Shown here piece after piece: positions 1 to 50,859 of a stretch of 50,859 bases of DNA. The translations under genes were made by a program, and so were the position numbers. The stretch comes from Streptomyces virginiae. Its GTDB lineage: Bacteria; Actinomycetota; Actinomycetes; Streptomycetales; Streptomycetaceae. The DNA lies in NCBI RefSeq assembly GCF_000720455.1, contig NZ_JOAK01000038.1:1-50859 (forward strand), given 5' to 3'. The stretch's first letter is position 1; each line of letters starts with the position of its first letter. The notes below the pieces were generated by a model. It saw only the letters and a program-made list of their open reading frames with translations. It ran no database searches and was not told the DNA's origin.

Positions 1-15
1 ACGGGCGTGCGGCGG

Positions 16-21
16 GACAAT
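16..21 (+). promoter_or_regulatory. Candidate -10 hexamer (GACAAT) of a leaderless promoter
   Basis: GACAAT ends 6 nt before the ATG at 28, so transcription would begin at or next to the start codon. No Shine-Dalgarno sequence precedes that ATG. The -35 region lies outside the window. Confidence 0.4.
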
Positions 22-27
22 GTCCCC

Positions 28-1575
28 ATGCGTACGCTCCGCGCCCTCGGCGCGGCAGGGGCTGCCGCCCTCCTCACCGCCTCGGCGGCGACGGCGGCCA
101 CGGCGGCCCCGAGCCCGCCCCCCGCTCCCCGCCCCCAGCTCACGGACACAGCCGTCGACAAGGCCGTGGCCGGCCTCGACGCCTCCGTCGCGGACAAGAT
201 GCGCCGCACCGGCGTCCCCGGCGTCGCGGTGGCCGTCGTCCACGACGACAGGGTGGTCTACCTCAAGGGCTTCGGCCTGCGCCACACCGGCGAGAGCGCC
301 AAGGTCGACCCCGACACCGTCTTCCAGCTGGCGTCCGTCTCCAAGCCCGTCACCTCCACCGTCATCGCAGGCGCCCTCGCCGATCCTGGCGACTGGGACG
401 AGCCGCTCGGCGGCTCCCTCCCCGGCTTCGCGCTCAAGGACCCCTGGGTCACCTCGCACGTCACCCCCGCCGACCTGATCTCGCACCGCAGCGGGCTCCC
501 GGACCACGCCGGGGACCTCTTGGAGGACCTCGGCTACGACCAGCGGTACATCCTCGGCCACCTGCGCGAAGAGCCGCTGAGCCCGTTCCGCGCGAGCTAC
601 GCGTACACCAACTTCGGATTCACCGCCGCCGCCGAGGCCGTCGCCCGCGACCACGGCGTGAGCTGGCAGCAGCTCAGCGCGGACACCCTCTTCAAGCCCG
701 CCGGAATGACCCGTACCAGCACCGAGTTCGACGCCTACGCCAAGGCCCCGGACCGGGCATGGGGCCACGTGCGCAACCCGGACGGCACCTGGAGCCCCCG
801 CTACGTCCGTGACGCCGACGCCCAGACCCCGGCCGGCGGGACCAGTTCCACCGTCCGCGACATGTCCCGCTGGCTGCGGCTGCAGCTGAACACCGGCACC
901 CTCGACGGGAAGCGGATCATCGCCGCCGACGCACTCGACCGCACCCGCGTGCCCGAGATCGTCTCGCAGGCCGTGACCGGCCGCGGCACCCCGCAGTTCT
1001 ACGGGCTCGGCTGGAACGTCTCCTACGACGGCGCGGGCCGACTGCGCCTGAGTCACTCCGGCGGGTTCGCCCTGGGCGCCAACACCAACGTCACGATGCT
1101 CCCGCTGGAGCGCCTCGGCATCGTCGTCCTGACCAACGGCGCCCCGGTCGGCCTCGCCGACGCGGTCGCCCTGGACTTCTTCGACACCGCCGAGTACGGC
1201 AAGCCGACCGCCGACTGGATGGCGCTGGCGGGCGCGAGCTACGAGCAGACCTTCAATGCGGGCCGGTCCGACACCGACTACTCGCGCCCGCCGACCGGTG
1301 CGAAACCGGCCCGCGACAGCGCCGCGTACACCGGCACCTACGACAACCCGTACTACGGCAGGGCCACCGTCACCGCCGACGACGACGGGGCGCTCACCCT
1401 CGCCCTCGGACCGAAGCCGCTGCGCTTCCCGCTGGCCCACTACGACGGCGACACCTTCAGCTTCGAGACCACCGGCGAGAACGCCGTCGGCCGCACCGGT
1501 GTGACCTTCGCCGACGGGACGCTCCGCGTCGAATACCTCGACGCCGACCACCTGGGCACCTTCACCCGGCAGTAG
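28..1575 (+). CDS. Secreted serine hydrolase of the beta-lactamase / D-alanyl-D-alanine carboxypeptidase fold
   Basis: This is an exported serine hydrolase of the class C beta-lactamase-like family, which includes DD-peptidases, esterases and beta-lactamases. An N-terminal signal peptide (about residues 1-30, two Arg/Leu-rich turns then an Ala-rich core) precedes a proline-rich linker. The catalytic motifs are visible: S103-V-S-K106 (nucleophile and general base), Y193-T-N195, and H343-S-G345 in place of KTG. A C-terminal DUF3471-like beta domain follows from about residue 420. I chose ATG 28 because the signal peptide begins there and a -10 hexamer lies 6 nt upstream; an in-frame GTG at 7 would add seven residues. 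The substrate cannot be told from sequence: peptidoglycan trimming or ester hydrolysis are as likely as antibiotic hydrolysis. Confidence 0.85.
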   Translation: MRTLRALGAAGAAALLTASAATAATAAPSPPPAPRPQLTDTAVDKAVAGLDASVADKMRRTGVPGVAVAVVHDDRVVYLKGFGLRHTGESAKVDPDTVFQLASVSKPVTSTVIAGALADPGDWDEPLGGSLPGFALKDPWVTSHVTPADLISHRSGLPDHAGDLLEDLGYDQRYILGHLREEPLSPFRASYAYTNFGFTAAAEAVARDHGVSWQQLSADTLFKPAGMTRTSTEFDAYAKAPDRAWGHVRNPDGTWSPRYVRDADAQTPAGGTSSTVRDMSRWLRLQLNTGTLDGKRIIAADALDRTRVPEIVSQAVTGRGTPQFYGLGWNVSYDGAGRLRLSHSGGFALGANTNVTMLPLERLGIVVLTNGAPVGLADAVALDFFDTAEYGKPTADWMALAGASYEQTFNAGRSDTDYSRPPTGAKPARDSAAYTGTYDNPYYGRATVTADDDGALTLALGPKPLRFPLAHYDGDTFSFETTGENAVGRTGVTFADGTLRVEYLDADHLGTFTRQ

Positions 1576-1580
1576 CCGCA

Positions 1581-1586
1581 TAGCCT
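1581..1586 (+). promoter_or_regulatory. Candidate -10 hexamer (TAGCCT), leaderless
   Basis: TAGCCT sits 8 nt before the ATG at 1595 and 5 nt after the stop of the upstream hydrolase. No ribosome-binding site is present, which suggests a leaderless transcript starting at the ATG. Confidence 0.4.
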
Positions 1587-1594
1587 GTCCCCCG

Positions 1595-2581
1595 ATGAGA
1601 CGCAGATCCCCGGCACCCCCCTCGCCCCTCCCCCAGCGGGCCGGCATCGACCCGGTCCGGCTCCGGCTGCCGCCCGACCCGGACGGGACGTGGCCGGACC
1701 TCGGCAGCTACCTCGCCGCCCGCTACGCCGGCACCCGCGGCGAGGAGTCCATGGCGCACCTGCTGGCCGCGGGCCGGGTCCTCGGCCCCGGCGGGCGGGT
1801 GCTGCACGCGCGGGACCCGTACGAACCCGGCGCCTACCTGTGGTTCCACCGGGACATGGACCCGGAACCGCGGGTGCCGTTCGCGGTGCGCGTGGTCCAC
1901 CGGGACGCGCACCTGCTGGTCGTGGACAAGCCGCACTTCCTGGCGACCACTCCGCGCGGCAGCCACATCACCGAGACCGCCCTGGCCCGGCTGCGCGAGG
2001 AGCTGGACCTGCCCGGGCTCAGCCCGGCGCACCGCCTGGACCGGCTCACCGCCGGCCTGGTGATGTTCAGCGTCCGGCCCGAGGACCGCGGGGCGTACCA
2101 GCTCCTCTTCCAGCGGCGCCAGGTGCACAAGGAGTACGAGGCGCTCGCCGCCCGCGACCCGGCGCTCACCTTCCCGCGCACGGTCCGCAGCCGGATCGAG
2201 AAGGTCCGCGGGGTGATCGCCGCGACCGAGGTCCCCGGCACGCCCAACGCCGAGAGCCTGATCGAGCTGGTCGACGTCCGCGGCGGCCTGGGCCGCTACC
2301 GGCTGACCCCGCACACCGGCCGCACCCACCAGCTGCGGGTGCACATGAACGGCCTGGGCCTGCCCATCCTGGGCGATCCGGTCTACCCGGAGGTCACCGA
2401 CCCGGCTCCGGACGACTACCGCCGGCCGCTGCAACTCCTGGCCCGTGTGCTGGCGTTCACCGACCCGGTCACCGGCGCGGCCCACCGCTTCGAGAGCGCC
2501 CGCACCCTCCAGGCCTGGCGCGACCGCCCCGGCTGGGAGACCGGGCCGCAGGCGGACGTCCGGCCCACCGCCGGGCCCTGA
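1595..2581 (+). CDS. RluA-family pseudouridine synthase
   Basis: This 328-residue enzyme would convert specific uridines in rRNA or tRNA to pseudouridine. The RluA-family signature HRLDRLTAG occurs at residues 147-155, with D149 as the expected catalytic aspartate. The later HTGRTHQLRVH stretch is the conserved RNA/base-contacting motif of the family. An N-terminal stretch of about 90 residues probably forms an S4-like or other RNA-binding extension. The gene starts 19 nt after the upstream hydrolase, with a -10-like hexamer but no Shine-Dalgarno sequence, and ends at a strong hairpin shared with the convergent helicase gene. The exact RNA target is unknown: RluA, RluC and RluD subtypes cannot be separated here. 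Confidence 0.9.
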   Translation: MRRRSPAPPSPLPQRAGIDPVRLRLPPDPDGTWPDLGSYLAARYAGTRGEESMAHLLAAGRVLGPGGRVLHARDPYEPGAYLWFHRDMDPEPRVPFAVRVVHRDAHLLVVDKPHFLATTPRGSHITETALARLREELDLPGLSPAHRLDRLTAGLVMFSVRPEDRGAYQLLFQRRQVHKEYEALAARDPALTFPRTVRSRIEKVRGVIAATEVPGTPNAESLIELVDVRGGLGRYRLTPHTGRTHQLRVHMNGLGLPILGDPVYPEVTDPAPDDYRRPLQLLARVLAFTDPVTGAAHRFESARTLQAWRDRPGWETGPQADVRPTAGP

Positions 2582-2590
2582 AACGACTCG

Positions 2591-2623
2591 GTCGCCGCGC
2601 GGAGGAGTCCTCCGCGCGGCGAC
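2591..2623. terminator. Hairpin terminator between convergent genes
   Basis: A perfect 13-bp stem (arms 2591-2603 and 2611-2623) with a 7-nt loop lies between the pseudouridine synthase stop and the helicase stop. It would serve both strands. There is no clear T-tract, as is usual in Streptomyces. Confidence 0.7.
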
Positions 2624-2646
2624 CGGTCACACGTCCAGGGCCGTCC

Positions 2647-5487
2647 CTAGCCGACGGAGCTGTAGGCGACCACGCCCCGGAGCAGGGCGTCCACGGCCTT
2701 GCGGGCGTTCTTCGCCACCGTGCTGCCGCTGTCGCCGGCGGCCGAGGGAGCCGCCGCCGCGACCTGGCCGAGCACGTCGATGACCTGCTTGCACCAGCGC
2801 ACGAAGTCACCGGCCGGCATCTCCGCCTCGCGCAGCACCTCGTCCAGGCTCTTGTCGGAGGCCCACTGGTACGCCGCCCACGCGAAGCCGAGGTCCGGCT
2901 CGCGCTGGCCCACGCCCTCCGCCTGGTTGATGCGGTGCTCCTCCTCCAGGGCGTCGAGCCGGCCCCAGATGCGGACCATCTCGCCGAGCGCGACCTTCGC
3001 CGCGCCGCCCGGGACCTTCGGCGCGACCGCGTCGTCGGACTGCCGGGCCTCGAAGACCAGTGCCGAGACGCAGGCGGCCAGTTCCGCCGGGCTCAGGCCC
3101 TCCCAGATCCCGGCGCGCAGGCATTCGGACGCCAGCAGGTCGAGCTCCCCGTACAGCCGGGCGAGCCGCTTGCCGTGCACCGTGACCTCGTCCTCGCGCA
3201 GGTAGTCCAGCTCGGTCAGCAGGGCGTGGATCCGGTCGAAGGTGCGGGCGATCGTGTTCGTCCTGCCCTCGATCCGCCGCTCCAGCGCTTGCGTGTCCCG
3301 CTGCAGCCGGTGGTAGCGCTCCGCCCAGCGGGCGTGGTCCTCGCGCTCGTCGCAGCCGTGGCAGGGGTGCGCCCGCAGCTCGGCGCGCAGCCTGGCGATC
3401 TCGCGGTCGTCGGCGGCCGCGGCCCGGCCCCGGGAGCGCCGCTCCGGGGCGATGTGCCCGGCCTTGCTCCGCAGCTGGGACGCCAGGTCCCGACGGGACT
3501 GCGGCGAGCGCGCGTTGAAGGACTTGGGGATCCGCATCCGGTCCAGCGCCTCGACCGGGACCGGGAAGTCGATCGCGGCGAGCCGCTTGACCTGCCGCTC
3601 TGCGGTGAGCACCAGCGGACGCGGGCCCTCGGCGTACTCGTACCCGCGGTGCCCGTGGACGCGTCCGGCCGGCACGCCCGGGTCGAGGACGAGCGCGAGC
3701 CCGGCGAACTTGCCCGTCGGGACGTGGATGATGTCGCCCGGCTTGAGCTTCTCCAGCGAACTGGCCGCCTGCACCCGCCGCTGGGCGGCGCCCTGCTTGG
3801 CCAGTTCCGTCTCGCGGTCCTTGAGGTCGCGGCGCAGCTGCGCGTACTCCTCGAAGTTCCCCAGGTGGCAGGTCATGCCCTCCCGGTAGCCCTCCAGGCC
3901 CTCCTCGTTGCGCTGCACCTGCCGGGAGATCCCGACGACCGAGCGGTCGGCCTGGAACTGCGCGAAGGAGGTCTCCAGCAGCTCGCGCGAGCGGTGCCGC
4001 CCGAACTGGCTGACCAGGTTGACGGCCATGTTGTAGGACGGCTTGAAGCTGGAACGCAGCGGATACGTACGGGTGCCCGCGAGCCCGGCGAGGCCGGCCG
4101 GGTCCATGCCCCGCTGCCAGAGCACGACCGCGTGGCCCTCGACGTCGATGCCGCGCCGTCCGGCCCGGCCGGTCAGCTGGGTGTACTCGCCGGGGGTGAT
4201 GTCGGCGTGCTGCTCGCCGTTCCACTTGACCAGCTTCTCCAGGATCACCGTGCGCGCGGGCATGTTGATGCCCAGCGCCAGCGTCTCCGTGGCGAAGACG
4301 GCCTTCACCAGACCGCGGACGAACAGCTCTTCCACGACCTCCTTGAAGGTGGGCAGCATGCCCGCGTGGTGCGCGGCGATGCCCCGCTCCAGGCCTTCGA
4401 GCCACTCGTAGTAGCCCAGGACGTGCAGGTCCTCGGTGGGGATGGAGGCGGTGCGCGCCTCGACGATCTCGCGGACCCTGAGCCGCGCGGACTCGTCGTT
4501 GAGGCGCAGGCCCGCGTACAGGCACTGCTGGACGGCGGCCTCGCATCCGGCCCGGCTGAAGATGAAGTTGATGGCGGGCAGCAGCCCGTCGTTGTCGAGG
4601 CGGGCGATGACCTCGGGGCGGGACGGGGTCCAGATCCGGCCGCGGGAGCGCCGTTCGCGCTCGCGGTCGGCCTCGCGGACCATCTTGCCGCGGCGCCGGT
4701 CCTTCGGGTTGTAGGTGCGGCTGTTCTCCTCGCGCGCCATGCGCAGCAGGTCCGGGTTGACCTCCCGGCGCGCGGAGCCGCGGCCGCCGTGGTCGGACTC
4801 CTCCTCGAAGAGGTCGTAGATCCGGCGGCCGGCCATGACGTGCTGCCACAGCGGTACGGGCCGCTCCTCGGAGACGATCACCTCGGTGTCCCCGCGCACG
4901 GTGTCCAGCCAGTCGCCGAACTCCTCGGCGTTGGACACGGTGGCCGACAGGGAGACCAGGGTGACCGACTCGGGGAGGTGGATGATCACTTCCTCCCAGA
5001 CGGCCCCGCGGAACCGGTCGGAGAGGTAGTGGACCTCGTCCATCACGACGTGGCCGAGACCGCGCAGCGACTGGGAGCCCGCGTACAGCATGTTGCGGAG
5101 CACCTCGGTGGTCATCACGACCACCGGCGCCTCGGAGTTGACGCTGTTGTCGCCGGTCAGCAGGCCCACCTTGTCGGCGCCGTAGCGCTTGACGAGGTCG
5201 GCGTACTTCTGGTTCGAGAGCGCCTTGATCGGCGTCGTGTAGAAGCACTTGCGGCCCTGCTGGAGGGCCAGGTGCACGGCGAACTCGCCGACAATGGTCT
5301 TGCCCGAGCCGGTCGGGGCGGCGACGAGGACGCCCTTGCCGGCCTCCAGCGCCTTGCAGGCCTCCACCTGGTACGGATCCAGGTCGAAGTCGTACATCTC
5401 GCGGAAGGGGGCCAGGGCGGAGGCCTCTTCGGCGGCGCGGATCCGGGCAGCGGCGTACCGCTCGGCGGGTGAGAGTTCTTCGGTCAT
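2647..5487 (-). CDS. helY: DEAD/DEAH-box (Ski2/Mtr4-like) RNA helicase, HelY type
   Basis: This 946-residue superfamily 2 helicase resembles Ski2/Mtr4 and mycobacterial HelY. Walker A (APTGSGKT) is at residues 57-64, the DEVH box at 150-153, and the motif VI region reads QLTGRAGRRG. The C-terminal half carries the DSHCT-type domain expected of exosome-associated helicases. The probable function is ATP-driven RNA unwinding in RNA processing or decay; a DNA role is also possible. The start is ATG 5487, where conserved sequence begins. An in-frame TTG at 5520 is rejected because it is the first three bases of a promoter element (5498-5520). In actinomycetes this gene usually follows pafBC-tatAC, as here, with a lipid-kinase gene between. 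The promoter resembles PafBC-dependent DNA-damage promoters. Confidence 0.92.
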   Translation of the reverse strand: MTEELSPAERYAAARIRAAEEASALAPFREMYDFDLDPYQVEACKALEAGKGVLVAAPTGSGKTIVGEFAVHLALQQGRKCFYTTPIKALSNQKYADLVKRYGADKVGLLTGDNSVNSEAPVVVMTTEVLRNMLYAGSQSLRGLGHVVMDEVHYLSDRFRGAVWEEVIIHLPESVTLVSLSATVSNAEEFGDWLDTVRGDTEVIVSEERPVPLWQHVMAGRRIYDLFEEESDHGGRGSARREVNPDLLRMAREENSRTYNPKDRRRGKMVREADRERERRSRGRIWTPSRPEVIARLDNDGLLPAINFIFSRAGCEAAVQQCLYAGLRLNDESARLRVREIVEARTASIPTEDLHVLGYYEWLEGLERGIAAHHAGMLPTFKEVVEELFVRGLVKAVFATETLALGINMPARTVILEKLVKWNGEQHADITPGEYTQLTGRAGRRGIDVEGHAVVLWQRGMDPAGLAGLAGTRTYPLRSSFKPSYNMAVNLVSQFGRHRSRELLETSFAQFQADRSVVGISRQVQRNEEGLEGYREGMTCHLGNFEEYAQLRRDLKDRETELAKQGAAQRRVQAASSLEKLKPGDIIHVPTGKFAGLALVLDPGVPAGRVHGHRGYEYAEGPRPLVLTAERQVKRLAAIDFPVPVEALDRMRIPKSFNARSPQSRRDLASQLRSKAGHIAPERRSRGRAAAADDREIARLRAELRAHPCHGCDEREDHARWAERYHRLQRDTQALERRIEGRTNTIARTFDRIHALLTELDYLREDEVTVHGKRLARLYGELDLLASECLRAGIWEGLSPAELAACVSALVFEARQSDDAVAPKVPGGAAKVALGEMVRIWGRLDALEEEHRINQAEGVGQREPDLGFAWAAYQWASDKSLDEVLREAEMPAGDFVRWCKQVIDVLGQVAAAAPSAAGDSGSTVAKNARKAVDALLRGVVAYSSVG

Positions 5488-5497
5488 CTTGCTGTCG

Positions 5498-5520
5498 AGC
5501 CTACCCGTCGGCTCTGACAA
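5498..5520 (-). promoter_or_regulatory. Candidate PafBC-type (RecA-independent DNA-damage) promoter of the helicase
   Basis: On the minus strand TTGTCAGAG (5520-5512) is followed by exactly 8 nt and then TAGGCT (5503-5498). The published consensus, as I recall it, is tTGTCRgtg-N8-TANNNT, so only one position of the nine-base box differs. The -10 box lies 10 nt before the ATG at 5487, giving a leader of a few bases at most. Confidence 0.6.
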
Positions 5521-5533
5521 CAGTCGCGATCAT

Positions 5534-6421
5534 TTATGTGAGGAGCCGGATCGCCCCGGGCACGCACTCGGCGGTCACCGGGAGGGGCCCGAGCGGCTCT
5601 CCGTCGGCGTACGCGGTCAGGCCGGGCGCCTCCAGGGTGATCTTCCTGGTGCGGTGGACGCTCACCTTCGGGTGGGAGAGGTGGCCGCCCCGGTAGACCT
5701 GCGGGAACACCTTCAGCAGGGTGGCCCGGCTGCAGTCGCCGACGACCGTGACGTCGAAGAGGCCGTCGTCGGGGACGGCGCCGGGGCAGATGCGCATGCC
5801 GCCGCCGTAGGAGGAGCCGTTGCCGACGGCCACCAGCGTGGCCTCGGTCTCGATCACCGGGCCGTCGTCGAGGGTGATGCGGTACGGGAACGGCCGGAAG
5901 GCGGCCAGTTCCGCGATCATCGCCAGGTCGTACTTGAAGCGGCCCGCCGGCAGCCGCATCCGGTTGCCCCGGTCGTTGACCTTCGAGTCGAAGCCCGAGC
6001 ACAGCACGGTCCCGTACCAGGTGGCGCCCACGCGCCCCAGGTCGATCTCCCGGGTCCGGCCCTCCTTGAGGGCCTGGGCGGCCATCCGTCCCGCCCGGGC
6101 GGGCTCGCGTACGGGCAGTCCCGCGGCCCGCGCGAAGTCGTTGCCGGTGCCCACGGCGACCACGCCGAGCGGCACCCGGGTGCCCGCGAGCGCCTGGAGC
6201 GCCAGGGAGACCATGCCGTCGCCGCCGACCGCGACGACTGCGCCGGCGCCCTCGCGGACCGCGGCCGTCAGCCGGGCCAGCGCGTCCGGTGCGTCGGTGC
6301 CCACCAGGGTCCGTACGGAGAATCCGGCTTCCCGCAGAGCGGAAGCGGCCGGCTGGGCGGCGTGCGCGCCCCGGCCGCGTCCCGCGGTGGGATTGACGAA
6401 GAGGGTGACCTCGTAGCTCAC
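5534..6421 (-). CDS. Diacylglycerol kinase-family lipid kinase (YegS/DgkB-like)
   Basis: This 295-residue protein belongs to the diacylglycerol/sphingosine kinase catalytic family and would phosphorylate a lipid hydroxyl with ATP. Visible motifs are FVNPTAGRG near the N-terminus (residues 8-16), the GGDG nucleotide-binding loop in VAVGGDGMVS, and VGTGNDFARA. A C-terminal beta-sandwich follows, as in YegS. It begins at GTG 6421 with no Shine-Dalgarno sequence; TACATT lies 7 nt upstream, suggesting a leaderless transcript. It sits between tatC and the helicase, 46 nt from the helicase start codon. The physiological lipid could be diacylglycerol or an undecaprenyl-type alcohol; sequence does not decide. 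Confidence 0.88.
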   Translation of the reverse strand: MSYEVTLFVNPTAGRGRGAHAAQPAASALREAGFSVRTLVGTDAPDALARLTAAVREGAGAVVAVGGDGMVSLALQALAGTRVPLGVVAVGTGNDFARAAGLPVREPARAGRMAAQALKEGRTREIDLGRVGATWYGTVLCSGFDSKVNDRGNRMRLPAGRFKYDLAMIAELAAFRPFPYRITLDDGPVIETEATLVAVGNGSSYGGGMRICPGAVPDDGLFDVTVVGDCSRATLLKVFPQVYRGGHLSHPKVSVHRTRKITLEAPGLTAYADGEPLGPLPVTAECVPGAIRLLT

Positions 6422-6428
6422 CCCCGGG

Positions 6429-6434
6429 AATGTA
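6429..6434 (-). promoter_or_regulatory. Candidate -10 hexamer (TACATT), leaderless
   Basis: TACATT on the minus strand ends 7 nt before the GTG start of the lipid kinase gene. The gene lacks a Shine-Dalgarno sequence. Confidence 0.45.
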
Positions 6435-6459
6435 CCGGAGCCCTTTCGCGGGTCTCGGC

Positions 6460-6496
6460 CGCCCCCGGGGGCACCTCCCGGCGGTGGCCGGGGGCG
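6460..6496 (-). terminator. Hairpin after tatC
   Basis: Arms 6460-6468 and 6488-6496 form a 9-bp all-GC stem with further pairing possible in the 19-nt loop. It lies just after the tatC stop codon and ahead of the separate promoter-like hexamer of the lipid kinase. Confidence 0.5.
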
Positions 6497-6502
6497 TACC
6501 TG

Positions 6503-7468
6503 TCAGGTGGCGTCGTCGTACCCGTTGATCCGGTGTCGTCCGCCGTCGGCCTGTTCGGGCAGGGCGGCCGGGGCGGGCGCGGCGTCGATGGCGCCGATCG
6601 GAGCCGGGGTGAGGTCGAGCTCCGAGGCCTCGTCGTCGCTCAGTCCCGCGTCGGGGTCGTTGCGCCGGCGCCTGCGGTCGTTGAGGAGGCACAGGCCGAC
6701 GGCCGCGAAGTAGAGGGCCACGATGGGCAGGGCCAGCGCGAGCATGGTCGGCGGGTCACCGGTGGGCGTGGCGAAGGCGGCGAAGACGGTGATGCCGAGG
6801 ACCATGCCCCGCCACCAGCCGGCGAGCCGCTTGCCGGAGAGCACGCCGGTGAAGTTCAGCAGGATCAGCAGCAGCGGCAGCTCGAAGGCCAGACCGAAGA
6901 CGATCACCATGCGGGTGACCAGGTCGAGGTAGTCGTCGACCGGGAGCAGGTTGCGCGCGTGGTCGGGGGTGAACTCCAGCATGATCGTCGCGGTCTGCGG
7001 GAGGATCTTGTACGCGAGGACGGCGCCGGTCATGAACAGCGGCGCGCCGACCGCGACGAAACTCCGCGCGTACTTCTTCTCGTGGCTGTGCAGACCGGGC
7101 GCGGCGAACGCCCACAGCTGGTAGAGCCACACCGGCGCGGAGAGCACGACGCCGGCCATCAGCGAGACCTTCAGGGCGATCGAGAACGCCGAGATCAGGC
7201 CGTTCACGGTCATGTCGGCGCAGGGGCGCCCGTTGCGCTGGGTCACCACCCCGTTGGTGCAGCCGACGGAGTCCAGCATCGGCTTCAACAGGAAGTTGAT
7301 GATGTCCCGGTAGAAGAAGGCCGCGATGATCGTGATGACGAGGATCGCCAGGACCGACTTCAGCAGGCGGTTACGCAGTTCGCGCAGGTGCTCGACGAGA
7401 GGCATGCGCCCTTCGGCGTCCTTTGCCTGTCGTTCTTGTTTCCCCTGCTTGCGGGCAGACTTGAGCAA
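6503..7468 (-). CDS. tatC: Sec-independent (twin-arginine) protein translocase subunit TatC
   Basis: TatC is the polytopic receptor of the Tat pathway, which exports folded proteins with RR signal peptides. The 321-residue sequence contains the conserved N-terminal segment MPLVEHLRELRNRL (residues 22-35), in which the Glu contacts the signal peptide, and about six hydrophobic segments. The C-terminal tail of roughly 70 residues is charged and Ala-rich, as in other Streptomyces TatC. I place the start at TTG 7468 because the MLKSARKQ leader is conserved; ATG 7405 would remove 21 residues but keep the whole domain. tatA lies 47 nt upstream, so the two are cotranscribed. A tatB gene is not in the window. 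Confidence 0.95.
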   Translation of the reverse strand: MLKSARKQGKQERQAKDAEGRMPLVEHLRELRNRLLKSVLAILVITIIAAFFYRDIINFLLKPMLDSVGCTNGVVTQRNGRPCADMTVNGLISAFSIALKVSLMAGVVLSAPVWLYQLWAFAAPGLHSHEKKYARSFVAVGAPLFMTGAVLAYKILPQTATIMLEFTPDHARNLLPVDDYLDLVTRMVIVFGLAFELPLLLILLNFTGVLSGKRLAGWWRGMVLGITVFAAFATPTGDPPTMLALALPIVALYFAAVGLCLLNDRRRRRNDPDAGLSDDEASELDLTPAPIGAIDAAPAPAALPEQADGGRHRINGYDDAT

Positions 7469-7515
7469 CCCACGTCCCTTGTCTCGTTGCAGATGACTGG
7501 CCTGAAGGGCGTAGG

Positions 7516-7800
7516 TCAGCCCTGGGCGGTGCGGTTCGGCTCGCTGACCGGCCGGGAGCTGGTGACGTCACCGGGCGCGGCCTGGATGGTGCGCGGGGCG
7601 ACCGGTGCCTGCGCGGACTGGTCGGCCGGGGCGGCCGCGTCGTCGGCCTCGCCGTCCTTCTTCATGGCCTTGGCCTCGCTCTTGAGGATGCGGGCCGACT
7701 TGCCGAGGGAGCGGGCCATGTCGGGGAGCTTCTTGGCGCCGAAGAGCAGGATGATGACTCCGACGATGACGAGGATTTCCCAACCCCTGAGGTTGCCCAT
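7516..7800 (-). CDS. tatA: Twin-arginine translocase subunit TatA
   Basis: This 94-residue protein has the TatA plan: a short N-tail, one transmembrane helix (about residues 7-22), the hinge [16 protein letters not shown], an amphipathic helix to about residue 45, and a charged, Ala-rich tail. TatA oligomers provide the passage step of Tat export in the membrane. The Shine-Dalgarno sequence GGAAG lies 6 nt before ATG 7800. A likely promoter with a perfect palindrome lies upstream (7868-7898), so tatAC need not depend on pafBC transcription. Confidence 0.96.
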
Positions 7801-7867
7801 GAAGTCTTCCTTTTCTCCGAGGTTCGCAGCGCACCGGTACGGGCGCCTGGGACTGTCTCTACCGAGG

Positions 7868-7898
7868 ATCGTAACCCCAGGGGGTTAACGCCCGGCAA
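7868..7898 (-). promoter_or_regulatory. Candidate tatAC promoter with an embedded palindrome
   Basis: On the minus strand TTGCCG is followed about 19 nt later by TACGAT (7873-7868), about 60 nt before the tatA Shine-Dalgarno sequence. A perfect 7-2-7 inverted repeat, TAACCCC-AG-GGGGTTA (7872-7887), covers the spacer next to the -10 box and could be an operator. A good TTGACA also lies further up (7939-7934), but no -10 box is correctly spaced from it. Confidence 0.35.
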
Positions 7899-7967
7899 TC
7901 CCCCGGCGTACCCCGTCTTGCGTCCTGGCCGATTGTCAATCCCCCGGTCACACGCCTGTCGCGTTCG

Positions 7968-8168
7968 TTACGGCCGCACGTCGTGGCCCGCCCGTGCCAG
8001 ACCGGCCGCCTCCCGCTCCAGATCGGCCGACGCGGCGGTGATCCGGCGGCTGGCCAGCGCGACCTCCGAGGAGAGCCGGCGCACCTCCACGTACACGCGC
8101 ACGGCCAGCACGGCCAGCACGGCCACTCCGAGGAAGCCCAGGGCAATTGCGAACATCGGCCACAGCAT
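7968..8168 (-). CDS. Small single-span membrane protein of unknown function
   Basis: This 66-residue protein has one strongly hydrophobic helix (about residues 4-26) followed by a basic and then heptad-like helical tail (EVRRLSSEVALASRRITAAS), which may form a short coiled coil. I do not recognise a named family. It starts at ATG 8168 with TAGGCT 6 nt upstream and no Shine-Dalgarno sequence, so it is probably leaderless with its own promoter. It lies between the zinc-ribbon gene and tatA on the same strand. Its topology and tail recall small Tat-, septum- or stress-related membrane proteins, but nothing in the sequence fixes a role. Confidence 0.7.
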   Translation of the reverse strand: MLWPMFAIALGFLGVAVLAVLAVRVYVEVRRLSSEVALASRRITAASADLEREAAGLARAGHDVRP

Positions 8169-8174
8169 GGGCCG

Positions 8175-8180
8175 AGCCTA
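8175..8180 (-). promoter_or_regulatory. Candidate -10 hexamer (TAGGCT), leaderless
   Basis: TAGGCT on the minus strand lies 6 nt before the ATG at 8168, inside the 26-nt gap after the zinc-ribbon gene. Confidence 0.5.
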
Positions 8181-8194
8181 GGCCACCGGACGCC

Positions 8195-8422
8195 TCAGAT
8201 GCTGCGCAGGGTGCTCACGCCGCCACCGGTCAGCAGCTCCACGATGCGGTCCCCGGCCGGTTTGCGGACGGCGGCACCGCACTCGGGACAGGTGAAGGAG
8301 TAGAAGGTGGCCCTGCGGCTGCCGCCGATGGCCAGCCGCAGGGCGCCCGCGTCCAGCTCGAAGCGGGCGCCGCACTCGGGACAGGAGGCCTTGAAGGCGA
8401 CGGGCCCGGACGTTGGCGACAT
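8195..8422 (-). CDS. Small double-CPECG zinc-ribbon protein
   Basis: This 75-residue protein has two CPECG motifs, at residues 14-18 and 45-49, separated by about 26 residues. That is a zinc-ribbon (rubredoxin-like knuckle pair) arrangement. The rest, including DRIVELLTGG near the C-terminus, is short and mixed. It starts at ATG 8422, only 14 nt after the pafC stop, with a GAGGGG Shine-Dalgarno sequence, so it is translated from the pafBC transcript. It may be a small regulator or cofactor protein acting with PafBC; that is inference from position only. Confidence 0.75.
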   Translation of the reverse strand: MSPTSGPVAFKASCPECGARFELDAGALRLAIGGSRRATFYSFTCPECGAAVRKPAGDRIVELLTGGGVSTLRSI

Positions 8423-8436
8423 CGACCGCGCCCCCC

Positions 8437-9405
8437 TCAGACCTGTTCCCCGTACCCCGCGAGGGCCTCCCGGGCGGCGCTGCGCGCGCTGTCCGCCAGC
8501 TCGGCGGGAGCCGTGATCCGCCCCTCGCGGCCCAGCCGCAGCGCGAGGCGTCGCAGCGAGCCCGGGTCCGGGGTGCGCAGCGTGATCCGCAGGCCGCCGT
8601 CCGCGAGCTCCTCGGCGCTGTCGTGCGGGTAGTACTCGGCGACCCAGCGTCCGCCCGGTCCCACCTCGACCACGACCTCGGGGTCCTCGGCGGACGGCTG
8701 GACGAGTCCCACCGACAGGTCGCGCGGCTCGATGGCGGGCGGCTCCGCCCGCTCGTCCAGCAGCCGGATCTCGGCGACCCGGTCGAGCCGGAAGGTGCGC
8801 CGGGCCTCGGAGAGGTGGCACCAGCCCTCCATGTAGGTGTGCCCCACCGCGAAGAGCCGGATCGGGTCGACCTCGCGCTCGGTGAGCTCGTCACGGGCCG
8901 GCGAGTAGTAGCGCAGCCACAGCCGGCGGCGTTCGGCGATGGCCCGGTCGACGTCGGCGAAGACCCCGCCCTCGGACTCGAAGGTCACCGACAGCCGGGA
9001 GCTGGCCCCGGCGGCCTCGCCCGCGGCCGCCTCCAGCTTCGCGGTCGCCCGCAGCAGGGCGTCCCGGTCGCTCTCGCGCAGCCCCGGCAGGGTCGCCACC
9101 GCGCGCGCGGCGACCAGCAGCGCGGTCGCCTCGTCGGCGGCGAGCCGCAGCGGCTCGGCGGTGGACTCCCCGGAGGCGTCGGGGTTGCGCCACCAGATGC
9201 GCTCCCCGTCGGTGTCGATGTCGAGCAGGTCCCCGCCCCGGAAGCTGGTCCCGCACATGGGCAGCACGTCGAGGTCCGAGATCAGCTCGTCCTCGGTGAT
9301 GCCGAAGGCACGCGCGACGTCGGCGACGTGCGCACCCGGGCGCTCGCGCAGGTACGTCACCAGGGACAGCATCCGGCGGGTCTGGTCGATGGCGTTGGCA
9401 GCCAT
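8437..9405 (-). CDS. pafC: WYL-domain transcriptional regulator PafC
   Basis: PafC forms a heterodimer with PafB that in mycobacteria activates the RecA-independent DNA-damage regulon. The 322-residue sequence has an N-terminal winged helix (residues 1-70) with HVADVARAFGITEDELISDL as the recognition region, then a WYL domain (about residues 140-235) and a WCX C-terminal domain. The start is ATG 9405, which has a GGGGAG Shine-Dalgarno sequence; the frame extends upstream but that part is not conserved. It follows pafB by 102 nt. Single-strand nucleic acid has been proposed as the WYL ligand. The helicase and RecB-type nuclease in this window carry promoter motifs of the PafBC class. Confidence 0.9.
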   Translation of the reverse strand: MAANAIDQTRRMLSLVTYLRERPGAHVADVARAFGITEDELISDLDVLPMCGTSFRGGDLLDIDTDGERIWWRNPDASGESTAEPLRLAADEATALLVAARAVATLPGLRESDRDALLRATAKLEAAAGEAAGASSRLSVTFESEGGVFADVDRAIAERRRLWLRYYSPARDELTEREVDPIRLFAVGHTYMEGWCHLSEARRTFRLDRVAEIRLLDERAEPPAIEPRDLSVGLVQPSAEDPEVVVEVGPGGRWVAEYYPHDSAEELADGGLRITLRTPDPGSLRRLALRLGREGRITAPAELADSARSAAREALAGYGEQV

Positions 9406-9507
9406 GCTGGTACGTCTCCCCCTCAGGGCACGTCTGTGGATGTCGCGGTTCGAAAAAGGTGCGGCGGCGGACCGGCGCCGCACCGGCGGCGGTTCCGGGA
9501 AAGCCTG

Positions 9508-10464
9508 TCAGGCCCCGGCGACGGCCCGCAGCCGGTCCACCACGTCCGCCCGGAGGTCCGCGGGCCCGACCACGACGACGTCGGGGCCGAACTCCACCAG
9601 CCAGGCGTCGAGACCGTGCCCGTAGGGGATCTCCAGCTCGTCCCAGCCGTCGGTGCCCTCGCGCACCGCCGTGGCCTTGGCCCGCAGCGGGTAGCCCGCC
9701 CCGGCCCGCAGCCGGATCAGCGCGGAGCGGTCCGCGCTCTCCCCGGCCCAGCTCGCCACGGTCTCCCGCACGGTCACCACGTCGGGCACCTCCGCGGTGT
9801 ACTTCGCCGCGCGCGAGCGGACCTTCCCGGTGATCCGGGAGAGCCGGAACACCCGCTCCGCCCCGCGTTCACGGTCGTAGCCGGCCAGGTACCAGTGACC
9901 GCGCCAGCACTCCAGAGCCCACGGCTCCACCTGCCGCGTCTCGGGCCGGGCGGCGGTCGACTTGCGGTAGTCGAAGACCACCGGCCGGCGGTCCCGGCAG
10001 GCCAGCATCAGCGGCTCGAAGGCCGCCTCGTGGACCGGGATGCGCGGCTCGATGGCGCTGTGCTGGCCCTCGTACGGGTTGCCCGCCTCGGGCATCCCGC
10101 CCGCCCGCAGCTTCTGCAGGGCGCCGCTGGCGGCCCCCGCGAGACGGGCCTGCTGCCACACCTTGGCCGCCAGGCCCAGGGCGGCGGCCTCCTCGGCGTC
10201 CAGGGAGACCGGGGGCAGCCGGTTGCTGTCCCGGCGGGCCAAGTAGCCCGTCTCCCCCTCCAGGTTCTCCACCGTCTCGATGACCAGACCGAGTTCGCGC
10301 AGGTCGTCCTTGTCCCGCTCGAACATCCGGTTGAAGGACTCGTCGTTGCCGGCTTCCATGTAGGCCTCGATGGAACCGCGCAACTCGCGCTTGCTCAGCG
10401 GCCGGCGGGTCCCCAGCAGACACAGCGCCAGATTCATCAGCCGCTCGGCCTTGGCAATCGCCAT
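9508..10464 (-). CDS. pafB: WYL-domain transcriptional regulator PafB
   Basis: PafB is the partner of PafC. The 318-residue protein has an N-terminal helix-turn-helix (LLGTRRPLSKRELRGSIEAY, residues 17-36), a WYL domain with the region PVVFDYRK, and a C-terminal WCX domain ending near LVEFGPDVVVVGP. The start is ATG 10464 (MAIAKAERLMNL), with GGGGGATGG upstream; a GTG at 10494 in the same frame is less likely. Its own promoter-like sequence and the upstream FKBP terminator suggest that pafBC is transcribed apart from the FKBP and pafA genes, unlike the contiguous pafABC arrangement of mycobacteria. Confidence 0.9.
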   Translation of the reverse strand: MAIAKAERLMNLALCLLGTRRPLSKRELRGSIEAYMEAGNDESFNRMFERDKDDLRELGLVIETVENLEGETGYLARRDSNRLPPVSLDAEEAAALGLAAKVWQQARLAGAASGALQKLRAGGMPEAGNPYEGQHSAIEPRIPVHEAAFEPLMLACRDRRPVVFDYRKSTAARPETRQVEPWALECWRGHWYLAGYDRERGAERVFRLSRITGKVRSRAAKYTAEVPDVVTVRETVASWAGESADRSALIRLRAGAGYPLRAKATAVREGTDGWDELEIPYGHGLDAWLVEFGPDVVVVGPADLRADVVDRLRAVAGA

Positions 10465-10506
10465 CGACGCCCATCCCCCGTTCTCGACACACACTCGTGA
10501 CCGTTG

Positions 10507-10534
10507 ACCGTACCGCCCCGGCGCTCCCGGACAA
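10507..10534 (-). promoter_or_regulatory. Candidate pafBC promoter
   Basis: On the minus strand TTGTCC (10534-10529) and TACGGT (10512-10507) are separated by 16 nt. This would give a leader of about 36 nt for pafB. The -35 box is next to the T-tract of the FKBP terminator. Confidence 0.4.
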
Positions 10535-10539
10535 AAGCG

Positions 10540-10567
10540 AGGGCCCCCGCCTCACGGCGGGGGCCCT
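10540..10567 (-). terminator. Rho-independent terminator after the cytoplasmic FKBP gene
   Basis: A 12-bp stem (10540-10551 and 10556-10567) with a 4-nt loop is followed on the minus strand by a TTTT run. It is one of the few hairpins here with a clear T-tract, and it separates the FKBP genes from pafBC. Confidence 0.8.
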
Positions 10568-10589
10568 GCACTGCTCGCGGATGTTCCGC

Positions 10590-10970
10590 TCAGCCGACCT
10601 TGACCAGGTCGCAGACGAAGATCAGCGTCTCGCCCGGGGCGATCGCGCCGCCCGCACCACGGTCGCCGTACGCCAGGTGCGCCGGGATGACCAGCTTGCG
10701 GCGGCCGCCGACCTTCATGCCCTGGACACCCTGGTCCCAGCCGCTGATGACCTGACCGACACCGAGCTTGAACTGGAGCGCGGAACCGCGGTTCCAGGAG
10801 GCGTCGAACTCCTCGCCGGTGGAGAAGGCCACGCCCACGTAGTGGACGGCGACCATGTCGCCGGCCTTGGCCTCGGCACCGTCACCCAGCCAGATGTCCT
10901 CGACCACGAGGTCCTTGGGGGCCTCGCCCTCGGGGAAGTCGATCTCGGGCTTTTCGAGCTTGTCGCTCAC
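10590..10970 (-). CDS. Cytoplasmic FKBP-type peptidyl-prolyl cis-trans isomerase
   Basis: This 126-residue single-domain FKBP catalyses prolyl cis-trans isomerisation. The active-site landmarks are present: VHYVGVAFSTGEEFDAS, VISGWDQGVQGM, IPAHLAYG and TLIFVCDLVKV. There is no signal peptide, so it acts in the cytoplasm. It starts at GTG 10970 with a good Shine-Dalgarno sequence (GAGGAG). It follows the lipoprotein FKBP gene by 38 nt on the same strand, forming a two-gene unit closed by the terminator at 10540-10567. It is likely a general folding catalyst; a link to PafA is suggested only by position. Confidence 0.94.
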   Translation of the reverse strand: MSDKLEKPEIDFPEGEAPKDLVVEDIWLGDGAEAKAGDMVAVHYVGVAFSTGEEFDASWNRGSALQFKLGVGQVISGWDQGVQGMKVGGRRKLVIPAHLAYGDRGAGGAIAPGETLIFVCDLVKVG

Positions 10971-11008
10971 GGAACTGCTCCTCAAACTATGGGACAACCG
11001 GGACAGTC

Positions 11009-11950
11009 TTACACCACCGCGAGGATGTCGAGGCTGAAGACCAGCGTCGAGTTCGCCGGGATGGTCCCCTGCTCCTTGTCGCCGAAGCCCATGTCCGGCG
11101 GGATCACCAGCAGGATGCGGCTGCCGACCTTCTTGCCGACGATGCCCTCCTTGAGGCCCTTCACCTGAAGCTGCTCCAGCGGCCAGGTCACCGACTGGTC
11201 GGAGGTGTAGGTGCTCTCGAAGGTCTTGTCGTCCTTCCAGGTCTTGCCGTGGAACTTGACGACGACGCTGTTCTTGTCCGTCACCGCCGGACCGTCGCCC
11301 TCCAGGACGTAGTTCGACACCAGCTTCGCCGGCGGGGTGACGTCCTTCGGGACGGCCACGGAGACTTCCTTGCCGTCCGTGTTCGTACCGACCTTCGGCA
11401 GGTCCTTGTTGTCCTGGGCGACTTCCTTGCCCGTGGCCGAGACCGGGACCGTGGCACCCTTGACGATGTCCACGACGAACACCAGCGTGGCGTTCCCCTT
11501 GATCTTCGGCGGCGAACCCTGCGCGCCGTAGCCGAGGTCCGGCGGGATCACCAGCTCGACACGGCTGCCGACCTTCTGGCCCTCGAGGCCCTGGTCCCAG
11601 CCCTTGATGACGGCGCCCGCGCCGATCGTCACGTCGAACGGCTGGCCCTTGCCGAAGCTCTGGTCGAACGGCTCGGTACCGTCCCACACCTGGCCGTAGT
11701 AGTTGACCTGGGCGATGTCGCCCTTCTTCAGCGCCGGGCCGGTGCCCTCCTTGACGGTCACCACCTTCAGCTCCTTGGGCGGCTCGCCCTTCCCCTTCGA
11801 CAGGGTGGGCGTCTCCCCGAACTCGGCACCCTTCGTGATCGCGGGCGCTCCGTTCTTCATCTGGGCGGAGTCGGAGCCGCTGTCGTCGCCACACGCCGCT
11901 GTCGACAGCAGCAGAAGGGGTACGACAAGCAGGCCGGCAAGTCGGCGCAC
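11009..11950 (-). CDS. Lipoprotein with two FKBP-type prolyl isomerase domains
   Basis: The 313-residue precursor starts at GTG 11950 with the Shine-Dalgarno sequence GAGGAA. Its signal peptide ends in the lipobox LSTAAC, with the lipid-modified cysteine at residue 20. Two FKBP domains follow, at about residues 70-155 and 205-313. The first is complete (YYGQVWDGTEPFDQSF, VIKGWDQGLEGQKVGS, PDLGYGAQG). The second is more divergent (VKFHGKTWKDDKTFESTY, PDMGFGDKEQGTIPANSTL) and may bind proteins rather than isomerise prolines. It would fold exported proteins at the outer membrane face. The tandem FKBP layout is common in Streptomyces. Confidence 0.92.
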   Translation of the reverse strand: MRRLAGLLVVPLLLLSTAACGDDSGSDSAQMKNGAPAITKGAEFGETPTLSKGKGEPPKELKVVTVKEGTGPALKKGDIAQVNYYGQVWDGTEPFDQSFGKGQPFDVTIGAGAVIKGWDQGLEGQKVGSRVELVIPPDLGYGAQGSPPKIKGNATLVFVVDIVKGATVPVSATGKEVAQDNKDLPKVGTNTDGKEVSVAVPKDVTPPAKLVSNYVLEGDGPAVTDKNSVVVKFHGKTWKDDKTFESTYTSDQSVTWPLEQLQVKGLKEGIVGKKVGSRILLVIPPDMGFGDKEQGTIPANSTLVFSLDILAVV

Positions 11951-12004
11951 GTGTTCCTCAGATCTCAGACGGCAAGGCGGTCGCCCGCCACTCTAAGCCG
12001 TGCG

Positions 12005-12037
12005 CAGGGCCCCGTACGAGAGACGTACGGGGCCCTG
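12005..12037 (-). terminator. Hairpin terminator between pafA and the FKBP lipoprotein
   Basis: A perfect 14-bp stem (12005-12018 and 12024-12037) with a 5-nt loop lies 29 nt beyond the pafA stop on the minus strand. There is no T-tract. Confidence 0.7.
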
Positions 12038-12065
12038 GCGAGATGTGGGACGTCACACCGACCGC

Positions 12066-13427
12066 CTACATACCGGCGATCAGCTTCTCCACACGGTCGT
12101 CCACCGACCGGAACGGGTCCTTGCACAGCACCGTCCGCTGCGCCTGGTCATTGAGCTTCAGGTGCACCCAGTCGACCGTGAAGTCCCGCCGCTGCTCCTG
12201 CGCACGGCGGATGAAGTCGCCGCGCAGCCGCGCCCTCGTCGTCTGCGGGGGCACCGACTTGCCCTCGAAGATCTTGAGGTCGTTGCAGATCCGCGCCGCC
12301 TGCCCCTTGCGCTCCAGCAGGTAGTACAGCCCGCGCCGGCGATGGATGTCGTGGTAGGCGAGGTCTATCTGAGCCACCCGCGGATTCGACATGGTCATGT
12401 TGTGCTTGCCCCGGTACCGCTCGATCAGCTGGTACTTCATGACCCAGTCGATCTCGGTGCCGATCCGGTCGAGGTCCTCCGCCTCGATCGCGTCCAGCGT
12501 GCGGCCCCACAGCTCCAGCACCTGGTCCACCACGCCGGTACGGATGCCCCGGCGCTCGGCGAAGTCCACCGCCTTGTCGTAGTACTCCCGCTGGATCTCC
12601 AGCGCTGAGGCCTCCCGGCCGGACGCCAGGCGCACCTTGCGCTGGCCCGTGATGTCGTGGCTGACCTCGCGGATCGCCCGGATCGGGTTCTCCAGGGTCA
12701 GGTCCCGCATCACCGTGCCCGCCTCGATCATGCGCAGCACCAGGTCGGTCGCCCCGACCTTCAGCAGCATGGTCGTCTCGGACATGTTCGAGTCGCCCAC
12801 GATCACGTGGAGGCGGCGGTACCGCTCCGCGTCCGCGTGCGGCTCGTCACGCGTGTTGATGATCGGCCGGGAACGCGTCGTCGCTGAGCTGACGCCCTCC
12901 CAGATGTGCTCGGCCCGTTGGCTCACGCAGTAGACCGCGCCCCGAGGGGTCTGCAGCACCTTGCCGGCACCGCAGATCAGCTGCCGCGTGACGAGGAACG
13001 GAATGAGAATGTCCGCCAGGCGGGAGAATTCCCCGTGCCGGGCCACCAGGTAGTTCTCGTGGCAGCCGTACGAGTTGCCCGCCGAGTCGGTGTTGTTCTT
13101 GAAGAGATAGACGTCGCCCGCGATTCCCTCCTCGTGCAGGCGGCGTTCGGCGTCGACGAGCAGTCCTTCGAGAATGCGCTCGCCTGCTTTGTCGTGCGTG
13201 ACCAACTCGGTCACGTTGTCGCATTCGGGAGTTGCATATTCCGGATGCGAACCCACGTCGAGGTACAGGCGGGCGCCGTTCCGCAGGAAGACATTGCTGC
13301 TGCGGCCCCATGACACGACACGGCGGAAGAGGTAGCGCGCCACTTCGTCAGGAGACAGTCGGCGCTGTCCCCTGAACGTGCACGTGACGCCGTACTCGTT
13401 CTCCAGCCCGAAAATGCGGCGGTCCAT
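12066..13427 (-). CDS. pafA: Pup--protein ligase PafA
   Basis: PafA uses ATP to activate the C-terminal glutamate of Pup and attach it by an isopeptide bond to substrate lysines. The 453-residue sequence is full length and shows the glutamine-synthetase-like fold: the N-terminal FGLENEYGV with catalytic acidic residues, [36 protein letters not shown], and the [13 protein letters not shown] nucleotide/metal region. The start is ATG 13427, with TAATGT 6 nt upstream and no Shine-Dalgarno sequence, so it is probably leaderless. Its relative Dop lies 5.3 kb upstream in the same orientation. Pup here ends in Glu, so PafA can use it without prior deamidation. Confidence 0.97.
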
Positions 13428-13433
13428 GACTGA

Positions 13434-13439
13434 ACATTA
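13434..13439 (-). promoter_or_regulatory. Candidate -10 hexamer (TAATGT) of pafA, leaderless
   Basis: TAATGT on the minus strand lies 6 nt before the pafA ATG. No Shine-Dalgarno sequence is present. Confidence 0.5.
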
Positions 13440-13501
13440 CGCCTTCTGCCCTCTTCTGAAACCGGGTTCGCAGCCGCCGTTTCGATCAGTTCCCCCGAGC
13501 A

Positions 13502-13519
13502 GGCCGCCGAACGGCGGCC
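13502..13519 (-). terminator. Hairpin after the MFS gene
   Basis: The 8-bp stem GGCCGCCG / CGGCGGCC with a 2-nt loop lies about 50 nt beyond the MFS stop codon. Confidence 0.4.
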
Positions 13520-13567
13520 CGGAGCCCCGCGAACACCACGGGCGCGCCGCACCGACGCGCCCGCCCG

Positions 13568-14830
13568 TCACTGCGCCGACCGGGCCTGCGGAGCCACCTC
13601 GCCGGAGCCGTCCGGCACTCCCGGAGCCGAACCCGCCACCGCACGGCTGTGACCCGCAGTTGACAGCACCCCCTGAGTCACCATCAGCACCAGCAGCGCC
13701 GAACCGCCCGCGGCACACGCCACGCCGAAGCCCCACGCCGTGCCCCCCAGCTCCACCGCCGGACCCGCCGCCGCCGTACCGATCGCCGCACCCACCCCGA
13801 AGAAGGTGACCAGCCACGAGAACGCCTCCGTCACCGTGCCCGTCGGCGCGTGCCGGTCCACCACGATGAACGCGCACGCCAGGGCCGGCGCCAGGAACAC
13901 CCCCGACACCGCCGCCAGGGCCGTCATCGCCACCGGCCCCGGAGTCAGCAGCAACGGCAGGTAGCCGACCGCGAGCAGCGCCACCAGCAGCCGCAGCCGC
14001 CGCTCGGGCGCACCCGCCCACTGCCGCGCACCGTAGAACACACCGCCGATCAGCGCGCCCAGGCCCAGCGCCGCCATCAGCCAGCCGTACACCGCCTGGC
14101 CGCCGTGGCCGTCCGCGTACGCCACCCCGGCCACCGTGATGGAACCCAGCGCCATCCCCACGAAGAAGAACGAACCCAGCAGCGCCAGCAGCCCGCGCGA
14201 GCGCAGGGCCCCCAGCCAGTGCGCCTCCCGCGGCTGCGAACGCCACGTCCGCGACGGCTCGCTGACCACGACCGACAGCGCGCCCAGCACCCCGATCGCG
14301 TTCAGCGCCAGCAGCGCCCCGGCCGGCGACCACACCGCCACGAACAACGTCACCAGCAGCGGACCGACGGTGAACATGACCTCCTGGGCCACCGCGTCCA
14401 TCGCGTACGCCGCGTGCACCTTCTCCTCACGCCCCCCCAGCACGCTCGGCCACAGGGCCCGCAGACCGCCCTCCAGCGGAGGCGTGAAGAGCCCGCCGAC
14501 CACCACGGCGGCGTACGCCGCGACCACCGAGCCGGTGCCCGCCAGCGCCAGCCACACCATTCCGAGCGCGGACAGCAGCGCCGCCGGCAGCTGCACCCTC
14601 GGCTGCCCGAACAGGTCCACCGCCCGCCCGAGCAGCGGCTGACCCACCGCGTTCGCCAGCCCGTACACGGCGGCCAGCGCCCCCGCCAGGCTGTAGCTGC
14701 CGCCCTCCGCGCGCGTGAACAGCACGATCGCGATCGGCGCGGTGGCGTTCGGCAGCCTGCCGACGAGCGTGCCCACCAGCAGCCTCGCGGCGTGCCGGGT
14801 CCCCAGCAGCTCCGCGTATCCCGCGGCCAT
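13568..14830 (-). CDS. Major facilitator superfamily transporter (exporter-like)
   Basis: This 420-residue protein has about twelve hydrophobic segments and the MFS loop motif between helices 2 and 3 (GQPLLGRAVDLFGQPR). The second half has the usual linker (SEPSRTWRSQPREAH) and another six spans. It resembles the drug/sugar-efflux-like MFS proteins of Streptomyces; the substrate is unknown. The start is ATG 14830 with the Shine-Dalgarno sequence AAGGGGG 7 nt upstream; the frame extends further but without a plausible start site. It is divergent from a LacI-family regulator gene 135 nt away, and the shared gap holds inverted repeats, so regulator control of the transporter is likely. The C-terminal tail is short and polar. 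Confidence 0.88.
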   Translation of the reverse strand: MAAGYAELLGTRHAARLLVGTLVGRLPNATAPIAIVLFTRAEGGSYSLAGALAAVYGLANAVGQPLLGRAVDLFGQPRVQLPAALLSALGMVWLALAGTGSVVAAYAAVVVGGLFTPPLEGGLRALWPSVLGGREEKVHAAYAMDAVAQEVMFTVGPLLVTLFVAVWSPAGALLALNAIGVLGALSVVVSEPSRTWRSQPREAHWLGALRSRGLLALLGSFFFVGMALGSITVAGVAYADGHGGQAVYGWLMAALGLGALIGGVFYGARQWAGAPERRLRLLVALLAVGYLPLLLTPGPVAMTALAAVSGVFLAPALACAFIVVDRHAPTGTVTEAFSWLVTFFGVGAAIGTAAAGPAVELGGTAWGFGVACAAGGSALLVLMVTQGVLSTAGHSRAVAGSAPGVPDGSGEVAPQARSAQ

Positions 14831-14864
14831 GTCGGCCCCCTTCTGCCCGGACCCAGCCGGGGTA

Positions 14865-14893
14865 ATACGTATAACTTGACGCGTCATACGTAC
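14865..14893. promoter_or_regulatory. Dyad-rich candidate operator between MFS and LacI genes
   Basis: ATACGTAT (14865-14872) and ATACGTAC (14886-14893) are separated by 13 nt, and the perfect palindrome TGACGCGTCA occupies 14877-14886. The site is AT-rich for this genome and lies in the divergent promoter region 35 nt from the MFS start. A LacI-family dimer is the natural candidate ligand. Confidence 0.45.
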
Positions 14894-14965
14894 CATGGCC
14901 ACAGTCCACGGGTCCACCCCACGGACCACGAAACCACCCCTGACCTCGCACTACAGGAGCCCCGT

Positions 14966-15970
14966 GTGACGAGACCCACCAGCCGGGACGTGGCCACCGC
15001 CGCCGGGGTCTCCCAGGCCACCGTCTCCCTCGTCCTCGGCGACAAATGGCCCGGCCGCGTCTCCGAACGCACCGCCGCCCTCGTCCGCGAAACCGCCACC
15101 CGGCTCGGCTACCGCCCCAACCTCGCCGCCCGCAACCTCCGCCTCGGCTCCACCCGCACCGCCCTCCTCGTCGTCCCCGCCCTCACCAACGAGTTCTTCG
15201 CCCGCGTCTACACCGGCGCCGCCCGCGTCGCCGCCGAACACGGCTTCGGCGTCGTCCTCTACCCCTCCCCCGACGGCACCGGCCCCGCCCGCGACCCCTT
15301 CGCCTCCGCCCGCGCCGCCCTCGACGGCGTCATCGCCTCCTCCATGGCCGCCCACGCCCTCCACGCCATCGGCGGCGACACCCTCCCCCTCGTCATGCTC
15401 GACAGCGACCCCCGCGCCGCAGGCTCCGCCGCCCACGTCAACCTCGCCATGGCCGACGGCATGCGCCAGGTCACCCAACACCTCCTCGCCCTCGGCCACC
15501 GGCGCTTCCTCCACCTCGCCTCCGCCGTCGACTCCTGGACCTTCGACACCCGCGCAGAAGCCCTCACGACCCTCCTGGGCCCCGGCACCGAGCTGCGCAC
15601 CGTACGGTCCCCCCTCACCGCCGACGACGCCCGTACGGCCATGGAGGCCGCCCTCGCGGCCCCCGGGGGCCGGCCCACCGCCATCGTCTGCGACGACGAC
15701 ATCCTCGCCGCCGGCGCCTGCAAGGCCGCCCGCCGCCTCGGCCTGCGCGTCCCCGAGGACCTCTCCGTCACCGGCTTCGACGACCTCGCCCTCGCCACCG
15801 CCGTCGAACCCGAGCTCACCACCGTCCACCTCCCCGCCGAACGCGTCGGCGAACAGGGCATGACCGCCCTCCTCGCCGTCCTCGAAGGCACCCCCTGGAC
15901 CGCCCCCGACATCCCCGTCACCCTCGTCGTCCGCGACTCCACGGGCCCGGCCCCCACCCCGGCCCCGTAG
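14966..15970 (+). CDS. LacI-family transcriptional regulator
   Basis: This 334-residue protein has the LacI/GalR plan: an N-terminal helix-turn-helix and hinge (TSRDVATAAGVSQATVSLVL, residues 4-23; YRPNLAARNLR for the hinge) followed by a periplasmic-binding-protein-like ligand domain to the C-terminus (FDDLALATAVEPELTTV near the end). It would bind DNA as a dimer and respond to a small molecule, usually a sugar. The GTG start has an AGGAG Shine-Dalgarno sequence 6 nt upstream. It is divergent from the MFS gene, its likely target. Third codon positions are almost all C, giving a markedly C-rich coding strand. Confidence 0.92.
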   Translation: MTRPTSRDVATAAGVSQATVSLVLGDKWPGRVSERTAALVRETATRLGYRPNLAARNLRLGSTRTALLVVPALTNEFFARVYTGAARVAAEHGFGVVLYPSPDGTGPARDPFASARAALDGVIASSMAAHALHAIGGDTLPLVMLDSDPRAAGSAAHVNLAMADGMRQVTQHLLALGHRRFLHLASAVDSWTFDTRAEALTTLLGPGTELRTVRSPLTADDARTAMEAALAAPGGRPTAIVCDDDILAAGACKAARRLGLRVPEDLSVTGFDDLALATAVEPELTTVHLPAERVGEQGMTALLAVLEGTPWTAPDIPVTLVVRDSTGPAPTPAP

Positions 15971-15999
15971 GGGGACCTCCCGCCCCCGGACACGACGAA

Positions 16000-16033
16000 G
16001 CCCCGGCCACCCCCCAGAGGGGGCGACCGGGGC
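16000..16033. terminator. Hairpin between lacI-type gene and prcA
   Basis: Outer arms 16000-16006 and 16027-16033 pair perfectly, and an inner C5/G5 pair (16011-16015 and 16019-16023) extends the stem. It lies between convergent genes and can serve both. Confidence 0.65.
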
Positions 16034-16068
16034 CGCAACACGTCCTGCCCTGCGTCCTACTCGGCGTC

Positions 16069-16833
16069 CTACTCGGCGTCGTCCTCCGGCGCCTCGTCGT
16101 TCGACACCGCGTCCGCCTGCGCGGCGGCCGGCACGTCCGCCTCCAGCAGCCGCGACAGCTGCCGGCCCCGGATCCGCTTGAACTTGCGCTGCTGCGACCG
16201 CGTCCGGTCCAGCACCGCCACCTCCAGCCGCTCGGCCGGAATCGCCTTGTCGGCACCGTTGGCCTGGCTGGACAACGCCGCCACCGCCAGCTTCAGCGCC
16301 TCCGACAGCGTCATCCCGTCCTGGTGGCGCTGGTCCAGGTAGGTGCTGATCTGCTCGGCGTTGCCGCCGACCGCGACCGAGCCGTGCTCGTCCACGATCG
16401 AACCGTCGTGCGGCAGCCGGTAGATCTGGTCACCGGCGGCCGTCGCACCGACCTCCGCCACCACGAGCTCCACCTCGTACGGCTTCTCACCGGCCGAGGA
16501 GAAGATGGTGCCGAGGGTCTGCGCGTACACGTTGGCCAGCCCACGCGCCGTCACATCGTCACGGTCGTAGGTGTATCCGCGCAGATCCGCGTACCGCACA
16601 CCGCCGATCCGCAGGTTCTCGTACTCGTTGTACTTGCCGGCGGCCGCGAAGCCGATCCGGTCGTAGATCTCGCTGAACTTGTGCAGCGCACGGGACGGGT
16701 TCTCGCCGACGAACACGATGCCGTCGGCGTACTGCAGCACGACAAGGCTGCGACCGCGGGCGATGCCCTTCCGGGCGTATTCCGCCCGGTCGGCCATGGC
16801 CTGCTGGGGTGACACATAGAACGGAGTCGACAC
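16069..16833 (-). CDS. prcA: 20S proteasome alpha subunit
   Basis: PrcA forms the outer rings of the 20S proteasome and gates access of substrates delivered by ARC. The 254-residue sequence shows the alpha-subunit N-terminal gate segment ([20 protein letters not shown]), the core [23 protein letters not shown], and an acidic C-terminal tail ending DDAE. There is no propeptide or catalytic Thr, as expected. It starts at GTG 16833 with an AAGGGAC Shine-Dalgarno sequence. It follows prcB by 46 nt and is the last gene of the pup-endonuclease-prcB-prcA unit. Confidence 0.96.
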
Positions 16834-16879
16834 CGGCTGTCCGTCCCTTTCTTCTGGGCTCCTACGGGGCGACGGATGG

Positions 16880-17719
16880 TCAGAGCAGGGCGGCGCGCGG
16901 GCCGTCGGGCTGCTCCAGCCGACGGTTGGTGACCGAACGGGCGAGCTCCTGCGACTCGTCGTCGGTCAGCCTGCGGAACCCCTCGTCCGTGATGACGGTG
17001 ACGATCGGGTAGATGTGCCGGTACAGGTCCGGCCCACCGGTCGCCGAGTCGTCGTCGGCGGCGTCGTACAGCGCCTGGACGACCAGGGTGGTGGCCTGCT
17101 CCTCCGTCAGATCGGGGCGGAAGAGCTTCTTCATGGAGCCCCGCGCGAAGATCGAACCGGAACCGGTCGCCGCGTAGCCGTGCTCCTCGGAGCGGCCGCC
17201 GGTGACGTCGTAGGAGAAGATCCGGCCCTTCTCCTTGGCCTCGTCGTACCCGGCGAAGAGCGGCACCACGGCCAGGCCCTGCATCGCCATGCCGAGGTTG
17301 CTCCGGATCATGGTCGAGAGCCGGTTGGCCTTGCCCTCCAGGGAGAGGGTCGCCCCCTCCACCTTCTCGAAGTGCTCCAGCTCCAGCTGGAACAGCTTGA
17401 CCATCTCCACGGCCAGGCCGGCCGTACCGGCGATGCCGACGGCGGAGTACTCGTCCGCCGGGAACACCTTCTCGATGTCCCGCTGCGCGATCATGTTCCC
17501 CATGGTCGCCCGCCGGTCACCGGCGAGCACGACCCCGCCGGGGAAGGTGGCGGCCACGATGGTCGTCCCGTGCGGCGCCTCGACCACGCCTTCCGGCAGC
17601 TTGCGGTTGCCGGGCAGCATCTCGGGCGAGTGCGCGCCCAGGAAGTCCATGAAGGACGAAGACCCCGGCGTCAGGAAGGCTGCCGGTAGACGCCCTGTGC
17701 CACGATTGTTGGCTTCCAC
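16880..17719 (-). CDS. prcB: 20S proteasome beta subunit (propeptide form)
   Basis: PrcB is the catalytic subunit of the 20S proteasome. The 279-residue precursor carries a 51-residue propeptide; cleavage between G51 and T52 ([13 protein letters not shown]) exposes the N-terminal threonine nucleophile. Conserved features follow: [20 protein letters not shown] with the catalytic Lys region, and [11 protein letters not shown]. The GTG start at 17719 has the strong Shine-Dalgarno sequence GGAGGGAC, and it lies 49 nt inside the end of the upstream endonuclease VII-like gene in another frame. This suggests translational coupling. The mature subunit would be 228 residues. Confidence 0.96.
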
Positions 17720-18270
17720 GCGTGTCCCTCCAAGTATGAGACGACCCGACGAGCTGCGTCGGGATCGTCACCCAACTTGCCGATGGCCGTGTTGCAGTTG
17801 AAGCACAGTACGCCTCGGACCCTACCCGTCTTGTGGCAGTGATCCACATGTACCGCAGGGCGCTTGAGACAGATACAGCAGAGCCCGCCCTGGGCGGCGA
17901 TCATTTCGTCCCGGTCAGCCTCGGTCATGCCGTACGAACGCTTGAGATGCCCCGCCCGACCCTGGACGGCCCTGCATGCCGCGCATCGGGTGGACAAGCC
18001 GTCAGACGCCGACGCGTTCTTGTGCCACTCGCTGTGCGGCTTGATCTCACCGCACTGTCGGCAGAGCTTATGGCCGGACGGAACATCCACTTTCTCTTTG
18101 ACGACCTTGCCCCTCGCTGCCTGGCGGCGCCGGTAGTGCGCGGCGCTGTACTCCGCCACGCACTCACGGCACCTCGGCTGAAAGCCGTCGCCGCGATTCC
18201 GATCCAGGGCGAACCCGCTCAGCGGCACGTCCCGGCTGCAGCCGCGACACCACTTCGTTCCATTGGACAT
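17671..18270 (-). CDS. Endonuclease VII-like (HNH, His-Me finger) zinc protein
   Basis: The C-terminal domain matches phage T4 endonuclease VII, a Holliday-junction and branch-cleaving enzyme. It has a C131/C134 and C156/C159 zinc knuckle, catalytic V-D143-H144-C-H, and [10 protein letters not shown] ending in N160. The first 100 residues hold four more CxxC pairs (C8/C11, C34/C37, C70/C73, C96/C99), forming two repeated zinc modules of about 62 residues. It starts at ATG 18270, 37 nt after the pup stop, with only a weak ribosome site, and overlaps prcB by 49 nt. The catalytic residues look intact. A structure-specific nuclease coupled to the proteasome genes is unusual; the target, branched DNA or otherwise, is not known from sequence. 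Confidence 0.88.
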
Positions 18271-18307
18271 GAAGCCAATGTTGGCGAGCGCGCCTTAGAT
18301 TCGAAGG

Positions 18308-18520
18308 CTATTCGCCGCCTTTTTGTACGAAGCTCCGAACGAAGTCCTCGGCATTCTCTTCGAGTACATCGTCAATCTCGTCAAGTACGGAGTCGACGTC
18401 GTCGGAGAGCTTTTCCTGGCGCTCCTTGAGGTCGGTCGATTCCTCGACCGCCGCCTCCTCGACCTCCTCGGTCGAGCGCGTCGCCTTCTGCTGTCCGCCG
18501 CCGGTGTCCTTGGTCGCCAT
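18308..18520 (-). CDS. pup: Prokaryotic ubiquitin-like protein Pup
   Basis: Pup is the protein tag for the actinobacterial proteasome. The 70-residue sequence is polar and disordered at the N-terminus (a Gln/Lys/Thr-rich segment) and helical from about residue 30, ending FVRSFVQKGGE. The C-terminal residue is already Glu, not Gln, so deamidation by Dop is not needed before ligation. The start ATG 18520 (MATKDTGG) has a GAGG Shine-Dalgarno sequence; the frame continues upstream for 11 codons, but these are not conserved. It heads the unit with the endonuclease VII-like gene, prcB and prcA. Confidence 0.97.
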   Translation of the reverse strand: MATKDTGGGQQKATRSTEEVEEAAVEESTDLKERQEKLSDDVDSVLDEIDDVLEENAEDFVRSFVQKGGE

Positions 18521-18556
18521 GTCTACCTCACCCCGCTCGGTTCGCACGCTCATGTC

Positions 18557-18624
18557 GAGAGACCCCGGGATTCGGGATCTCTCAAGATCAGACCCTACGT
18601 CGGACCCTATAGGGAGGGTCCGAC
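18557..18624 (-). terminator. Two tandem hairpins between dop and pup
   Basis: The first hairpin met by dop transcripts has a 10-bp stem (18599-18608 and 18615-18624) with a 6-nt loop. The second (18557-18567 and 18573-18583) has one mismatch and a 5-nt loop, and ends 37 nt before the pup start. They may terminate dop transcripts or act as a pup leader structure. TAGGGT hexamers at 18598-18593 and 18608-18603 (minus strand) are possible pup -10 boxes. Confidence 0.5.
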
Positions 18625-18692
18625 ATTCGTCCCCGTACTTTCACAGTCCGGTTCTTCTCATGATTCCCGGACCGGCCGCATTTCAGGCCCGC

Positions 18693-20204
18693 TCACTGCC
18701 CCGAAAGCACCCGGACCAGGTCCTCCGCCGTACGGCAGCGGTCCAGGAGCTCCTTGACGTGGTTGCGGGTCCCCCGCAGGGGTTCCAGCGTCGGGACGCG
18801 CTGGAGCGAGTCCCGGCCCGGGAGGTCGAAGATCACCGAGTCCCAGGAGGCCGCCGCCACGTCGTCCGCGTACTGCTCCAGGCAGCGCCCGCGGAAGTAC
18901 GCCCGCGTGTCCTCCGGAGGCTTGCTCTGAGCCCGCTCGACCGCGGTCTCCTCCACCAGCCGCTTCATCTTGCCGCGGGCCACCAGGCGGTTGTAGAGGC
19001 CCTTCTCGGGCCGTACGTCCGAGTACTGGAGGTCCACCAGGTGCAGTCGCGCCGCGTCCCAGTCCAGCCCGTCCCGGCGCCGGTAGCCCTCCAGGATCTC
19101 CCGCTTGGCGATCCAGTCCAGCTCGCCCGACAGGCTCATCGGGTCGCTCTCCAGCCGGCCCAGTACGTCCTCCCAGCGGGCCAGTACGTCCTTGGTCTGC
19201 TCGTCTGCGTCGGTCCCGAAACGCTCGTCCACGTACTTCCGCGCCAGCTCGAAGTACTCCATCTGGAGTTGCACGGCGGTGAGTGTCCGGCCGCTGCGCA
19301 GCGTGATGAGGTGTCCCAGGTCCGGGTCGTGGGAGACCTGGTGGAGGGTGCGCACGGGCTGGTCGACGGCGAGGTCGACGCTGATGAACTGGTCCTCGAT
19401 CATGGAGAGCACCAGGGCCGTCGTGCCGAGTTTGAGGTAGGTGGAGATCTCGGAGAGGTTGGCGTCTCCGATGATCACGTGGAGCCGGCGGTACTTCTCG
19501 GCGTCGGAGTGCGGCTCGTCGCGGGTGTTGATGATGGGCCGCTTCAGGGTGGTCTCCAGGCCGACCTCGACCTCGAAGTAGTCCGCGCGCTGGCTGATCT
19601 GGAAGCCGTGCTCGCGGCCGTCCTGGCCGATGCCCACGCGTCCCGCTCCGGTCACGACCTGTCGTGAGACGAAGAAGGGGGTCAGGTGGCGCACGATCTC
19701 CGAGAAGGGGGTCTCCCGCTTCATCAGGTAGTTCTCGTGCGTGCCGTAGGAGGCGCCCTTGTTGTCGGTGTTGTTCTTGTAGAGGTGGATGGGCTGGGCC
19801 CCGGGCAGCTGGGCGGCACGTACGGCGGCCTCGGCCATGATCCGTTCGCCGGCCTTGTCCCAGAGCACGGCGTCCAGTGGGTTCGTGATCTCCGGAGAGC
19901 TGTATTCGGGGTGTGCGTGGTCGACGTAGAGCCGTGCGCCGTTCGTCAGGATGACGTTGGCGAGGCCGATGTCCTCGTCGGTCAGCTGGCTGCTGTCGGC
20001 GGCCTCGCGGGCGAGGTCGAAGCCGCGGGCGTCCCGCAGCGGGTTCTCCTCCTCGAAGTCCCAGCGGGCGCGTCGCGCCCGGTGCATCGCCGCCGCGTAG
20101 GCGTTGACGATCTGGGACGAGGTGAGCATGGCATTGGCGTTCGGGTGACCGGGGACGGAGATCCCGTACTCCGTCTCGATCCCCATTACTCGCCGTACGG
20201 TCAT
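18693..20204 (-). CDS. dop: Depupylase / Pup deamidase Dop
   Basis: Dop hydrolyses the isopeptide bond between Pup and proteins, releasing substrates from degradation, and deamidates Pup-Gln in other species. The 503-residue protein is a paralogue of PafA and shares [12 protein letters not shown] at the N-terminus, [19 protein letters not shown], and [13 protein letters not shown]. It contains the longer linker after the first strands (the Dop-loop region, about residues 38-75) that PafA lacks. The start ATG 20204 has a near-perfect Shine-Dalgarno sequence (AAGGAGGG). It is transcribed apart from ARC: a terminator follows arc, and a TAGGCT -10 box lies about 120 nt upstream. Confidence 0.96.
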
Positions 20205-20323
20205 GCGGCCCTCCTTGCCCGGCGGCGCCCCCCTCCGGGGGCGGCGCTCAAGTACCGCTGGTGCTCCGGTGCGTGTGACTGTGCGGTGCCCGTCCCCGCA
20301 CTGCGCGACCGGCGGTACGGAAG

Positions 20324-20329
20324 AGCCTA
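20324..20329 (-). promoter_or_regulatory. Candidate -10 hexamer (TAGGCT) of dop
   Basis: TAGGCT on the minus strand would give a leader of about 110 nt to the dop Shine-Dalgarno sequence. I see no convincing -35 box. Confidence 0.35.
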
Positions 20330-20425
20330 GAACCACTGCGCGCTCGTGGGGAGATCATTTCCGTCATTGAATCTGCCCTGTCACCGGCTGGAATACGGCC
20401 GGTCAATCGGTCGGGTAAAGCAGTC

Positions 20426-20458
20426 GGCTGCGGATGCCCGGGGAGGGCATCCGCAGCC
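20426..20458 (-). terminator. Hairpin terminator of arc
   Basis: A perfect 14-bp stem (20426-20439 and 20445-20458) with a 5-nt loop begins 9 nt after the arc stop. A short T-rich stretch follows on the minus strand. Confidence 0.75.
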
Positions 20459-20466
20459 GCTCCGGT

Positions 20467-22233
20467 TCAGAGGTACTGGCCGGTGTTCGCCACCGTGTCG
20501 ATGGAGCGTCCGGTGTCCGCGCCTTGCTTTCCGGTGACGAGGGTGCGGATGAATACGATCCGCTCGCCCTTCTTACCGGAGATTCGGGCCCAGTCGTCCG
20601 GGTTGGTGGTGTTGGGCAGGTCCTCGTTCTCCTTGAACTCGTCCACGCAGGCCTGGAGGAGGTGGGAGACCCGCAGGCCCTTCTGGTTGTGTTCGAGGAA
20701 TGCCTTGATGGCCATCTTCTTGGCACGGTCGACGATGTTCTGGATCATCGCGCCCGAGTTGAAGTCCTTGAAGTACAGGACTTCCTTGTCGCCGTTGGCG
20801 TACGTGACCTCAAGGAAGCGGTTTTCCTCGGTTTCGGCGTACATCTGCTCGACGACGGTCTGGATCATGCTGTGGACGGTGCCGGCCGTGGAGCCCTGGT
20901 GTTCGGACAGGTCGTCCGTGTGCAGGGGCAGCGAGGCCTTGAGGTACTTGGCGAAGATGTCCTTCGCGGCCTCGGCGTCCGGACGCTCGATCTTGATCTT
21001 CACGTCGAGGCGGCCGGGTCGCAGGATGGCCGGGTCGATCATGTCCTCGCGGTTGGAGGCGCCGATGACGATGACGTTCTCCAGGCCCTCCACGCCGTCG
21101 ATCTCGGCGAGGAGCTGCGGGACGATGGTGTTCTCGACGTCGGAGCTGACTCCGGATCCGCGGGTGCGGAAGAGGGATTCCATCTCGTCGAAGAAGACGA
21201 TGACGGGGGTGCCCTCGCTGGCCTTTTCGCGGGCCCGCTGGAAGACCAGGCGGATGTGCCGCTCGGTCTCGCCGACGTACTTGTTGAGGAGCTCGGGGCC
21301 CTTGATGTTCAGGAAGTACGACTTGCCCTGGGCCTGTCCGGTCACCTCGGCGACCTTCTTGGCAAGGGAGTTGGCGACGGCCTTGGCGATGAGCGTCTTG
21401 CCGCAGCCGGGCGGGCCGTAGAGCAGGATGCCCTTCGGGGGCCGCAGTTCGTGTTCCTTGAACAGGTCGGGGTAGAGGTACGGGAGCTCGACCGCGTCGC
21501 GGATCAGCTCGATCTGGTCGCCCAGGCCGCCGATCTTGTCGTAGTCGATGTCGGGGACCTCTTCGAGGACCAGGTCCTCGACCTCGCTCTTGGGGACGAC
21601 CTCGTAGACGTAGCCGGAGCGGGGTTCGAGCAGGAGGGCGTCGCCGGGACGGATGGTGATGTCCAGGAGCGGCTCGGCGAGCCTCACCACCCGTTCCTCG
21701 TCGGTGTGCCCGACGACCAGGGCGCGCTCGCCGTCCTCGAGGATCTCCTTGAGGGTGACGATGTCCCCGGCCCGCTCGAATTCCATGGCCTCGACCACGT
21801 TGAGGGCCTCGTTGAGCATGACCTCCTGGCCGCGCCGGAGGTCTTCCGGGTCGACGCTGGGGCTGACGTTCACGCGGAGCTTTCGGCCTCCGGTGAAGAT
21901 GTCGACGGTGCCGTCCTCGTTCGCCTGGAGGAAGACACCGAAGCCTGCTGGCGGCTGTGCGAGCCGGTCGACTTCTTCCTTGAGGGCCACGATCTGGTCC
22001 CGGGCCTCACGGAGGGTATTCGCCAGTCGTTCGTTCTGTGCGGAGACGCCGGCCAGATTTGTCTGGAGCTCGACGATCCGCTCTTCGAGAATCCTCGTGT
22101 GTCGCGGAGAGTCGGCGAGCTTACGTCGCAGGACGGCGATTTCCTGCTCGAGATAGGCAACCTGGCCGGCGGGGTCCTCGGACCCTCGCGCGGGCCGGAT
22201 GCCGCGGTTGATGTCGTCGTCGTGGGCTGCCAC
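20467..22233 (-). CDS. arc: Proteasome-associated AAA ATPase ARC (Mpa)
   Basis: ARC is the hexameric unfoldase that binds Pup through its coiled coils and threads tagged proteins into the 20S core. The 588-residue protein has a coiled coil (about residues 25-90), OB domains (95-225), and an AAA domain with Walker A GPPGCGKT (273-280) and Walker [11 protein letters not shown]. The C-terminal GQYL is the HbYX-like tail that docks into PrcA and opens the gate. I chose GTG 22233 because GGAGG lies about 10 nt upstream; the ATG at 22251 is just before that ribosome site. It is divergent from a ferredoxin gene 264 nt away. Confidence 0.96.
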
Positions 22234-22271
22234 GGTCCTCACCTCCTCCATGGGGAGCTGGACGCTTCCTG

Positions 22272-22277
22272 ACCCTA
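22272..22277 (-). promoter_or_regulatory. Candidate -10 hexamer (TAGGGT) of arc
   Basis: TAGGGT on the minus strand places the transcript start about 30 nt upstream of GTG 22233. The -35 region is weak (TTTCAA, 16-nt spacer). Confidence 0.35.
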
Positions 22278-22497
22278 CCTGGGCTGGTGGTGATTGAAAC
22301 CCCTAGATCACAAAGACGATAGAGGTGTGTCCGATCTTCACCCTTGCGTACTCCCTCACGCCAAGGAAATACCCACCCATCAAACTCGGGAAGCCGCCGG
22401 TTGTAAGGTCGAAGTGTTCAACACCCGTCAGGGCCCGCGCGACTTGCTGCGGGTTGTGACCGGGATGGATCACTCACCGCAGGGAACGGCAGGAGAT

Positions 22498-22818
22498 ATG
22501 ACCGTGCAGCAGGAGGCTCCGACCGGCGGCGCCGGTGGGACCGGCGAGCCGCTTGAGGTCTGGATCGACCAGGACCTCTGCACCGGGGACGGCATCTGCG
22601 CGCAGTACGCGCCCGAGGTGTTCGAGCTGGACATCGACGGTCTGGCGTATGTGAAGAGCGCGGACGACGAGCTGCTGCAGGAGGTGGGGGCGAGCACTCC
22701 GGTGCCGCTGCCGCTGCTCCAGGACGTGGTGGACTCGGCGAAGGAATGTCCGGGGGACTGCATTCACGTAAGGCGCGTTTCGGACGGCGTGGAGGTCTTC
22801 GGTCCGGACGCGGAGTGA
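22498..22818 (+). CDS. Small ferredoxin (3Fe-4S / 4Fe-4S type)
   Basis: This 106-residue protein carries the single-cluster ferredoxin motif: C28-x5-C34, then C84-P and C88 in AKECPGDCIHV. It resembles the actinomycete ferredoxins that donate electrons to cytochromes P450 or other oxidases, though no partner gene is adjacent. An insert of about 25 residues (LLQEVGASTPVPLP) separates the cluster halves. The start ATG 22498 has an AGGAG Shine-Dalgarno sequence; an in-frame ATG further upstream is not supported. A TAAGGT hexamer at 22404-22409 is a possible -10 box. It lies back to back with arc and converges with a secreted-protein gene with only 4 nt between. Confidence 0.88.
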   Translation: MTVQQEAPTGGAGGTGEPLEVWIDQDLCTGDGICAQYAPEVFELDIDGLAYVKSADDELLQEVGASTPVPLPLLQDVVDSAKECPGDCIHVRRVSDGVEVFGPDAE

Positions 22819-22822
22819 CGTT

Positions 22823-23434
22823 TCAAACACTCCTGGCGGCTGAGTCCGTCAGCTCCTGGCGGAATTTTCCGTCGGTCCAGCGCCACTTGGCGAGCTGTTT
22901 CTTGTCGGGGCAGCAGCGGGGGACCTCGGGGCCGGAGTAGCCGAGGAGGCTCGCGGTGACGGCGCGGTCGCGCACGGTGAGTTCCGTGGCGGTCTGGCGT
23001 TGCGGGGTGTCCAGGAGGGTGGCCACGACGCGGGGGCGGGAGCCTTCGGCGGGGTCCTGGGTGAGTACGTAGATGGCGTGCGGCGGGGTGCCGGAGCCCG
23101 CGTCGCAGCGGACGGCCGCCACGGTCTCGGGGCGGCCGTCGCCGTCGAGGTCGCCGTGGGCGGTGGCGGTGACGGCCCGGGGCGCGCCCTTGCAGTCGAG
23201 GGGGTAGGTGGCGGCTGCGGCGTCGGGGGCGGTGGCCTCGGGCCCGTTCGCGGCGGGTTCCTCGGCGGCGGTGGTGCCGGTCGCGCCGGCGGGGGTGCCG
23301 GTGGCCGGCTGTACGAGTCCCGCCGCGGCGATGACGGCGGCCAGGGCGGTGGCCGTGGCGAGCCAGTGCAGGGGCCTGGTCCGGGTGTGGGCCGGGGTGT
23401 CCGGGGTTGCCAGCGTGGCGGGGGTGTGCAGCAC
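22823..23434 (-). CDS. Membrane-anchored or secreted protein of unknown function
   Basis: The 203-residue protein has a short cytoplasmic N-tail, one hydrophobic span (about residues 22-40), an Ala/Pro/Thr-rich linker to about residue 75, and an extracytoplasmic domain. That domain includes GDLDGDGRPETVAAVRC, which looks like an FG-GAP or EF-hand-like calcium loop, and four cysteines that could pair. The start GTG 23434 has AGGAG about 10 nt upstream. It follows trmI on the same strand but beyond a strong terminator, so it is a separate unit. I do not recognise a named family. Confidence 0.75.
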   Translation of the reverse strand: MLHTPATLATPDTPAHTRTRPLHWLATATALAAVIAAAGLVQPATGTPAGATGTTAAEEPAANGPEATAPDAAAATYPLDCKGAPRAVTATAHGDLDGDGRPETVAAVRCDAGSGTPPHAIYVLTQDPAEGSRPRVVATLLDTPQRQTATELTVRDRAVTASLLGYSGPEVPRCCPDKKQLAKWRWTDGKFRQELTDSAARSV

Positions 23435-23538
23435 GCGGGGTGTCTCCTGTGCGAAGGGTGACGGGGAGCCAGCATCGTGCCACACCTCACACGGGGGTGG
23501 AACGGCAGGGTCCGGAGCCGTTGCGGAGACAACGAAAA

Positions 23539-23588
23539 GGCGCTGCGGCGCAGTTCCCCGGTGATGGGGGGAACTGCGCCGCAGCGCC
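23539..23588 (-). terminator. Long hairpin terminator of trmI
   Basis: A perfect 21-bp stem (23539-23559 and 23568-23588) with an 8-nt loop is followed on the minus strand by TTTTCGTT. It lies 35 nt after the trmI stop codon. Confidence 0.85.
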
Positions 23589-23622
23589 GTCGTGTTGGGT
23601 CGGCGGAGGATCCTGAGGGCCG

Positions 23623-24519
23623 TTATGCGGAGCGGTCGCTGCCGGGGCCCTCGTAGTCCTCGCCGTAGGCGCCCTTGGCGGGGCGGCGGCGGCGCATGGG
23701 GGGCTCGACGCCGTCCGCGAGGCGGCGGGCGGTGACGAGGAAGCCGGTGTGGCCGATCATGCGGTGGTCCGGGCGGACGGCGAGGCCTTCGACGTGCCAG
23801 TTGCGGATCATCGATTCCCACGGCTGCGGCTCGGCGAAGCAGCCGATCTCGCGGATGGACTCGACGGTCTTGGACAGCTGGGTGGTGGTGGCCACGTAGC
23901 AGCAGAGGATGCCGCCGGGGACGAGGGCCTTGGAGACGGCCTCCAGGCATTCCCAGGGGGCGAGCATGTCGAGGATGACGCGGTCGACGTCGGTGTCGGA
24001 CAGGTTGTCCTGGAGGTCGCCGACGGTGAGCTGCCAGGCCGGGTGGGGTCCGCCGAAGTAGCGTTCCACGTTGGCGGTGGCGATCTCGGCGAAGTCCGCG
24101 CGGCGCTCGTAGCTGTGGAGCATGCCCTGGTCGCCGATGGCGCGCAGCAGGAAGCTGCTCAGGGAGCCGGAGCCCACGCCCGCTTCCACGACGCGGGCGC
24201 CGGGGAAGATGTCGGCGAAGGCCAGGATCTGGCCCGCGTCCTTGGGGTAGACCACGGCGGCGCCGCGGGGCATGGACAGGACGTAGTCGGGGAGCAGGGG
24301 GCGCAGCGCGAGGTACGCGACGTTCCCCGTGGTACGGACAACACTGCCTTCGGGAGCACCGATCAGCTCGTCGTGGGGGAAGGAACCCTTGTGGGTGTGG
24401 AAATTCTTCCCGGCTTCGAGCGTGAACGTGTAGTGGCGGCCCTTGGGGTCGGTGAGCTGAACCTGGTCCCCGACCTTGAAGGGCCCGCGTCGGCGGGCGG
24501 CACCGGTCGGTTCGGACAT
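23623..24519 (-). CDS. trmI: tRNA (adenine-58-N1)-methyltransferase TrmI
   Basis: TrmI methylates N1 of adenine 58 in the T-loop of tRNA with S-adenosylmethionine. The 298-residue protein has an N-terminal beta domain (FKVGDQVQLTDPKGRHYTF), then a Rossmann methyltransferase domain with the SAM-binding motif ARVVEAGVGSGSLSSFLL and the acidic motif LHSYERRADFAEIA. The later VDRVILDMLAPWECLE is the conserved catalytic region. The start is ATG 24519, with TACACT 6 nt upstream and no Shine-Dalgarno sequence. In mycobacteria this gene (Rv2118c, from memory) is also beside the proteasome genes. It overlaps no neighbour; the site-2 protease gene stops 18 nt upstream on the same strand. Confidence 0.94.
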   Translation of the reverse strand: MSEPTGAARRRGPFKVGDQVQLTDPKGRHYTFTLEAGKNFHTHKGSFPHDELIGAPEGSVVRTTGNVAYLALRPLLPDYVLSMPRGAAVVYPKDAGQILAFADIFPGARVVEAGVGSGSLSSFLLRAIGDQGMLHSYERRADFAEIATANVERYFGGPHPAWQLTVGDLQDNLSDTDVDRVILDMLAPWECLEAVSKALVPGGILCCYVATTTQLSKTVESIREIGCFAEPQPWESMIRNWHVEGLAVRPDHRMIGHTGFLVTARRLADGVEPPMRRRRPAKGAYGEDYEGPGSDRSA

Positions 24520-24525
24520 GTGACC

Positions 24526-24531
24526 AGTGTA
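24526..24531 (-). promoter_or_regulatory. Candidate -10 hexamer (TACACT) of trmI, leaderless
   Basis: TACACT on the minus strand lies 6 nt before the trmI ATG, in the 18-nt gap after the protease stop codon. Confidence 0.5.
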
Positions 24532-24537
24532 TTGGCT

Positions 24538-25737
24538 TCAGGACTGGGGCCGTGCCATGGCCTTCACGAAGGCCTTCTCGACGTCGAGGGTGGACAGGAC
24601 GCCGTAGATGGCGCCGCCGGGTTCGAGGACGAGGTATTCGGTGGCGGGGGTGGCGCGGAGGTGGTCGAGGAGTTCTTCGCCGGTGAGTTCCGCGGAAACC
24701 TTCATGCCGTCGGTGAGGTCCTGGGCGAGGGTGCTGACGGCGACCCAGGGGCGGCGGTGTTCGGGGACGGAGGCGATGGCGCTCTCGCGGACGATGGCGG
24801 TGGGGTCTCCGTGGCCGTCGACGACGACGAGGGCGCGGGCTCCGGCTTCGTTGGCGCGGCGGAGGGCTTCGGAGAGGGGGGTGGCGTTCTCGACGGGGAT
24901 GGCGCGGCGGGTGAGGCTGCGGGCGCGCAGTTCGGGGAGGTGTTCGCGCAGGCGGGCCATGCGGAGGCTGTTGCCGGCGCCGGTCCAGATGATGGCGGCC
25001 AGGATGGCGGCGAGGAGGGCGTCCATGACGGTGTCCATGCCGCCGATCTCTTCGGTGCGGTTGCCGAGGAGTCCGGTGTGGGTGAGGAGGGGGAGGCCGA
25101 GGAGGACGGCGACGGCGAGGGCGCGGCCGACCCAGGCGGCGGCGACGGTGCCGGCCATGGGTTTGCCGGTGACGCCCCAGATGACGGCGCGGAGCATGCG
25201 GCCGCCGTCGAGGGGGAGGCCGGGGAGCAGGTTGAAGGCCGCGACGAGCAGGTTGGAGATCATGAGGCCGGCGAGGAGGACGCCGGGGACGGTCGCGGGG
25301 TCGACGGCTTTCATGCCGAGGTAGAAGGCGCCGGCGAGGAGGAGGGAGAGGAGGGGGCCGACGAAGGCGAGGACGAACTCCCGGCCGGGGGTCTCGGATT
25401 CCTTCTCGATCTCGGAGACTCCGCCGAAGAACTGGAGCTGGATGCGGCGGACGGGGAGTTTGAAGCGGAGGGCGGCGACGGTGTGGGCGAGTTCGTGGAC
25501 GAGGACGGAGGCGTAGAAGGCGACGGCGAAGAAGAGGGAGACGAGGTAGCGGACGGGTCCGAGGTCGGGCAGGACGCGGTCGAGCTGGTCTCCGAAGACC
25601 CAGGTGATGAGGGCGGCGACGAGGAACCAGCTGGGTGAGACGTAGACGGGCACGCCGAAGGGGCGGCCCATGAGGAGTCCGCCGCCCGGTCCGGGGCGCC
25701 GGTTGTCGCGCCCGTCGGTCTGGTCGGTGTCTGCCAC
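24538..25737 (-). CDS. Site-2 protease family membrane metalloprotease with CBS-like domain
   Basis: This 399-residue protein belongs to peptidase family M50, which cleaves substrates within the membrane. The zinc motif H81-E-L-A-H85 lies in a transmembrane helix, and the second motif is NLLPGLPLDGGRM, with the Asp that completes the site. About six hydrophobic segments cover residues 30-260. The C-terminal part (about 275-399) has two CBS-like repeats that may sense a nucleotide. The start GTG 25737 has a GAAGGAC Shine-Dalgarno sequence; the frame extends 99 codons upstream without support. It is divergent from the RecB-family nuclease gene. Substrates such as anti-sigma factors are possible, but none is encoded nearby. 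Confidence 0.9.
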   Translation of the reverse strand: MADTDQTDGRDNRRPGPGGGLLMGRPFGVPVYVSPSWFLVAALITWVFGDQLDRVLPDLGPVRYLVSLFFAVAFYASVLVHELAHTVAALRFKLPVRRIQLQFFGGVSEIEKESETPGREFVLAFVGPLLSLLLAGAFYLGMKAVDPATVPGVLLAGLMISNLLVAAFNLLPGLPLDGGRMLRAVIWGVTGKPMAGTVAAAWVGRALAVAVLLGLPLLTHTGLLGNRTEEIGGMDTVMDALLAAILAAIIWTGAGNSLRMARLREHLPELRARSLTRRAIPVENATPLSEALRRANEAGARALVVVDGHGDPTAIVRESAIASVPEHRRPWVAVSTLAQDLTDGMKVSAELTGEELLDHLRATPATEYLVLEPGGAIYGVLSTLDVEKAFVKAMARPQS

Positions 25738-25864
25738 GTCTGTCCTTCGTTCGGTGCCGGGGGTTCGCGTGTGGTTCTCGTGGTGTACGGCGCGGTGTGC
25801 GTAGCGCCTGGTGATGCTCCGATCATGCAGTGCGAGGGGGCTTGGCGTCGATGGTATGCGCGTG

Positions 25865-25887
25865 CTGTCGGTCGCGGGTCGTAGGGT
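25865..25887 (+). promoter_or_regulatory. Candidate PafBC-type promoter of the RecB-family nuclease
   Basis: CTGTCGGTC (25865-25873), exactly 8 nt, then TAGGGT (25882-25887). Against tTGTCRgtg-N8-TANNNT, seven of nine positions and the -10 box agree; TAGGGT is also the -10 I recall for Streptomyces recA. The -10 box is 7 nt before the ATG at 25895. Confidence 0.55.
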
Positions 25888-25894
25888 TTTGTCC

Positions 25895-26785
25895 ATGACG
25901 ACGAGCCCCGGTGCCGTGCCCGGCGCGGCCGAAGCCGCAAGCCCGAGCGCTGTGGCGCCTTCTTCGCTCTCTCCTTCCCGGGCGAGCGATTTCATGCAGT
26001 GCCCTTTGCTGTACCGGTTCCGGGTGATCGACAAGCTGCCGGAGAAGCCGAGTGCGGCGGCGACGCGGGGGACGCTGGTGCACGCGGTGCTGGAGCGGCT
26101 CTTCGATCATCCCGCGCAGGAGCGGACGGCGCCGCGGGCGAAGGAGCTGATTCCGGGGCAGTGGGACCGGTTGCTGGGGTCGCGTCCGGAGCTGGCGGAG
26201 CTGTTCCCGGAGGGTGATGGCGGGGCGGGGCTGGCGCGGTGGCTGACGGAGGCGGAGGCGCTGGTCGAGCGCTGGTTCACGTTGGAGGACCCGACGCGGC
26301 TGGAGCCGGTGGAGCGGGAGTTCTTCGTGGAGACGGAGCTGGAGTCGGGGCTGCGGCTGCGCGGGATCATCGACCGGGTGGACGTGGCGCCGACGGGTGA
26401 GGTGCGGATCGTCGACTACAAGACGGGGAAGGCGCCGCGGGCGGAGTACGCGGACGGTGCGCTGTTCCAGATGAAGTTCTACGCGCTGGTGGTGTGGCGG
26501 CTGAAGCAGGTGGTGCCGCGGCGGCTGCAGCTGGTGTATCTGGGCAGTGGGGACGTGCTGACGTACGACCCGGTGGTGGCGGACCTGGAGCGGGTGGAGC
26601 GCAAGCTGCTCGCGTTGTGGGAGGCGATCCGGGAGGCGACGGAGACGGGTGAGTGGCGGCCGCGTCCGACGAAGCTGTGCGGCTGGTGTGATCACCAGGC
26701 GTCGTGTCCGGAGTTCGGCGGTACTCCCCCGGTGTACCCGCTGCCGGTGGTGCCGCGGCCGGGCGGAGCCTCGGCGGGGAGCTAG
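25895..26785 (+). CDS. RecB-family (PD-(D/E)XK) exonuclease with iron-sulfur cysteines
   Basis: This 296-residue protein belongs to the RecB/Cas4/AddB-like nuclease family. The catalytic core is visible as GIIDRVD and IRIVDYKTGK (D-x-n-D-Y-K), and the late QMKFYALVVW is the conserved motif IV helix. One cysteine near the N-terminus (C36 in FMQCPLLYRF) and three near the C-terminus (KLCGWCDHQASC) match the four-cysteine iron-sulfur pattern of AddB and Cas4. It would act on DNA ends in repair. The start ATG 25895 lacks a Shine-Dalgarno sequence and follows a -10 box by 7 nt; an upstream ATG at 25856 is possible but lies within the promoter. There is no cas gene nearby. Confidence 0.9.
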   Translation: MTTSPGAVPGAAEAASPSAVAPSSLSPSRASDFMQCPLLYRFRVIDKLPEKPSAAATRGTLVHAVLERLFDHPAQERTAPRAKELIPGQWDRLLGSRPELAELFPEGDGGAGLARWLTEAEALVERWFTLEDPTRLEPVEREFFVETELESGLRLRGIIDRVDVAPTGEVRIVDYKTGKAPRAEYADGALFQMKFYALVVWRLKQVVPRRLQLVYLGSGDVLTYDPVVADLERVERKLLALWEAIREATETGEWRPRPTKLCGWCDHQASCPEFGGTPPVYPLPVVPRPGGASAGS

Positions 26786-26788
26786 GGA

Positions 26789-26952
26789 GTGTCCGCAAAG
26801 TAGCGTCGGCCGCCCGGAGGGCGGGCGCGGCAGGGTCCGGTGCGTGCGATTGCAAGGCGGAGGAGGGAGCCGATGCGGAGCATCGGCGACCGACGACAAC
26901 GCGGCAAGCGCGCGCACCGGACCCCGCCGCGCAGGCGGGACTTTGCCGACAC
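26789..26952. repeat. 164-bp foldback element (MITE-like) with imperfect terminal inverted repeats
   Basis: The ends GTGTCCGCAAAGT (26789-26801) and ACTTTGCCGACAC (26940-26952) are inverted repeats with one mismatch in 13. An inner pair of 22-nt arms (26827-26848 and 26909-26930) matches at 20 positions, and a central hairpin has 8-bp arms (26869-26876 and 26880-26887). All centre near 26871-26879, so the whole element folds as one long hairpin. It contains no gene. No target-site duplication was found. It starts 4 nt after the nuclease stop codon. Confidence 0.6.
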
Positions 26953-27054
26953 GGCCTTGGGGTCTCGGGGTCAGGGGCGGGATTTCTTGATCGTCGGGTC
27001 AGGGCAGAATGGGCGTGTCCGCCGAAGCCGTCCGACGAATACGAGGTATCGCCC

Positions 27055-27726
27055 GTGGCCATCCGCGTTCTTCTGGTCGACGACCAGCCACTGTTGCGCA
27101 CCGGCTTCCGGATGATCCTGGAGGCGGAGGAGGAGCTGGCGGTGGTCGGCGAGGCCGGGGACGGCCTGCAGGCGCTGGACCAGGTGCGGGCGCTGCAGCC
27201 GGACGTGGTGCTGATGGACATCCGGATGCCGCGGATGGACGGGGTCGAGGCGACGCGGCAGATCACCGGTCCGGGCCGGGACGGTCCGGCGAAGGTGTTG
27301 GTGCTGACCACGTTCGATCTGGACGAGTACGTGGTGGAGGCGTTGCGGGCGGGGGCGAGCGGGTTCCTGCTGAAGGACGCGCCGGCCACCGAGCTGGTGC
27401 AGGCGATCCGGGTGGTGGCGGCGGGCGAGGCGATGCTCGCGCCGAGCATCACGCGGCGGCTGCTGGACAAGTACGCGGGGCATCTGCCGTCGGGTGAGGA
27501 GCGGGTCCCGGACACGCTGGGGACGCTGACCGAGCGCGAGGTGGAGGTGCTGAAGCTGGTGGCGCGGGGGCTGTCGAACGCGGAGATCGCGGCGGACCTG
27601 TTCGTGAGCGAGACGACGGTCAAGACGCACGTGGGGCACGTCCTGACGAAGCTGGGGCTGCGTGACCGGGTCCAGGCGGCGGTGTACGCGTACGAGAGCG
27701 GTCTGGTCCGGCCGGGGGCGCAGTAG
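27055..27726 (+). CDS. NarL/FixJ-family response regulator (orphan)
   Basis: This 223-residue protein has a receiver domain (residues 1-120) with the acidic pair D9/D10, phospho-acceptor D55 in LMDIRMPRMDG and the conserved Lys in LLKDA. A LuxR-type helix-turn-helix (about 155-215, LTEREVEVLKLVARGLSNAE) follows. It would activate or repress genes after phosphorylation. No histidine kinase lies in the window, so the partner is elsewhere or it is phosphorylated by other means. The start GTG 27055 has a GAGG 10 nt upstream. Its 5' region is occupied by the foldback element at 26789-26952. Confidence 0.93.
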   Translation: MAIRVLLVDDQPLLRTGFRMILEAEEELAVVGEAGDGLQALDQVRALQPDVVLMDIRMPRMDGVEATRQITGPGRDGPAKVLVLTTFDLDEYVVEALRAGASGFLLKDAPATELVQAIRVVAAGEAMLAPSITRRLLDKYAGHLPSGEERVPDTLGTLTEREVEVLKLVARGLSNAEIAADLFVSETTVKTHVGHVLTKLGLRDRVQAAVYAYESGLVRPGAQ

Positions 27727-27752
27727 CGGTTGCCGTGGCCGTCGGGAACGGG

Positions 27753-27797
27753 CACGGGGCCGCACGCGCGAGAGAACCTCGCGCGTGCGGCCCCGTG
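27753..27797. terminator. Bidirectional terminator between response regulator and binding-protein gene
   Basis: A perfect 20-bp stem (27753-27772 and 27778-27797) with a 5-nt loop lies between two convergent stop codons. Confidence 0.85.
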
Positions 27798-27819
27798 GTG
27801 TGTCCGGGCCCGGTCCGGG

Positions 27820-29403
27820 TCAGCCCTTGCTGATCTCCCAGAAGCGGAAGACCGTCGAGGCGTCCAGGGACCACTGGAGGCCGTTGACGTTCTGGCGGGT
27901 GACGGCGTACTGCTTGCCCTGCCAGAGCGGGAGGAGCGGGAGCTCGTCGGCGACGATGTCCTGGAGGCGGTTGTAGTCGGTGTTGGCCGCGGTGCGGTCG
28001 GACTTCGCGGAGGTCGACGGGATGATCGTCCCGGTGATCTCCTTGTTGTCGTAGTTGTTGTTCAGGACGTTGCCCGGGCCGAAGAACGGCTGGGTGAAGT
28101 TGTCGGCGTCCGGGTAGTCGGGGACCCAGCCCTTGACGTAGATGCCGTACTTGCCGGCCTGGATGTCCTTCTCGTACTGCTCGTACTCGACGGACTTGAC
28201 GTCGGCTTCGAAGAGGCCGCTGTCGTTGAGCTGCTTGGCGATGACCTCGAACTGCTGGTCGGTGGAGGGGCCGTAGCGGGACGGGGTCGAGTACAGGGTG
28301 ACCTTGACCTTGCCGTTGATGTTGGCGGCCTTGAGGACGGCCTTGGCCTTGTCCAGCTGCGGGGTGCCGCCGTAGCGGTCGAAGAACGGCGTGGTGTGGC
28401 CGGCGATGCCGGTGGGGACGATGGAGTACAGGGCGGTGGCGGTGCCGGCGTACACGTCCTTGACGAGGGCTTCGCGGTCCACGAGGTAGGCGATGGCCTT
28501 GCGGACGGGGAGCTTGCCGACGACGGGGTCGTTCATGTTGAAGACCATGTGCTCGACTTCGGCGCCGGTGCCCTGGACGACGTCGACCTTGTCGTCGCCG
28601 GTCTTGGTGGAGGCGAGGGCGGCGATGTCCTTGGCGGCGAGGCCGCGGAAGGCGAAGTCGACGTCTCCGCTTTCGAGGACGGTCTTGAGGCCGGCCTGGT
28701 CGCCGTTGAAGAACTTGAGGGTGACGCCGGTGTTCTTGGCCTTGGCCTTGCCCGTGTAGGACTCGTTGACGGAGAAGGTGGCGCTCTTCTCGCTGAAGGA
28801 GTCGAGCTTGTAGACGCCGGAGCCGACGGCCTTGTTGTCGGTGCGGAGCTTGTCGGCCGGGTACTCGCGGTGGTCGACGATGGAGCCCGCACCCGAGGCG
28901 ATCTTGCTCGGGAAGGTGGCGTCGGAGGTCTTCAGGCGGAAGACGACGGTCTGCTCGTCGGGGGCGTCGATGCCGGCGATCGAGGCGAGCATGACGGCGG
29001 GGCCGTTCTCGTCGTTGATCTTCAGCGTGCGCTCGAAGGAGTACTTGACGTCCTTCGAGGTGAGCTCGTGCCCGTTGCTGAACTTCAGGTCCTTCTTCAA
29101 GGTGCACTTGAAGAGCTTGCTGTCGCCGCCCTCGAAGGCGCAGCTCTGGGCGGCGTCGGGCTCGGGGGTGGTGCCGCCCTTGGGGAAGCTCAGCAGCGAC
29201 TGGAAGACGTTGTTGAAGAGCAGCCAGGAGCCCGGGTCGTAGCCGGACGCCGGGTCGGTGGACTTCACCTTGTCGGATATGCCCATGACCACGCCCTTGC
29301 CGCTGCCGGCATTGGAGCCATCGGTCGAACCGCAACCGCTGAGCAGCGCGGCGGCGGTGGCCGCGCCGAGCGGGGCCGCCAGCCACTGGTTACGTCGATT
29401 CAC
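27820..29403 (-). CDS. Peptide-type ABC transporter solute-binding lipoprotein (family 5), copy 1
   Basis: This 527-residue lipoprotein belongs to solute-binding family 5 (DppA/OppA-like). Its signal peptide ends in LLSGC with the lipidated cysteine at residue 24. Conserved parts include the SDKVKSTDPASGYDPGSW start of domain I, DVKYSFERTLKI, and WVPDYPDADNFTQPFF near the C-terminus. It would capture peptides or other organics outside the membrane and pass them to a permease, but none is encoded here. The start GTG 29403 has a GAAGGAC Shine-Dalgarno sequence. The next gene upstream is a paralogue, 71 nt away and in the same orientation. Confidence 0.92.
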   Translation of the reverse strand: MNRRNQWLAAPLGAATAAALLSGCGSTDGSNAGSGKGVVMGISDKVKSTDPASGYDPGSWLLFNNVFQSLLSFPKGGTTPEPDAAQSCAFEGGDSKLFKCTLKKDLKFSNGHELTSKDVKYSFERTLKINDENGPAVMLASIAGIDAPDEQTVVFRLKTSDATFPSKIASGAGSIVDHREYPADKLRTDNKAVGSGVYKLDSFSEKSATFSVNESYTGKAKAKNTGVTLKFFNGDQAGLKTVLESGDVDFAFRGLAAKDIAALASTKTGDDKVDVVQGTGAEVEHMVFNMNDPVVGKLPVRKAIAYLVDREALVKDVYAGTATALYSIVPTGIAGHTTPFFDRYGGTPQLDKAKAVLKAANINGKVKVTLYSTPSRYGPSTDQQFEVIAKQLNDSGLFEADVKSVEYEQYEKDIQAGKYGIYVKGWVPDYPDADNFTQPFFGPGNVLNNNYDNKEITGTIIPSTSAKSDRTAANTDYNRLQDIVADELPLLPLWQGKQYAVTRQNVNGLQWSLDASTVFRFWEISKG

Positions 29404-29416
29404 GCGAACGTCCTTC

Positions 29417-29429
29417 ACAGTCGAACTGT
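29417..29429 (-). promoter_or_regulatory. Small perfect dyad just upstream of binding-protein copy 1
   Basis: ACAGT-CGA-ACTGT lies in the 71-nt gap between the two binding-protein genes, immediately upstream of the Shine-Dalgarno sequence. It could be an operator or an mRNA hairpin. Confidence 0.25.
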
Positions 29430-29474
29430 TTCGTTGCTCCGGCCCGCGACACCCGCTGCCGGTCTTTGCCTTGC

Positions 29475-31079
29475 TCAGCCGCTTACGCCGCGGCCGAGCT
29501 CCCACAACTGGAGGTCGGAGATGGCGTTGACCGACCACTCCACTCCGGTGATCCCGTCGCGTGCGGCGACGTACTGCTTGCCCTGCCACAGGGGCAGGAC
29601 GGGTACGTCCTCGGCGACGATGTCCTGCATCTCCGTGACCGCGGGGGCGGCGACGTTACGGTCGACCGCGCGCCGGGACTCGGGGAGGAGCCTGGTGCGC
29701 ACCGCGCTGTTGGCGTACGGCGTGCCCAGGAAGTTGTCCTGCTCCAGGAACGGGGCGAGGAAGTTGTCGGCGTCCGGGTAGTCGGGGAACCAGCCGAGCC
29801 CGTAGGCGGCGTGGTCGCCCTTCTTCTGCGCGGGCCGGAAGTCCGCCCATTCGCTGCCCTGAACGGTGATGTCGAAGAGCTGGGTGGAGTTGAGCTGGGC
29901 CTTGAGGGCCTCGAACTCGGCCGCCGTGCCGTCGCCGTAGTGGTCGCTGGTGTAGTGCAGGGTCAGCTTGACCGGGGTCTTGATCCCGGCGTCCTTCAGC
30001 AGTGCGGCGGCCTTGGGCGTGTTGGCGTCGCCGTACTTGTTGTAGAAGGAGTTGACGTGGCCGGTCACGGTGGTGGGGACCAGCGAGTACAGCGGCTGGG
30101 CGGACTTGCCGTAGACCTTGGAGATGAGCGCGCCGCGGTCGACGGCGGCGGCGAGGGCCTGGCGGACGGCCTTGTCCTTGACGACGGGCGCGTCGGTGTT
30201 GAAGCCGATGTAGCGGATCTCCAGGCCGGGCATCGGGACCAGCTTGACGCCCTTGGGCGGGTTGGCGCTGAGCTCGTTGATCTGGGCGGGCGACAGGGTG
30301 CGGGAGACCACGTGGATCTTGCCGTCGGTGAGTGCCTTGCCCATGGCCGGGGAGTCGGGATAGGTGCGCAGCTCGACCTTGTCGTTCTGCAGCTTGAGGT
30401 CGCCCTTGTAGTGGGGGTTCTTGCTGAAGACGGCGCGGACGAGGCGGTTGTCCTTGACCTCGGCCTTCATCGTGTAGGGCCCGGAGCCGTCGACTTCGAA
30501 GCCTTCGCGGAGCTTCTTGGCGTCGTAGTTCTTCTCGCTGACGATGCCGGCGGCGGGGGTGGAGAGCTTGAAGGGGAAGGTCGCGTCCGGGGTCTTCAGG
30601 TGGAAGACGACGGTGTCCTCGCCCTTGACCTCGACGTTGTCGAGGGTGGAGAGGAGCGAGGAGGGGCCGTTCTCGTCCTTGATCGCGAGGACGCGGTCGA
30701 TGGAGAACTTGACGTCCTTGGCGGTGAGCGGGTCGCCGCTGGCGAACTTCAGGCCGGGGCGCAGGGTGCAGCGGTAGCTCTCGTTGCCGGAGTCGGTGAA
30801 GCGGCAGGCGGAGGCCGCTTCGGGGACGGGCTGGCCGCCGCCGCGCGGGGTGTGCATCAGCGTCTGGACGGTCTGGCGCAGGATGTTCCAGGCGCCGGCG
30901 TCGTAGGCGTATGCGGGGTCGAAGGGGGCGGGAGCGAAGTCTGCGGCCTCGAACCGGTCGGTGGTCCCGACGACGATCGCCGCGGATCCTGCTCCTCCGC
31001 CGCTCGCGGTGCCGCATGCGGCCAGCGCGGGGGTGAGCAGTCCGGCCGCGGCCGTCAGCACCATGGTCTTGCGGTTCAT
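29475..31079 (-). CDS. Peptide-type ABC transporter solute-binding lipoprotein (family 5), copy 2
   Basis: This 534-residue protein is a paralogue of the downstream gene: compare PVLPLWQGKQYVAARDGITG with PLLPLWQGKQYAVTRQNVNG, and WFPDYPDADNF with WVPDYPDADNF. The lipobox is ALAAC, with cysteine at residue 22. The order of domains is the same. The start ATG 31079 has an AGGGAG Shine-Dalgarno sequence about 10 nt upstream. It is the first gene of a two-gene unit and has a long (over 500-nt) gene-free region upstream that holds several dyads. No permease or ATPase is adjacent. Confidence 0.92.
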   Translation of the reverse strand: MNRKTMVLTAAAGLLTPALAACGTASGGGAGSAAIVVGTTDRFEAADFAPAPFDPAYAYDAGAWNILRQTVQTLMHTPRGGGQPVPEAASACRFTDSGNESYRCTLRPGLKFASGDPLTAKDVKFSIDRVLAIKDENGPSSLLSTLDNVEVKGEDTVVFHLKTPDATFPFKLSTPAAGIVSEKNYDAKKLREGFEVDGSGPYTMKAEVKDNRLVRAVFSKNPHYKGDLKLQNDKVELRTYPDSPAMGKALTDGKIHVVSRTLSPAQINELSANPPKGVKLVPMPGLEIRYIGFNTDAPVVKDKAVRQALAAAVDRGALISKVYGKSAQPLYSLVPTTVTGHVNSFYNKYGDANTPKAAALLKDAGIKTPVKLTLHYTSDHYGDGTAAEFEALKAQLNSTQLFDITVQGSEWADFRPAQKKGDHAAYGLGWFPDYPDADNFLAPFLEQDNFLGTPYANSAVRTRLLPESRRAVDRNVAAPAVTEMQDIVAEDVPVLPLWQGKQYVAARDGITGVEWSVNAISDLQLWELGRGVSG

Positions 31080-31650
31080 GCTGGAAGTACTCCCTGTAAC
31101 CGGCACTTGCTCAAAGCGGTGTGAAGGGCACGTGGCGGCGGTCGCCCGTTCAGGGCGGAACGATCGGGCCGGTGTTGTGACGATCGGTCCACGCGGTTCC
31201 GGCACAGGGGTGTGTGTCCGGGACGGCTGGGTGCGGCGCAGTGCCCGGCTCGACACTAGTGGTCCGGGGCGGGATGGCTGGAACTGGCCGGACTTGGGGC
31301 GTAATCGCACTGTGATCGGAGCGAACTGCCTGTTCACAGGCAGGGCTGCGCAGATTCGGTCAGGGGCTGATCAATGTGGACACATTGGAAGCCATGGGGG
31401 CCCCTGGACAGGCCCGTCGGGCGTGTGACGCGTGACCAAGGTCACCCTGCGCAACAGCCCCGGAGAGGATGGAATTTCAGCCTCCGGGGCCTGCGGCGGA
31501 AGATCCTTCCGTCAGGGTGCGGCGCGACAGGGTTCCGTTCGGTACGGAGCGTGCTCGGGGGATTCCGGTGCGTGGCGATGCATACCGATGTAGGCCAGTG
31601 CATGCCGATGTGTCCACTTGGGTGGCGCCGGTCGGGCGGAGCCCGCGTGC
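31080..31650. other. 571-nt gene-free region with multiple dyads upstream of binding-protein copy 2
   Basis: I see no convincing gene here. A TAGTGT -10-like hexamer is present on the minus strand near 31250. Dyads seen are CAATGTG-GA-CACATTG (31372-31387), GTGACC-AA-GGTCAC (31432-31445), a 9-bp hairpin with a 16-nt loop (31457-31490) and CGGAAG-ATC-CTTCCG (31497-31511). A 13-nt direct repeat with one mismatch starts at 31579 and again at 31599 (period 20). Confidence 0.55.
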
Positions 31651-32352
31651 TCAGTTCATCGGGACGATGAGGGAGCGCAGGAACTCCAGGTCGACGTCCT
31701 CCAGCGAGCGGACGACGGTACGCCCGGGAGCCGGTTCGATCACGCCGACCGAGGGGACGGCCACGACCCGGCAGCCGGCGGCCTCGGCGGCCGCCACACC
31801 GGTGTTGGTGTCCTCGATGACCGCGCACCGCGAGGGGTGTGCGCCGAGCGTCCGCGCCGCGAGCAGGTAGGGGTCGGGGTGCGGCTTGGTACGGGGGACC
31901 TCGTCGCCGGCGACCGTCATCGTGAAGCGGTCGCGGCCGAGGGTGAGGAGCACCTGGTCGATGACCCGGCGGTGGGAGGCGGAGACGAGGGCGGTGGGCA
32001 CGTTGTGCCGGGCCAGCTCGGTCAGCAGCCGCTCGGCGCCGGGCATCAGGGGGACCCGGTCGGCGATGCGGGCCTCGAAGCGCTCGTTGAGCAGGACGCT
32101 CAGCTCGGCGATGCCGATGGCCGCGCCGGTCGCCTCGATCAGGAAGCCCGCGCTGCGGGTCATGGGGCCTCCGACGACCACGTCGCGCCAGGCGTCCTCC
32201 AGGCGATGGCCGAGCTCGCGGAAGATCTCCGCCTCGATCTCCCACCAGAAGCCCTCGGTGTCCACCAGGGTGCCGTCCATGTCGAGCAGCACCGCCTGCA
32301 GGGCCGAGCCGTCGGCCGTGCGGGTGACGGGGGCGGGAACGGTGCTCGTCAT
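31651..32352 (-). CDS. HAD-family phosphatase (beta-phosphoglucomutase/CbbY-like)
   Basis: The 233-residue protein is a haloacid dehalogenase hydrolase with the nucleophile motif D24-M-D26-G-T (motif I), TALVSASHRR (motif II), the Lys of PRTKPHPDPYL (motif III) and VIEDTNTGVAAAEAAG (motif IV). A helical cap between motifs I and II places it in subclass IA. It would remove phosphate from a sugar phosphate or similar small molecule; the substrate is unknown. The start ATG 32352 has GAGAGG about 10 nt upstream. It lies downstream of metH on the same strand, beyond a hairpin. Confidence 0.9.
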   Translation of the reverse strand: MTSTVPAPVTRTADGSALQAVLLDMDGTLVDTEGFWWEIEAEIFRELGHRLEDAWRDVVVGGPMTRSAGFLIEATGAAIGIAELSVLLNERFEARIADRVPLMPGAERLLTELARHNVPTALVSASHRRVIDQVLLTLGRDRFTMTVAGDEVPRTKPHPDPYLLAARTLGAHPSRCAVIEDTNTGVAAAEAAGCRVVAVPSVGVIEPAPGRTVVRSLEDVDLEFLRSLIVPMN

Positions 32353-32378
32353 GCGCGTACCTCTCTGAAGGGACGAGA

Positions 32379-32431
32379 AGGCCGGTCACCTCTTCCCGCG
32401 GGGCATCCCCAGGGGAACAGGCGACCGGCCT
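32379..32431 (-). terminator. Hairpin after metH
   Basis: Outer 9-bp arms (32379-32387 and 32423-32431) pair perfectly, and the 35-nt interior can pair further. It lies 33 nt past the metH stop. No T-tract follows. Confidence 0.5.
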
Positions 32432-32463
32432 GTATGGGACCGACAAGTGTACGTCGGCGGAGC

Positions 32464-35400
32464 TCAGCGTGCGTTGAAATACTTCGCTTCGGGGTGGTGA
32501 ATCACGATGGCGTCCGTCGACTGCTCCGGGTGCAGCTGGAACTCCTCCGAGAGGTGGACGCCGATCCGCTCCGGCTGGAGGAGGTCGGCGATCTTCGCGC
32601 GGTCCTCCAGGTCGGGGCAGGCGCCGTAGCCGAGGGAGAAGCGGGCGCCGCGGTACTTGAGGTCGAACATGTCCTCGACCGCGGCCGGGTCCTCGCCGCC
32701 GAATCCGAGCTCGGCGCGGACGCGGGCGTGCCAGTACTCGGCCATGGCCTCGGCGAGCTGGACGGAGAGGCCGTGCAGCTCCAGGTACTCGCGGTAGGAG
32801 TCGGATTCGAAGAGCTTGGCCGTGGCCTCGCCGATCTTCGAACCGACGGTGACCACCTGGAGGCCGACGACGTCGGTCTCGCCGGACTCCTCGGGGCGGA
32901 AGAAGTCCGCGAGGCACAGGCGGCGGCCGCGGCGCTGGCGCGGGAAGGTGAAGCGGGTCCGCTCGTTGCCGTCGTCGTCGAGGATGATCAGGTCGTCGCC
33001 CTTGGAGACGCAGGGGAAGTAGCCGTAGACGACGGCCGCTTCCAGCAGGTTCTCGGTGTGCAGCTTCTCCAGCAGGCCGCGCAGGCGCGGGCGGCCCTCG
33101 CTCTCGACGAGCTCCTCGTACGTGGCGCCGCCCGCGCGGGCCTGCTTGAGGCCCCACTGGCCCTTGAAGAGGGCCCCCTCGTCCAGCCAGGAGGCGTAGT
33201 CCTTGAGCGGGATGCCCTTGACCACCCGGGTGCCCCAGAACGGTGGGGTGGGCACCGGGTTGTCGACGGCCACGTCCGAGCGGCCGCCGGACTCCTCCGG
33301 CTCCTCCACCGGCAGGGGTGTGTCGCGCTTGGCGACGCGGCGCTGCTTGAGCTCGGGCAGGGCGGCGCCGGGCACGCCGCGCTTGACGGCGATGAGGGCG
33401 TCCATGAGGCGCAGGCCCTCGAAGGCGTCGCGGGCGTAGCGGACCTCGCCCTCGTAGATCTCGTGGAGGTCCTGCTCGACGTAGGCGCGGGTGAGGGCGG
33501 CGCCGCCGAGGATCACCGGGTAGTCGGCGGCCAGCTTGCGCTGGTTCAGCTCCTCCAGGTTCTCCTTCATGATCACGGTCGACTTCACGAGCAGGCCGGA
33601 CATGCCGATGACGTCGGCCTTGTGCTCCTGGGCCGCTTCGAGGATCGCGGAGACGGGCTGCTTGATGCCGATGTTGACGACGTTGTAGCCGTTGTTGGTC
33701 AGGATGATGTCGACGAGGTTCTTGCCGATGTCGTGGACGTCGCCGCGGACGGTGGCCAGGACGATGGTGCCCTTGCCCTCGTCGTCGGTCTTCTCCATGT
33801 GCGGTTCGAGGTAGGCCACGGCCGACTTCATGACCTCGGCGGACTGCAGGACGAAGGGGAGCTGCATCTGGCCGGAGCCGAAGAGCTCGCCGACGACCTT
33901 CATGCCCTCCAGGAGGGTGTCGTTGACGATGTCGAGGGCGGGGCGGGTCTGCAGCGCCTCGTCGAGGTCTGCCTCCAGGCCGTTCTTCTCGCCGTCGATG
34001 ATGCGGCGCTGCAGGCGCTCGTCCAGGGGCAGGGCGAGGAGTTCCTCGGCTCGGCCGGCCTTCAGGGACTTGGTGTTGACGCCCTCGAAGAGGGCCATCA
34101 GCTTCTGCAGCGGGTCGTAGTCCTCGGTGCGCCGGTCGTAGATCAGGTCGAGGGCGGTGGAGACCTGCTCCTCGTCGAACCGGGCGATCGGCAGGATCTT
34201 GGAGGCGTGCACGATGGCGGAGTCGAGGCCGGCCTTGACGCACTCGTCGAGGAAGACCGAGTTCAGCAGGACGCGGGCGGCCGGGTTGAGGCCGAAGGAG
34301 ATGTTGGACAGGCCGAGGGTGGTCTGGACGTCCGGGTGGCGGCGCTTGAGTTCGCGGATCGACTCGATCGTGGCGATGCCGTCGCCGCGGGACTCCTCCT
34401 GGCCGGTGCAGATGGTGAAGGTCAGGGTGTCGATGAGGATGTCCGACTCGCGGATGCCCCAGTTGGCCGTCAGGTCGTCGATGAGGCGCTCGGCGATGGC
34501 GACCTTGTGCTCGACGGTGCGGGCCTGGCCCTCCTCGTCGATGGTCAGCGCGATGAGCGCGGCGCCGTGCTCCTGGGCCAGCCGGGTGACCTTGGCGAAG
34601 CGGGACTCGGGGCCGTCGCCGTCCTCGTAGTTCACCGAGTTGATGACGGCGCGGCCGCCGAGCTTCTCCAGGCCCGCCTTGATGACGGGGACCTCGGTGG
34701 AGTCCAGGACGATCGGCAGGGTCGAGGCGGTGGCGAAGCGGCCGGCGAGCTCCTCCATGTCGGCGACGCCGTCGCGGCCGACGTAGTCCACGCAGAGGTC
34801 GAGCATGTGCGCGCCCTCGCGGATCTGGTCGCGGGCCATCTCGACGCAGTCGTCCCAGCGGCCCTCCAGCATGGCCTCGCGGAACTTCTTGGAGCCGTTG
34901 GCGTTGGTGCGCTCGCCGATCGCCATGTACGAGGTGTCCTGGCGGAAGGGCACGGTCTGGTAGAGCGAGGCGGCGCCGGGCTCGGGCCGGGGGTCGCGCG
35001 GGGCGATCGCGGTGCCGCGGACCCGCTCGACGACCTGGCGCAGGTGCTCGGGGGTGGTGCCGCAGCAGCCGCCGACCAGGGAGAGGCCGTACTCGCGGAC
35101 GAAGGTCTCCTGGGCGTCGGCGAGCTCGGGGGCGGTCAGCGGGTAGTGGGCGCCCTGCTTGGTCAGGACGGGCAGGCCGGCGTTGGGCATGCAGGAGAGC
35201 GGGATGCGGGCGTTGCGCGCGAGGTAGCGCAGGTGCTCGCTCATCTCGGCGGGGCCGGTGGCGCAGTTCAGGCCGATCATGTCGATGCCGAGGGGCTCCA
35301 GCGCGGTGAGGGCCGCGCCGATCTCGGAGCCGAGCAGCATGGTGCCGGTGGTCTCGACGGTGACGGAGCAGATCAGCGGGACGTTGACGCCGAGCGCCTC

Positions 35401-35973
35401 CATGGCGCGGCGGGCGCCGATGATGGAGGACTTGGTCTGCAGGAGGTCCTGGGTGGTCTCGACGAGCAGCGCGTCGGCGCCGCCGGCGATCAGTCCCTCG
35501 GCGTTGGTCTGGTAGGCGTCGCGGATCTGCCCGTAGGTGATGTGGCCGAGGGTCGGCAGCTTGGTGCCGGGGCCCATGGAACCGAGCACCCAGCGCTGCT
35601 GTCCGGTGGAGGCGGTGAACGCGTCGGCGACCTCGCGGGCGATGCGGGCGCCGGACTCGGAGAGCTCGAAGTTGCGTTCGGCGATGTCGTACTCGGCGAG
35701 GGCGGCGTAGTTGGCGCCGAAGGTGTTGGTCTCGACGCAGTCCACGCCCACCGAGAAGTACGCCTCGTGCACCGTGCGGACGATGTCGGGGCGGGTGACG
35801 TTGAGGACCTCGTTGCAGCCTTCGAGCTGCTGGAAGTCCTCCAGGGTGGGGTCCTGCGCCTGGAGCATCGTTCCCATGGCTCCGTCGGCGACGACCACGC
35901 GGGTCGCGAGCGCCTCCCGAAGGGCATCGGCCCGGGTCTGGGTGTCGGCGGGCGGGTTCGGCAGCGATGCCAT
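32464..35973 (-). CDS. metH: Cobalamin-dependent methionine synthase
   Basis: MetH transfers the methyl group of methyltetrahydrofolate to homocysteine through bound cobalamin. The 1169-residue protein shows the homocysteine domain (residues 1 to about 330) with zinc ligands in GLNCATG and GGCCGTTP. The pterin domain (about 345-620) includes AIGERTNANGSKKF. The cobalamin domain carries the His ligand motif DVHDIGKN, and a C-terminal reactivation domain contains DFFRPEESGETDVVGLQVVTVG. I chose ATG 35973 (MASLPNPP) with an AGGGAGC Shine-Dalgarno sequence; the frame runs further upstream without support. It is divergent from gylR. No cobalamin or S-adenosylhomocysteine riboswitch was seen upstream. 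Confidence 0.96.
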   Translation of the reverse strand: MASLPNPPADTQTRADALREALATRVVVADGAMGTMLQAQDPTLEDFQQLEGCNEVLNVTRPDIVRTVHEAYFSVGVDCVETNTFGANYAALAEYDIAERNFELSESGARIAREVADAFTASTGQQRWVLGSMGPGTKLPTLGHITYGQIRDAYQTNAEGLIAGGADALLVETTQDLLQTKSSIIGARRAMEALGVNVPLICSVTVETTGTMLLGSEIGAALTALEPLGIDMIGLNCATGPAEMSEHLRYLARNARIPLSCMPNAGLPVLTKQGAHYPLTAPELADAQETFVREYGLSLVGGCCGTTPEHLRQVVERVRGTAIAPRDPRPEPGAASLYQTVPFRQDTSYMAIGERTNANGSKKFREAMLEGRWDDCVEMARDQIREGAHMLDLCVDYVGRDGVADMEELAGRFATASTLPIVLDSTEVPVIKAGLEKLGGRAVINSVNYEDGDGPESRFAKVTRLAQEHGAALIALTIDEEGQARTVEHKVAIAERLIDDLTANWGIRESDILIDTLTFTICTGQEESRGDGIATIESIRELKRRHPDVQTTLGLSNISFGLNPAARVLLNSVFLDECVKAGLDSAIVHASKILPIARFDEEQVSTALDLIYDRRTEDYDPLQKLMALFEGVNTKSLKAGRAEELLALPLDERLQRRIIDGEKNGLEADLDEALQTRPALDIVNDTLLEGMKVVGELFGSGQMQLPFVLQSAEVMKSAVAYLEPHMEKTDDEGKGTIVLATVRGDVHDIGKNLVDIILTNNGYNVVNIGIKQPVSAILEAAQEHKADVIGMSGLLVKSTVIMKENLEELNQRKLAADYPVILGGAALTRAYVEQDLHEIYEGEVRYARDAFEGLRLMDALIAVKRGVPGAALPELKQRRVAKRDTPLPVEEPEESGGRSDVAVDNPVPTPPFWGTRVVKGIPLKDYASWLDEGALFKGQWGLKQARAGGATYEELVESEGRPRLRGLLEKLHTENLLEAAVVYGYFPCVSKGDDLIILDDDGNERTRFTFPRQRRGRRLCLADFFRPEESGETDVVGLQVVTVGSKIGEATAKLFESDSYREYLELHGLSVQLAEAMAEYWHARVRAELGFGGEDPAAVEDMFDLKYRGARFSLGYGACPDLEDRAKIADLLQPERIGVHLSEEFQLHPEQSTDAIVIHHPEAKYFNAR

Positions 35974-36007
35974 GGAGTGCTCCCTGGGATGCGACGGCTG
36001 TCGGCTT

Positions 36008-36033
36008 TGCACCCCCTCTGTGTCAAGGGTGCA
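36008..36033 (-). promoter_or_regulatory. Candidate metH promoter element with overlapping dyad
   Basis: On the minus strand a perfect TTGACA (36026-36021) lies inside the loop of a 7-bp inverted repeat, TGCACCC / GGGTGCA (36008-36014 and 36027-36033). The matching -10 position reads poorly (near 35999-36004), so the promoter is uncertain. Confidence 0.35.
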
Positions 36034-36183
36034 CGCGGCCAGCGTAACCGCGAGGCACCGGCCCCGGTGTGGGTGTCCCACGTGGCGGACTGCATTCTGT
36101 GGCGGGGGCTTGTCCGAGGTGTCCCGGTGGCGGTACGGCGAACAGATCTCCTACGGTGCGCGAGGTCGGCATCGACCGATACT

Positions 36184-36214
36184 GTTCAGCATTGTCGAAC
36201 CACGTCAATATGGT
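36184..36214 (+). promoter_or_regulatory. Candidate GylR operator and promoter of gylR
   Basis: CATTGTCGAAC (36190-36200) is repeated exactly before glpF. Around it GTTC (36184-36187) and GAAC (36197-36200) form an imperfect inverted repeat centred on ATT. TATGGT (36209-36214) follows as a possible -10 box. Autoregulation by GylR is known for S. coelicolor. Confidence 0.55.
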
Positions 36215-36247
36215 CAGTGATACCGAAGGTCAGCAGGAGGCTGCGCG

Positions 36248-37015
36248 ATGGCACGGAACATCCAGTCGCTCGAACGAGCCGCTGCGATGCTGCGACTCCT
36301 GGCGGGCGGCGAACGCCGGCTGGGGCTCTCGGACGTGGCGTCCTCGCTGGGCCTGGCCAAGGGCACGGCCCACGGCATCCTGCGCACCCTGCAGGCCGAG
36401 GGCTTCGTGGAGCAGGACCCGGCCTCCGGGCGCTACCAGCTGGGCGCCGAGCTGCTGCGCCTGGGCAACAGCTATCTGGACGTGCACGAGCTGCGCGCCC
36501 GCGCCCTGGTGTGGACGGACGACCTGGCCCGGGCGAGCGGCGAGAGCGTGTACGTGGGCGTGCTGCACCAGAGCGGGGTGCTGATCATGCACCACGTGTT
36601 CCGGCCCGACGACAGCCGCCAGGTGCTGGAGGTCGGGGCCATGCAGCCGCTGCACTCGACCGCGCTGGGCAAGGTGCTGTCGGCGTACGACCCGGTCGCG
36701 CACTCCCAGGCGATGGAAGTGGAGCGGGACCCCTTCACCCCCCGCACGGTCACCGACGCCGTCGGCTTCGAGGAGATCCTGGGCCTGACCCGGGCGCGCG
36801 GCTGGGCCGCGGACGTCGAGGAGACGTGGGAGGGCATCGCCTCGGTGGCGGCGCCGATCCACGACCGGCGCCGGATGCCGGTGGGCGCGGTGGCGGTCGC
36901 GGGCGCCGTGGAGCGGGTCTGCGGCGAGGCCGGGGAGCCCCGTGCGGCCCTCGTCGCCTCGGTGCGGGACTGTGCGCGCGCGGTTTCACGCGATCTCGGC
37001 GCAGGCCGGTTCTGA
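36248..37015 (+). CDS. gylR: IclR-family glycerol regulator GylR
   Basis: GylR represses the glycerol catabolic operon and its own gene and is relieved by glycerol or glycerol-3-phosphate. The 255-residue protein has the IclR plan: an N-terminal winged helix (NIQSLERAAAMLRLLAGG, then SDVASSLGLAKGTAHGILRT) and an effector domain from about residue 75 with MQPLHSTALGKVLSAY. The length matches the known protein. The start ATG 36248 has a GGAGG Shine-Dalgarno sequence. It is immediately upstream of glpF-glpK-glpD in the same orientation, and operator-like boxes precede both gylR and glpF. Confidence 0.93.
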   Translation: MARNIQSLERAAAMLRLLAGGERRLGLSDVASSLGLAKGTAHGILRTLQAEGFVEQDPASGRYQLGAELLRLGNSYLDVHELRARALVWTDDLARASGESVYVGVLHQSGVLIMHHVFRPDDSRQVLEVGAMQPLHSTALGKVLSAYDPVAHSQAMEVERDPFTPRTVTDAVGFEEILGLTRARGWAADVEETWEGIASVAAPIHDRRRMPVGAVAVAGAVERVCGEAGEPRAALVASVRDCARAVSRDLGAGRF

Positions 37016-37329
37016 CCTCCCTTTAACAGGCTCCGGCCACCACCTGGCCCCCTTCTGCCCATTTTTCGCCATATCTCGACCTTGAGATGGCCGGATTTGG
37101 CTGATCACACGTGCTGGTAACGATCCGACACATTGGCCTGGCCGACCCTTGACGCATTCTTCACCTGGGCGGAAAACTGCCGTTCACCGGTCGACATTGT
37201 CGAACACCTACCGGCAATACGCGCTAGGATGCGACAAGGCCAAGGACCGGTGCAGCACTCACCGAGTGCGCGGAACAACCGGAGGGACCCGGGTTCCGCC
37301 CACCCCTGGACGTACGTAAGGAGTCGCGG
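37016..37329 (+). promoter_or_regulatory. Regulatory region of the glycerol operon (gylR-glpF gap)
   Basis: The 314-nt gap contains CATTGTCGAAC (37195-37205), identical to the site before gylR. Here it is part of the perfect inverted repeat TCGAC-ATT-GTCGA (37191-37203). TAGGAT (37225-37230) is a likely -10 box, so the repeat would cover the -35 region. An imperfect hairpin near 37069-37090 may terminate gylR. The glpF Shine-Dalgarno sequence AAGGAG ends 6-7 nt before GTG 37330. Confidence 0.6.
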
Positions 37330-38112
37330 GTGTCCAGCTCCGACATCTTCATCGGCGAGACCATCGGTACCGCCCTGCTCACTCTGCTCGGCGGTGGCGT
37401 CTGCGCCGCAGTGACACTCAAGAGCTCCAAGGCCCGCAACGCGGGCTGGCTCGCGATCACCTTCGGCTGGGGCTTCGCCGTACTGATCGCGGCCTACGTG
37501 TCCGCGCCGCTCTCCGGTGCGCACCTCAACCCGGCGGTCACCGTCGGCCTCGCCGTCAAGACCGGCGAGTGGGGCGACACGCCCGTCTACTTCGCCGGCC
37601 AGCTGCTGGGCGCCATGCTCGGCGCGGTGGTGATGTGGGTGACCTACTACGGCCAGTTCCGCGCTCACCTCTCCGACCCCGAGCACATCCGCGACGCCAA
37701 GCTCGGCCCGGAGGACCCGCACCCGCACGACGTGGCCGGCCCCGTGCTCGGCATCTTCTCCACGGGCCCCGAGATCCGCAACGTCGTGCAGAACCTGGCG
37801 ACCGAGATCATCGGCACCGCCGTGCTGGTCCTGGCGATCCTGACCCAGGGCCTGCAGGACGGCGGCAAGGGCCTCGGTGTCATCGGTGTCCTGATCACGT
37901 CCTTCGTGGTCGTCGGCATCGGCCTCTCCCTGGGCGGCCCGACCGGCTACGCCATCAACCCGGTCCGTGACCTCGGCCCCCGAATAGTCCACGCCCTGCT
38001 GCCGCTCCCCAACAAGGGCGGCTCCGACTGGGGATACTCCTGGATCCCGGTGGTCGGCCCGCTCGTCGGTGCCGTGCTCGCCGGCGGTCTTTACAACATC
38101 GCGTTCGCCTGA
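37330..38112 (+). CDS. glpF: Glycerol uptake facilitator (aquaglyceroporin)
   Basis: GlpF is the membrane channel that admits glycerol. The 260-residue protein has six membrane segments plus the two half-helix loops. The first is the standard HLNPAVT; the second reads [10 protein letters not shown], with Val in place of the usual Ala of NPA, while the Arg of the selectivity filter is kept. An insert after the third helix (about residues 115-150, charged and His-rich) is longer than in E. coli GlpF. The GTG start has an AAGGAG Shine-Dalgarno sequence. glpK follows after 79 nt. Expression is probably controlled by GylR at the site around 37191-37205. Confidence 0.95.
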
Positions 38113-38191
38113 TCAGCATCTGCCGCGCTCGTAAGATCCGCACCGCACTCCTGATTCCGCCTACTCACCAGACCTGCCAGGAGCAGCCATC

Positions 38192-39718
38192 ATGACCAGC
38201 AGCACCGGCCCCTTCATCGCCGCGATCGACCAGGGCACCACCTCCTCCCGCTGCATCGTCTTCGACCGCGACGGCCGCATCGTCGCCGTCGACCAGAAGG
38301 AGCACGAGCAGATCTTCCCGAAGCCGGGCTGGGTGGAGCACGACGCCACCGAGATCTGGACCAACGTCCAGGAGGTCGTCGCCGGCGCCATCGCCAAGGC
38401 CGAGATCACCGCGGCCGACGTCAAGGCGATCGGCATCACCAACCAGCGCGAGACCACCCTGCTGTGGGACCGCCACACCGGCGAGCCCGTCCACAACGCG
38501 CTGGTCTGGCAGGACACCCGCACCGACGCCCTGTGCAAGGAGCTCGGCCGCAACGTCGGCCAGGACCGCTTCCGCCGCGAGACCGGCCTGCCGCTGGCGA
38601 GCTACTTCGCGGGCCCGAAGGTCCGCTGGCTGCTCGACAACGTCGAGGGCCTGCGCGAGCGCGCCGAGGCCGGCGACATCCTCTTCGGCACCATGGACTC
38701 GTGGGTCATCTGGAACCTCACGGGCGGCGCCCAGGGCGGTGCGCACGTCACCGACGTCACCAACGCCTCGCGCACCATGCTCATGAACCTGCACACCCTC
38801 GCCTGGGACGAGAAGATCGCGGAGTCGATGGGCGTCCCGCTCAACGTGCTCCCCGAGATCAAGTCCTCCGCCGAGGTCTACGGCCACGTCAAGGACGGCG
38901 TCCTCGCCGGTGTCCCGGTCGCCTCGGCGCTCGGTGACCAGCAGGCCGCCCTCTTCGGCCAGACCTGTTTCGCCGAGGGCGAGGCGAAGTCCACGTACGG
39001 CACCGGAACGTTCATGCTGATGAACACCGGCGACAAGATCATCAACTCCTACAGCGGCCTGCTGACCACGGTCGGCTACCAGATCGGCGACCAGAAGCCG
39101 GTCTACGCCCTGGAGGGCTCCATCGCCGTCACCGGCTCGCTCGTCCAGTGGATGCGCGACCAGATGGGCCTGATCAAGTCCGCGGCCGAGATCGAGACGC
39201 TGGCCTCCTCCGTCGAGGACAACGGCGGTGCCTACTTCGTGCCGGCCTTCTCCGGCCTGTTCGCCCCGTACTGGCGCTCCGACGCCCGCGGTGTGATCGC
39301 CGGCCTCACCCGGTACGTCACCAAGGCGCACATCGCCCGTGCCGTCCTGGAGGCCACCGCCTGGCAGACCCGCGAGATCACCGACGCCATGACCAAGGAC
39401 TCGGGCGTCGAGCTCACCGCCCTCAAGGTCGACGGCGGCATGACCTCCAACAACCTGCTGATGCAGACGCTCTCGGACTTCCTGGACGCCCCCGTGGTGC
39501 GCCCGATGGTCGCCGAGACCACCTGCCTCGGCGCCGCCTACGCCGCCGGCCTGGCCGTCGGCTTCTGGCCCGACACCGACGCCCTGCGCGCCAACTGGCG
39601 CCGCGCGGCGGAGTGGACCCCGCGGATGCCCGCCGAGCAGCGGGATCGCGAGTACAAGAGCTGGCTCAAGGCCGTCGAGCGGTCCATGGGCTGGGTCGAC
39701 GACGAAGACGCCAGCTGA
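38192..39718 (+). CDS. glpK: Glycerol kinase
   Basis: GlpK phosphorylates glycerol with ATP to sn-glycerol-3-phosphate. The 508-residue sequence is full length. It has the N-terminal phosphate loop [11 protein letters not shown], substrate residues in [19 protein letters not shown] and VWQDTRT, the second ATPase motif [15 protein letters not shown], and [14 protein letters not shown] near the end. The ATG start has an AGGAG Shine-Dalgarno sequence. It is the middle gene of the glpF-glpK-glpD operon, 40 nt before glpD. Confidence 0.97.
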
Positions 39719-39758
39719 CCGCACCAGCTGAGTCAATCGACGAGGAGCTGAAAGAGAT

Positions 39759-41366
39759 ATGAGCACCCTGCAGAGCGTCCCCGCCCTGGGTACGCACCCG
39801 ACCGCCGTCGCGAACGCGAGCCGTGCCGAGACCCGTGAGCAGCTGGCGAAGGCCACGTACGACCTGCTGGTCATCGGCGGTGGAATCCTGGGCACCTCGG
39901 TGGCCTGGCACGCCGCGCAGTCGGGTCTGCGGGTTGCCATGGTGGACGCCGGCGACTTCGCCGGCGCCACCTCCTCGGCCTCCTCCAAGCTCGTCCACGG
40001 CGGCCTGCGCTACCTGCAGACCGGCGCGGTCAAGCTGGTCGCGGAGAACCACCACGAGCGGCGGGTGCTGGCCAAGGACGTGGCCCCGCACCTGGTCAAC
40101 CCGCTCACCTTCTACCTGCCGGTCTACAAGGGCGGTCCGGTGGGTGCGGCCAAGCTGGGCGCGGGCGTCTTCGCCTACTCCGCCCTCTCGGCCTTCGGCG
40201 ACGGCATGGGCAAGGTCATATCCCCCGCCCGTGCCGTCGCCGACAACCCCGGTCTGAAGACCGACAACCTCAAGGCCGTCGCGGTCTACTACGACCACCA
40301 GATGAACGACTCCCGCGTCGCCGTCATGACGGTCCGCGCGGCCGTCGAGTCGGGTGCGGTCGTCCTCAACCACGCCGAGGTCACCGGGCTGCGCAAGACG
40401 CACGGCCGGGTCACCGGCGCCGAGCTCAAGGACCGCCTGGACGGTACCGAGTTCGGGATCGACGCCCGTGTCGTGCTCAACGCCACCGGCCCGTGGGTGG
40501 ACCACCTGCGGCGCATGGAAGACAAGCACTCGATGCCGTCGATCCGCCTCTCCAAGGGCGCGCACATCGTCATGAAGCGCAAGTCGCCGTGGAAGGCCGC
40601 CATGGCCACCCCGATCGACAAGTACCGCATCACCTTCGCCCTCCCGTGGGAGGACCAGCTGCTGCTCGGCACCACCGACGAGGTGTACGAGGGCGACCCG
40701 GCGGACGTGCGCGCCACCGAGTCCGACATCCAGCAGATCCTGGACGAGGCGGCCTTCTCGGTGAAGGACGCCGACCTCGACCGCTCGCTGATGACGTACG
40801 CCTTCGCCGGCCTGCGCGTGCTGCCCGGCGGTCCCGGCGGCGTGGAGAAGGCCAAGCGCGAGACCGTCGTCTCCGAGGGTGCGGGCGGCATGCTGTCGGT
40901 CGCCGGCGGCAAGTGGACCACGTACCGCCACATCGGCCGCGTCGTCATGGACAAGCTGGCCAAGCTCCCGGGCAGCCCGCTGACCGAGGACATGGAGCCC
41001 GTGAAGTCCCTCGTGCGCCGCATCGCGCTGCCGGGTGTCGCCAACCCGAACGCGGTCGCGCACCGGCTGCTGGTGGACCGTGAGCCCGGCACCCGGATGG
41101 ACCCGCTGACCGCACGCCACCTGGCCTCGCACTACGGCTCCCTGGCCTTCGACATCGCGCGCATCGCGAACGAGGACCCGGCGCTGGCCGAGCGCATCCA
41201 CCCGGACGGTCCGGAGATCTGGGCGCAGGTCGCCTACGCCCGTGACAACGAGTGGGCCGAGACGGTCGACGACGTGCTGCGCCGCCGCACCACGGTGACG
41301 ATCCGCGGCCTGGACGACGACGCCGTCCGGGCCCGCGTCGAGGAGATGCTGGCCCGCAAGGCATAG
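39759..41366 (+). CDS. glpD: Aerobic glycerol-3-phosphate dehydrogenase (FAD)
   Basis: GlpD oxidises glycerol-3-phosphate to dihydroxyacetone phosphate and passes electrons to the quinone pool. The 535-residue protein has the FAD-binding motif LLVIGGGILGTSVAW near residue 36, then SSASSKLVHGGLRYL, and the substrate region YAFAGLRVLPGG. A C-terminal helical domain ends at an alanine after MLARK. The start ATG 39759 has a GAGGAG sequence 12 nt upstream and a closer AAAGAG. It is the last gene of the glycerol operon and is followed by a strong hairpin. Confidence 0.97.
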   Translation: MSTLQSVPALGTHPTAVANASRAETREQLAKATYDLLVIGGGILGTSVAWHAAQSGLRVAMVDAGDFAGATSSASSKLVHGGLRYLQTGAVKLVAENHHERRVLAKDVAPHLVNPLTFYLPVYKGGPVGAAKLGAGVFAYSALSAFGDGMGKVISPARAVADNPGLKTDNLKAVAVYYDHQMNDSRVAVMTVRAAVESGAVVLNHAEVTGLRKTHGRVTGAELKDRLDGTEFGIDARVVLNATGPWVDHLRRMEDKHSMPSIRLSKGAHIVMKRKSPWKAAMATPIDKYRITFALPWEDQLLLGTTDEVYEGDPADVRATESDIQQILDEAAFSVKDADLDRSLMTYAFAGLRVLPGGPGGVEKAKRETVVSEGAGGMLSVAGGKWTTYRHIGRVVMDKLAKLPGSPLTEDMEPVKSLVRRIALPGVANPNAVAHRLLVDREPGTRMDPLTARHLASHYGSLAFDIARIANEDPALAERIHPDGPEIWAQVAYARDNEWAETVDDVLRRRTTVTIRGLDDDAVRARVEEMLARKA

Positions 41367-41384
41367 CTCTCACGCAGGTGGGGA

Positions 41385-41416
41385 AGAGGGGCGGTTCCGA
41401 GGGGAACCGCCCCTCT
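41385..41416 (+). terminator. Terminator of the glycerol operon
   Basis: A perfect 14-bp stem (41385-41398 and 41403-41416) with a 4-nt loop lies 18 nt after the glpD stop codon. Confidence 0.8.
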
Positions 41417-41449
41417 GTCGTGGGCTGTGGCCGGTGTCCCCTCGGGGCT

Positions 41450-41455
41450 TAGGCT
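41450..41455 (+). promoter_or_regulatory. Candidate -10 hexamer (TAGGCT) of the PAC2 gene
   Basis: TAGGCT lies 37 nt before GTG 41493, giving a leader of about 30 nt that includes the AAGGAG ribosome-binding site. Confidence 0.4.
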
Positions 41456-41492
41456 GACCCACGTACGCAAGGAACTTCGGAAGGAGACCTGG

Positions 41493-42518
41493 GTGATCGA
41501 GCTTGAGGGCGTGCCCGAGCTGATCGACCCGGTCATGGTGGCCGCGTTCGAGGGCTGGAACGACGCGGGTGACGCGGCCTCCGGTGCGGTCGCACACCTG
41601 GACCGGGAGTGGAAGGGCGAGGTCTTCGCGGCTCTGGACGCCGAGGACTACTACGACTTCCAGGTCAACCGGCCCACGGTGTGGCTGGACAACGGGGTAC
41701 GGAAGATCACGTGGCCGACGACCCGGCTCTCGGTGGTCCGGATCGGCGGCGCCAAGCCGCGCGACCTGGTGCTCGTGCGGGGGATCGAACCGTCCATGCG
41801 GTGGCGCTCGTTCTGCAACGAGATCCTGGGCTTCGCGCACGAGCTGGGCGTGGAGATGGTGGTCATCCTGGGCGCCCTGCTCGGGGACACGCCGCACACC
41901 CGGCCGGTGCCGGTGAGCGGGGTCACCTCGGACGCGGACCTGGCGCGGACGATGGACCTGGAGGAGACCAAGTACGAGGGTCCGACGGGCATCGTGGGCA
42001 TCCTCCAGGAGGCCTGTACGCATGCCGGCGTGCCGGCGGTGTCGCTGTGGGCGGCGGTGCCGCACTACGTGTCGCAGCCGCCGAACCCGAAGGCGACGCT
42101 GGCCCTGCTGAACCGGCTGGAGGACCTGATCGACATCAGGATCCCGCTGGGCGAGCTGCCGGAGGACGCTCGGGCCTGGCAGCTGGGCGTGGACCAACTG
42201 GCCGCCGAGGACAGCGAGGTGGCGGAGTACGTCCAGACGCTGGAGGAGGCGCGGGACACCGCCGACCTGCCGGAGGCCTCGGGCGACGCGATCGCGCGGG
42301 AGTTCGAACGGTATCTGCGGCGCCGGGATCCGGCGGCGGGCCCGGAGACTGCCACCGACACGGGCTCGTACTTCCGGGACCTCTCCGGCGGGCGCCCCGC
42401 GCCGAAGCCGAAGCCGGACGACGCGCCGGACCAGGACGCCCCGCCACGGGCGGACGGCACCGCTGAAGGAGACGGCGGCGCCGACGGCGGGGGCGGCGGG
42501 GACACTCCCGGGGCCTGA
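41493..42518 (+). CDS. PAC2-family protein
   Basis: The 341-residue protein belongs to the PAC2 family, named for eukaryotic proteasome assembly chaperone 2. Bacterial members are trimeric proteins of uncertain function. The core (residues 1 to about 270) contains AFEGWNDAGDAASGAV, LVLVRGIEPSMRW and VVILGALLGDTPHTRPV. The last 70 residues are disordered, rich in Pro, Asp and Gly. The start is GTG 41493, with an excellent Shine-Dalgarno sequence (AAGGAG, 6-nt spacing); an in-frame ATG at 41427 would lie upstream of the likely promoter. The window also holds the proteasome itself, but a role in its assembly is only an inference from the family name. Confidence 0.88.
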   Translation: MIELEGVPELIDPVMVAAFEGWNDAGDAASGAVAHLDREWKGEVFAALDAEDYYDFQVNRPTVWLDNGVRKITWPTTRLSVVRIGGAKPRDLVLVRGIEPSMRWRSFCNEILGFAHELGVEMVVILGALLGDTPHTRPVPVSGVTSDADLARTMDLEETKYEGPTGIVGILQEACTHAGVPAVSLWAAVPHYVSQPPNPKATLALLNRLEDLIDIRIPLGELPEDARAWQLGVDQLAAEDSEVAEYVQTLEEARDTADLPEASGDAIAREFERYLRRRDPAAGPETATDTGSYFRDLSGGRPAPKPKPDDAPDQDAPPRADGTAEGDGGADGGGGGDTPGA

Positions 42519-42607
42519 CCGCAAGGGGCTGTCCGGGTGTCAGTGCGCCCTGCTTGGCCCTCCGGTGACCGTCATGCAGTGACGCGGTGAAAGCCCTGCA
42601 ACGGCGA

Positions 42608-42640
42608 AGCGCGCCCCCGGCACGAGGCCGGGGGCGCGCT
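42608..42640. terminator. Hairpin between PAC2 and mshC
   Basis: A perfect 14-bp stem (42608-42621 and 42627-42640) with a 5-nt loop lies between convergent genes and can end transcription from both sides. Confidence 0.75.
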
Positions 42641-42658
42641 TGTGGCGGTACTGCGGAC

Positions 42659-43888
42659 CTAGAGCGCCACGCCCAGCAGGGCGTCCACGGTGCGGGAGAC
42701 CAGGCCGGGGGCCGACTCGTCGTCGCCGTCGGTGGCGTTCTGGAGCTCCACCCAGCGGTCCACGGCCGCGAGCGCCGCAGGGGCGTCCAGGTCGTTCGCC
42801 AGGGCCTCGCGGACCTCTTCGAGGACCGCGTCCGCCGCGATGCCGTCCGGGCGGGAGACCGCCGCGCGCCAGCGCTCCAGCCGGGCCACGGCCTCGTCGA
42901 GGACGGCGTCGGTCCACTCCCAGTCGGCCCGGTAGTGGTGGGAGAGCAGGGCCAGGCGGATCGCCGCCGGGTCCACGCCTGCGCGGCGCAGCGCCGAGAC
43001 GAAGACGAGGTTGCCCTTCGACTTCGACATCTTCTCGCCGTGCAGGGCGACCATGCCGGCGTGGACGTACGCCTTGGCCATCGGGAACTCGCCCGTCAGC
43101 GCCTGGGCGTGCGACGCGCCCATCTCGTGGTGCGGGAAGGCGAGGTCGGAGCCGCCGCCCTGGATGTCGAAGCCCATGCCGAGGTGGTCCAGGGCGATCG
43201 CGACGCACTCGATGTGCCAGCCCGGCCGGCCGCGGCCCAGCGAGCCGCCGTCCCAGCTCGGCTCGCCCGGGCGCGCCGCCATCCACAGCATCGGGTCCAG
43301 CGGGTTCTTCTTCCCCGGGCGCTCGGGGTCGCCGCCCCGCTCCGCCGAGAGCAGGCGCATCGCCTCGGCGTCGAGGTGGGAGACGCCGCCGAAGTGCGGG
43401 TCGGACTCCACCGAGAAGTAGATGTCGCCGTCGAGTTCGTAGGCGGCGCCCGCGTCCCGCAGCCGCTCGACCAGCGGCACGATGCCGGGTATGGCCTCGA
43501 CGGCTCCGATGTAGTGCTGCGGCGGCAGCATCCGCAGGGCCGTCATGTCCTCACGGAAGAGCGCGGTCTCGCGCTCGGCCAGCTCGGTCCAGTCGTGGCC
43601 GTCGCGCAGCGCCCGCTCCAGGAGCGGGTCGTCGACGTCGGTGACGTTCTGGACGTAGTGGACCTGCCGCTTGGTGTCGAGCCACACGCGCTGCACGAGG
43701 TCGAACGCGTTGTAGGTCGCCGCGTGACCGATGTGGGTCGCGTCGTACGGGGTGATGCCGCAGACGTAGATGCGGGCGACGGGACCGGGGGCGAGGGTGA
43801 TCGCCTTCTGGGTCGCGGTGTCGTGGATCTGGAGGTCGCGGCCCTTACCGGGAAGGGCGGGGACTTCAGAAGCGGGCCAGGCATGCAT
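42659..43888 (-). CDS. mshC: Cysteine--glucosaminyl-inositol ligase MshC (mycothiol synthesis)
   Basis: MshC joins cysteine to 1-D-myo-inosityl 2-amino-2-deoxy-alpha-D-glucopyranoside with ATP, the third of the named mycothiol steps. The 409-residue protein resembles cysteinyl-tRNA synthetase but is shorter. It has the zinc cysteine C43, the HIGH motif at residues 52-55 and KMSKSKGN for the adenylate. The zinc residues C43 and those in GWHIECVAI and [11 protein letters not shown] are present. The start is ATG 43888, with TAGGCT 6 nt upstream and no Shine-Dalgarno sequence. It lies 110 nt after the kinase-like gene on the same strand. Confidence 0.95.
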
Positions 43889-43894
43889 GTGTCG

Positions 43895-43900
43895 AGCCTA
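43895..43900 (-). promoter_or_regulatory. Candidate -10 hexamer (TAGGCT) of mshC, leaderless
   Basis: TAGGCT on the minus strand lies 6 nt before the mshC ATG, so mshC can be transcribed apart from the upstream trio. Confidence 0.5.
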
Positions 43901-43998
43901 ACCGGACTGATGTTCCGGAAACGAACTGGACCAGCACTGTTGTCTTGATCGGCGCTCTTGCGGTCTGGCCGGTTCTGTGCGTGTGCCCGGTGGCCGGT

Positions 43999-44814
43999 TC
44001 AGACCGGTGGCCAGGGGATCGCCGGCCACTGCCCGGACGGCTGCGGATGCCTTCCGGTGCGCAGCATGTGCGCCACCCGCTCCCGTACGGCGGCCAGCTC
44101 GGCCGCCGTGATCAGTTCGGCCAGCCGGGTGGCGAGGGGGGCTCCTTCGGCCAGTTCCGCGGCGAGCGCGGTGAGCGCCAGGCGGGCCTCCTCCGTCAGC
44201 GGCTCCCCCGCCCAGCCCCACAGCAGGGTGCGCAGCTTGTCCTCGGTGTGGAAGGTCACGCCGTGGTCGATGCCGTAGATCCGCCCGTCGGGCGCGGGCA
44301 GCAGGTGCCCGCCCTTGCGGTCGCCGTTGTTGATCACGGCGTCGAGGACGGAGAGCCGGCGCAGCCGGGGGTCGTCGGCGTGGACGAGCAGGGCGGTGCG
44401 GCCCTCTCCGACCTCGGCGAAGGCAACGGGCTTCCAGCCCTCACCGGCCTCCTCGCCGTCGACGAGCGCGAGGAGCCCGCCCTCAGGGGAGTCGTCCTGC
44501 GGCTGCCGGGCCTCGATCCACTGCTGGACCATGCCCTCGCCGTAGGGCCCGTCGCGCAGCACGGTGGCGGGCACCAGGCCCCATCCGGTGGCCTCGGAGA
44601 CCAGGTAGGCGGCGACCTCCCGCTGGGCGAGGCTGCCGTCGGGGAAGTCCCACAGCGGCCGCTCCCCCTTGACCGGCTTGTAGACGCAGTCGGTGCTCGC
44701 GCCGTCGTGGGTGACGGTGCACAGCAGGACCGCGTTGGACGCCTCGCGGATCCGGCCGACGACGGTCAGCTCGCCCTTGGCGAGCAGTTCCTCCATGTCC
44801 CCCTGGCCGGTCAC
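43999..44814 (-). CDS. PI3/4-kinase-like protein (SCO1664 family)
   Basis: The 271-residue protein belongs to an actinobacterial family named after SCO1664 that resembles phosphatidylinositol 3/4-kinases and HipA-like kinases. The kinase landmarks are CVYKPVKGE (the ATP-binding lysine strand), INNGDRKGGHLL (catalytic loop with Asp and Asn-like positions) and YGIDHGVTFH (a DFG-like metal motif). It may phosphorylate a small molecule or protein. The GTG at 44814 overlaps the stop codon of the DUF3090 gene (GTGA), indicating translational coupling; ATG 44796 is an alternative start. It lies between DUF3090 and mshC. Confidence 0.85.
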   Translation of the reverse strand: MTGQGDMEELLAKGELTVVGRIREASNAVLLCTVTHDGASTDCVYKPVKGERPLWDFPDGSLAQREVAAYLVSEATGWGLVPATVLRDGPYGEGMVQQWIEARQPQDDSPEGGLLALVDGEEAGEGWKPVAFAEVGEGRTALLVHADDPRLRRLSVLDAVINNGDRKGGHLLPAPDGRIYGIDHGVTFHTEDKLRTLLWGWAGEPLTEEARLALTALAAELAEGAPLATRLAELITAAELAAVRERVAHMLRTGRHPQPSGQWPAIPWPPV

Positions 44815-45401
44815 GCCTGGCGCCGGTAGCCGTTCTGGCGCGGGCACACGTGTCCCTCCGGGTCCAGCGGCAGACTGCACAGCGGACACGGCGGGCGGCC
44901 GGCGTTGACCACGTCCAGGGCGCGCTTGGCGAAGGCGCGCGCCTGGGCGCCGGTGAGGCGGACCCGCAGCATCGGCGGGCCGTTCTCCTCGTCCTGGAGC
45001 AGCCGCTCCTCCGCCTCGGCGAGGTCCTCGTCGGACTCGGCGTCCAGCTCCACCAGGGCCTGGGCCTCGACGATCATCCGCTGTTCCTCGCCGTCCCAGG
45101 CCAGGGCCATGGTGCCGACGCGGAACTCCTCCTCGACGGGGACGTCCAGCGGGGCGGTGTCGGCGGCCTCCGTGGGGGCCATGGCGGGGACCGGGGCGTT
45201 TCCGCCGGTCCGCCGCACGACCTCGTCCAGCAGCTCGTCCATCCGCTCGGCGAGTGCGGCGACCTGGGTCTTCTCCAGGGAGACGCTGGTGACGCGGGGG
45301 CCGGCGGAGGCCTGCAGGAAGAACGTACGGCGTCCCGGCAAGCCGACCGTGCCGGCCACGAAGCGGTCCGGCGGGTCGTAGAGGAACACCTGACGGGGCA
45401 C
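44811..45401 (-). CDS. DUF3090 family protein with C-terminal zinc-knuckle cysteines
   Basis: This 196-residue protein is a conserved actinobacterial family of unknown function. It starts MPRQVFLYDPPDRFVAGTVG, has a mixed alpha/beta core with an acidic middle segment (ELDAESDEDLAEAEERLL), and ends with CPLCSLPLDPEGHVCP, a likely zinc-binding knuckle. The GTG start at 45401 has a GGAGAC Shine-Dalgarno sequence. It is followed with a 4-nt overlap by the kinase-like gene and preceded by the histidine phosphatase gene (77 nt). The three occur together in many actinobacteria, which suggests one pathway or complex. Confidence 0.85.
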   Translation of the reverse strand: MPRQVFLYDPPDRFVAGTVGLPGRRTFFLQASAGPRVTSVSLEKTQVAALAERMDELLDEVVRRTGGNAPVPAMAPTEAADTAPLDVPVEEEFRVGTMALAWDGEEQRMIVEAQALVELDAESDEDLAEAEERLLQDEENGPPMLRVRLTGAQARAFAKRALDVVNAGRPPCPLCSLPLDPEGHVCPRQNGYRRQA

Positions 45402-45478
45402 GTCCAGTCTCCAAGTCTCGGCGGCGGGGGCGGATCTGCGCCCTTGTGTGGGCCCGTCCACCCTACTGCGCCCTGCGA

Positions 45479-46198
45479 TCACGCCGCGCCCGCGCCGCCC
45501 CCCACGACCGCGTTCCCGGAGTCTTCGGATTCCTTGTCGGAGGCGACGGGCTCCGGCGCGGCGGGACGCCGTACGAGGGAGCCGAAGTCCCCGGTGTCGC
45601 CCAGGCGGAACACGAACGGGCGGGTCTGCGTGTAGCGGATCGCCGTCACCGAGCACGGGTCGACGTGGATGCGCTGGAAGAGGTCCAGGTGCATGCCCAG
45701 GGCGTCCGCGACAAGGGACTTGATGATGTCGCCGTGCGAGCACATCAGGAAGACGGCGTCGCTGCCGTCCCGCTCCTCGATCCGCGCGTTCCAGTCGCGC
45801 ACGGCGTCCACGGCGCGCGCCTGCATGGCCCGCATGGACTCGCCGCCCGGGAAGGCGGCCGCCGACGGGTGCTGTTGCACGATCTTCATCAGCGGTTCTT
45901 CGGACAGTTCGGAGAGTTTGCGCCCGGACCAGTCGCCGTAGTGGCACTCGCCGATCCGCTCGTCCGTGTGCAGTTCCAGCTCGGGCCGCGCGGCCAGCAG
46001 GGGTGCCAGGGTCTCCCGGCAGCGCTGCAGGGGGCTGGTGACGGCGGCGGCGAGCGGCACGCCCGCGAGCCGTCCGGGGAGCGCGGCGGCCTGCTCGGCG
46101 CCGCGCTCGTCGAGGGCCACGCCGGGGGTCCATCCGGCGAGCAGCCCTGCGGTGTTGGCGGTGGACCGCCCGTGTCGTACGAGGATCAGCGTGGCCAT
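45479..46198 (-). CDS. Histidine phosphatase (phosphoglycerate mutase-like, MSMEG_4193 family)
   Basis: The 239-residue protein is a branch-1 histidine phosphatase. It has the R8-H9-G10 nucleophile motif, R59 in the SPLQRCRET motif, the proton donor E84 in IGECHYGDW, and the second catalytic histidine H155 in MCSHGD. A Pro/Ala-rich tail of about 25 residues follows the fold. It would remove a phosphate from a small molecule; phosphoglycerate mutase activity is not expected, since the relevant basic residues are absent. The start ATG 46198 lacks a Shine-Dalgarno sequence and follows a TACGCT -10 box by 7 nt. It is first in the run phosphatase-DUF3090-kinase-mshC. Confidence 0.88.
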   Translation of the reverse strand: MATLILVRHGRSTANTAGLLAGWTPGVALDERGAEQAAALPGRLAGVPLAAAVTSPLQRCRETLAPLLAARPELELHTDERIGECHYGDWSGRKLSELSEEPLMKIVQQHPSAAAFPGGESMRAMQARAVDAVRDWNARIEERDGSDAVFLMCSHGDIIKSLVADALGMHLDLFQRIHVDPCSVTAIRYTQTRPFVFRLGDTGDFGSLVRRPAAPEPVASDKESEDSGNAVVGGGAGAA

Positions 46199-46205
46199 GG
46201 GAGCC

Positions 46206-46211
46206 AGCGTA
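46206..46211 (-). promoter_or_regulatory. Candidate -10 hexamer (TACGCT) of the phosphatase gene, leaderless
   Basis: TACGCT on the minus strand lies 7 nt before the phosphatase ATG. It is back to back with the corA promoter 38 nt away. Confidence 0.45.
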
Positions 46212-46249
46212 GGCGGTGCGGGAGGGGTGCGGGGGCGTCGGCGGCGGGG

Positions 46250-46255
46250 GACAAT
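46250..46255 (+). promoter_or_regulatory. Candidate -10 hexamer (GACAAT) of corA, leaderless
   Basis: GACAAT lies 7 nt before GTG 46263 and overlaps the alternative ATG at 46254, which favours the GTG as the true start. Confidence 0.45.
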
Positions 46256-46262
46256 GTTCGGC

Positions 46263-47246
46263 GTGATTGTCGACTGCGCGATTTACCGGGACGGTCGCCG
46301 TGCCAAGGGGCCGGAGGACTTCTCGGACGCCCTGGACGAGGCCCGGGCGAGCGGTGACGCCTTCCTCTGGATCGGCACGTACGAGCCGACGGAGGCGGAG
46401 TTCGATCACGTCCGCCGGGAGTTCGGACTGCACCCGCTGGCGGTGGAGGACGCGCTCAACGCCCACCAGCGTCCCAAGCTGGAGGTGTACGACGACTCGC
46501 TGTTCGTCGTGCTGAAGCCGGTGCTCTACGACGAGGACACGGACACGGTGTCCGCGGGCGAACTGATGCTGTTCATCGGCGACTCCTTCGTCGTCACGGT
46601 CCGGCACGGCGAAGGGGCCCCGCTGGCCGCCGTGCGCCACCGGCTGGAGCAGGAGCCGGACGTGCTGCGGCACGGCCCGACGGCGGTGCTGTACGCGGTG
46701 TCCGACGCGGTGGTGGACCACTACATCGAGGTGGCGGCGGAACTCCAGTCGGACCTGGAGGAGCTGGAGGCGGAGGTGTTCGCGCCGAACGCCTCGGACA
46801 CCAAGAACACCGCGGCCCGGATCTACGCCTTCAAGCGGCAGGTGCTGGAGTTCCGGCGGGCGACGAACCCGCTGCTGGCGCCGATGGACCGGCTCGCCTT
46901 CGGGCAGGTGCCCTTCGTCCACGAGCACGCCCAGCCGTTCTTCCGCGACGTCGCCGACCACCTGACCAAGGCGAGCGAGTACATCGAGGGCCTGGACCGG
47001 CTGCTGTCCGACGCGCTGGCCGCGCACCTCGCGCAGACGGGGCTGCGGCAGAACGACGACGTGCGGAAGATCTCGGCCTGGGCGGCGATCGCGGCCGTGC
47101 CGACGATGGTCGCGGGGATCTACGGGATGAACTTCGACCACATGCCCGAGCTCCACCGGTGGTGGGGCTATCCGGGGGTGCTCGTGCTCATGGCGGGCGC
47201 CTGTCTGGGCCTGCACCGGCTGTTCAAGCGCCGGGGCTGGCTCTGA
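46263..47246 (+). CDS. corA: CorA-family magnesium/cobalt transporter
   Basis: The 327-residue protein has a large cytoplasmic domain followed by two C-terminal transmembrane helices with the signature YGMNF between them, the selectivity loop of CorA. Conserved sequence in the cytoplasmic domain includes HPLAVEDALNAHQRPKLE. It would form a pentameric channel for Mg2+ or Co2+. The start is taken as GTG 46263 (MIVDCAIYRDG), positioned 7 nt after a -10 box; an ATG three codons upstream is the alternative. It is divergent from the phosphatase gene and convergent with the ferritin-like gene, with 7 nt between stop codons. Confidence 0.93.
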   Translation: MIVDCAIYRDGRRAKGPEDFSDALDEARASGDAFLWIGTYEPTEAEFDHVRREFGLHPLAVEDALNAHQRPKLEVYDDSLFVVLKPVLYDEDTDTVSAGELMLFIGDSFVVTVRHGEGAPLAAVRHRLEQEPDVLRHGPTAVLYAVSDAVVDHYIEVAAELQSDLEELEAEVFAPNASDTKNTAARIYAFKRQVLEFRRATNPLLAPMDRLAFGQVPFVHEHAQPFFRDVADHLTKASEYIEGLDRLLSDALAAHLAQTGLRQNDDVRKISAWAAIAAVPTMVAGIYGMNFDHMPELHRWWGYPGVLVLMAGACLGLHRLFKRRGWL

Positions 47247-47253
47247 GGCGCAC

Positions 47254-48042
47254 CTAGGCGAACTCAGCTGCGGTGACGGGTGCGCCGCCGAGGGCGTTGC
47301 GCCGCTCGGGCATCCGCAGGTCGACCATCCGGTGCCAGCCGCTGAAGCGCTCGTACGCGTACATCGCGCGGATCCCGGCGGCCAGCAGGGCGGCCTTCGG
47401 CGCGGGCCAGTGCAGCAGCCGCCCCATGTGGTCCATGACGGCGAGGCTCACGTCGCGGTAGACGGCGATCTCGGCGAGGGCGCTCTCGCGCAGCACCCGC
47501 TGGATGGTCCGGCCGTGGCCGGCGCGGGCCAGCCGCAGCAGTTCCTCGTGGCAGTAGGCGAGGTGGTTGCCCTCGTCGTTGCTGATCATGTGGATGGCCT
47601 TGCCCACCTCGGGGTGGTCACCGAAGTACCTGACCAGCATGTCCATCTGGTCGGCGGCGCGCTGTTCGGTGACGCGGCTGTGCGCGAGGTAGACGACGAT
47701 GTCCTCCTCGCTCAGCGCCTCCCGGCGGCGCAGCTTGTCGTGGGCCAGCCCGATGCCGCGGCGTTCGAGCAGCATCGTGTAGTCGGTCTCGGGCGGTACG
47801 GGGACGGCCTCCAGGCCGCGTTTGCGCAGCAGGGCGTGGAAGATCCGGCCGTGCTTGTCCTCGTCGGCGCCGTGCCGGGTGATCTTGGGCGCCAGGTCGC
47901 GCATGCCGTCCGGGACGAGAGCCGCGATACGGGCGTTCTCCCAGCCGCCCTGGGCTTCCCCGCTGGCGGCGATGGAGCAGAACAGCTGGAAGGAGTCGTC
48001 GTGGTCGACGATCTCCTGGAACAGGCTGCGGGCAGAGAGCAT
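47254..48042 (-). CDS. Ferritin-like di-iron domain protein
   Basis: The 262-residue protein is mostly helical and has the ligand pattern of a ferritin-like four-helix bundle: a Glu in QGGWENAR, E-D-K-H in GADEDKHGRI, a Glu in VTEQRAAD and E-G-N-H in SNDEGNHLAY (Glu, ExxH, Glu, ExxH). Such proteins act as iron stores, oxidases or hydroxylases; I cannot say which. A C-terminal segment of 90 residues lies outside the bundle. The start is ATG 48042 (MLSARSLF); TTG 48054 in frame is possible. No clear Shine-Dalgarno or -10 sequence precedes either. Confidence 0.82.
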   Translation of the reverse strand: MLSARSLFQEIVDHDDSFQLFCSIAASGEAQGGWENARIAALVPDGMRDLAPKITRHGADEDKHGRIFHALLRKRGLEAVPVPPETDYTMLLERRGIGLAHDKLRRREALSEEDIVVYLAHSRVTEQRAADQMDMLVRYFGDHPEVGKAIHMISNDEGNHLAYCHEELLRLARAGHGRTIQRVLRESALAEIAVYRDVSLAVMDHMGRLLHWPAPKAALLAAGIRAMYAYERFSGWHRMVDLRMPERRNALGGAPVTAAEFA

Positions 48043-48171
48043 GCAACGAGTCAAACGCCGGTGCGGGGGGCGGGCAACCGAGGGGTGGCACTACTCGTCC
48101 GAATGAACGAACCGCCGGGTCGGGCCGCGGTGCGTAACCCCTTGGCCGTCCGGCGCGTTGTTGGCTGTGTC

Positions 48172-48211
48172 GGCCGTGGCGGGGAAGACCCCCCGAGCCC
48201 CCACCACGGCC
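48172..48211 (-). terminator. Hairpin after the LLM oxidoreductase gene
   Basis: An 8-bp stem (48172-48179 and 48204-48211) with a C/G-rich interior that can extend it lies 46 nt beyond the stop codon. Confidence 0.45.
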
Positions 48212-48256
48212 GCAGAGCTTTCAGGCGGCATCCGGCGCCCGCCGCCCGGACCCGGC

Positions 48257-49306
48257 TCAGGCGAGGCCCGCGAGCTCCATGGCCTCGGTGCCGGCACGCA
48301 GGGCGGCGATCCGCTCGTCCAGGGTGAAGCCGGCCGGCGCCAGCGTGAGGGTGGTGACCCCGGCCTCCGCGTAGGCCCGCATCCCGTCGGCGATCCGCTC
48401 GACGGGGCCGAGCAGCGTCGTCGAGTCGATCAGCGAGTGCGGGACGGCCTCGGCAGCGCCGTTCTTGTCGCCGGCCAGGTACTTGTCCTGGATCTCGGCG
48501 GCTTCCTTCTCGTAGCCCATGCGCTGGGCCAGCTGGTTGTAGAAGTTCTGCTTCCGGCTGCCCATGCCGCCCACGTACAGGGCGGTGTAGGGGCGGAACA
48601 TGTCGGCGAGGGCGCTCACGTCGTCGCCGAGGGCCAGCGGCACGGTCGGGCAGACGTCGAAGCCGTCCATCGTCAGCCCGGCCTTCTCGCGGCCCGCCCG
48701 GATGTGGGTGAGCGCGGTGGCCTCCAGGTGCTCGGCGGCCGGGAAGATCAGCAGGGCGCCGTCGGCGATCTCGCCGGTCTGCTCCAGGTTCTTGGGCCCG
48801 ATGGCGGCGATGTAGAGCGGGATGTGCTCGCGCTCCGGGTGCACGGTCAGCTTGATCGGCTTGCCCGGGCCGTCCGGCAGCGGGAGGGTCCAGTGCTCGC
48901 CCTCGTAGCTCAGCCGCTCGCGGGACATGGCCTTGCGGACGATCTCCACGTACTCGCGGGTGCGGGCGAGCGGCTTGTCGAACTTGACGCCGTACCAGCC
49001 CTCGGAGACCTGGGGGCCGGAGACGCCGAGGCCGAGCCGGAAGCGGCCCTTGGTGAGCGAGTCGAGGGTGGCCGCGGTCATGGCGGTCATGGCGGGCTGG
49101 CGGGCCGGGATCTGGAGGATCGCCGAGCCGACGTCGATGCGCTCGGTCTGGGCGGCGACCCAGGCGAGCACGGTCGGGGCGTCGGAGCCGTAGGCCTCCG
49201 CCGCCCAGCAGACGTCGTAACCCAGGCGGTCGGCCTCCTGGGCGACGGCGAGGTTGTCGGCGTCCATGCCCGCGCCCCAGTAACCAAGATTGATGCCGAG
49301 CCGCAT
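48257..49306 (-). CDS. LLM-class flavin- or F420-dependent oxidoreductase
   Basis: The 349-residue protein belongs to the luciferase-like family, most like the F420-dependent dehydrogenases of actinomycetes. It begins MRLGINLGYWGAGMDADNLA and has the conserved WAAEAYGSDAPTVLAWVAAQTERIDVGSAI and the GRFRLGLGVSGPQVSEGWYG motifs. It would transfer hydride from F420H2 or FMNH2 to an unidentified organic substrate. The start ATG 49306 has an AAGGGGAC Shine-Dalgarno sequence about 8 nt upstream. A near-perfect palindrome lies just upstream (49326-49339), and the aldo/keto reductase is divergent. Confidence 0.92.
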   Translation of the reverse strand: MRLGINLGYWGAGMDADNLAVAQEADRLGYDVCWAAEAYGSDAPTVLAWVAAQTERIDVGSAILQIPARQPAMTAMTAATLDSLTKGRFRLGLGVSGPQVSEGWYGVKFDKPLARTREYVEIVRKAMSRERLSYEGEHWTLPLPDGPGKPIKLTVHPEREHIPLYIAAIGPKNLEQTGEIADGALLIFPAAEHLEATALTHIRAGREKAGLTMDGFDVCPTVPLALGDDVSALADMFRPYTALYVGGMGSRKQNFYNQLAQRMGYEKEAAEIQDKYLAGDKNGAAEAVPHSLIDSTTLLGPVERIADGMRAYAEAGVTTLTLAPAGFTLDERIAALRAGTEAMELAGLA

Positions 49307-49325
49307 GTGTCGTCCCCTTACCGGT

Positions 49326-49339
49326 TTACCGATCAGTAA
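49326..49339 (-). promoter_or_regulatory. Near-palindromic candidate operator (TTACCGATCAGTAA)
   Basis: Six of the seven base pairs across the centre match. The site lies 20 nt upstream of the oxidoreductase start and about 54 nt from the -10 box of the divergent reductase. TetR-type repressors often bind sites of this kind; no TetR gene is in the window. Confidence 0.35.
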
Positions 49340-49392
49340 CGTTGGTGTGCGGGGACTGTAGCGCGCCAAGGTCCTCCGCGTCAGCGCCCCAG

Positions 49393-49398
49393 TAGTCT
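49393..49398 (+). promoter_or_regulatory. Candidate -10 hexamer (TAGTCT) of the aldo/keto reductase, leaderless
   Basis: TAGTCT lies 8 nt before ATG 49407; no Shine-Dalgarno sequence is present. Confidence 0.45.
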
Positions 49399-49406
49399 CA
49401 GCGCTC

Positions 49407-50390
49407 ATGGAGCAGAGGCATCTCGGCCGCACCGGACTGCGCGTCTCCCGGATCGGCCTCGGCACCCTCACCTGGGGCCGCGACACCGGCGAGGAAGCCG
49501 CCGCCGAGCAGGTGAAGACGTTCTGGGAGGCGGGCGGCACGCTCGTCGACACCGCCGACGTGTACGGCGGCGGTGAGGCGGAGTACCTCCTCGGGCGGCT
49601 GGTGGGCGGGCTCGTCCCGCGCCGGGACCTGGTGATCGCGACGAAGGCGGGCAGCGTCCCGGACCCGGACCGGCGCTTCGACGGCTCGCGGGGCCATCTG
49701 CTCGCGGCCCTGGACGACTCGCTGGACCGGCTGGGCACCGACTACGTCGACCTGTGGCAGGTCCACGCCTTCGATCCGGCGACGCCGGTGGAGGAGACCC
49801 TGCAGGCCCTGGACCTGGCGGTGAGCAGCGGCCGGGCCCGGTACGCGGGGGTGGCGGGCTTCTGCGGCTGGCAGCTGGCGAAGGCGGCGACCTGGCAGCT
49901 CGCGGCCCCCGGGGTACGGACCCGGATCGCCTCGACGCAGATGGAGTACTCGCTGCTCCAGCGCGGGGTGGAACGGGAGGTGCTGCCGGCCGCGCTGGAC
50001 CTGGGGGTCGGTCTGCTGCCGTCGTCCCCGCTGGGGCGCGGGGTGCTGACGGGCAAGTACCGGGACGGCACCCCGGCCGACTCGCGGGGCGCCTCGGAGT
50101 CCCTGGCCGCGCTGGTGGAGCCGTACCTCGACGAGGCGGCGGGCCGGATCGTGGACGCGGTGGTGACGGCGGCCCAGGGCCTGGCCGTGACCCCGCTCCA
50201 GGTGGCGCTGGCATGGATCCGAGACCGGCCGGGGGTGGTCGCGCCGATCGTCGGCGCGCGGACGTCGGCGCAGCTCGCGGCGGCGTTGTCGGTGGAGGAG
50301 CTTAGTCTTCCGGAGGAGATCTGCCGTGCGCTGGACGACGTGTCGGCGCCGGAGCACCGCTATCCCGATCAGGACTGGAGCACGCTGTGA
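49407..50390 (+). CDS. Aldo/keto reductase
   Basis: The 327-residue protein is an NADPH-type aldo/keto reductase (TIM barrel) with the catalytic tetrad D48, Y53, K80 and H120, all in their expected motifs (LVDTADVYGGG, VIATKAG, DLWQVHAFD). The NADPH-binding C-terminal motif is PIVGARTSAQL. It would reduce aldehydes or ketones; the substrate is unknown. The ATG start at 49407 follows a -10 box by 8 nt. Its stop overlaps the next start codon in GTGA, so the two genes are translationally coupled. Confidence 0.93.
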   Translation: MEQRHLGRTGLRVSRIGLGTLTWGRDTGEEAAAEQVKTFWEAGGTLVDTADVYGGGEAEYLLGRLVGGLVPRRDLVIATKAGSVPDPDRRFDGSRGHLLAALDDSLDRLGTDYVDLWQVHAFDPATPVEETLQALDLAVSSGRARYAGVAGFCGWQLAKAATWQLAAPGVRTRIASTQMEYSLLQRGVEREVLPAALDLGVGLLPSSPLGRGVLTGKYRDGTPADSRGASESLAALVEPYLDEAAGRIVDAVVTAAQGLAVTPLQVALAWIRDRPGVVAPIVGARTSAQLAAALSVEELSLPEEICRALDDVSAPEHRYPDQDWSTL

Positions 50391-50859
50391 GTACGGACCG
50401 TCAGGCCGAAGCCGCCACCGCTGACGCGGATGACCCGGCGGGGTCGCAGGCCGACCCGGACGGACCCGAAGCCGCCACCGCTGACGCGGAAGACCCGGAT
50501 GGGGCGCAGCCCGCAGGCGAGGCGGATGCCGCTGACGCGGAAGACCCGGATGGGGCGCAGCCCGCAGGCGAGGCGGATGCCGCTGCCGCGGATGGCCCGG
50601 ATGGGGCGCAGCCCGCAGGCGAGGCGGATGCCGCTGACGCGGAAGACCCGGATGGGGCGCAGCCCGCAGGCGAGGCGGGCGCCGCTGACGCGGCAAACCC
50701 GGATGGGGCGCAGCCCGTAGGCGAGGCGGGCGCCGCTGCCGCGGAAGACCCGGATGGGGCGCAGCCCGCAGGCGAGGCGGATGCCGCTGATGGCCCGGAC
50801 GGCGCACAGACCGAGGGCGGGGCGGGCGCCGCGGGCGGCGGAGCCGGCGGCGCTGAGGC
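50387..50859 (+). CDS. Start of a repeat-containing acidic protein (3' end outside window)
   Basis: The reading frame opens at GTG 50387, overlapping the aldo/keto reductase stop codon, and stays open to the window edge (157 codons seen). The N-terminus (MSTDRQAEAATADADD) is followed by tandem 17-residue units based on ADAEDPDGAQPAGEADA, so the segment is very acidic, rich in Ala, Asp, Gly and Pro, and should be disordered. The domain that follows is not in the window. Protein family unknown to me. The frame is supported by coupling to the upstream gene and by in-frame repeats; the opposite strand also has an open frame here, but it is a GC-rich shadow. Confidence 0.7.
   Translation, partial: MSTDRQAEAATADADDPAGSQADPDGPEAATADAEDPDGAQPAGEADAADAEDPDGAQPAGEADAAAADGPDGAQPAGEADAADAEDPDGAQPAGEAGAADAANPDGAQPVGEAGAAAAEDPDGAQPAGEADAADGPDGAQTEGGAGAAGGGAGGAE
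50480..50830 (+). repeat. 51-nt tandem repeat, six full units and one shortened
   Basis: Units of 51 nt (17 codons) begin at 50480, 50531, 50582, 50633, 50684 and 50735; a 45-nt seventh unit covers 50786-50830. Units 1 and 2 are identical; the others differ at a few positions. A second direct repeat, GAAGCCGCCACCGCTGACGC, occurs at 50408 and 50468. The number of units may vary between strains. Confidence 0.9.

Follow-up and report, generated by a model that had tools for sequence, protein, structure and literature searches.

The window, meaning the whole 50,859-nucleotide stretch of DNA analysed here, carries the pafB and pafC regulator genes, the gene for Pup, a helicase gene and a nuclease gene, together with three short sites that resemble mycobacterial DNA-damage promoters. 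The relevant features are:

2647..5487, minus strand: HelY-type DEAD/DSHCT helicase gene (helY; Pfam DEAD, Helicase_C, DSHCT)
5498..5520, minus strand: putative PafBC-type promoter site, TTGTCAGAG-N8-TAGGCT, ahead of the helicase gene
5532..5537, minus strand: ATAAAT, an A/T element that lies where a WblC/WhiB7 motif would be expected, upstream of the helicase site and overlapping the dgk stop codon
5534..6421, minus strand: diacylglycerol-kinase-like gene (dgk; DAGK_cat, YegS_C), directly upstream of the helicase gene
8437..9483, minus strand: pafC (HTH_PafC, WYL, WCX)
9508..10494, minus strand: pafB (WYL, WCX)
18308..18520, minus strand: pup, translation ending in GGE
18604..18626, minus strand: third putative PafBC-type site, before pup, ATGTCGGACCCTCCCTATAGGGT, score 13.7
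25865..25887, plus strand: putative PafBC-type promoter site, CTGTCGGTC-N8-TAGGGT, ahead of the nuclease gene, with leaderless geometry
25895..26785, plus strand: stand-alone RecB-like PD-(D/E)XK nuclease gene (Pfam PDDEXK_1)

Both regulators named by the sequence-only reading are indeed encoded, as their products have WYL and WCX domains and match the PafB and PafC chains of the M. smegmatis pair (7p5x) with E values of 6.7e-54 and 4.4e-49, respectively. In an alignment read by eye, the window PafB keeps R181, Y196, R204, and R208, residues whose change in mycobacterial PafB abolishes ssDNA binding according to PMC11804915. Among the aligned nuclease proteins, a cysteine, a histidine, an aspartate, the DYKTG and QxxxY motifs, and three more cysteines are invariant (11 of 11), and the closest solved chain is 6ppu_A (E 2.6e-4). 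The four invariant cysteines likely hold an Fe-S cluster.

The two motifs first proposed for the helicase and nuclease genes were found in place and with exact spacing. On the minus strand, positions 5520-5498 read TTGTCAGAG CCGACGGG TAGGCT and are followed, 10 nt on, by the helicase ATG at 5487; on the plus strand, positions 25865-25887 read CTGTCGGTC GCGGGTCG TAGGGT, with the nuclease ATG 7 nt on at 25895. One and two mismatches, respectively, had been counted against the nine-base consensus tTGTCRgtg. Both sites match TGTC(A/G)G-N10-TANNNT exactly, and the M. tuberculosis forms given in PMC8151990 are TGTCGG or TGTCAG-N10-TANNNT, so the mismatches concern positions of little weight. A sigma -35 element is absent at its usual place ahead of the nuclease site, where one reads CGCGTG at 17 nt, GCGCGT at 18 nt, and TGCGCG at 19 nt.

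To score the sites, a matrix was built from 22 of 34 TTGTCR-pattern matches lying outside the window, the other 12 having been dropped by judgement for want of a convincing gene downstream. The helicase site scored 23.2 and the nuclease site 16.8. In a background of 20 stretches of 20 kb from the same genome, read on both strands, none of 799,120 positions reached the helicase score and one reached the nuclease score, and that one lacks the TA in its -10. The motif is also enriched genome-wide: 41 genomes of the genus contain 1044 copies of TTGTCRGTG-N8-TANNNT versus 5 of the reversed pattern, and this genome contains 37 copies of the looser TTGTCR pattern versus 7 for the control. Similar sites stand ahead of recA, ruvC, uvrC, polA, dnaX, and ung in this genome. 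Judged by sequence, the motif defines a genuine regulon in the genus Streptomyces. This enrichment and the sites before repair genes speak against the remark in PMC9380542 that an initial search found the motif not conserved in S. venezuelae.

We then looked at conservation in upstream DNA taken from the best 30 matches of the searches; the loci of the genus are related, so that the genus counts given here and below are not independent. The nuclease site is present in 32 of 32 genus loci (from 32 of 43 genomes, one of the 43 having only a weak match, E 2.6e-4). Of 46 class loci outside the genus, 37 have it ahead of the start codon, the strict site being absent from the other 9; these loci come from 46 of the 47 genomes with a match, one genome without upstream DNA having been left out. 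Among the best 80 of at least 380 confirmed named stretches, 73 loci have the site, as do 17 of the 18 mycobacterial loci included there. In the genus and class sets, alternative spacings from N6 to N19 yielded at most 2 loci and alternative tetramers at most 1, with the exception of CGTC (5). The flanks are looser: the first T of TTGTC is found in 12 of the 37 sites outside the genus, and the RG after TGTC is retained in 27 of those 37. Since the site is conserved at a fixed spacing across species and throughout the class, it can be counted among the PafBC-type sites, and the nuclease half of the proposed PafBC control is strong; the gene is most likely an ancient, leaderless member of the PafBC regulon. 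Co-occurrence of pafC and the nuclease gene is uninformative here, since almost every genome has a PafC-type match (55 of 57, with 54 of them exceeding the cut-off), although the PafC model is unspecific and also matched 5 of 14 control genomes. At the cut-off used, the nuclease was not found in 6 of the 60 class genomes that have a helicase and a PafC-type match, and in all it is missing from 9 of 60. We take rv2119 to be the mycobacterial ortholog of the window nuclease, which fits the mycobacterial loci found among those best 80 of at least 380 named stretches. In an M. tuberculosis recA mutant treated with mitomycin C, the recB-like rv2119 was among the overexpressed genes (PMC8151990); the passage on rv2119 itself draws no tie to PafBC.

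The helicase site has a narrower distribution. Within the genus, all 33 helicase loci examined (33 of 44 genomes) have TGTC-N12-TANNNT 4-12 nt ahead of an in-frame start, and of the 25 family loci from other genera (25 of 36 genomes) 19 have the same strict site and 6 lack it. Beyond the family, it was found in 1 of 46 loci (0 of 26 and 1 of 20; 46 of 55 class genomes with a match). Across the family with the genus included, 52 of 58 loci have TGTC at N12, alternative tetramers yielding at most 1 and alternative spacings none. The RG after TGTC is retained in 28 of the 33 sites of the genus and in 13 of the 19 from the rest of the family, and as this drift is alike at the helicase and nuclease sites, it does not single out the helicase. 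Judged from this distribution, the helicase site is most likely younger than the nuclease site and a lineage-specific PafBC-type member.

The helicase promoter also contains a second conserved element. Of the helicase sites, 29 of 33 in the genus and 17 of 19 in the rest of the family have a run of four A/T bases at -17 to -11 from TGTC; this run occurs at 0 of 32 genus and 0 of 37 class nuclease sites and at none of the 34 motif matches from the same genome. We considered that this element is merely the dgk stop codon and rejected that, since 22 of the 29 genus elements and 15 of the 17 family elements stand free of a stop; a long-ORF stop overlaps the element at 7 of the 33 genus and 2 of the 19 family sites, that of the window being one of them. 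Its position is the one predicted by the WblC/WhiB7 architecture GAAAWY-N3-(-35)-N16-19-TANNNT, and the S. coelicolor helY (SCO1631) is described as WblC-activated and ribosome-associated in PMC7157823. It is therefore possible, if on balance improbable, that the helicase promoter belongs to WblC/WhiB7 only, with WblC and the housekeeping sigma factor reading the A/T element and the -10, TGTC being kept for some other reason, and PafBC being uninvolved. The confinement of the A/T element to helicase sites and the near absence of the helicase site beyond the family would both agree with that. The WblC consensus, however, has no element that would account for TGTC at N12 in nearly all family loci, and nothing resembling a -35 hexamer stands out where WblC would call for one: TKGMNN is absent 16-19 nt from the -10 (GACTGT, CGACTG, GCGACT, CGCGAC), albeit the WblC -35 is described as less conserved. 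The window element itself matches GAAAWY at best in 4 of 6 positions. The same architecture was sought at hflX and hrpA of this genome and gave no clear promoter, so this genome provides no positive WblC control. With a second conserved element and a WblC-activated, ribosome-associated counterpart in SCO1631, the helicase promoter is probably no plain DNA-repair promoter. The proposal that PafBC controls both enzymes in its own neighbourhood is thus strongly supported for the nuclease; for the helicase it is plausible and incomplete, control being likely shared with WblC.

It had also been stated that the other promoters of the window lack the upstream half-site. That was wrong, as a third PafBC-type site lies at 18626-18604 on the minus strand before pup, overlapping an inverted repeat at 18624-18599. 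A pup match was found in 41 of 41 genus genomes, and TGTC-N12-TANNNT occurs within 220 nt upstream of pup, with no start-codon condition imposed, in 29 of 32 genus loci (32 of 43 genomes) and 6 of 26 class loci (26 of 47 genomes). Whether an A-tract precedes these sites depends on the measure: AAA is found in 21 of the 29 genus sites and the four-A/T run in 1 of 29. A weak match at 36192 (13.9) lies ahead of an IclR-type gene. Only 3 of 101,674 positions in the window score at least as high as the nuclease site, namely the two promoter sites and position 50286 on the plus strand. The latter is perfect at nine of nine positions and, with 23.8, exceeds the helicase site; it was set aside as a promoter, looking like chance, since an ORF with the composition of coding sequence (49407-50390) contains it in frame.

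Who reads these promoters is a separate question. A factor other than PafBC, e.g. a ClgR-type or another WYL regulator, might serve the RecA-NDp promoters of Streptomyces, given a report, cited in PMC5656591, that ClgR recognises the P1 promoter region of mycobacteria, and given that PMC9380542 left the Streptomyces pathway open. We regard this as improbable in view of the match of both window proteins to the M. smegmatis pair, the retained ssDNA-contact residues, and the wide presence of PafC-type matches, unspecific as that model is. Control of the helicase and nuclease by LexA as SOS promoters, for which one might cite the S. venezuelae LexA targets listed in PMC9380542, recA and ruvC among them, was rejected as highly unlikely: the best matches to the box tCGAAC-N4-GNNCGa are 6 of 10 for the helicase and 7 of 10 for the nuclease, no better than the 7 obtained most often in 500 random 300-base windows. 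That both sites are functionless chance matches, such as the perfect one at 50286 shows to exist, is scarcely credible against the background counts and the cross-species conservation with its spacing and tetramer controls, fixed spacing in other genera being shown for the nuclease.

Taken together, we consider it probable from sequence comparison that the window represents a Streptomyces-type Pup-proteasome/pafBC locus equipped with PafBC-type (RecA-independent) damage promoters, the nuclease gene being an ancient member, helY a dual one, and pup preceded by a third site. Following the mycobacterial mechanism as outlined in PMC11804915, damage-made single-stranded DNA would load into the WYL domains of PafBC, which would then associate with the housekeeping-sigma RNA polymerase at promoters that have TGTC(A/G)G near -26, a TANNNT -10, and no usable -35. 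The nuclease gene would be transcribed leaderless. At helY, the A/T element kept in the WblC/WhiB7 position beside the PafBC element suggests that the promoter probably responds to ribosome stress as well as to DNA damage. A bolder and rather doubtful extension is that the locus forms a self-referring damage module, in which PafBC would activate the nuclease, helY, and the pup-led operon, the helY and pup promoters would add an A-rich element where WblC is expected to bind, and ssDNA and stalled ribosomes, via two activators that each act on housekeeping sigma region 4, would meet at a single promoter.

These results bear on a question left open in print, that of a PafBC-type, RecA/LexA-independent damage response in Streptomyces, the motif being plainly present in the 41 genomes searched. 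They also point to a little-studied stand-alone nuclease in the Pup-proteasome neighbourhood as a very conserved, likely member of the PafBC regulon in Actinobacteria, and to the helY promoter as a place where DNA-damage and translation-stress signals may meet.

Among known nucleases, we take the AdnB, AddB, and Cas4-type domains as the relevant comparison; they share the PD-(D/E)XK core, QxxxY, and the four cysteines with the window nuclease, which, unlike them, consists of one domain, is 296 residues long, and is encoded behind a promoter of its own; its nuclease activity is predicted. The RecA-NDp promoters described in Streptomyces, namely those of S. rimosus recA, of the UV-inducible SCO6735 of S. 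coelicolor (PMC5087735), and of the SIGffRid set of 67 S. coelicolor genes with DNA-repair genes as the main group (PMC2375139), have the same motif in the same genus; the passages of both papers on these promoters contain no link to PafBC. Like WblC/WhiB7-activated promoters, the helicase promoter has an A/T element about 26 nt ahead of a TANNNT -10, and helY (SCO1631) is listed as a WblC regulon member; unlike them, it lacks a clear -35 (TKGMNN), matches GAAAWY only partly, and has TGTC in addition. The closest likeness is to the mycobacterial PafBC/RecA-NDp system, with which the window shares TGTC(A/G)G, N10 to TANNNT, a dispensable -35, and PafB and PafC with the ssDNA-contact residues; what differs is the Streptomyces-type genome and the one promoter, that of the helicase, that also keeps an A/T element.

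Each of the two PafBC-type sites put forward in the sequence-only reading is present as claimed, 8 nt separating it from its TANNNT -10 element:

5520-5498, minus strand: PafBC-type site before the HelY-type helicase gene
5487, minus strand: ATG start of the helicase, 10 nt after its -10
25865-25887, plus strand: PafBC-type site before the RecB-like nuclease gene
25895, plus strand: ATG start of the nuclease, 7 nt after its -10

From this last distance, the nuclease transcript is predicted to start at or adjoining the start codon. With a scoring matrix built from 22 sites of the same genome outside the window, the helicase site scored 23.2 and the nuclease site 16.8. Both scores are rare in the background: among 799,120 positions (20 stretches of 20 kb, same genome) none reached the helicase score and a single one, whose -10 lacks TA, reached that of the nuclease. 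One more window position, 50286, scores 23.8 and lies inside an ORF. A weak match (36192-36214, plus strand, score 13.9) is found 33 nt upstream of an IclR-family regulator gene.

In this 8.3-Mb genome, the loose pattern TTGTCR-N11-TANNNT gave 37 matches versus 7 for its reversed control, so about one match in five may be due to chance. A G follows TTGTCR in 33 of the 37 and the full GTG in 22. Just downstream lie dnaX, ung, ruvC, uvrC, polA and genes for a dGTPase-type HD protein, an AlkZ-like glycosylase, a WGR protein and an SNF2 helicase, as well as ligA (start 202 nt away) and, with translations judged by eye, recA and a macrodomain-like protein for which a Pfam search returned no family. 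Other matches stand before genes without an obvious part in repair, or before no convincing gene. With the strict pattern TTGTCRGTG-N8-TANNNT, 41 genus genomes gave 1044 matches (11 to 44 per genome, median 22) versus 5 when it was reversed. These counts argue that the motif is the mark of a real regulon in this genome and genus. An initial search reported in PMC9380542 found the M. smegmatis motif apparently not conserved in S. venezuelae; our genus-wide counts speak against this remark, S. venezuelae itself not being identified among the 41 genomes. The motif is already known in Streptomyces: PMC2375139 describes related motifs at 67 genes of S. coelicolor and refers to the recA promoter of S. 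rimosus, and PMC5087735 places the motif upstream of UV-inducible SCO6735. Among the matches listed in the open-licence literature (title and abstract start), none concerned PafBC tests in Streptomyces or the three promoters treated here; single genes may be listed in a supplement.

PafBC-type sites precede genes for SWIM, VWA, DUF4132 and WGR proteins (L010, L013, L022, L032, L034; the VWA hit of L022 and the SWIM hit of L034 are borderline by the cut-off), which perhaps form a single damage-inducible system. In L007, a PafBC-like site lies upstream of the gene for a sigma factor of the sigma-70 family that also carries a SnoaL-like domain. By eye, the bases after TGTCRG are frequently TGG or ACC in L097-L122 and L177-L196, as if there were two site variants.

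We assessed conservation as TGTC-N12-TANNNT followed 4-12 nt on by an in-frame start codon, so that start proximity is built into the test. Loci were the best-matching of larger sets (nuclease, 32 of 43 genus genomes; helicase, 33 of 44 genus, 25 of 36 family and 46 of 55 class); for the nuclease in the class, 46 of 47 genomes were covered, the other having no upstream DNA. The nuclease site was found at 32/32 genus loci and, with the start 5-8 nt past the -10, at 37/46 loci of other genera in the class; promoters of nuclease orthologs from named Streptomyces are closely similar. One scan of at least 380 named loci found the site in 73 of the best 80, including 17 of 18 mycobacterial ones. The helicase site was found at 33/33 genus and 19/25 other-genus family loci, 0/26 class loci and 1/20 further class loci. 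As controls, no spacing but 12 gave more than 2, nor did any other tetramer except CGTC (5 at the nuclease); the argument rests on these controls, since the invariance of TGTC and TA..T in aligned sites is demanded by the search. Of the two window matches, the weaker one (nuclease) is therefore the old promoter and the stronger one (helicase) the younger. Nuclease and helicase share a contig in 23 class genomes; the distance between them is 5 to 35 kb in all but one, where it is 73 kb, so the neighbourhood is also old. In M. tuberculosis, where the PafBC motif is TGTCGG, TGTCAG or TGTCAC, N10, TANNNT, recB-like rv2119 is among the genes overexpressed in a recA mutant under mitomycin C, in a passage that makes no PafBC assignment for it (PMC8151990).

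The nuclease belongs to the PDDEXK_1 family and is likely an Fe-S enzyme: cysteines and RecB-type motifs are invariant in 11/11 aligned members. Its nearest solved chain is 6ppu_A (E 2.6e-4), a helicase-nuclease subunit that we take to be of the AdnAB type. That the window encodes both PafB and PafC also holds, as they match the PafB and PafC chains from M. smegmatis in 7p5x. Changing R181, Y196, R204 and R208 of PafB abolishes ssDNA binding (PMC11804915); all four are conserved in the window PafB (alignment read by eye). The window also encodes a proteasomal ATPase, TatC, pup and two Pup_ligase-family proteins, by position PafA and Dop.

A third site lies upstream of pup:

18626-18604, minus strand: PafBC-type site, ATGTCGGACCCTCCCTATAGGGT, fitting TGTCGG-N10-TAGGGT
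18599-18624, minus strand: inverted repeat with perfect 10-bp arms, GTCGGACCCT-N6-AGGGTCCGAC, covering the pup -10 and overlapping the third site (by eye)

TGTC-N12-TANNNT occurs within 220 nt upstream of pup at 29/32 genus loci and 6/26 class loci (best-matching of 43 and 47), where the highest counts for other tetramers were 12 for ATCG (genus) and 5 for CGTC (class), and a spacing of 14 gave 2 in the class. One arm of the repeat varies in many relatives (by eye); the repeat could be the operator of another system. Pup and prcB are normally adjacent; here they are separated by an ORF (17671-18270, minus strand) whose translation, by eye, shows CxxC pairs and a stretch resembling HNH.

The helicase promoter carries a second element. 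Between -17 and -11 relative to TGTC, four consecutive A/T are present at 29/33 genus and 17/19 family helicase sites, versus 0/32 and 0/37 nuclease sites and 0/34 motif matches elsewhere in this genome. That it is merely an upstream stop codon was ruled out among the helicase sites, despite the overlap in this window. At pup, AAA occupies these positions in 21/29 genus sites (nuclease 0/32 and 1/37, own-genome matches 1/34), and the four-A/T run in only 1/29. Following this count, we slightly lowered an already low estimate for a joint PafBC and WblC module, in which PafBC would activate the nuclease, helY and the pup operon, the latter two also carrying an A-rich element at the WblC place; we consider it rather unlikely. 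Neither pup nor the proteasome is named in the main text of PMC7157823.

The same source describes helY (SCO1631) as WblC-activated and ribosome-associated. In its WblC consensus, GAAAWY-N3-TKGMNN-N16-19-TANNNT, the A/T motif falls where the helicase run sits. Because of these two points we favour a dual PafBC and WblC promoter for the helicase; the main rival is reading by WblC alone. The RG after TGTC, kept to a similar degree in helicase family sites (13/19) and nuclease class sites (27/37), is not decisive between these two readings. Compared with the WblC consensus, the helicase promoter has no clear -35 and matches GAAAWY at four of six positions.
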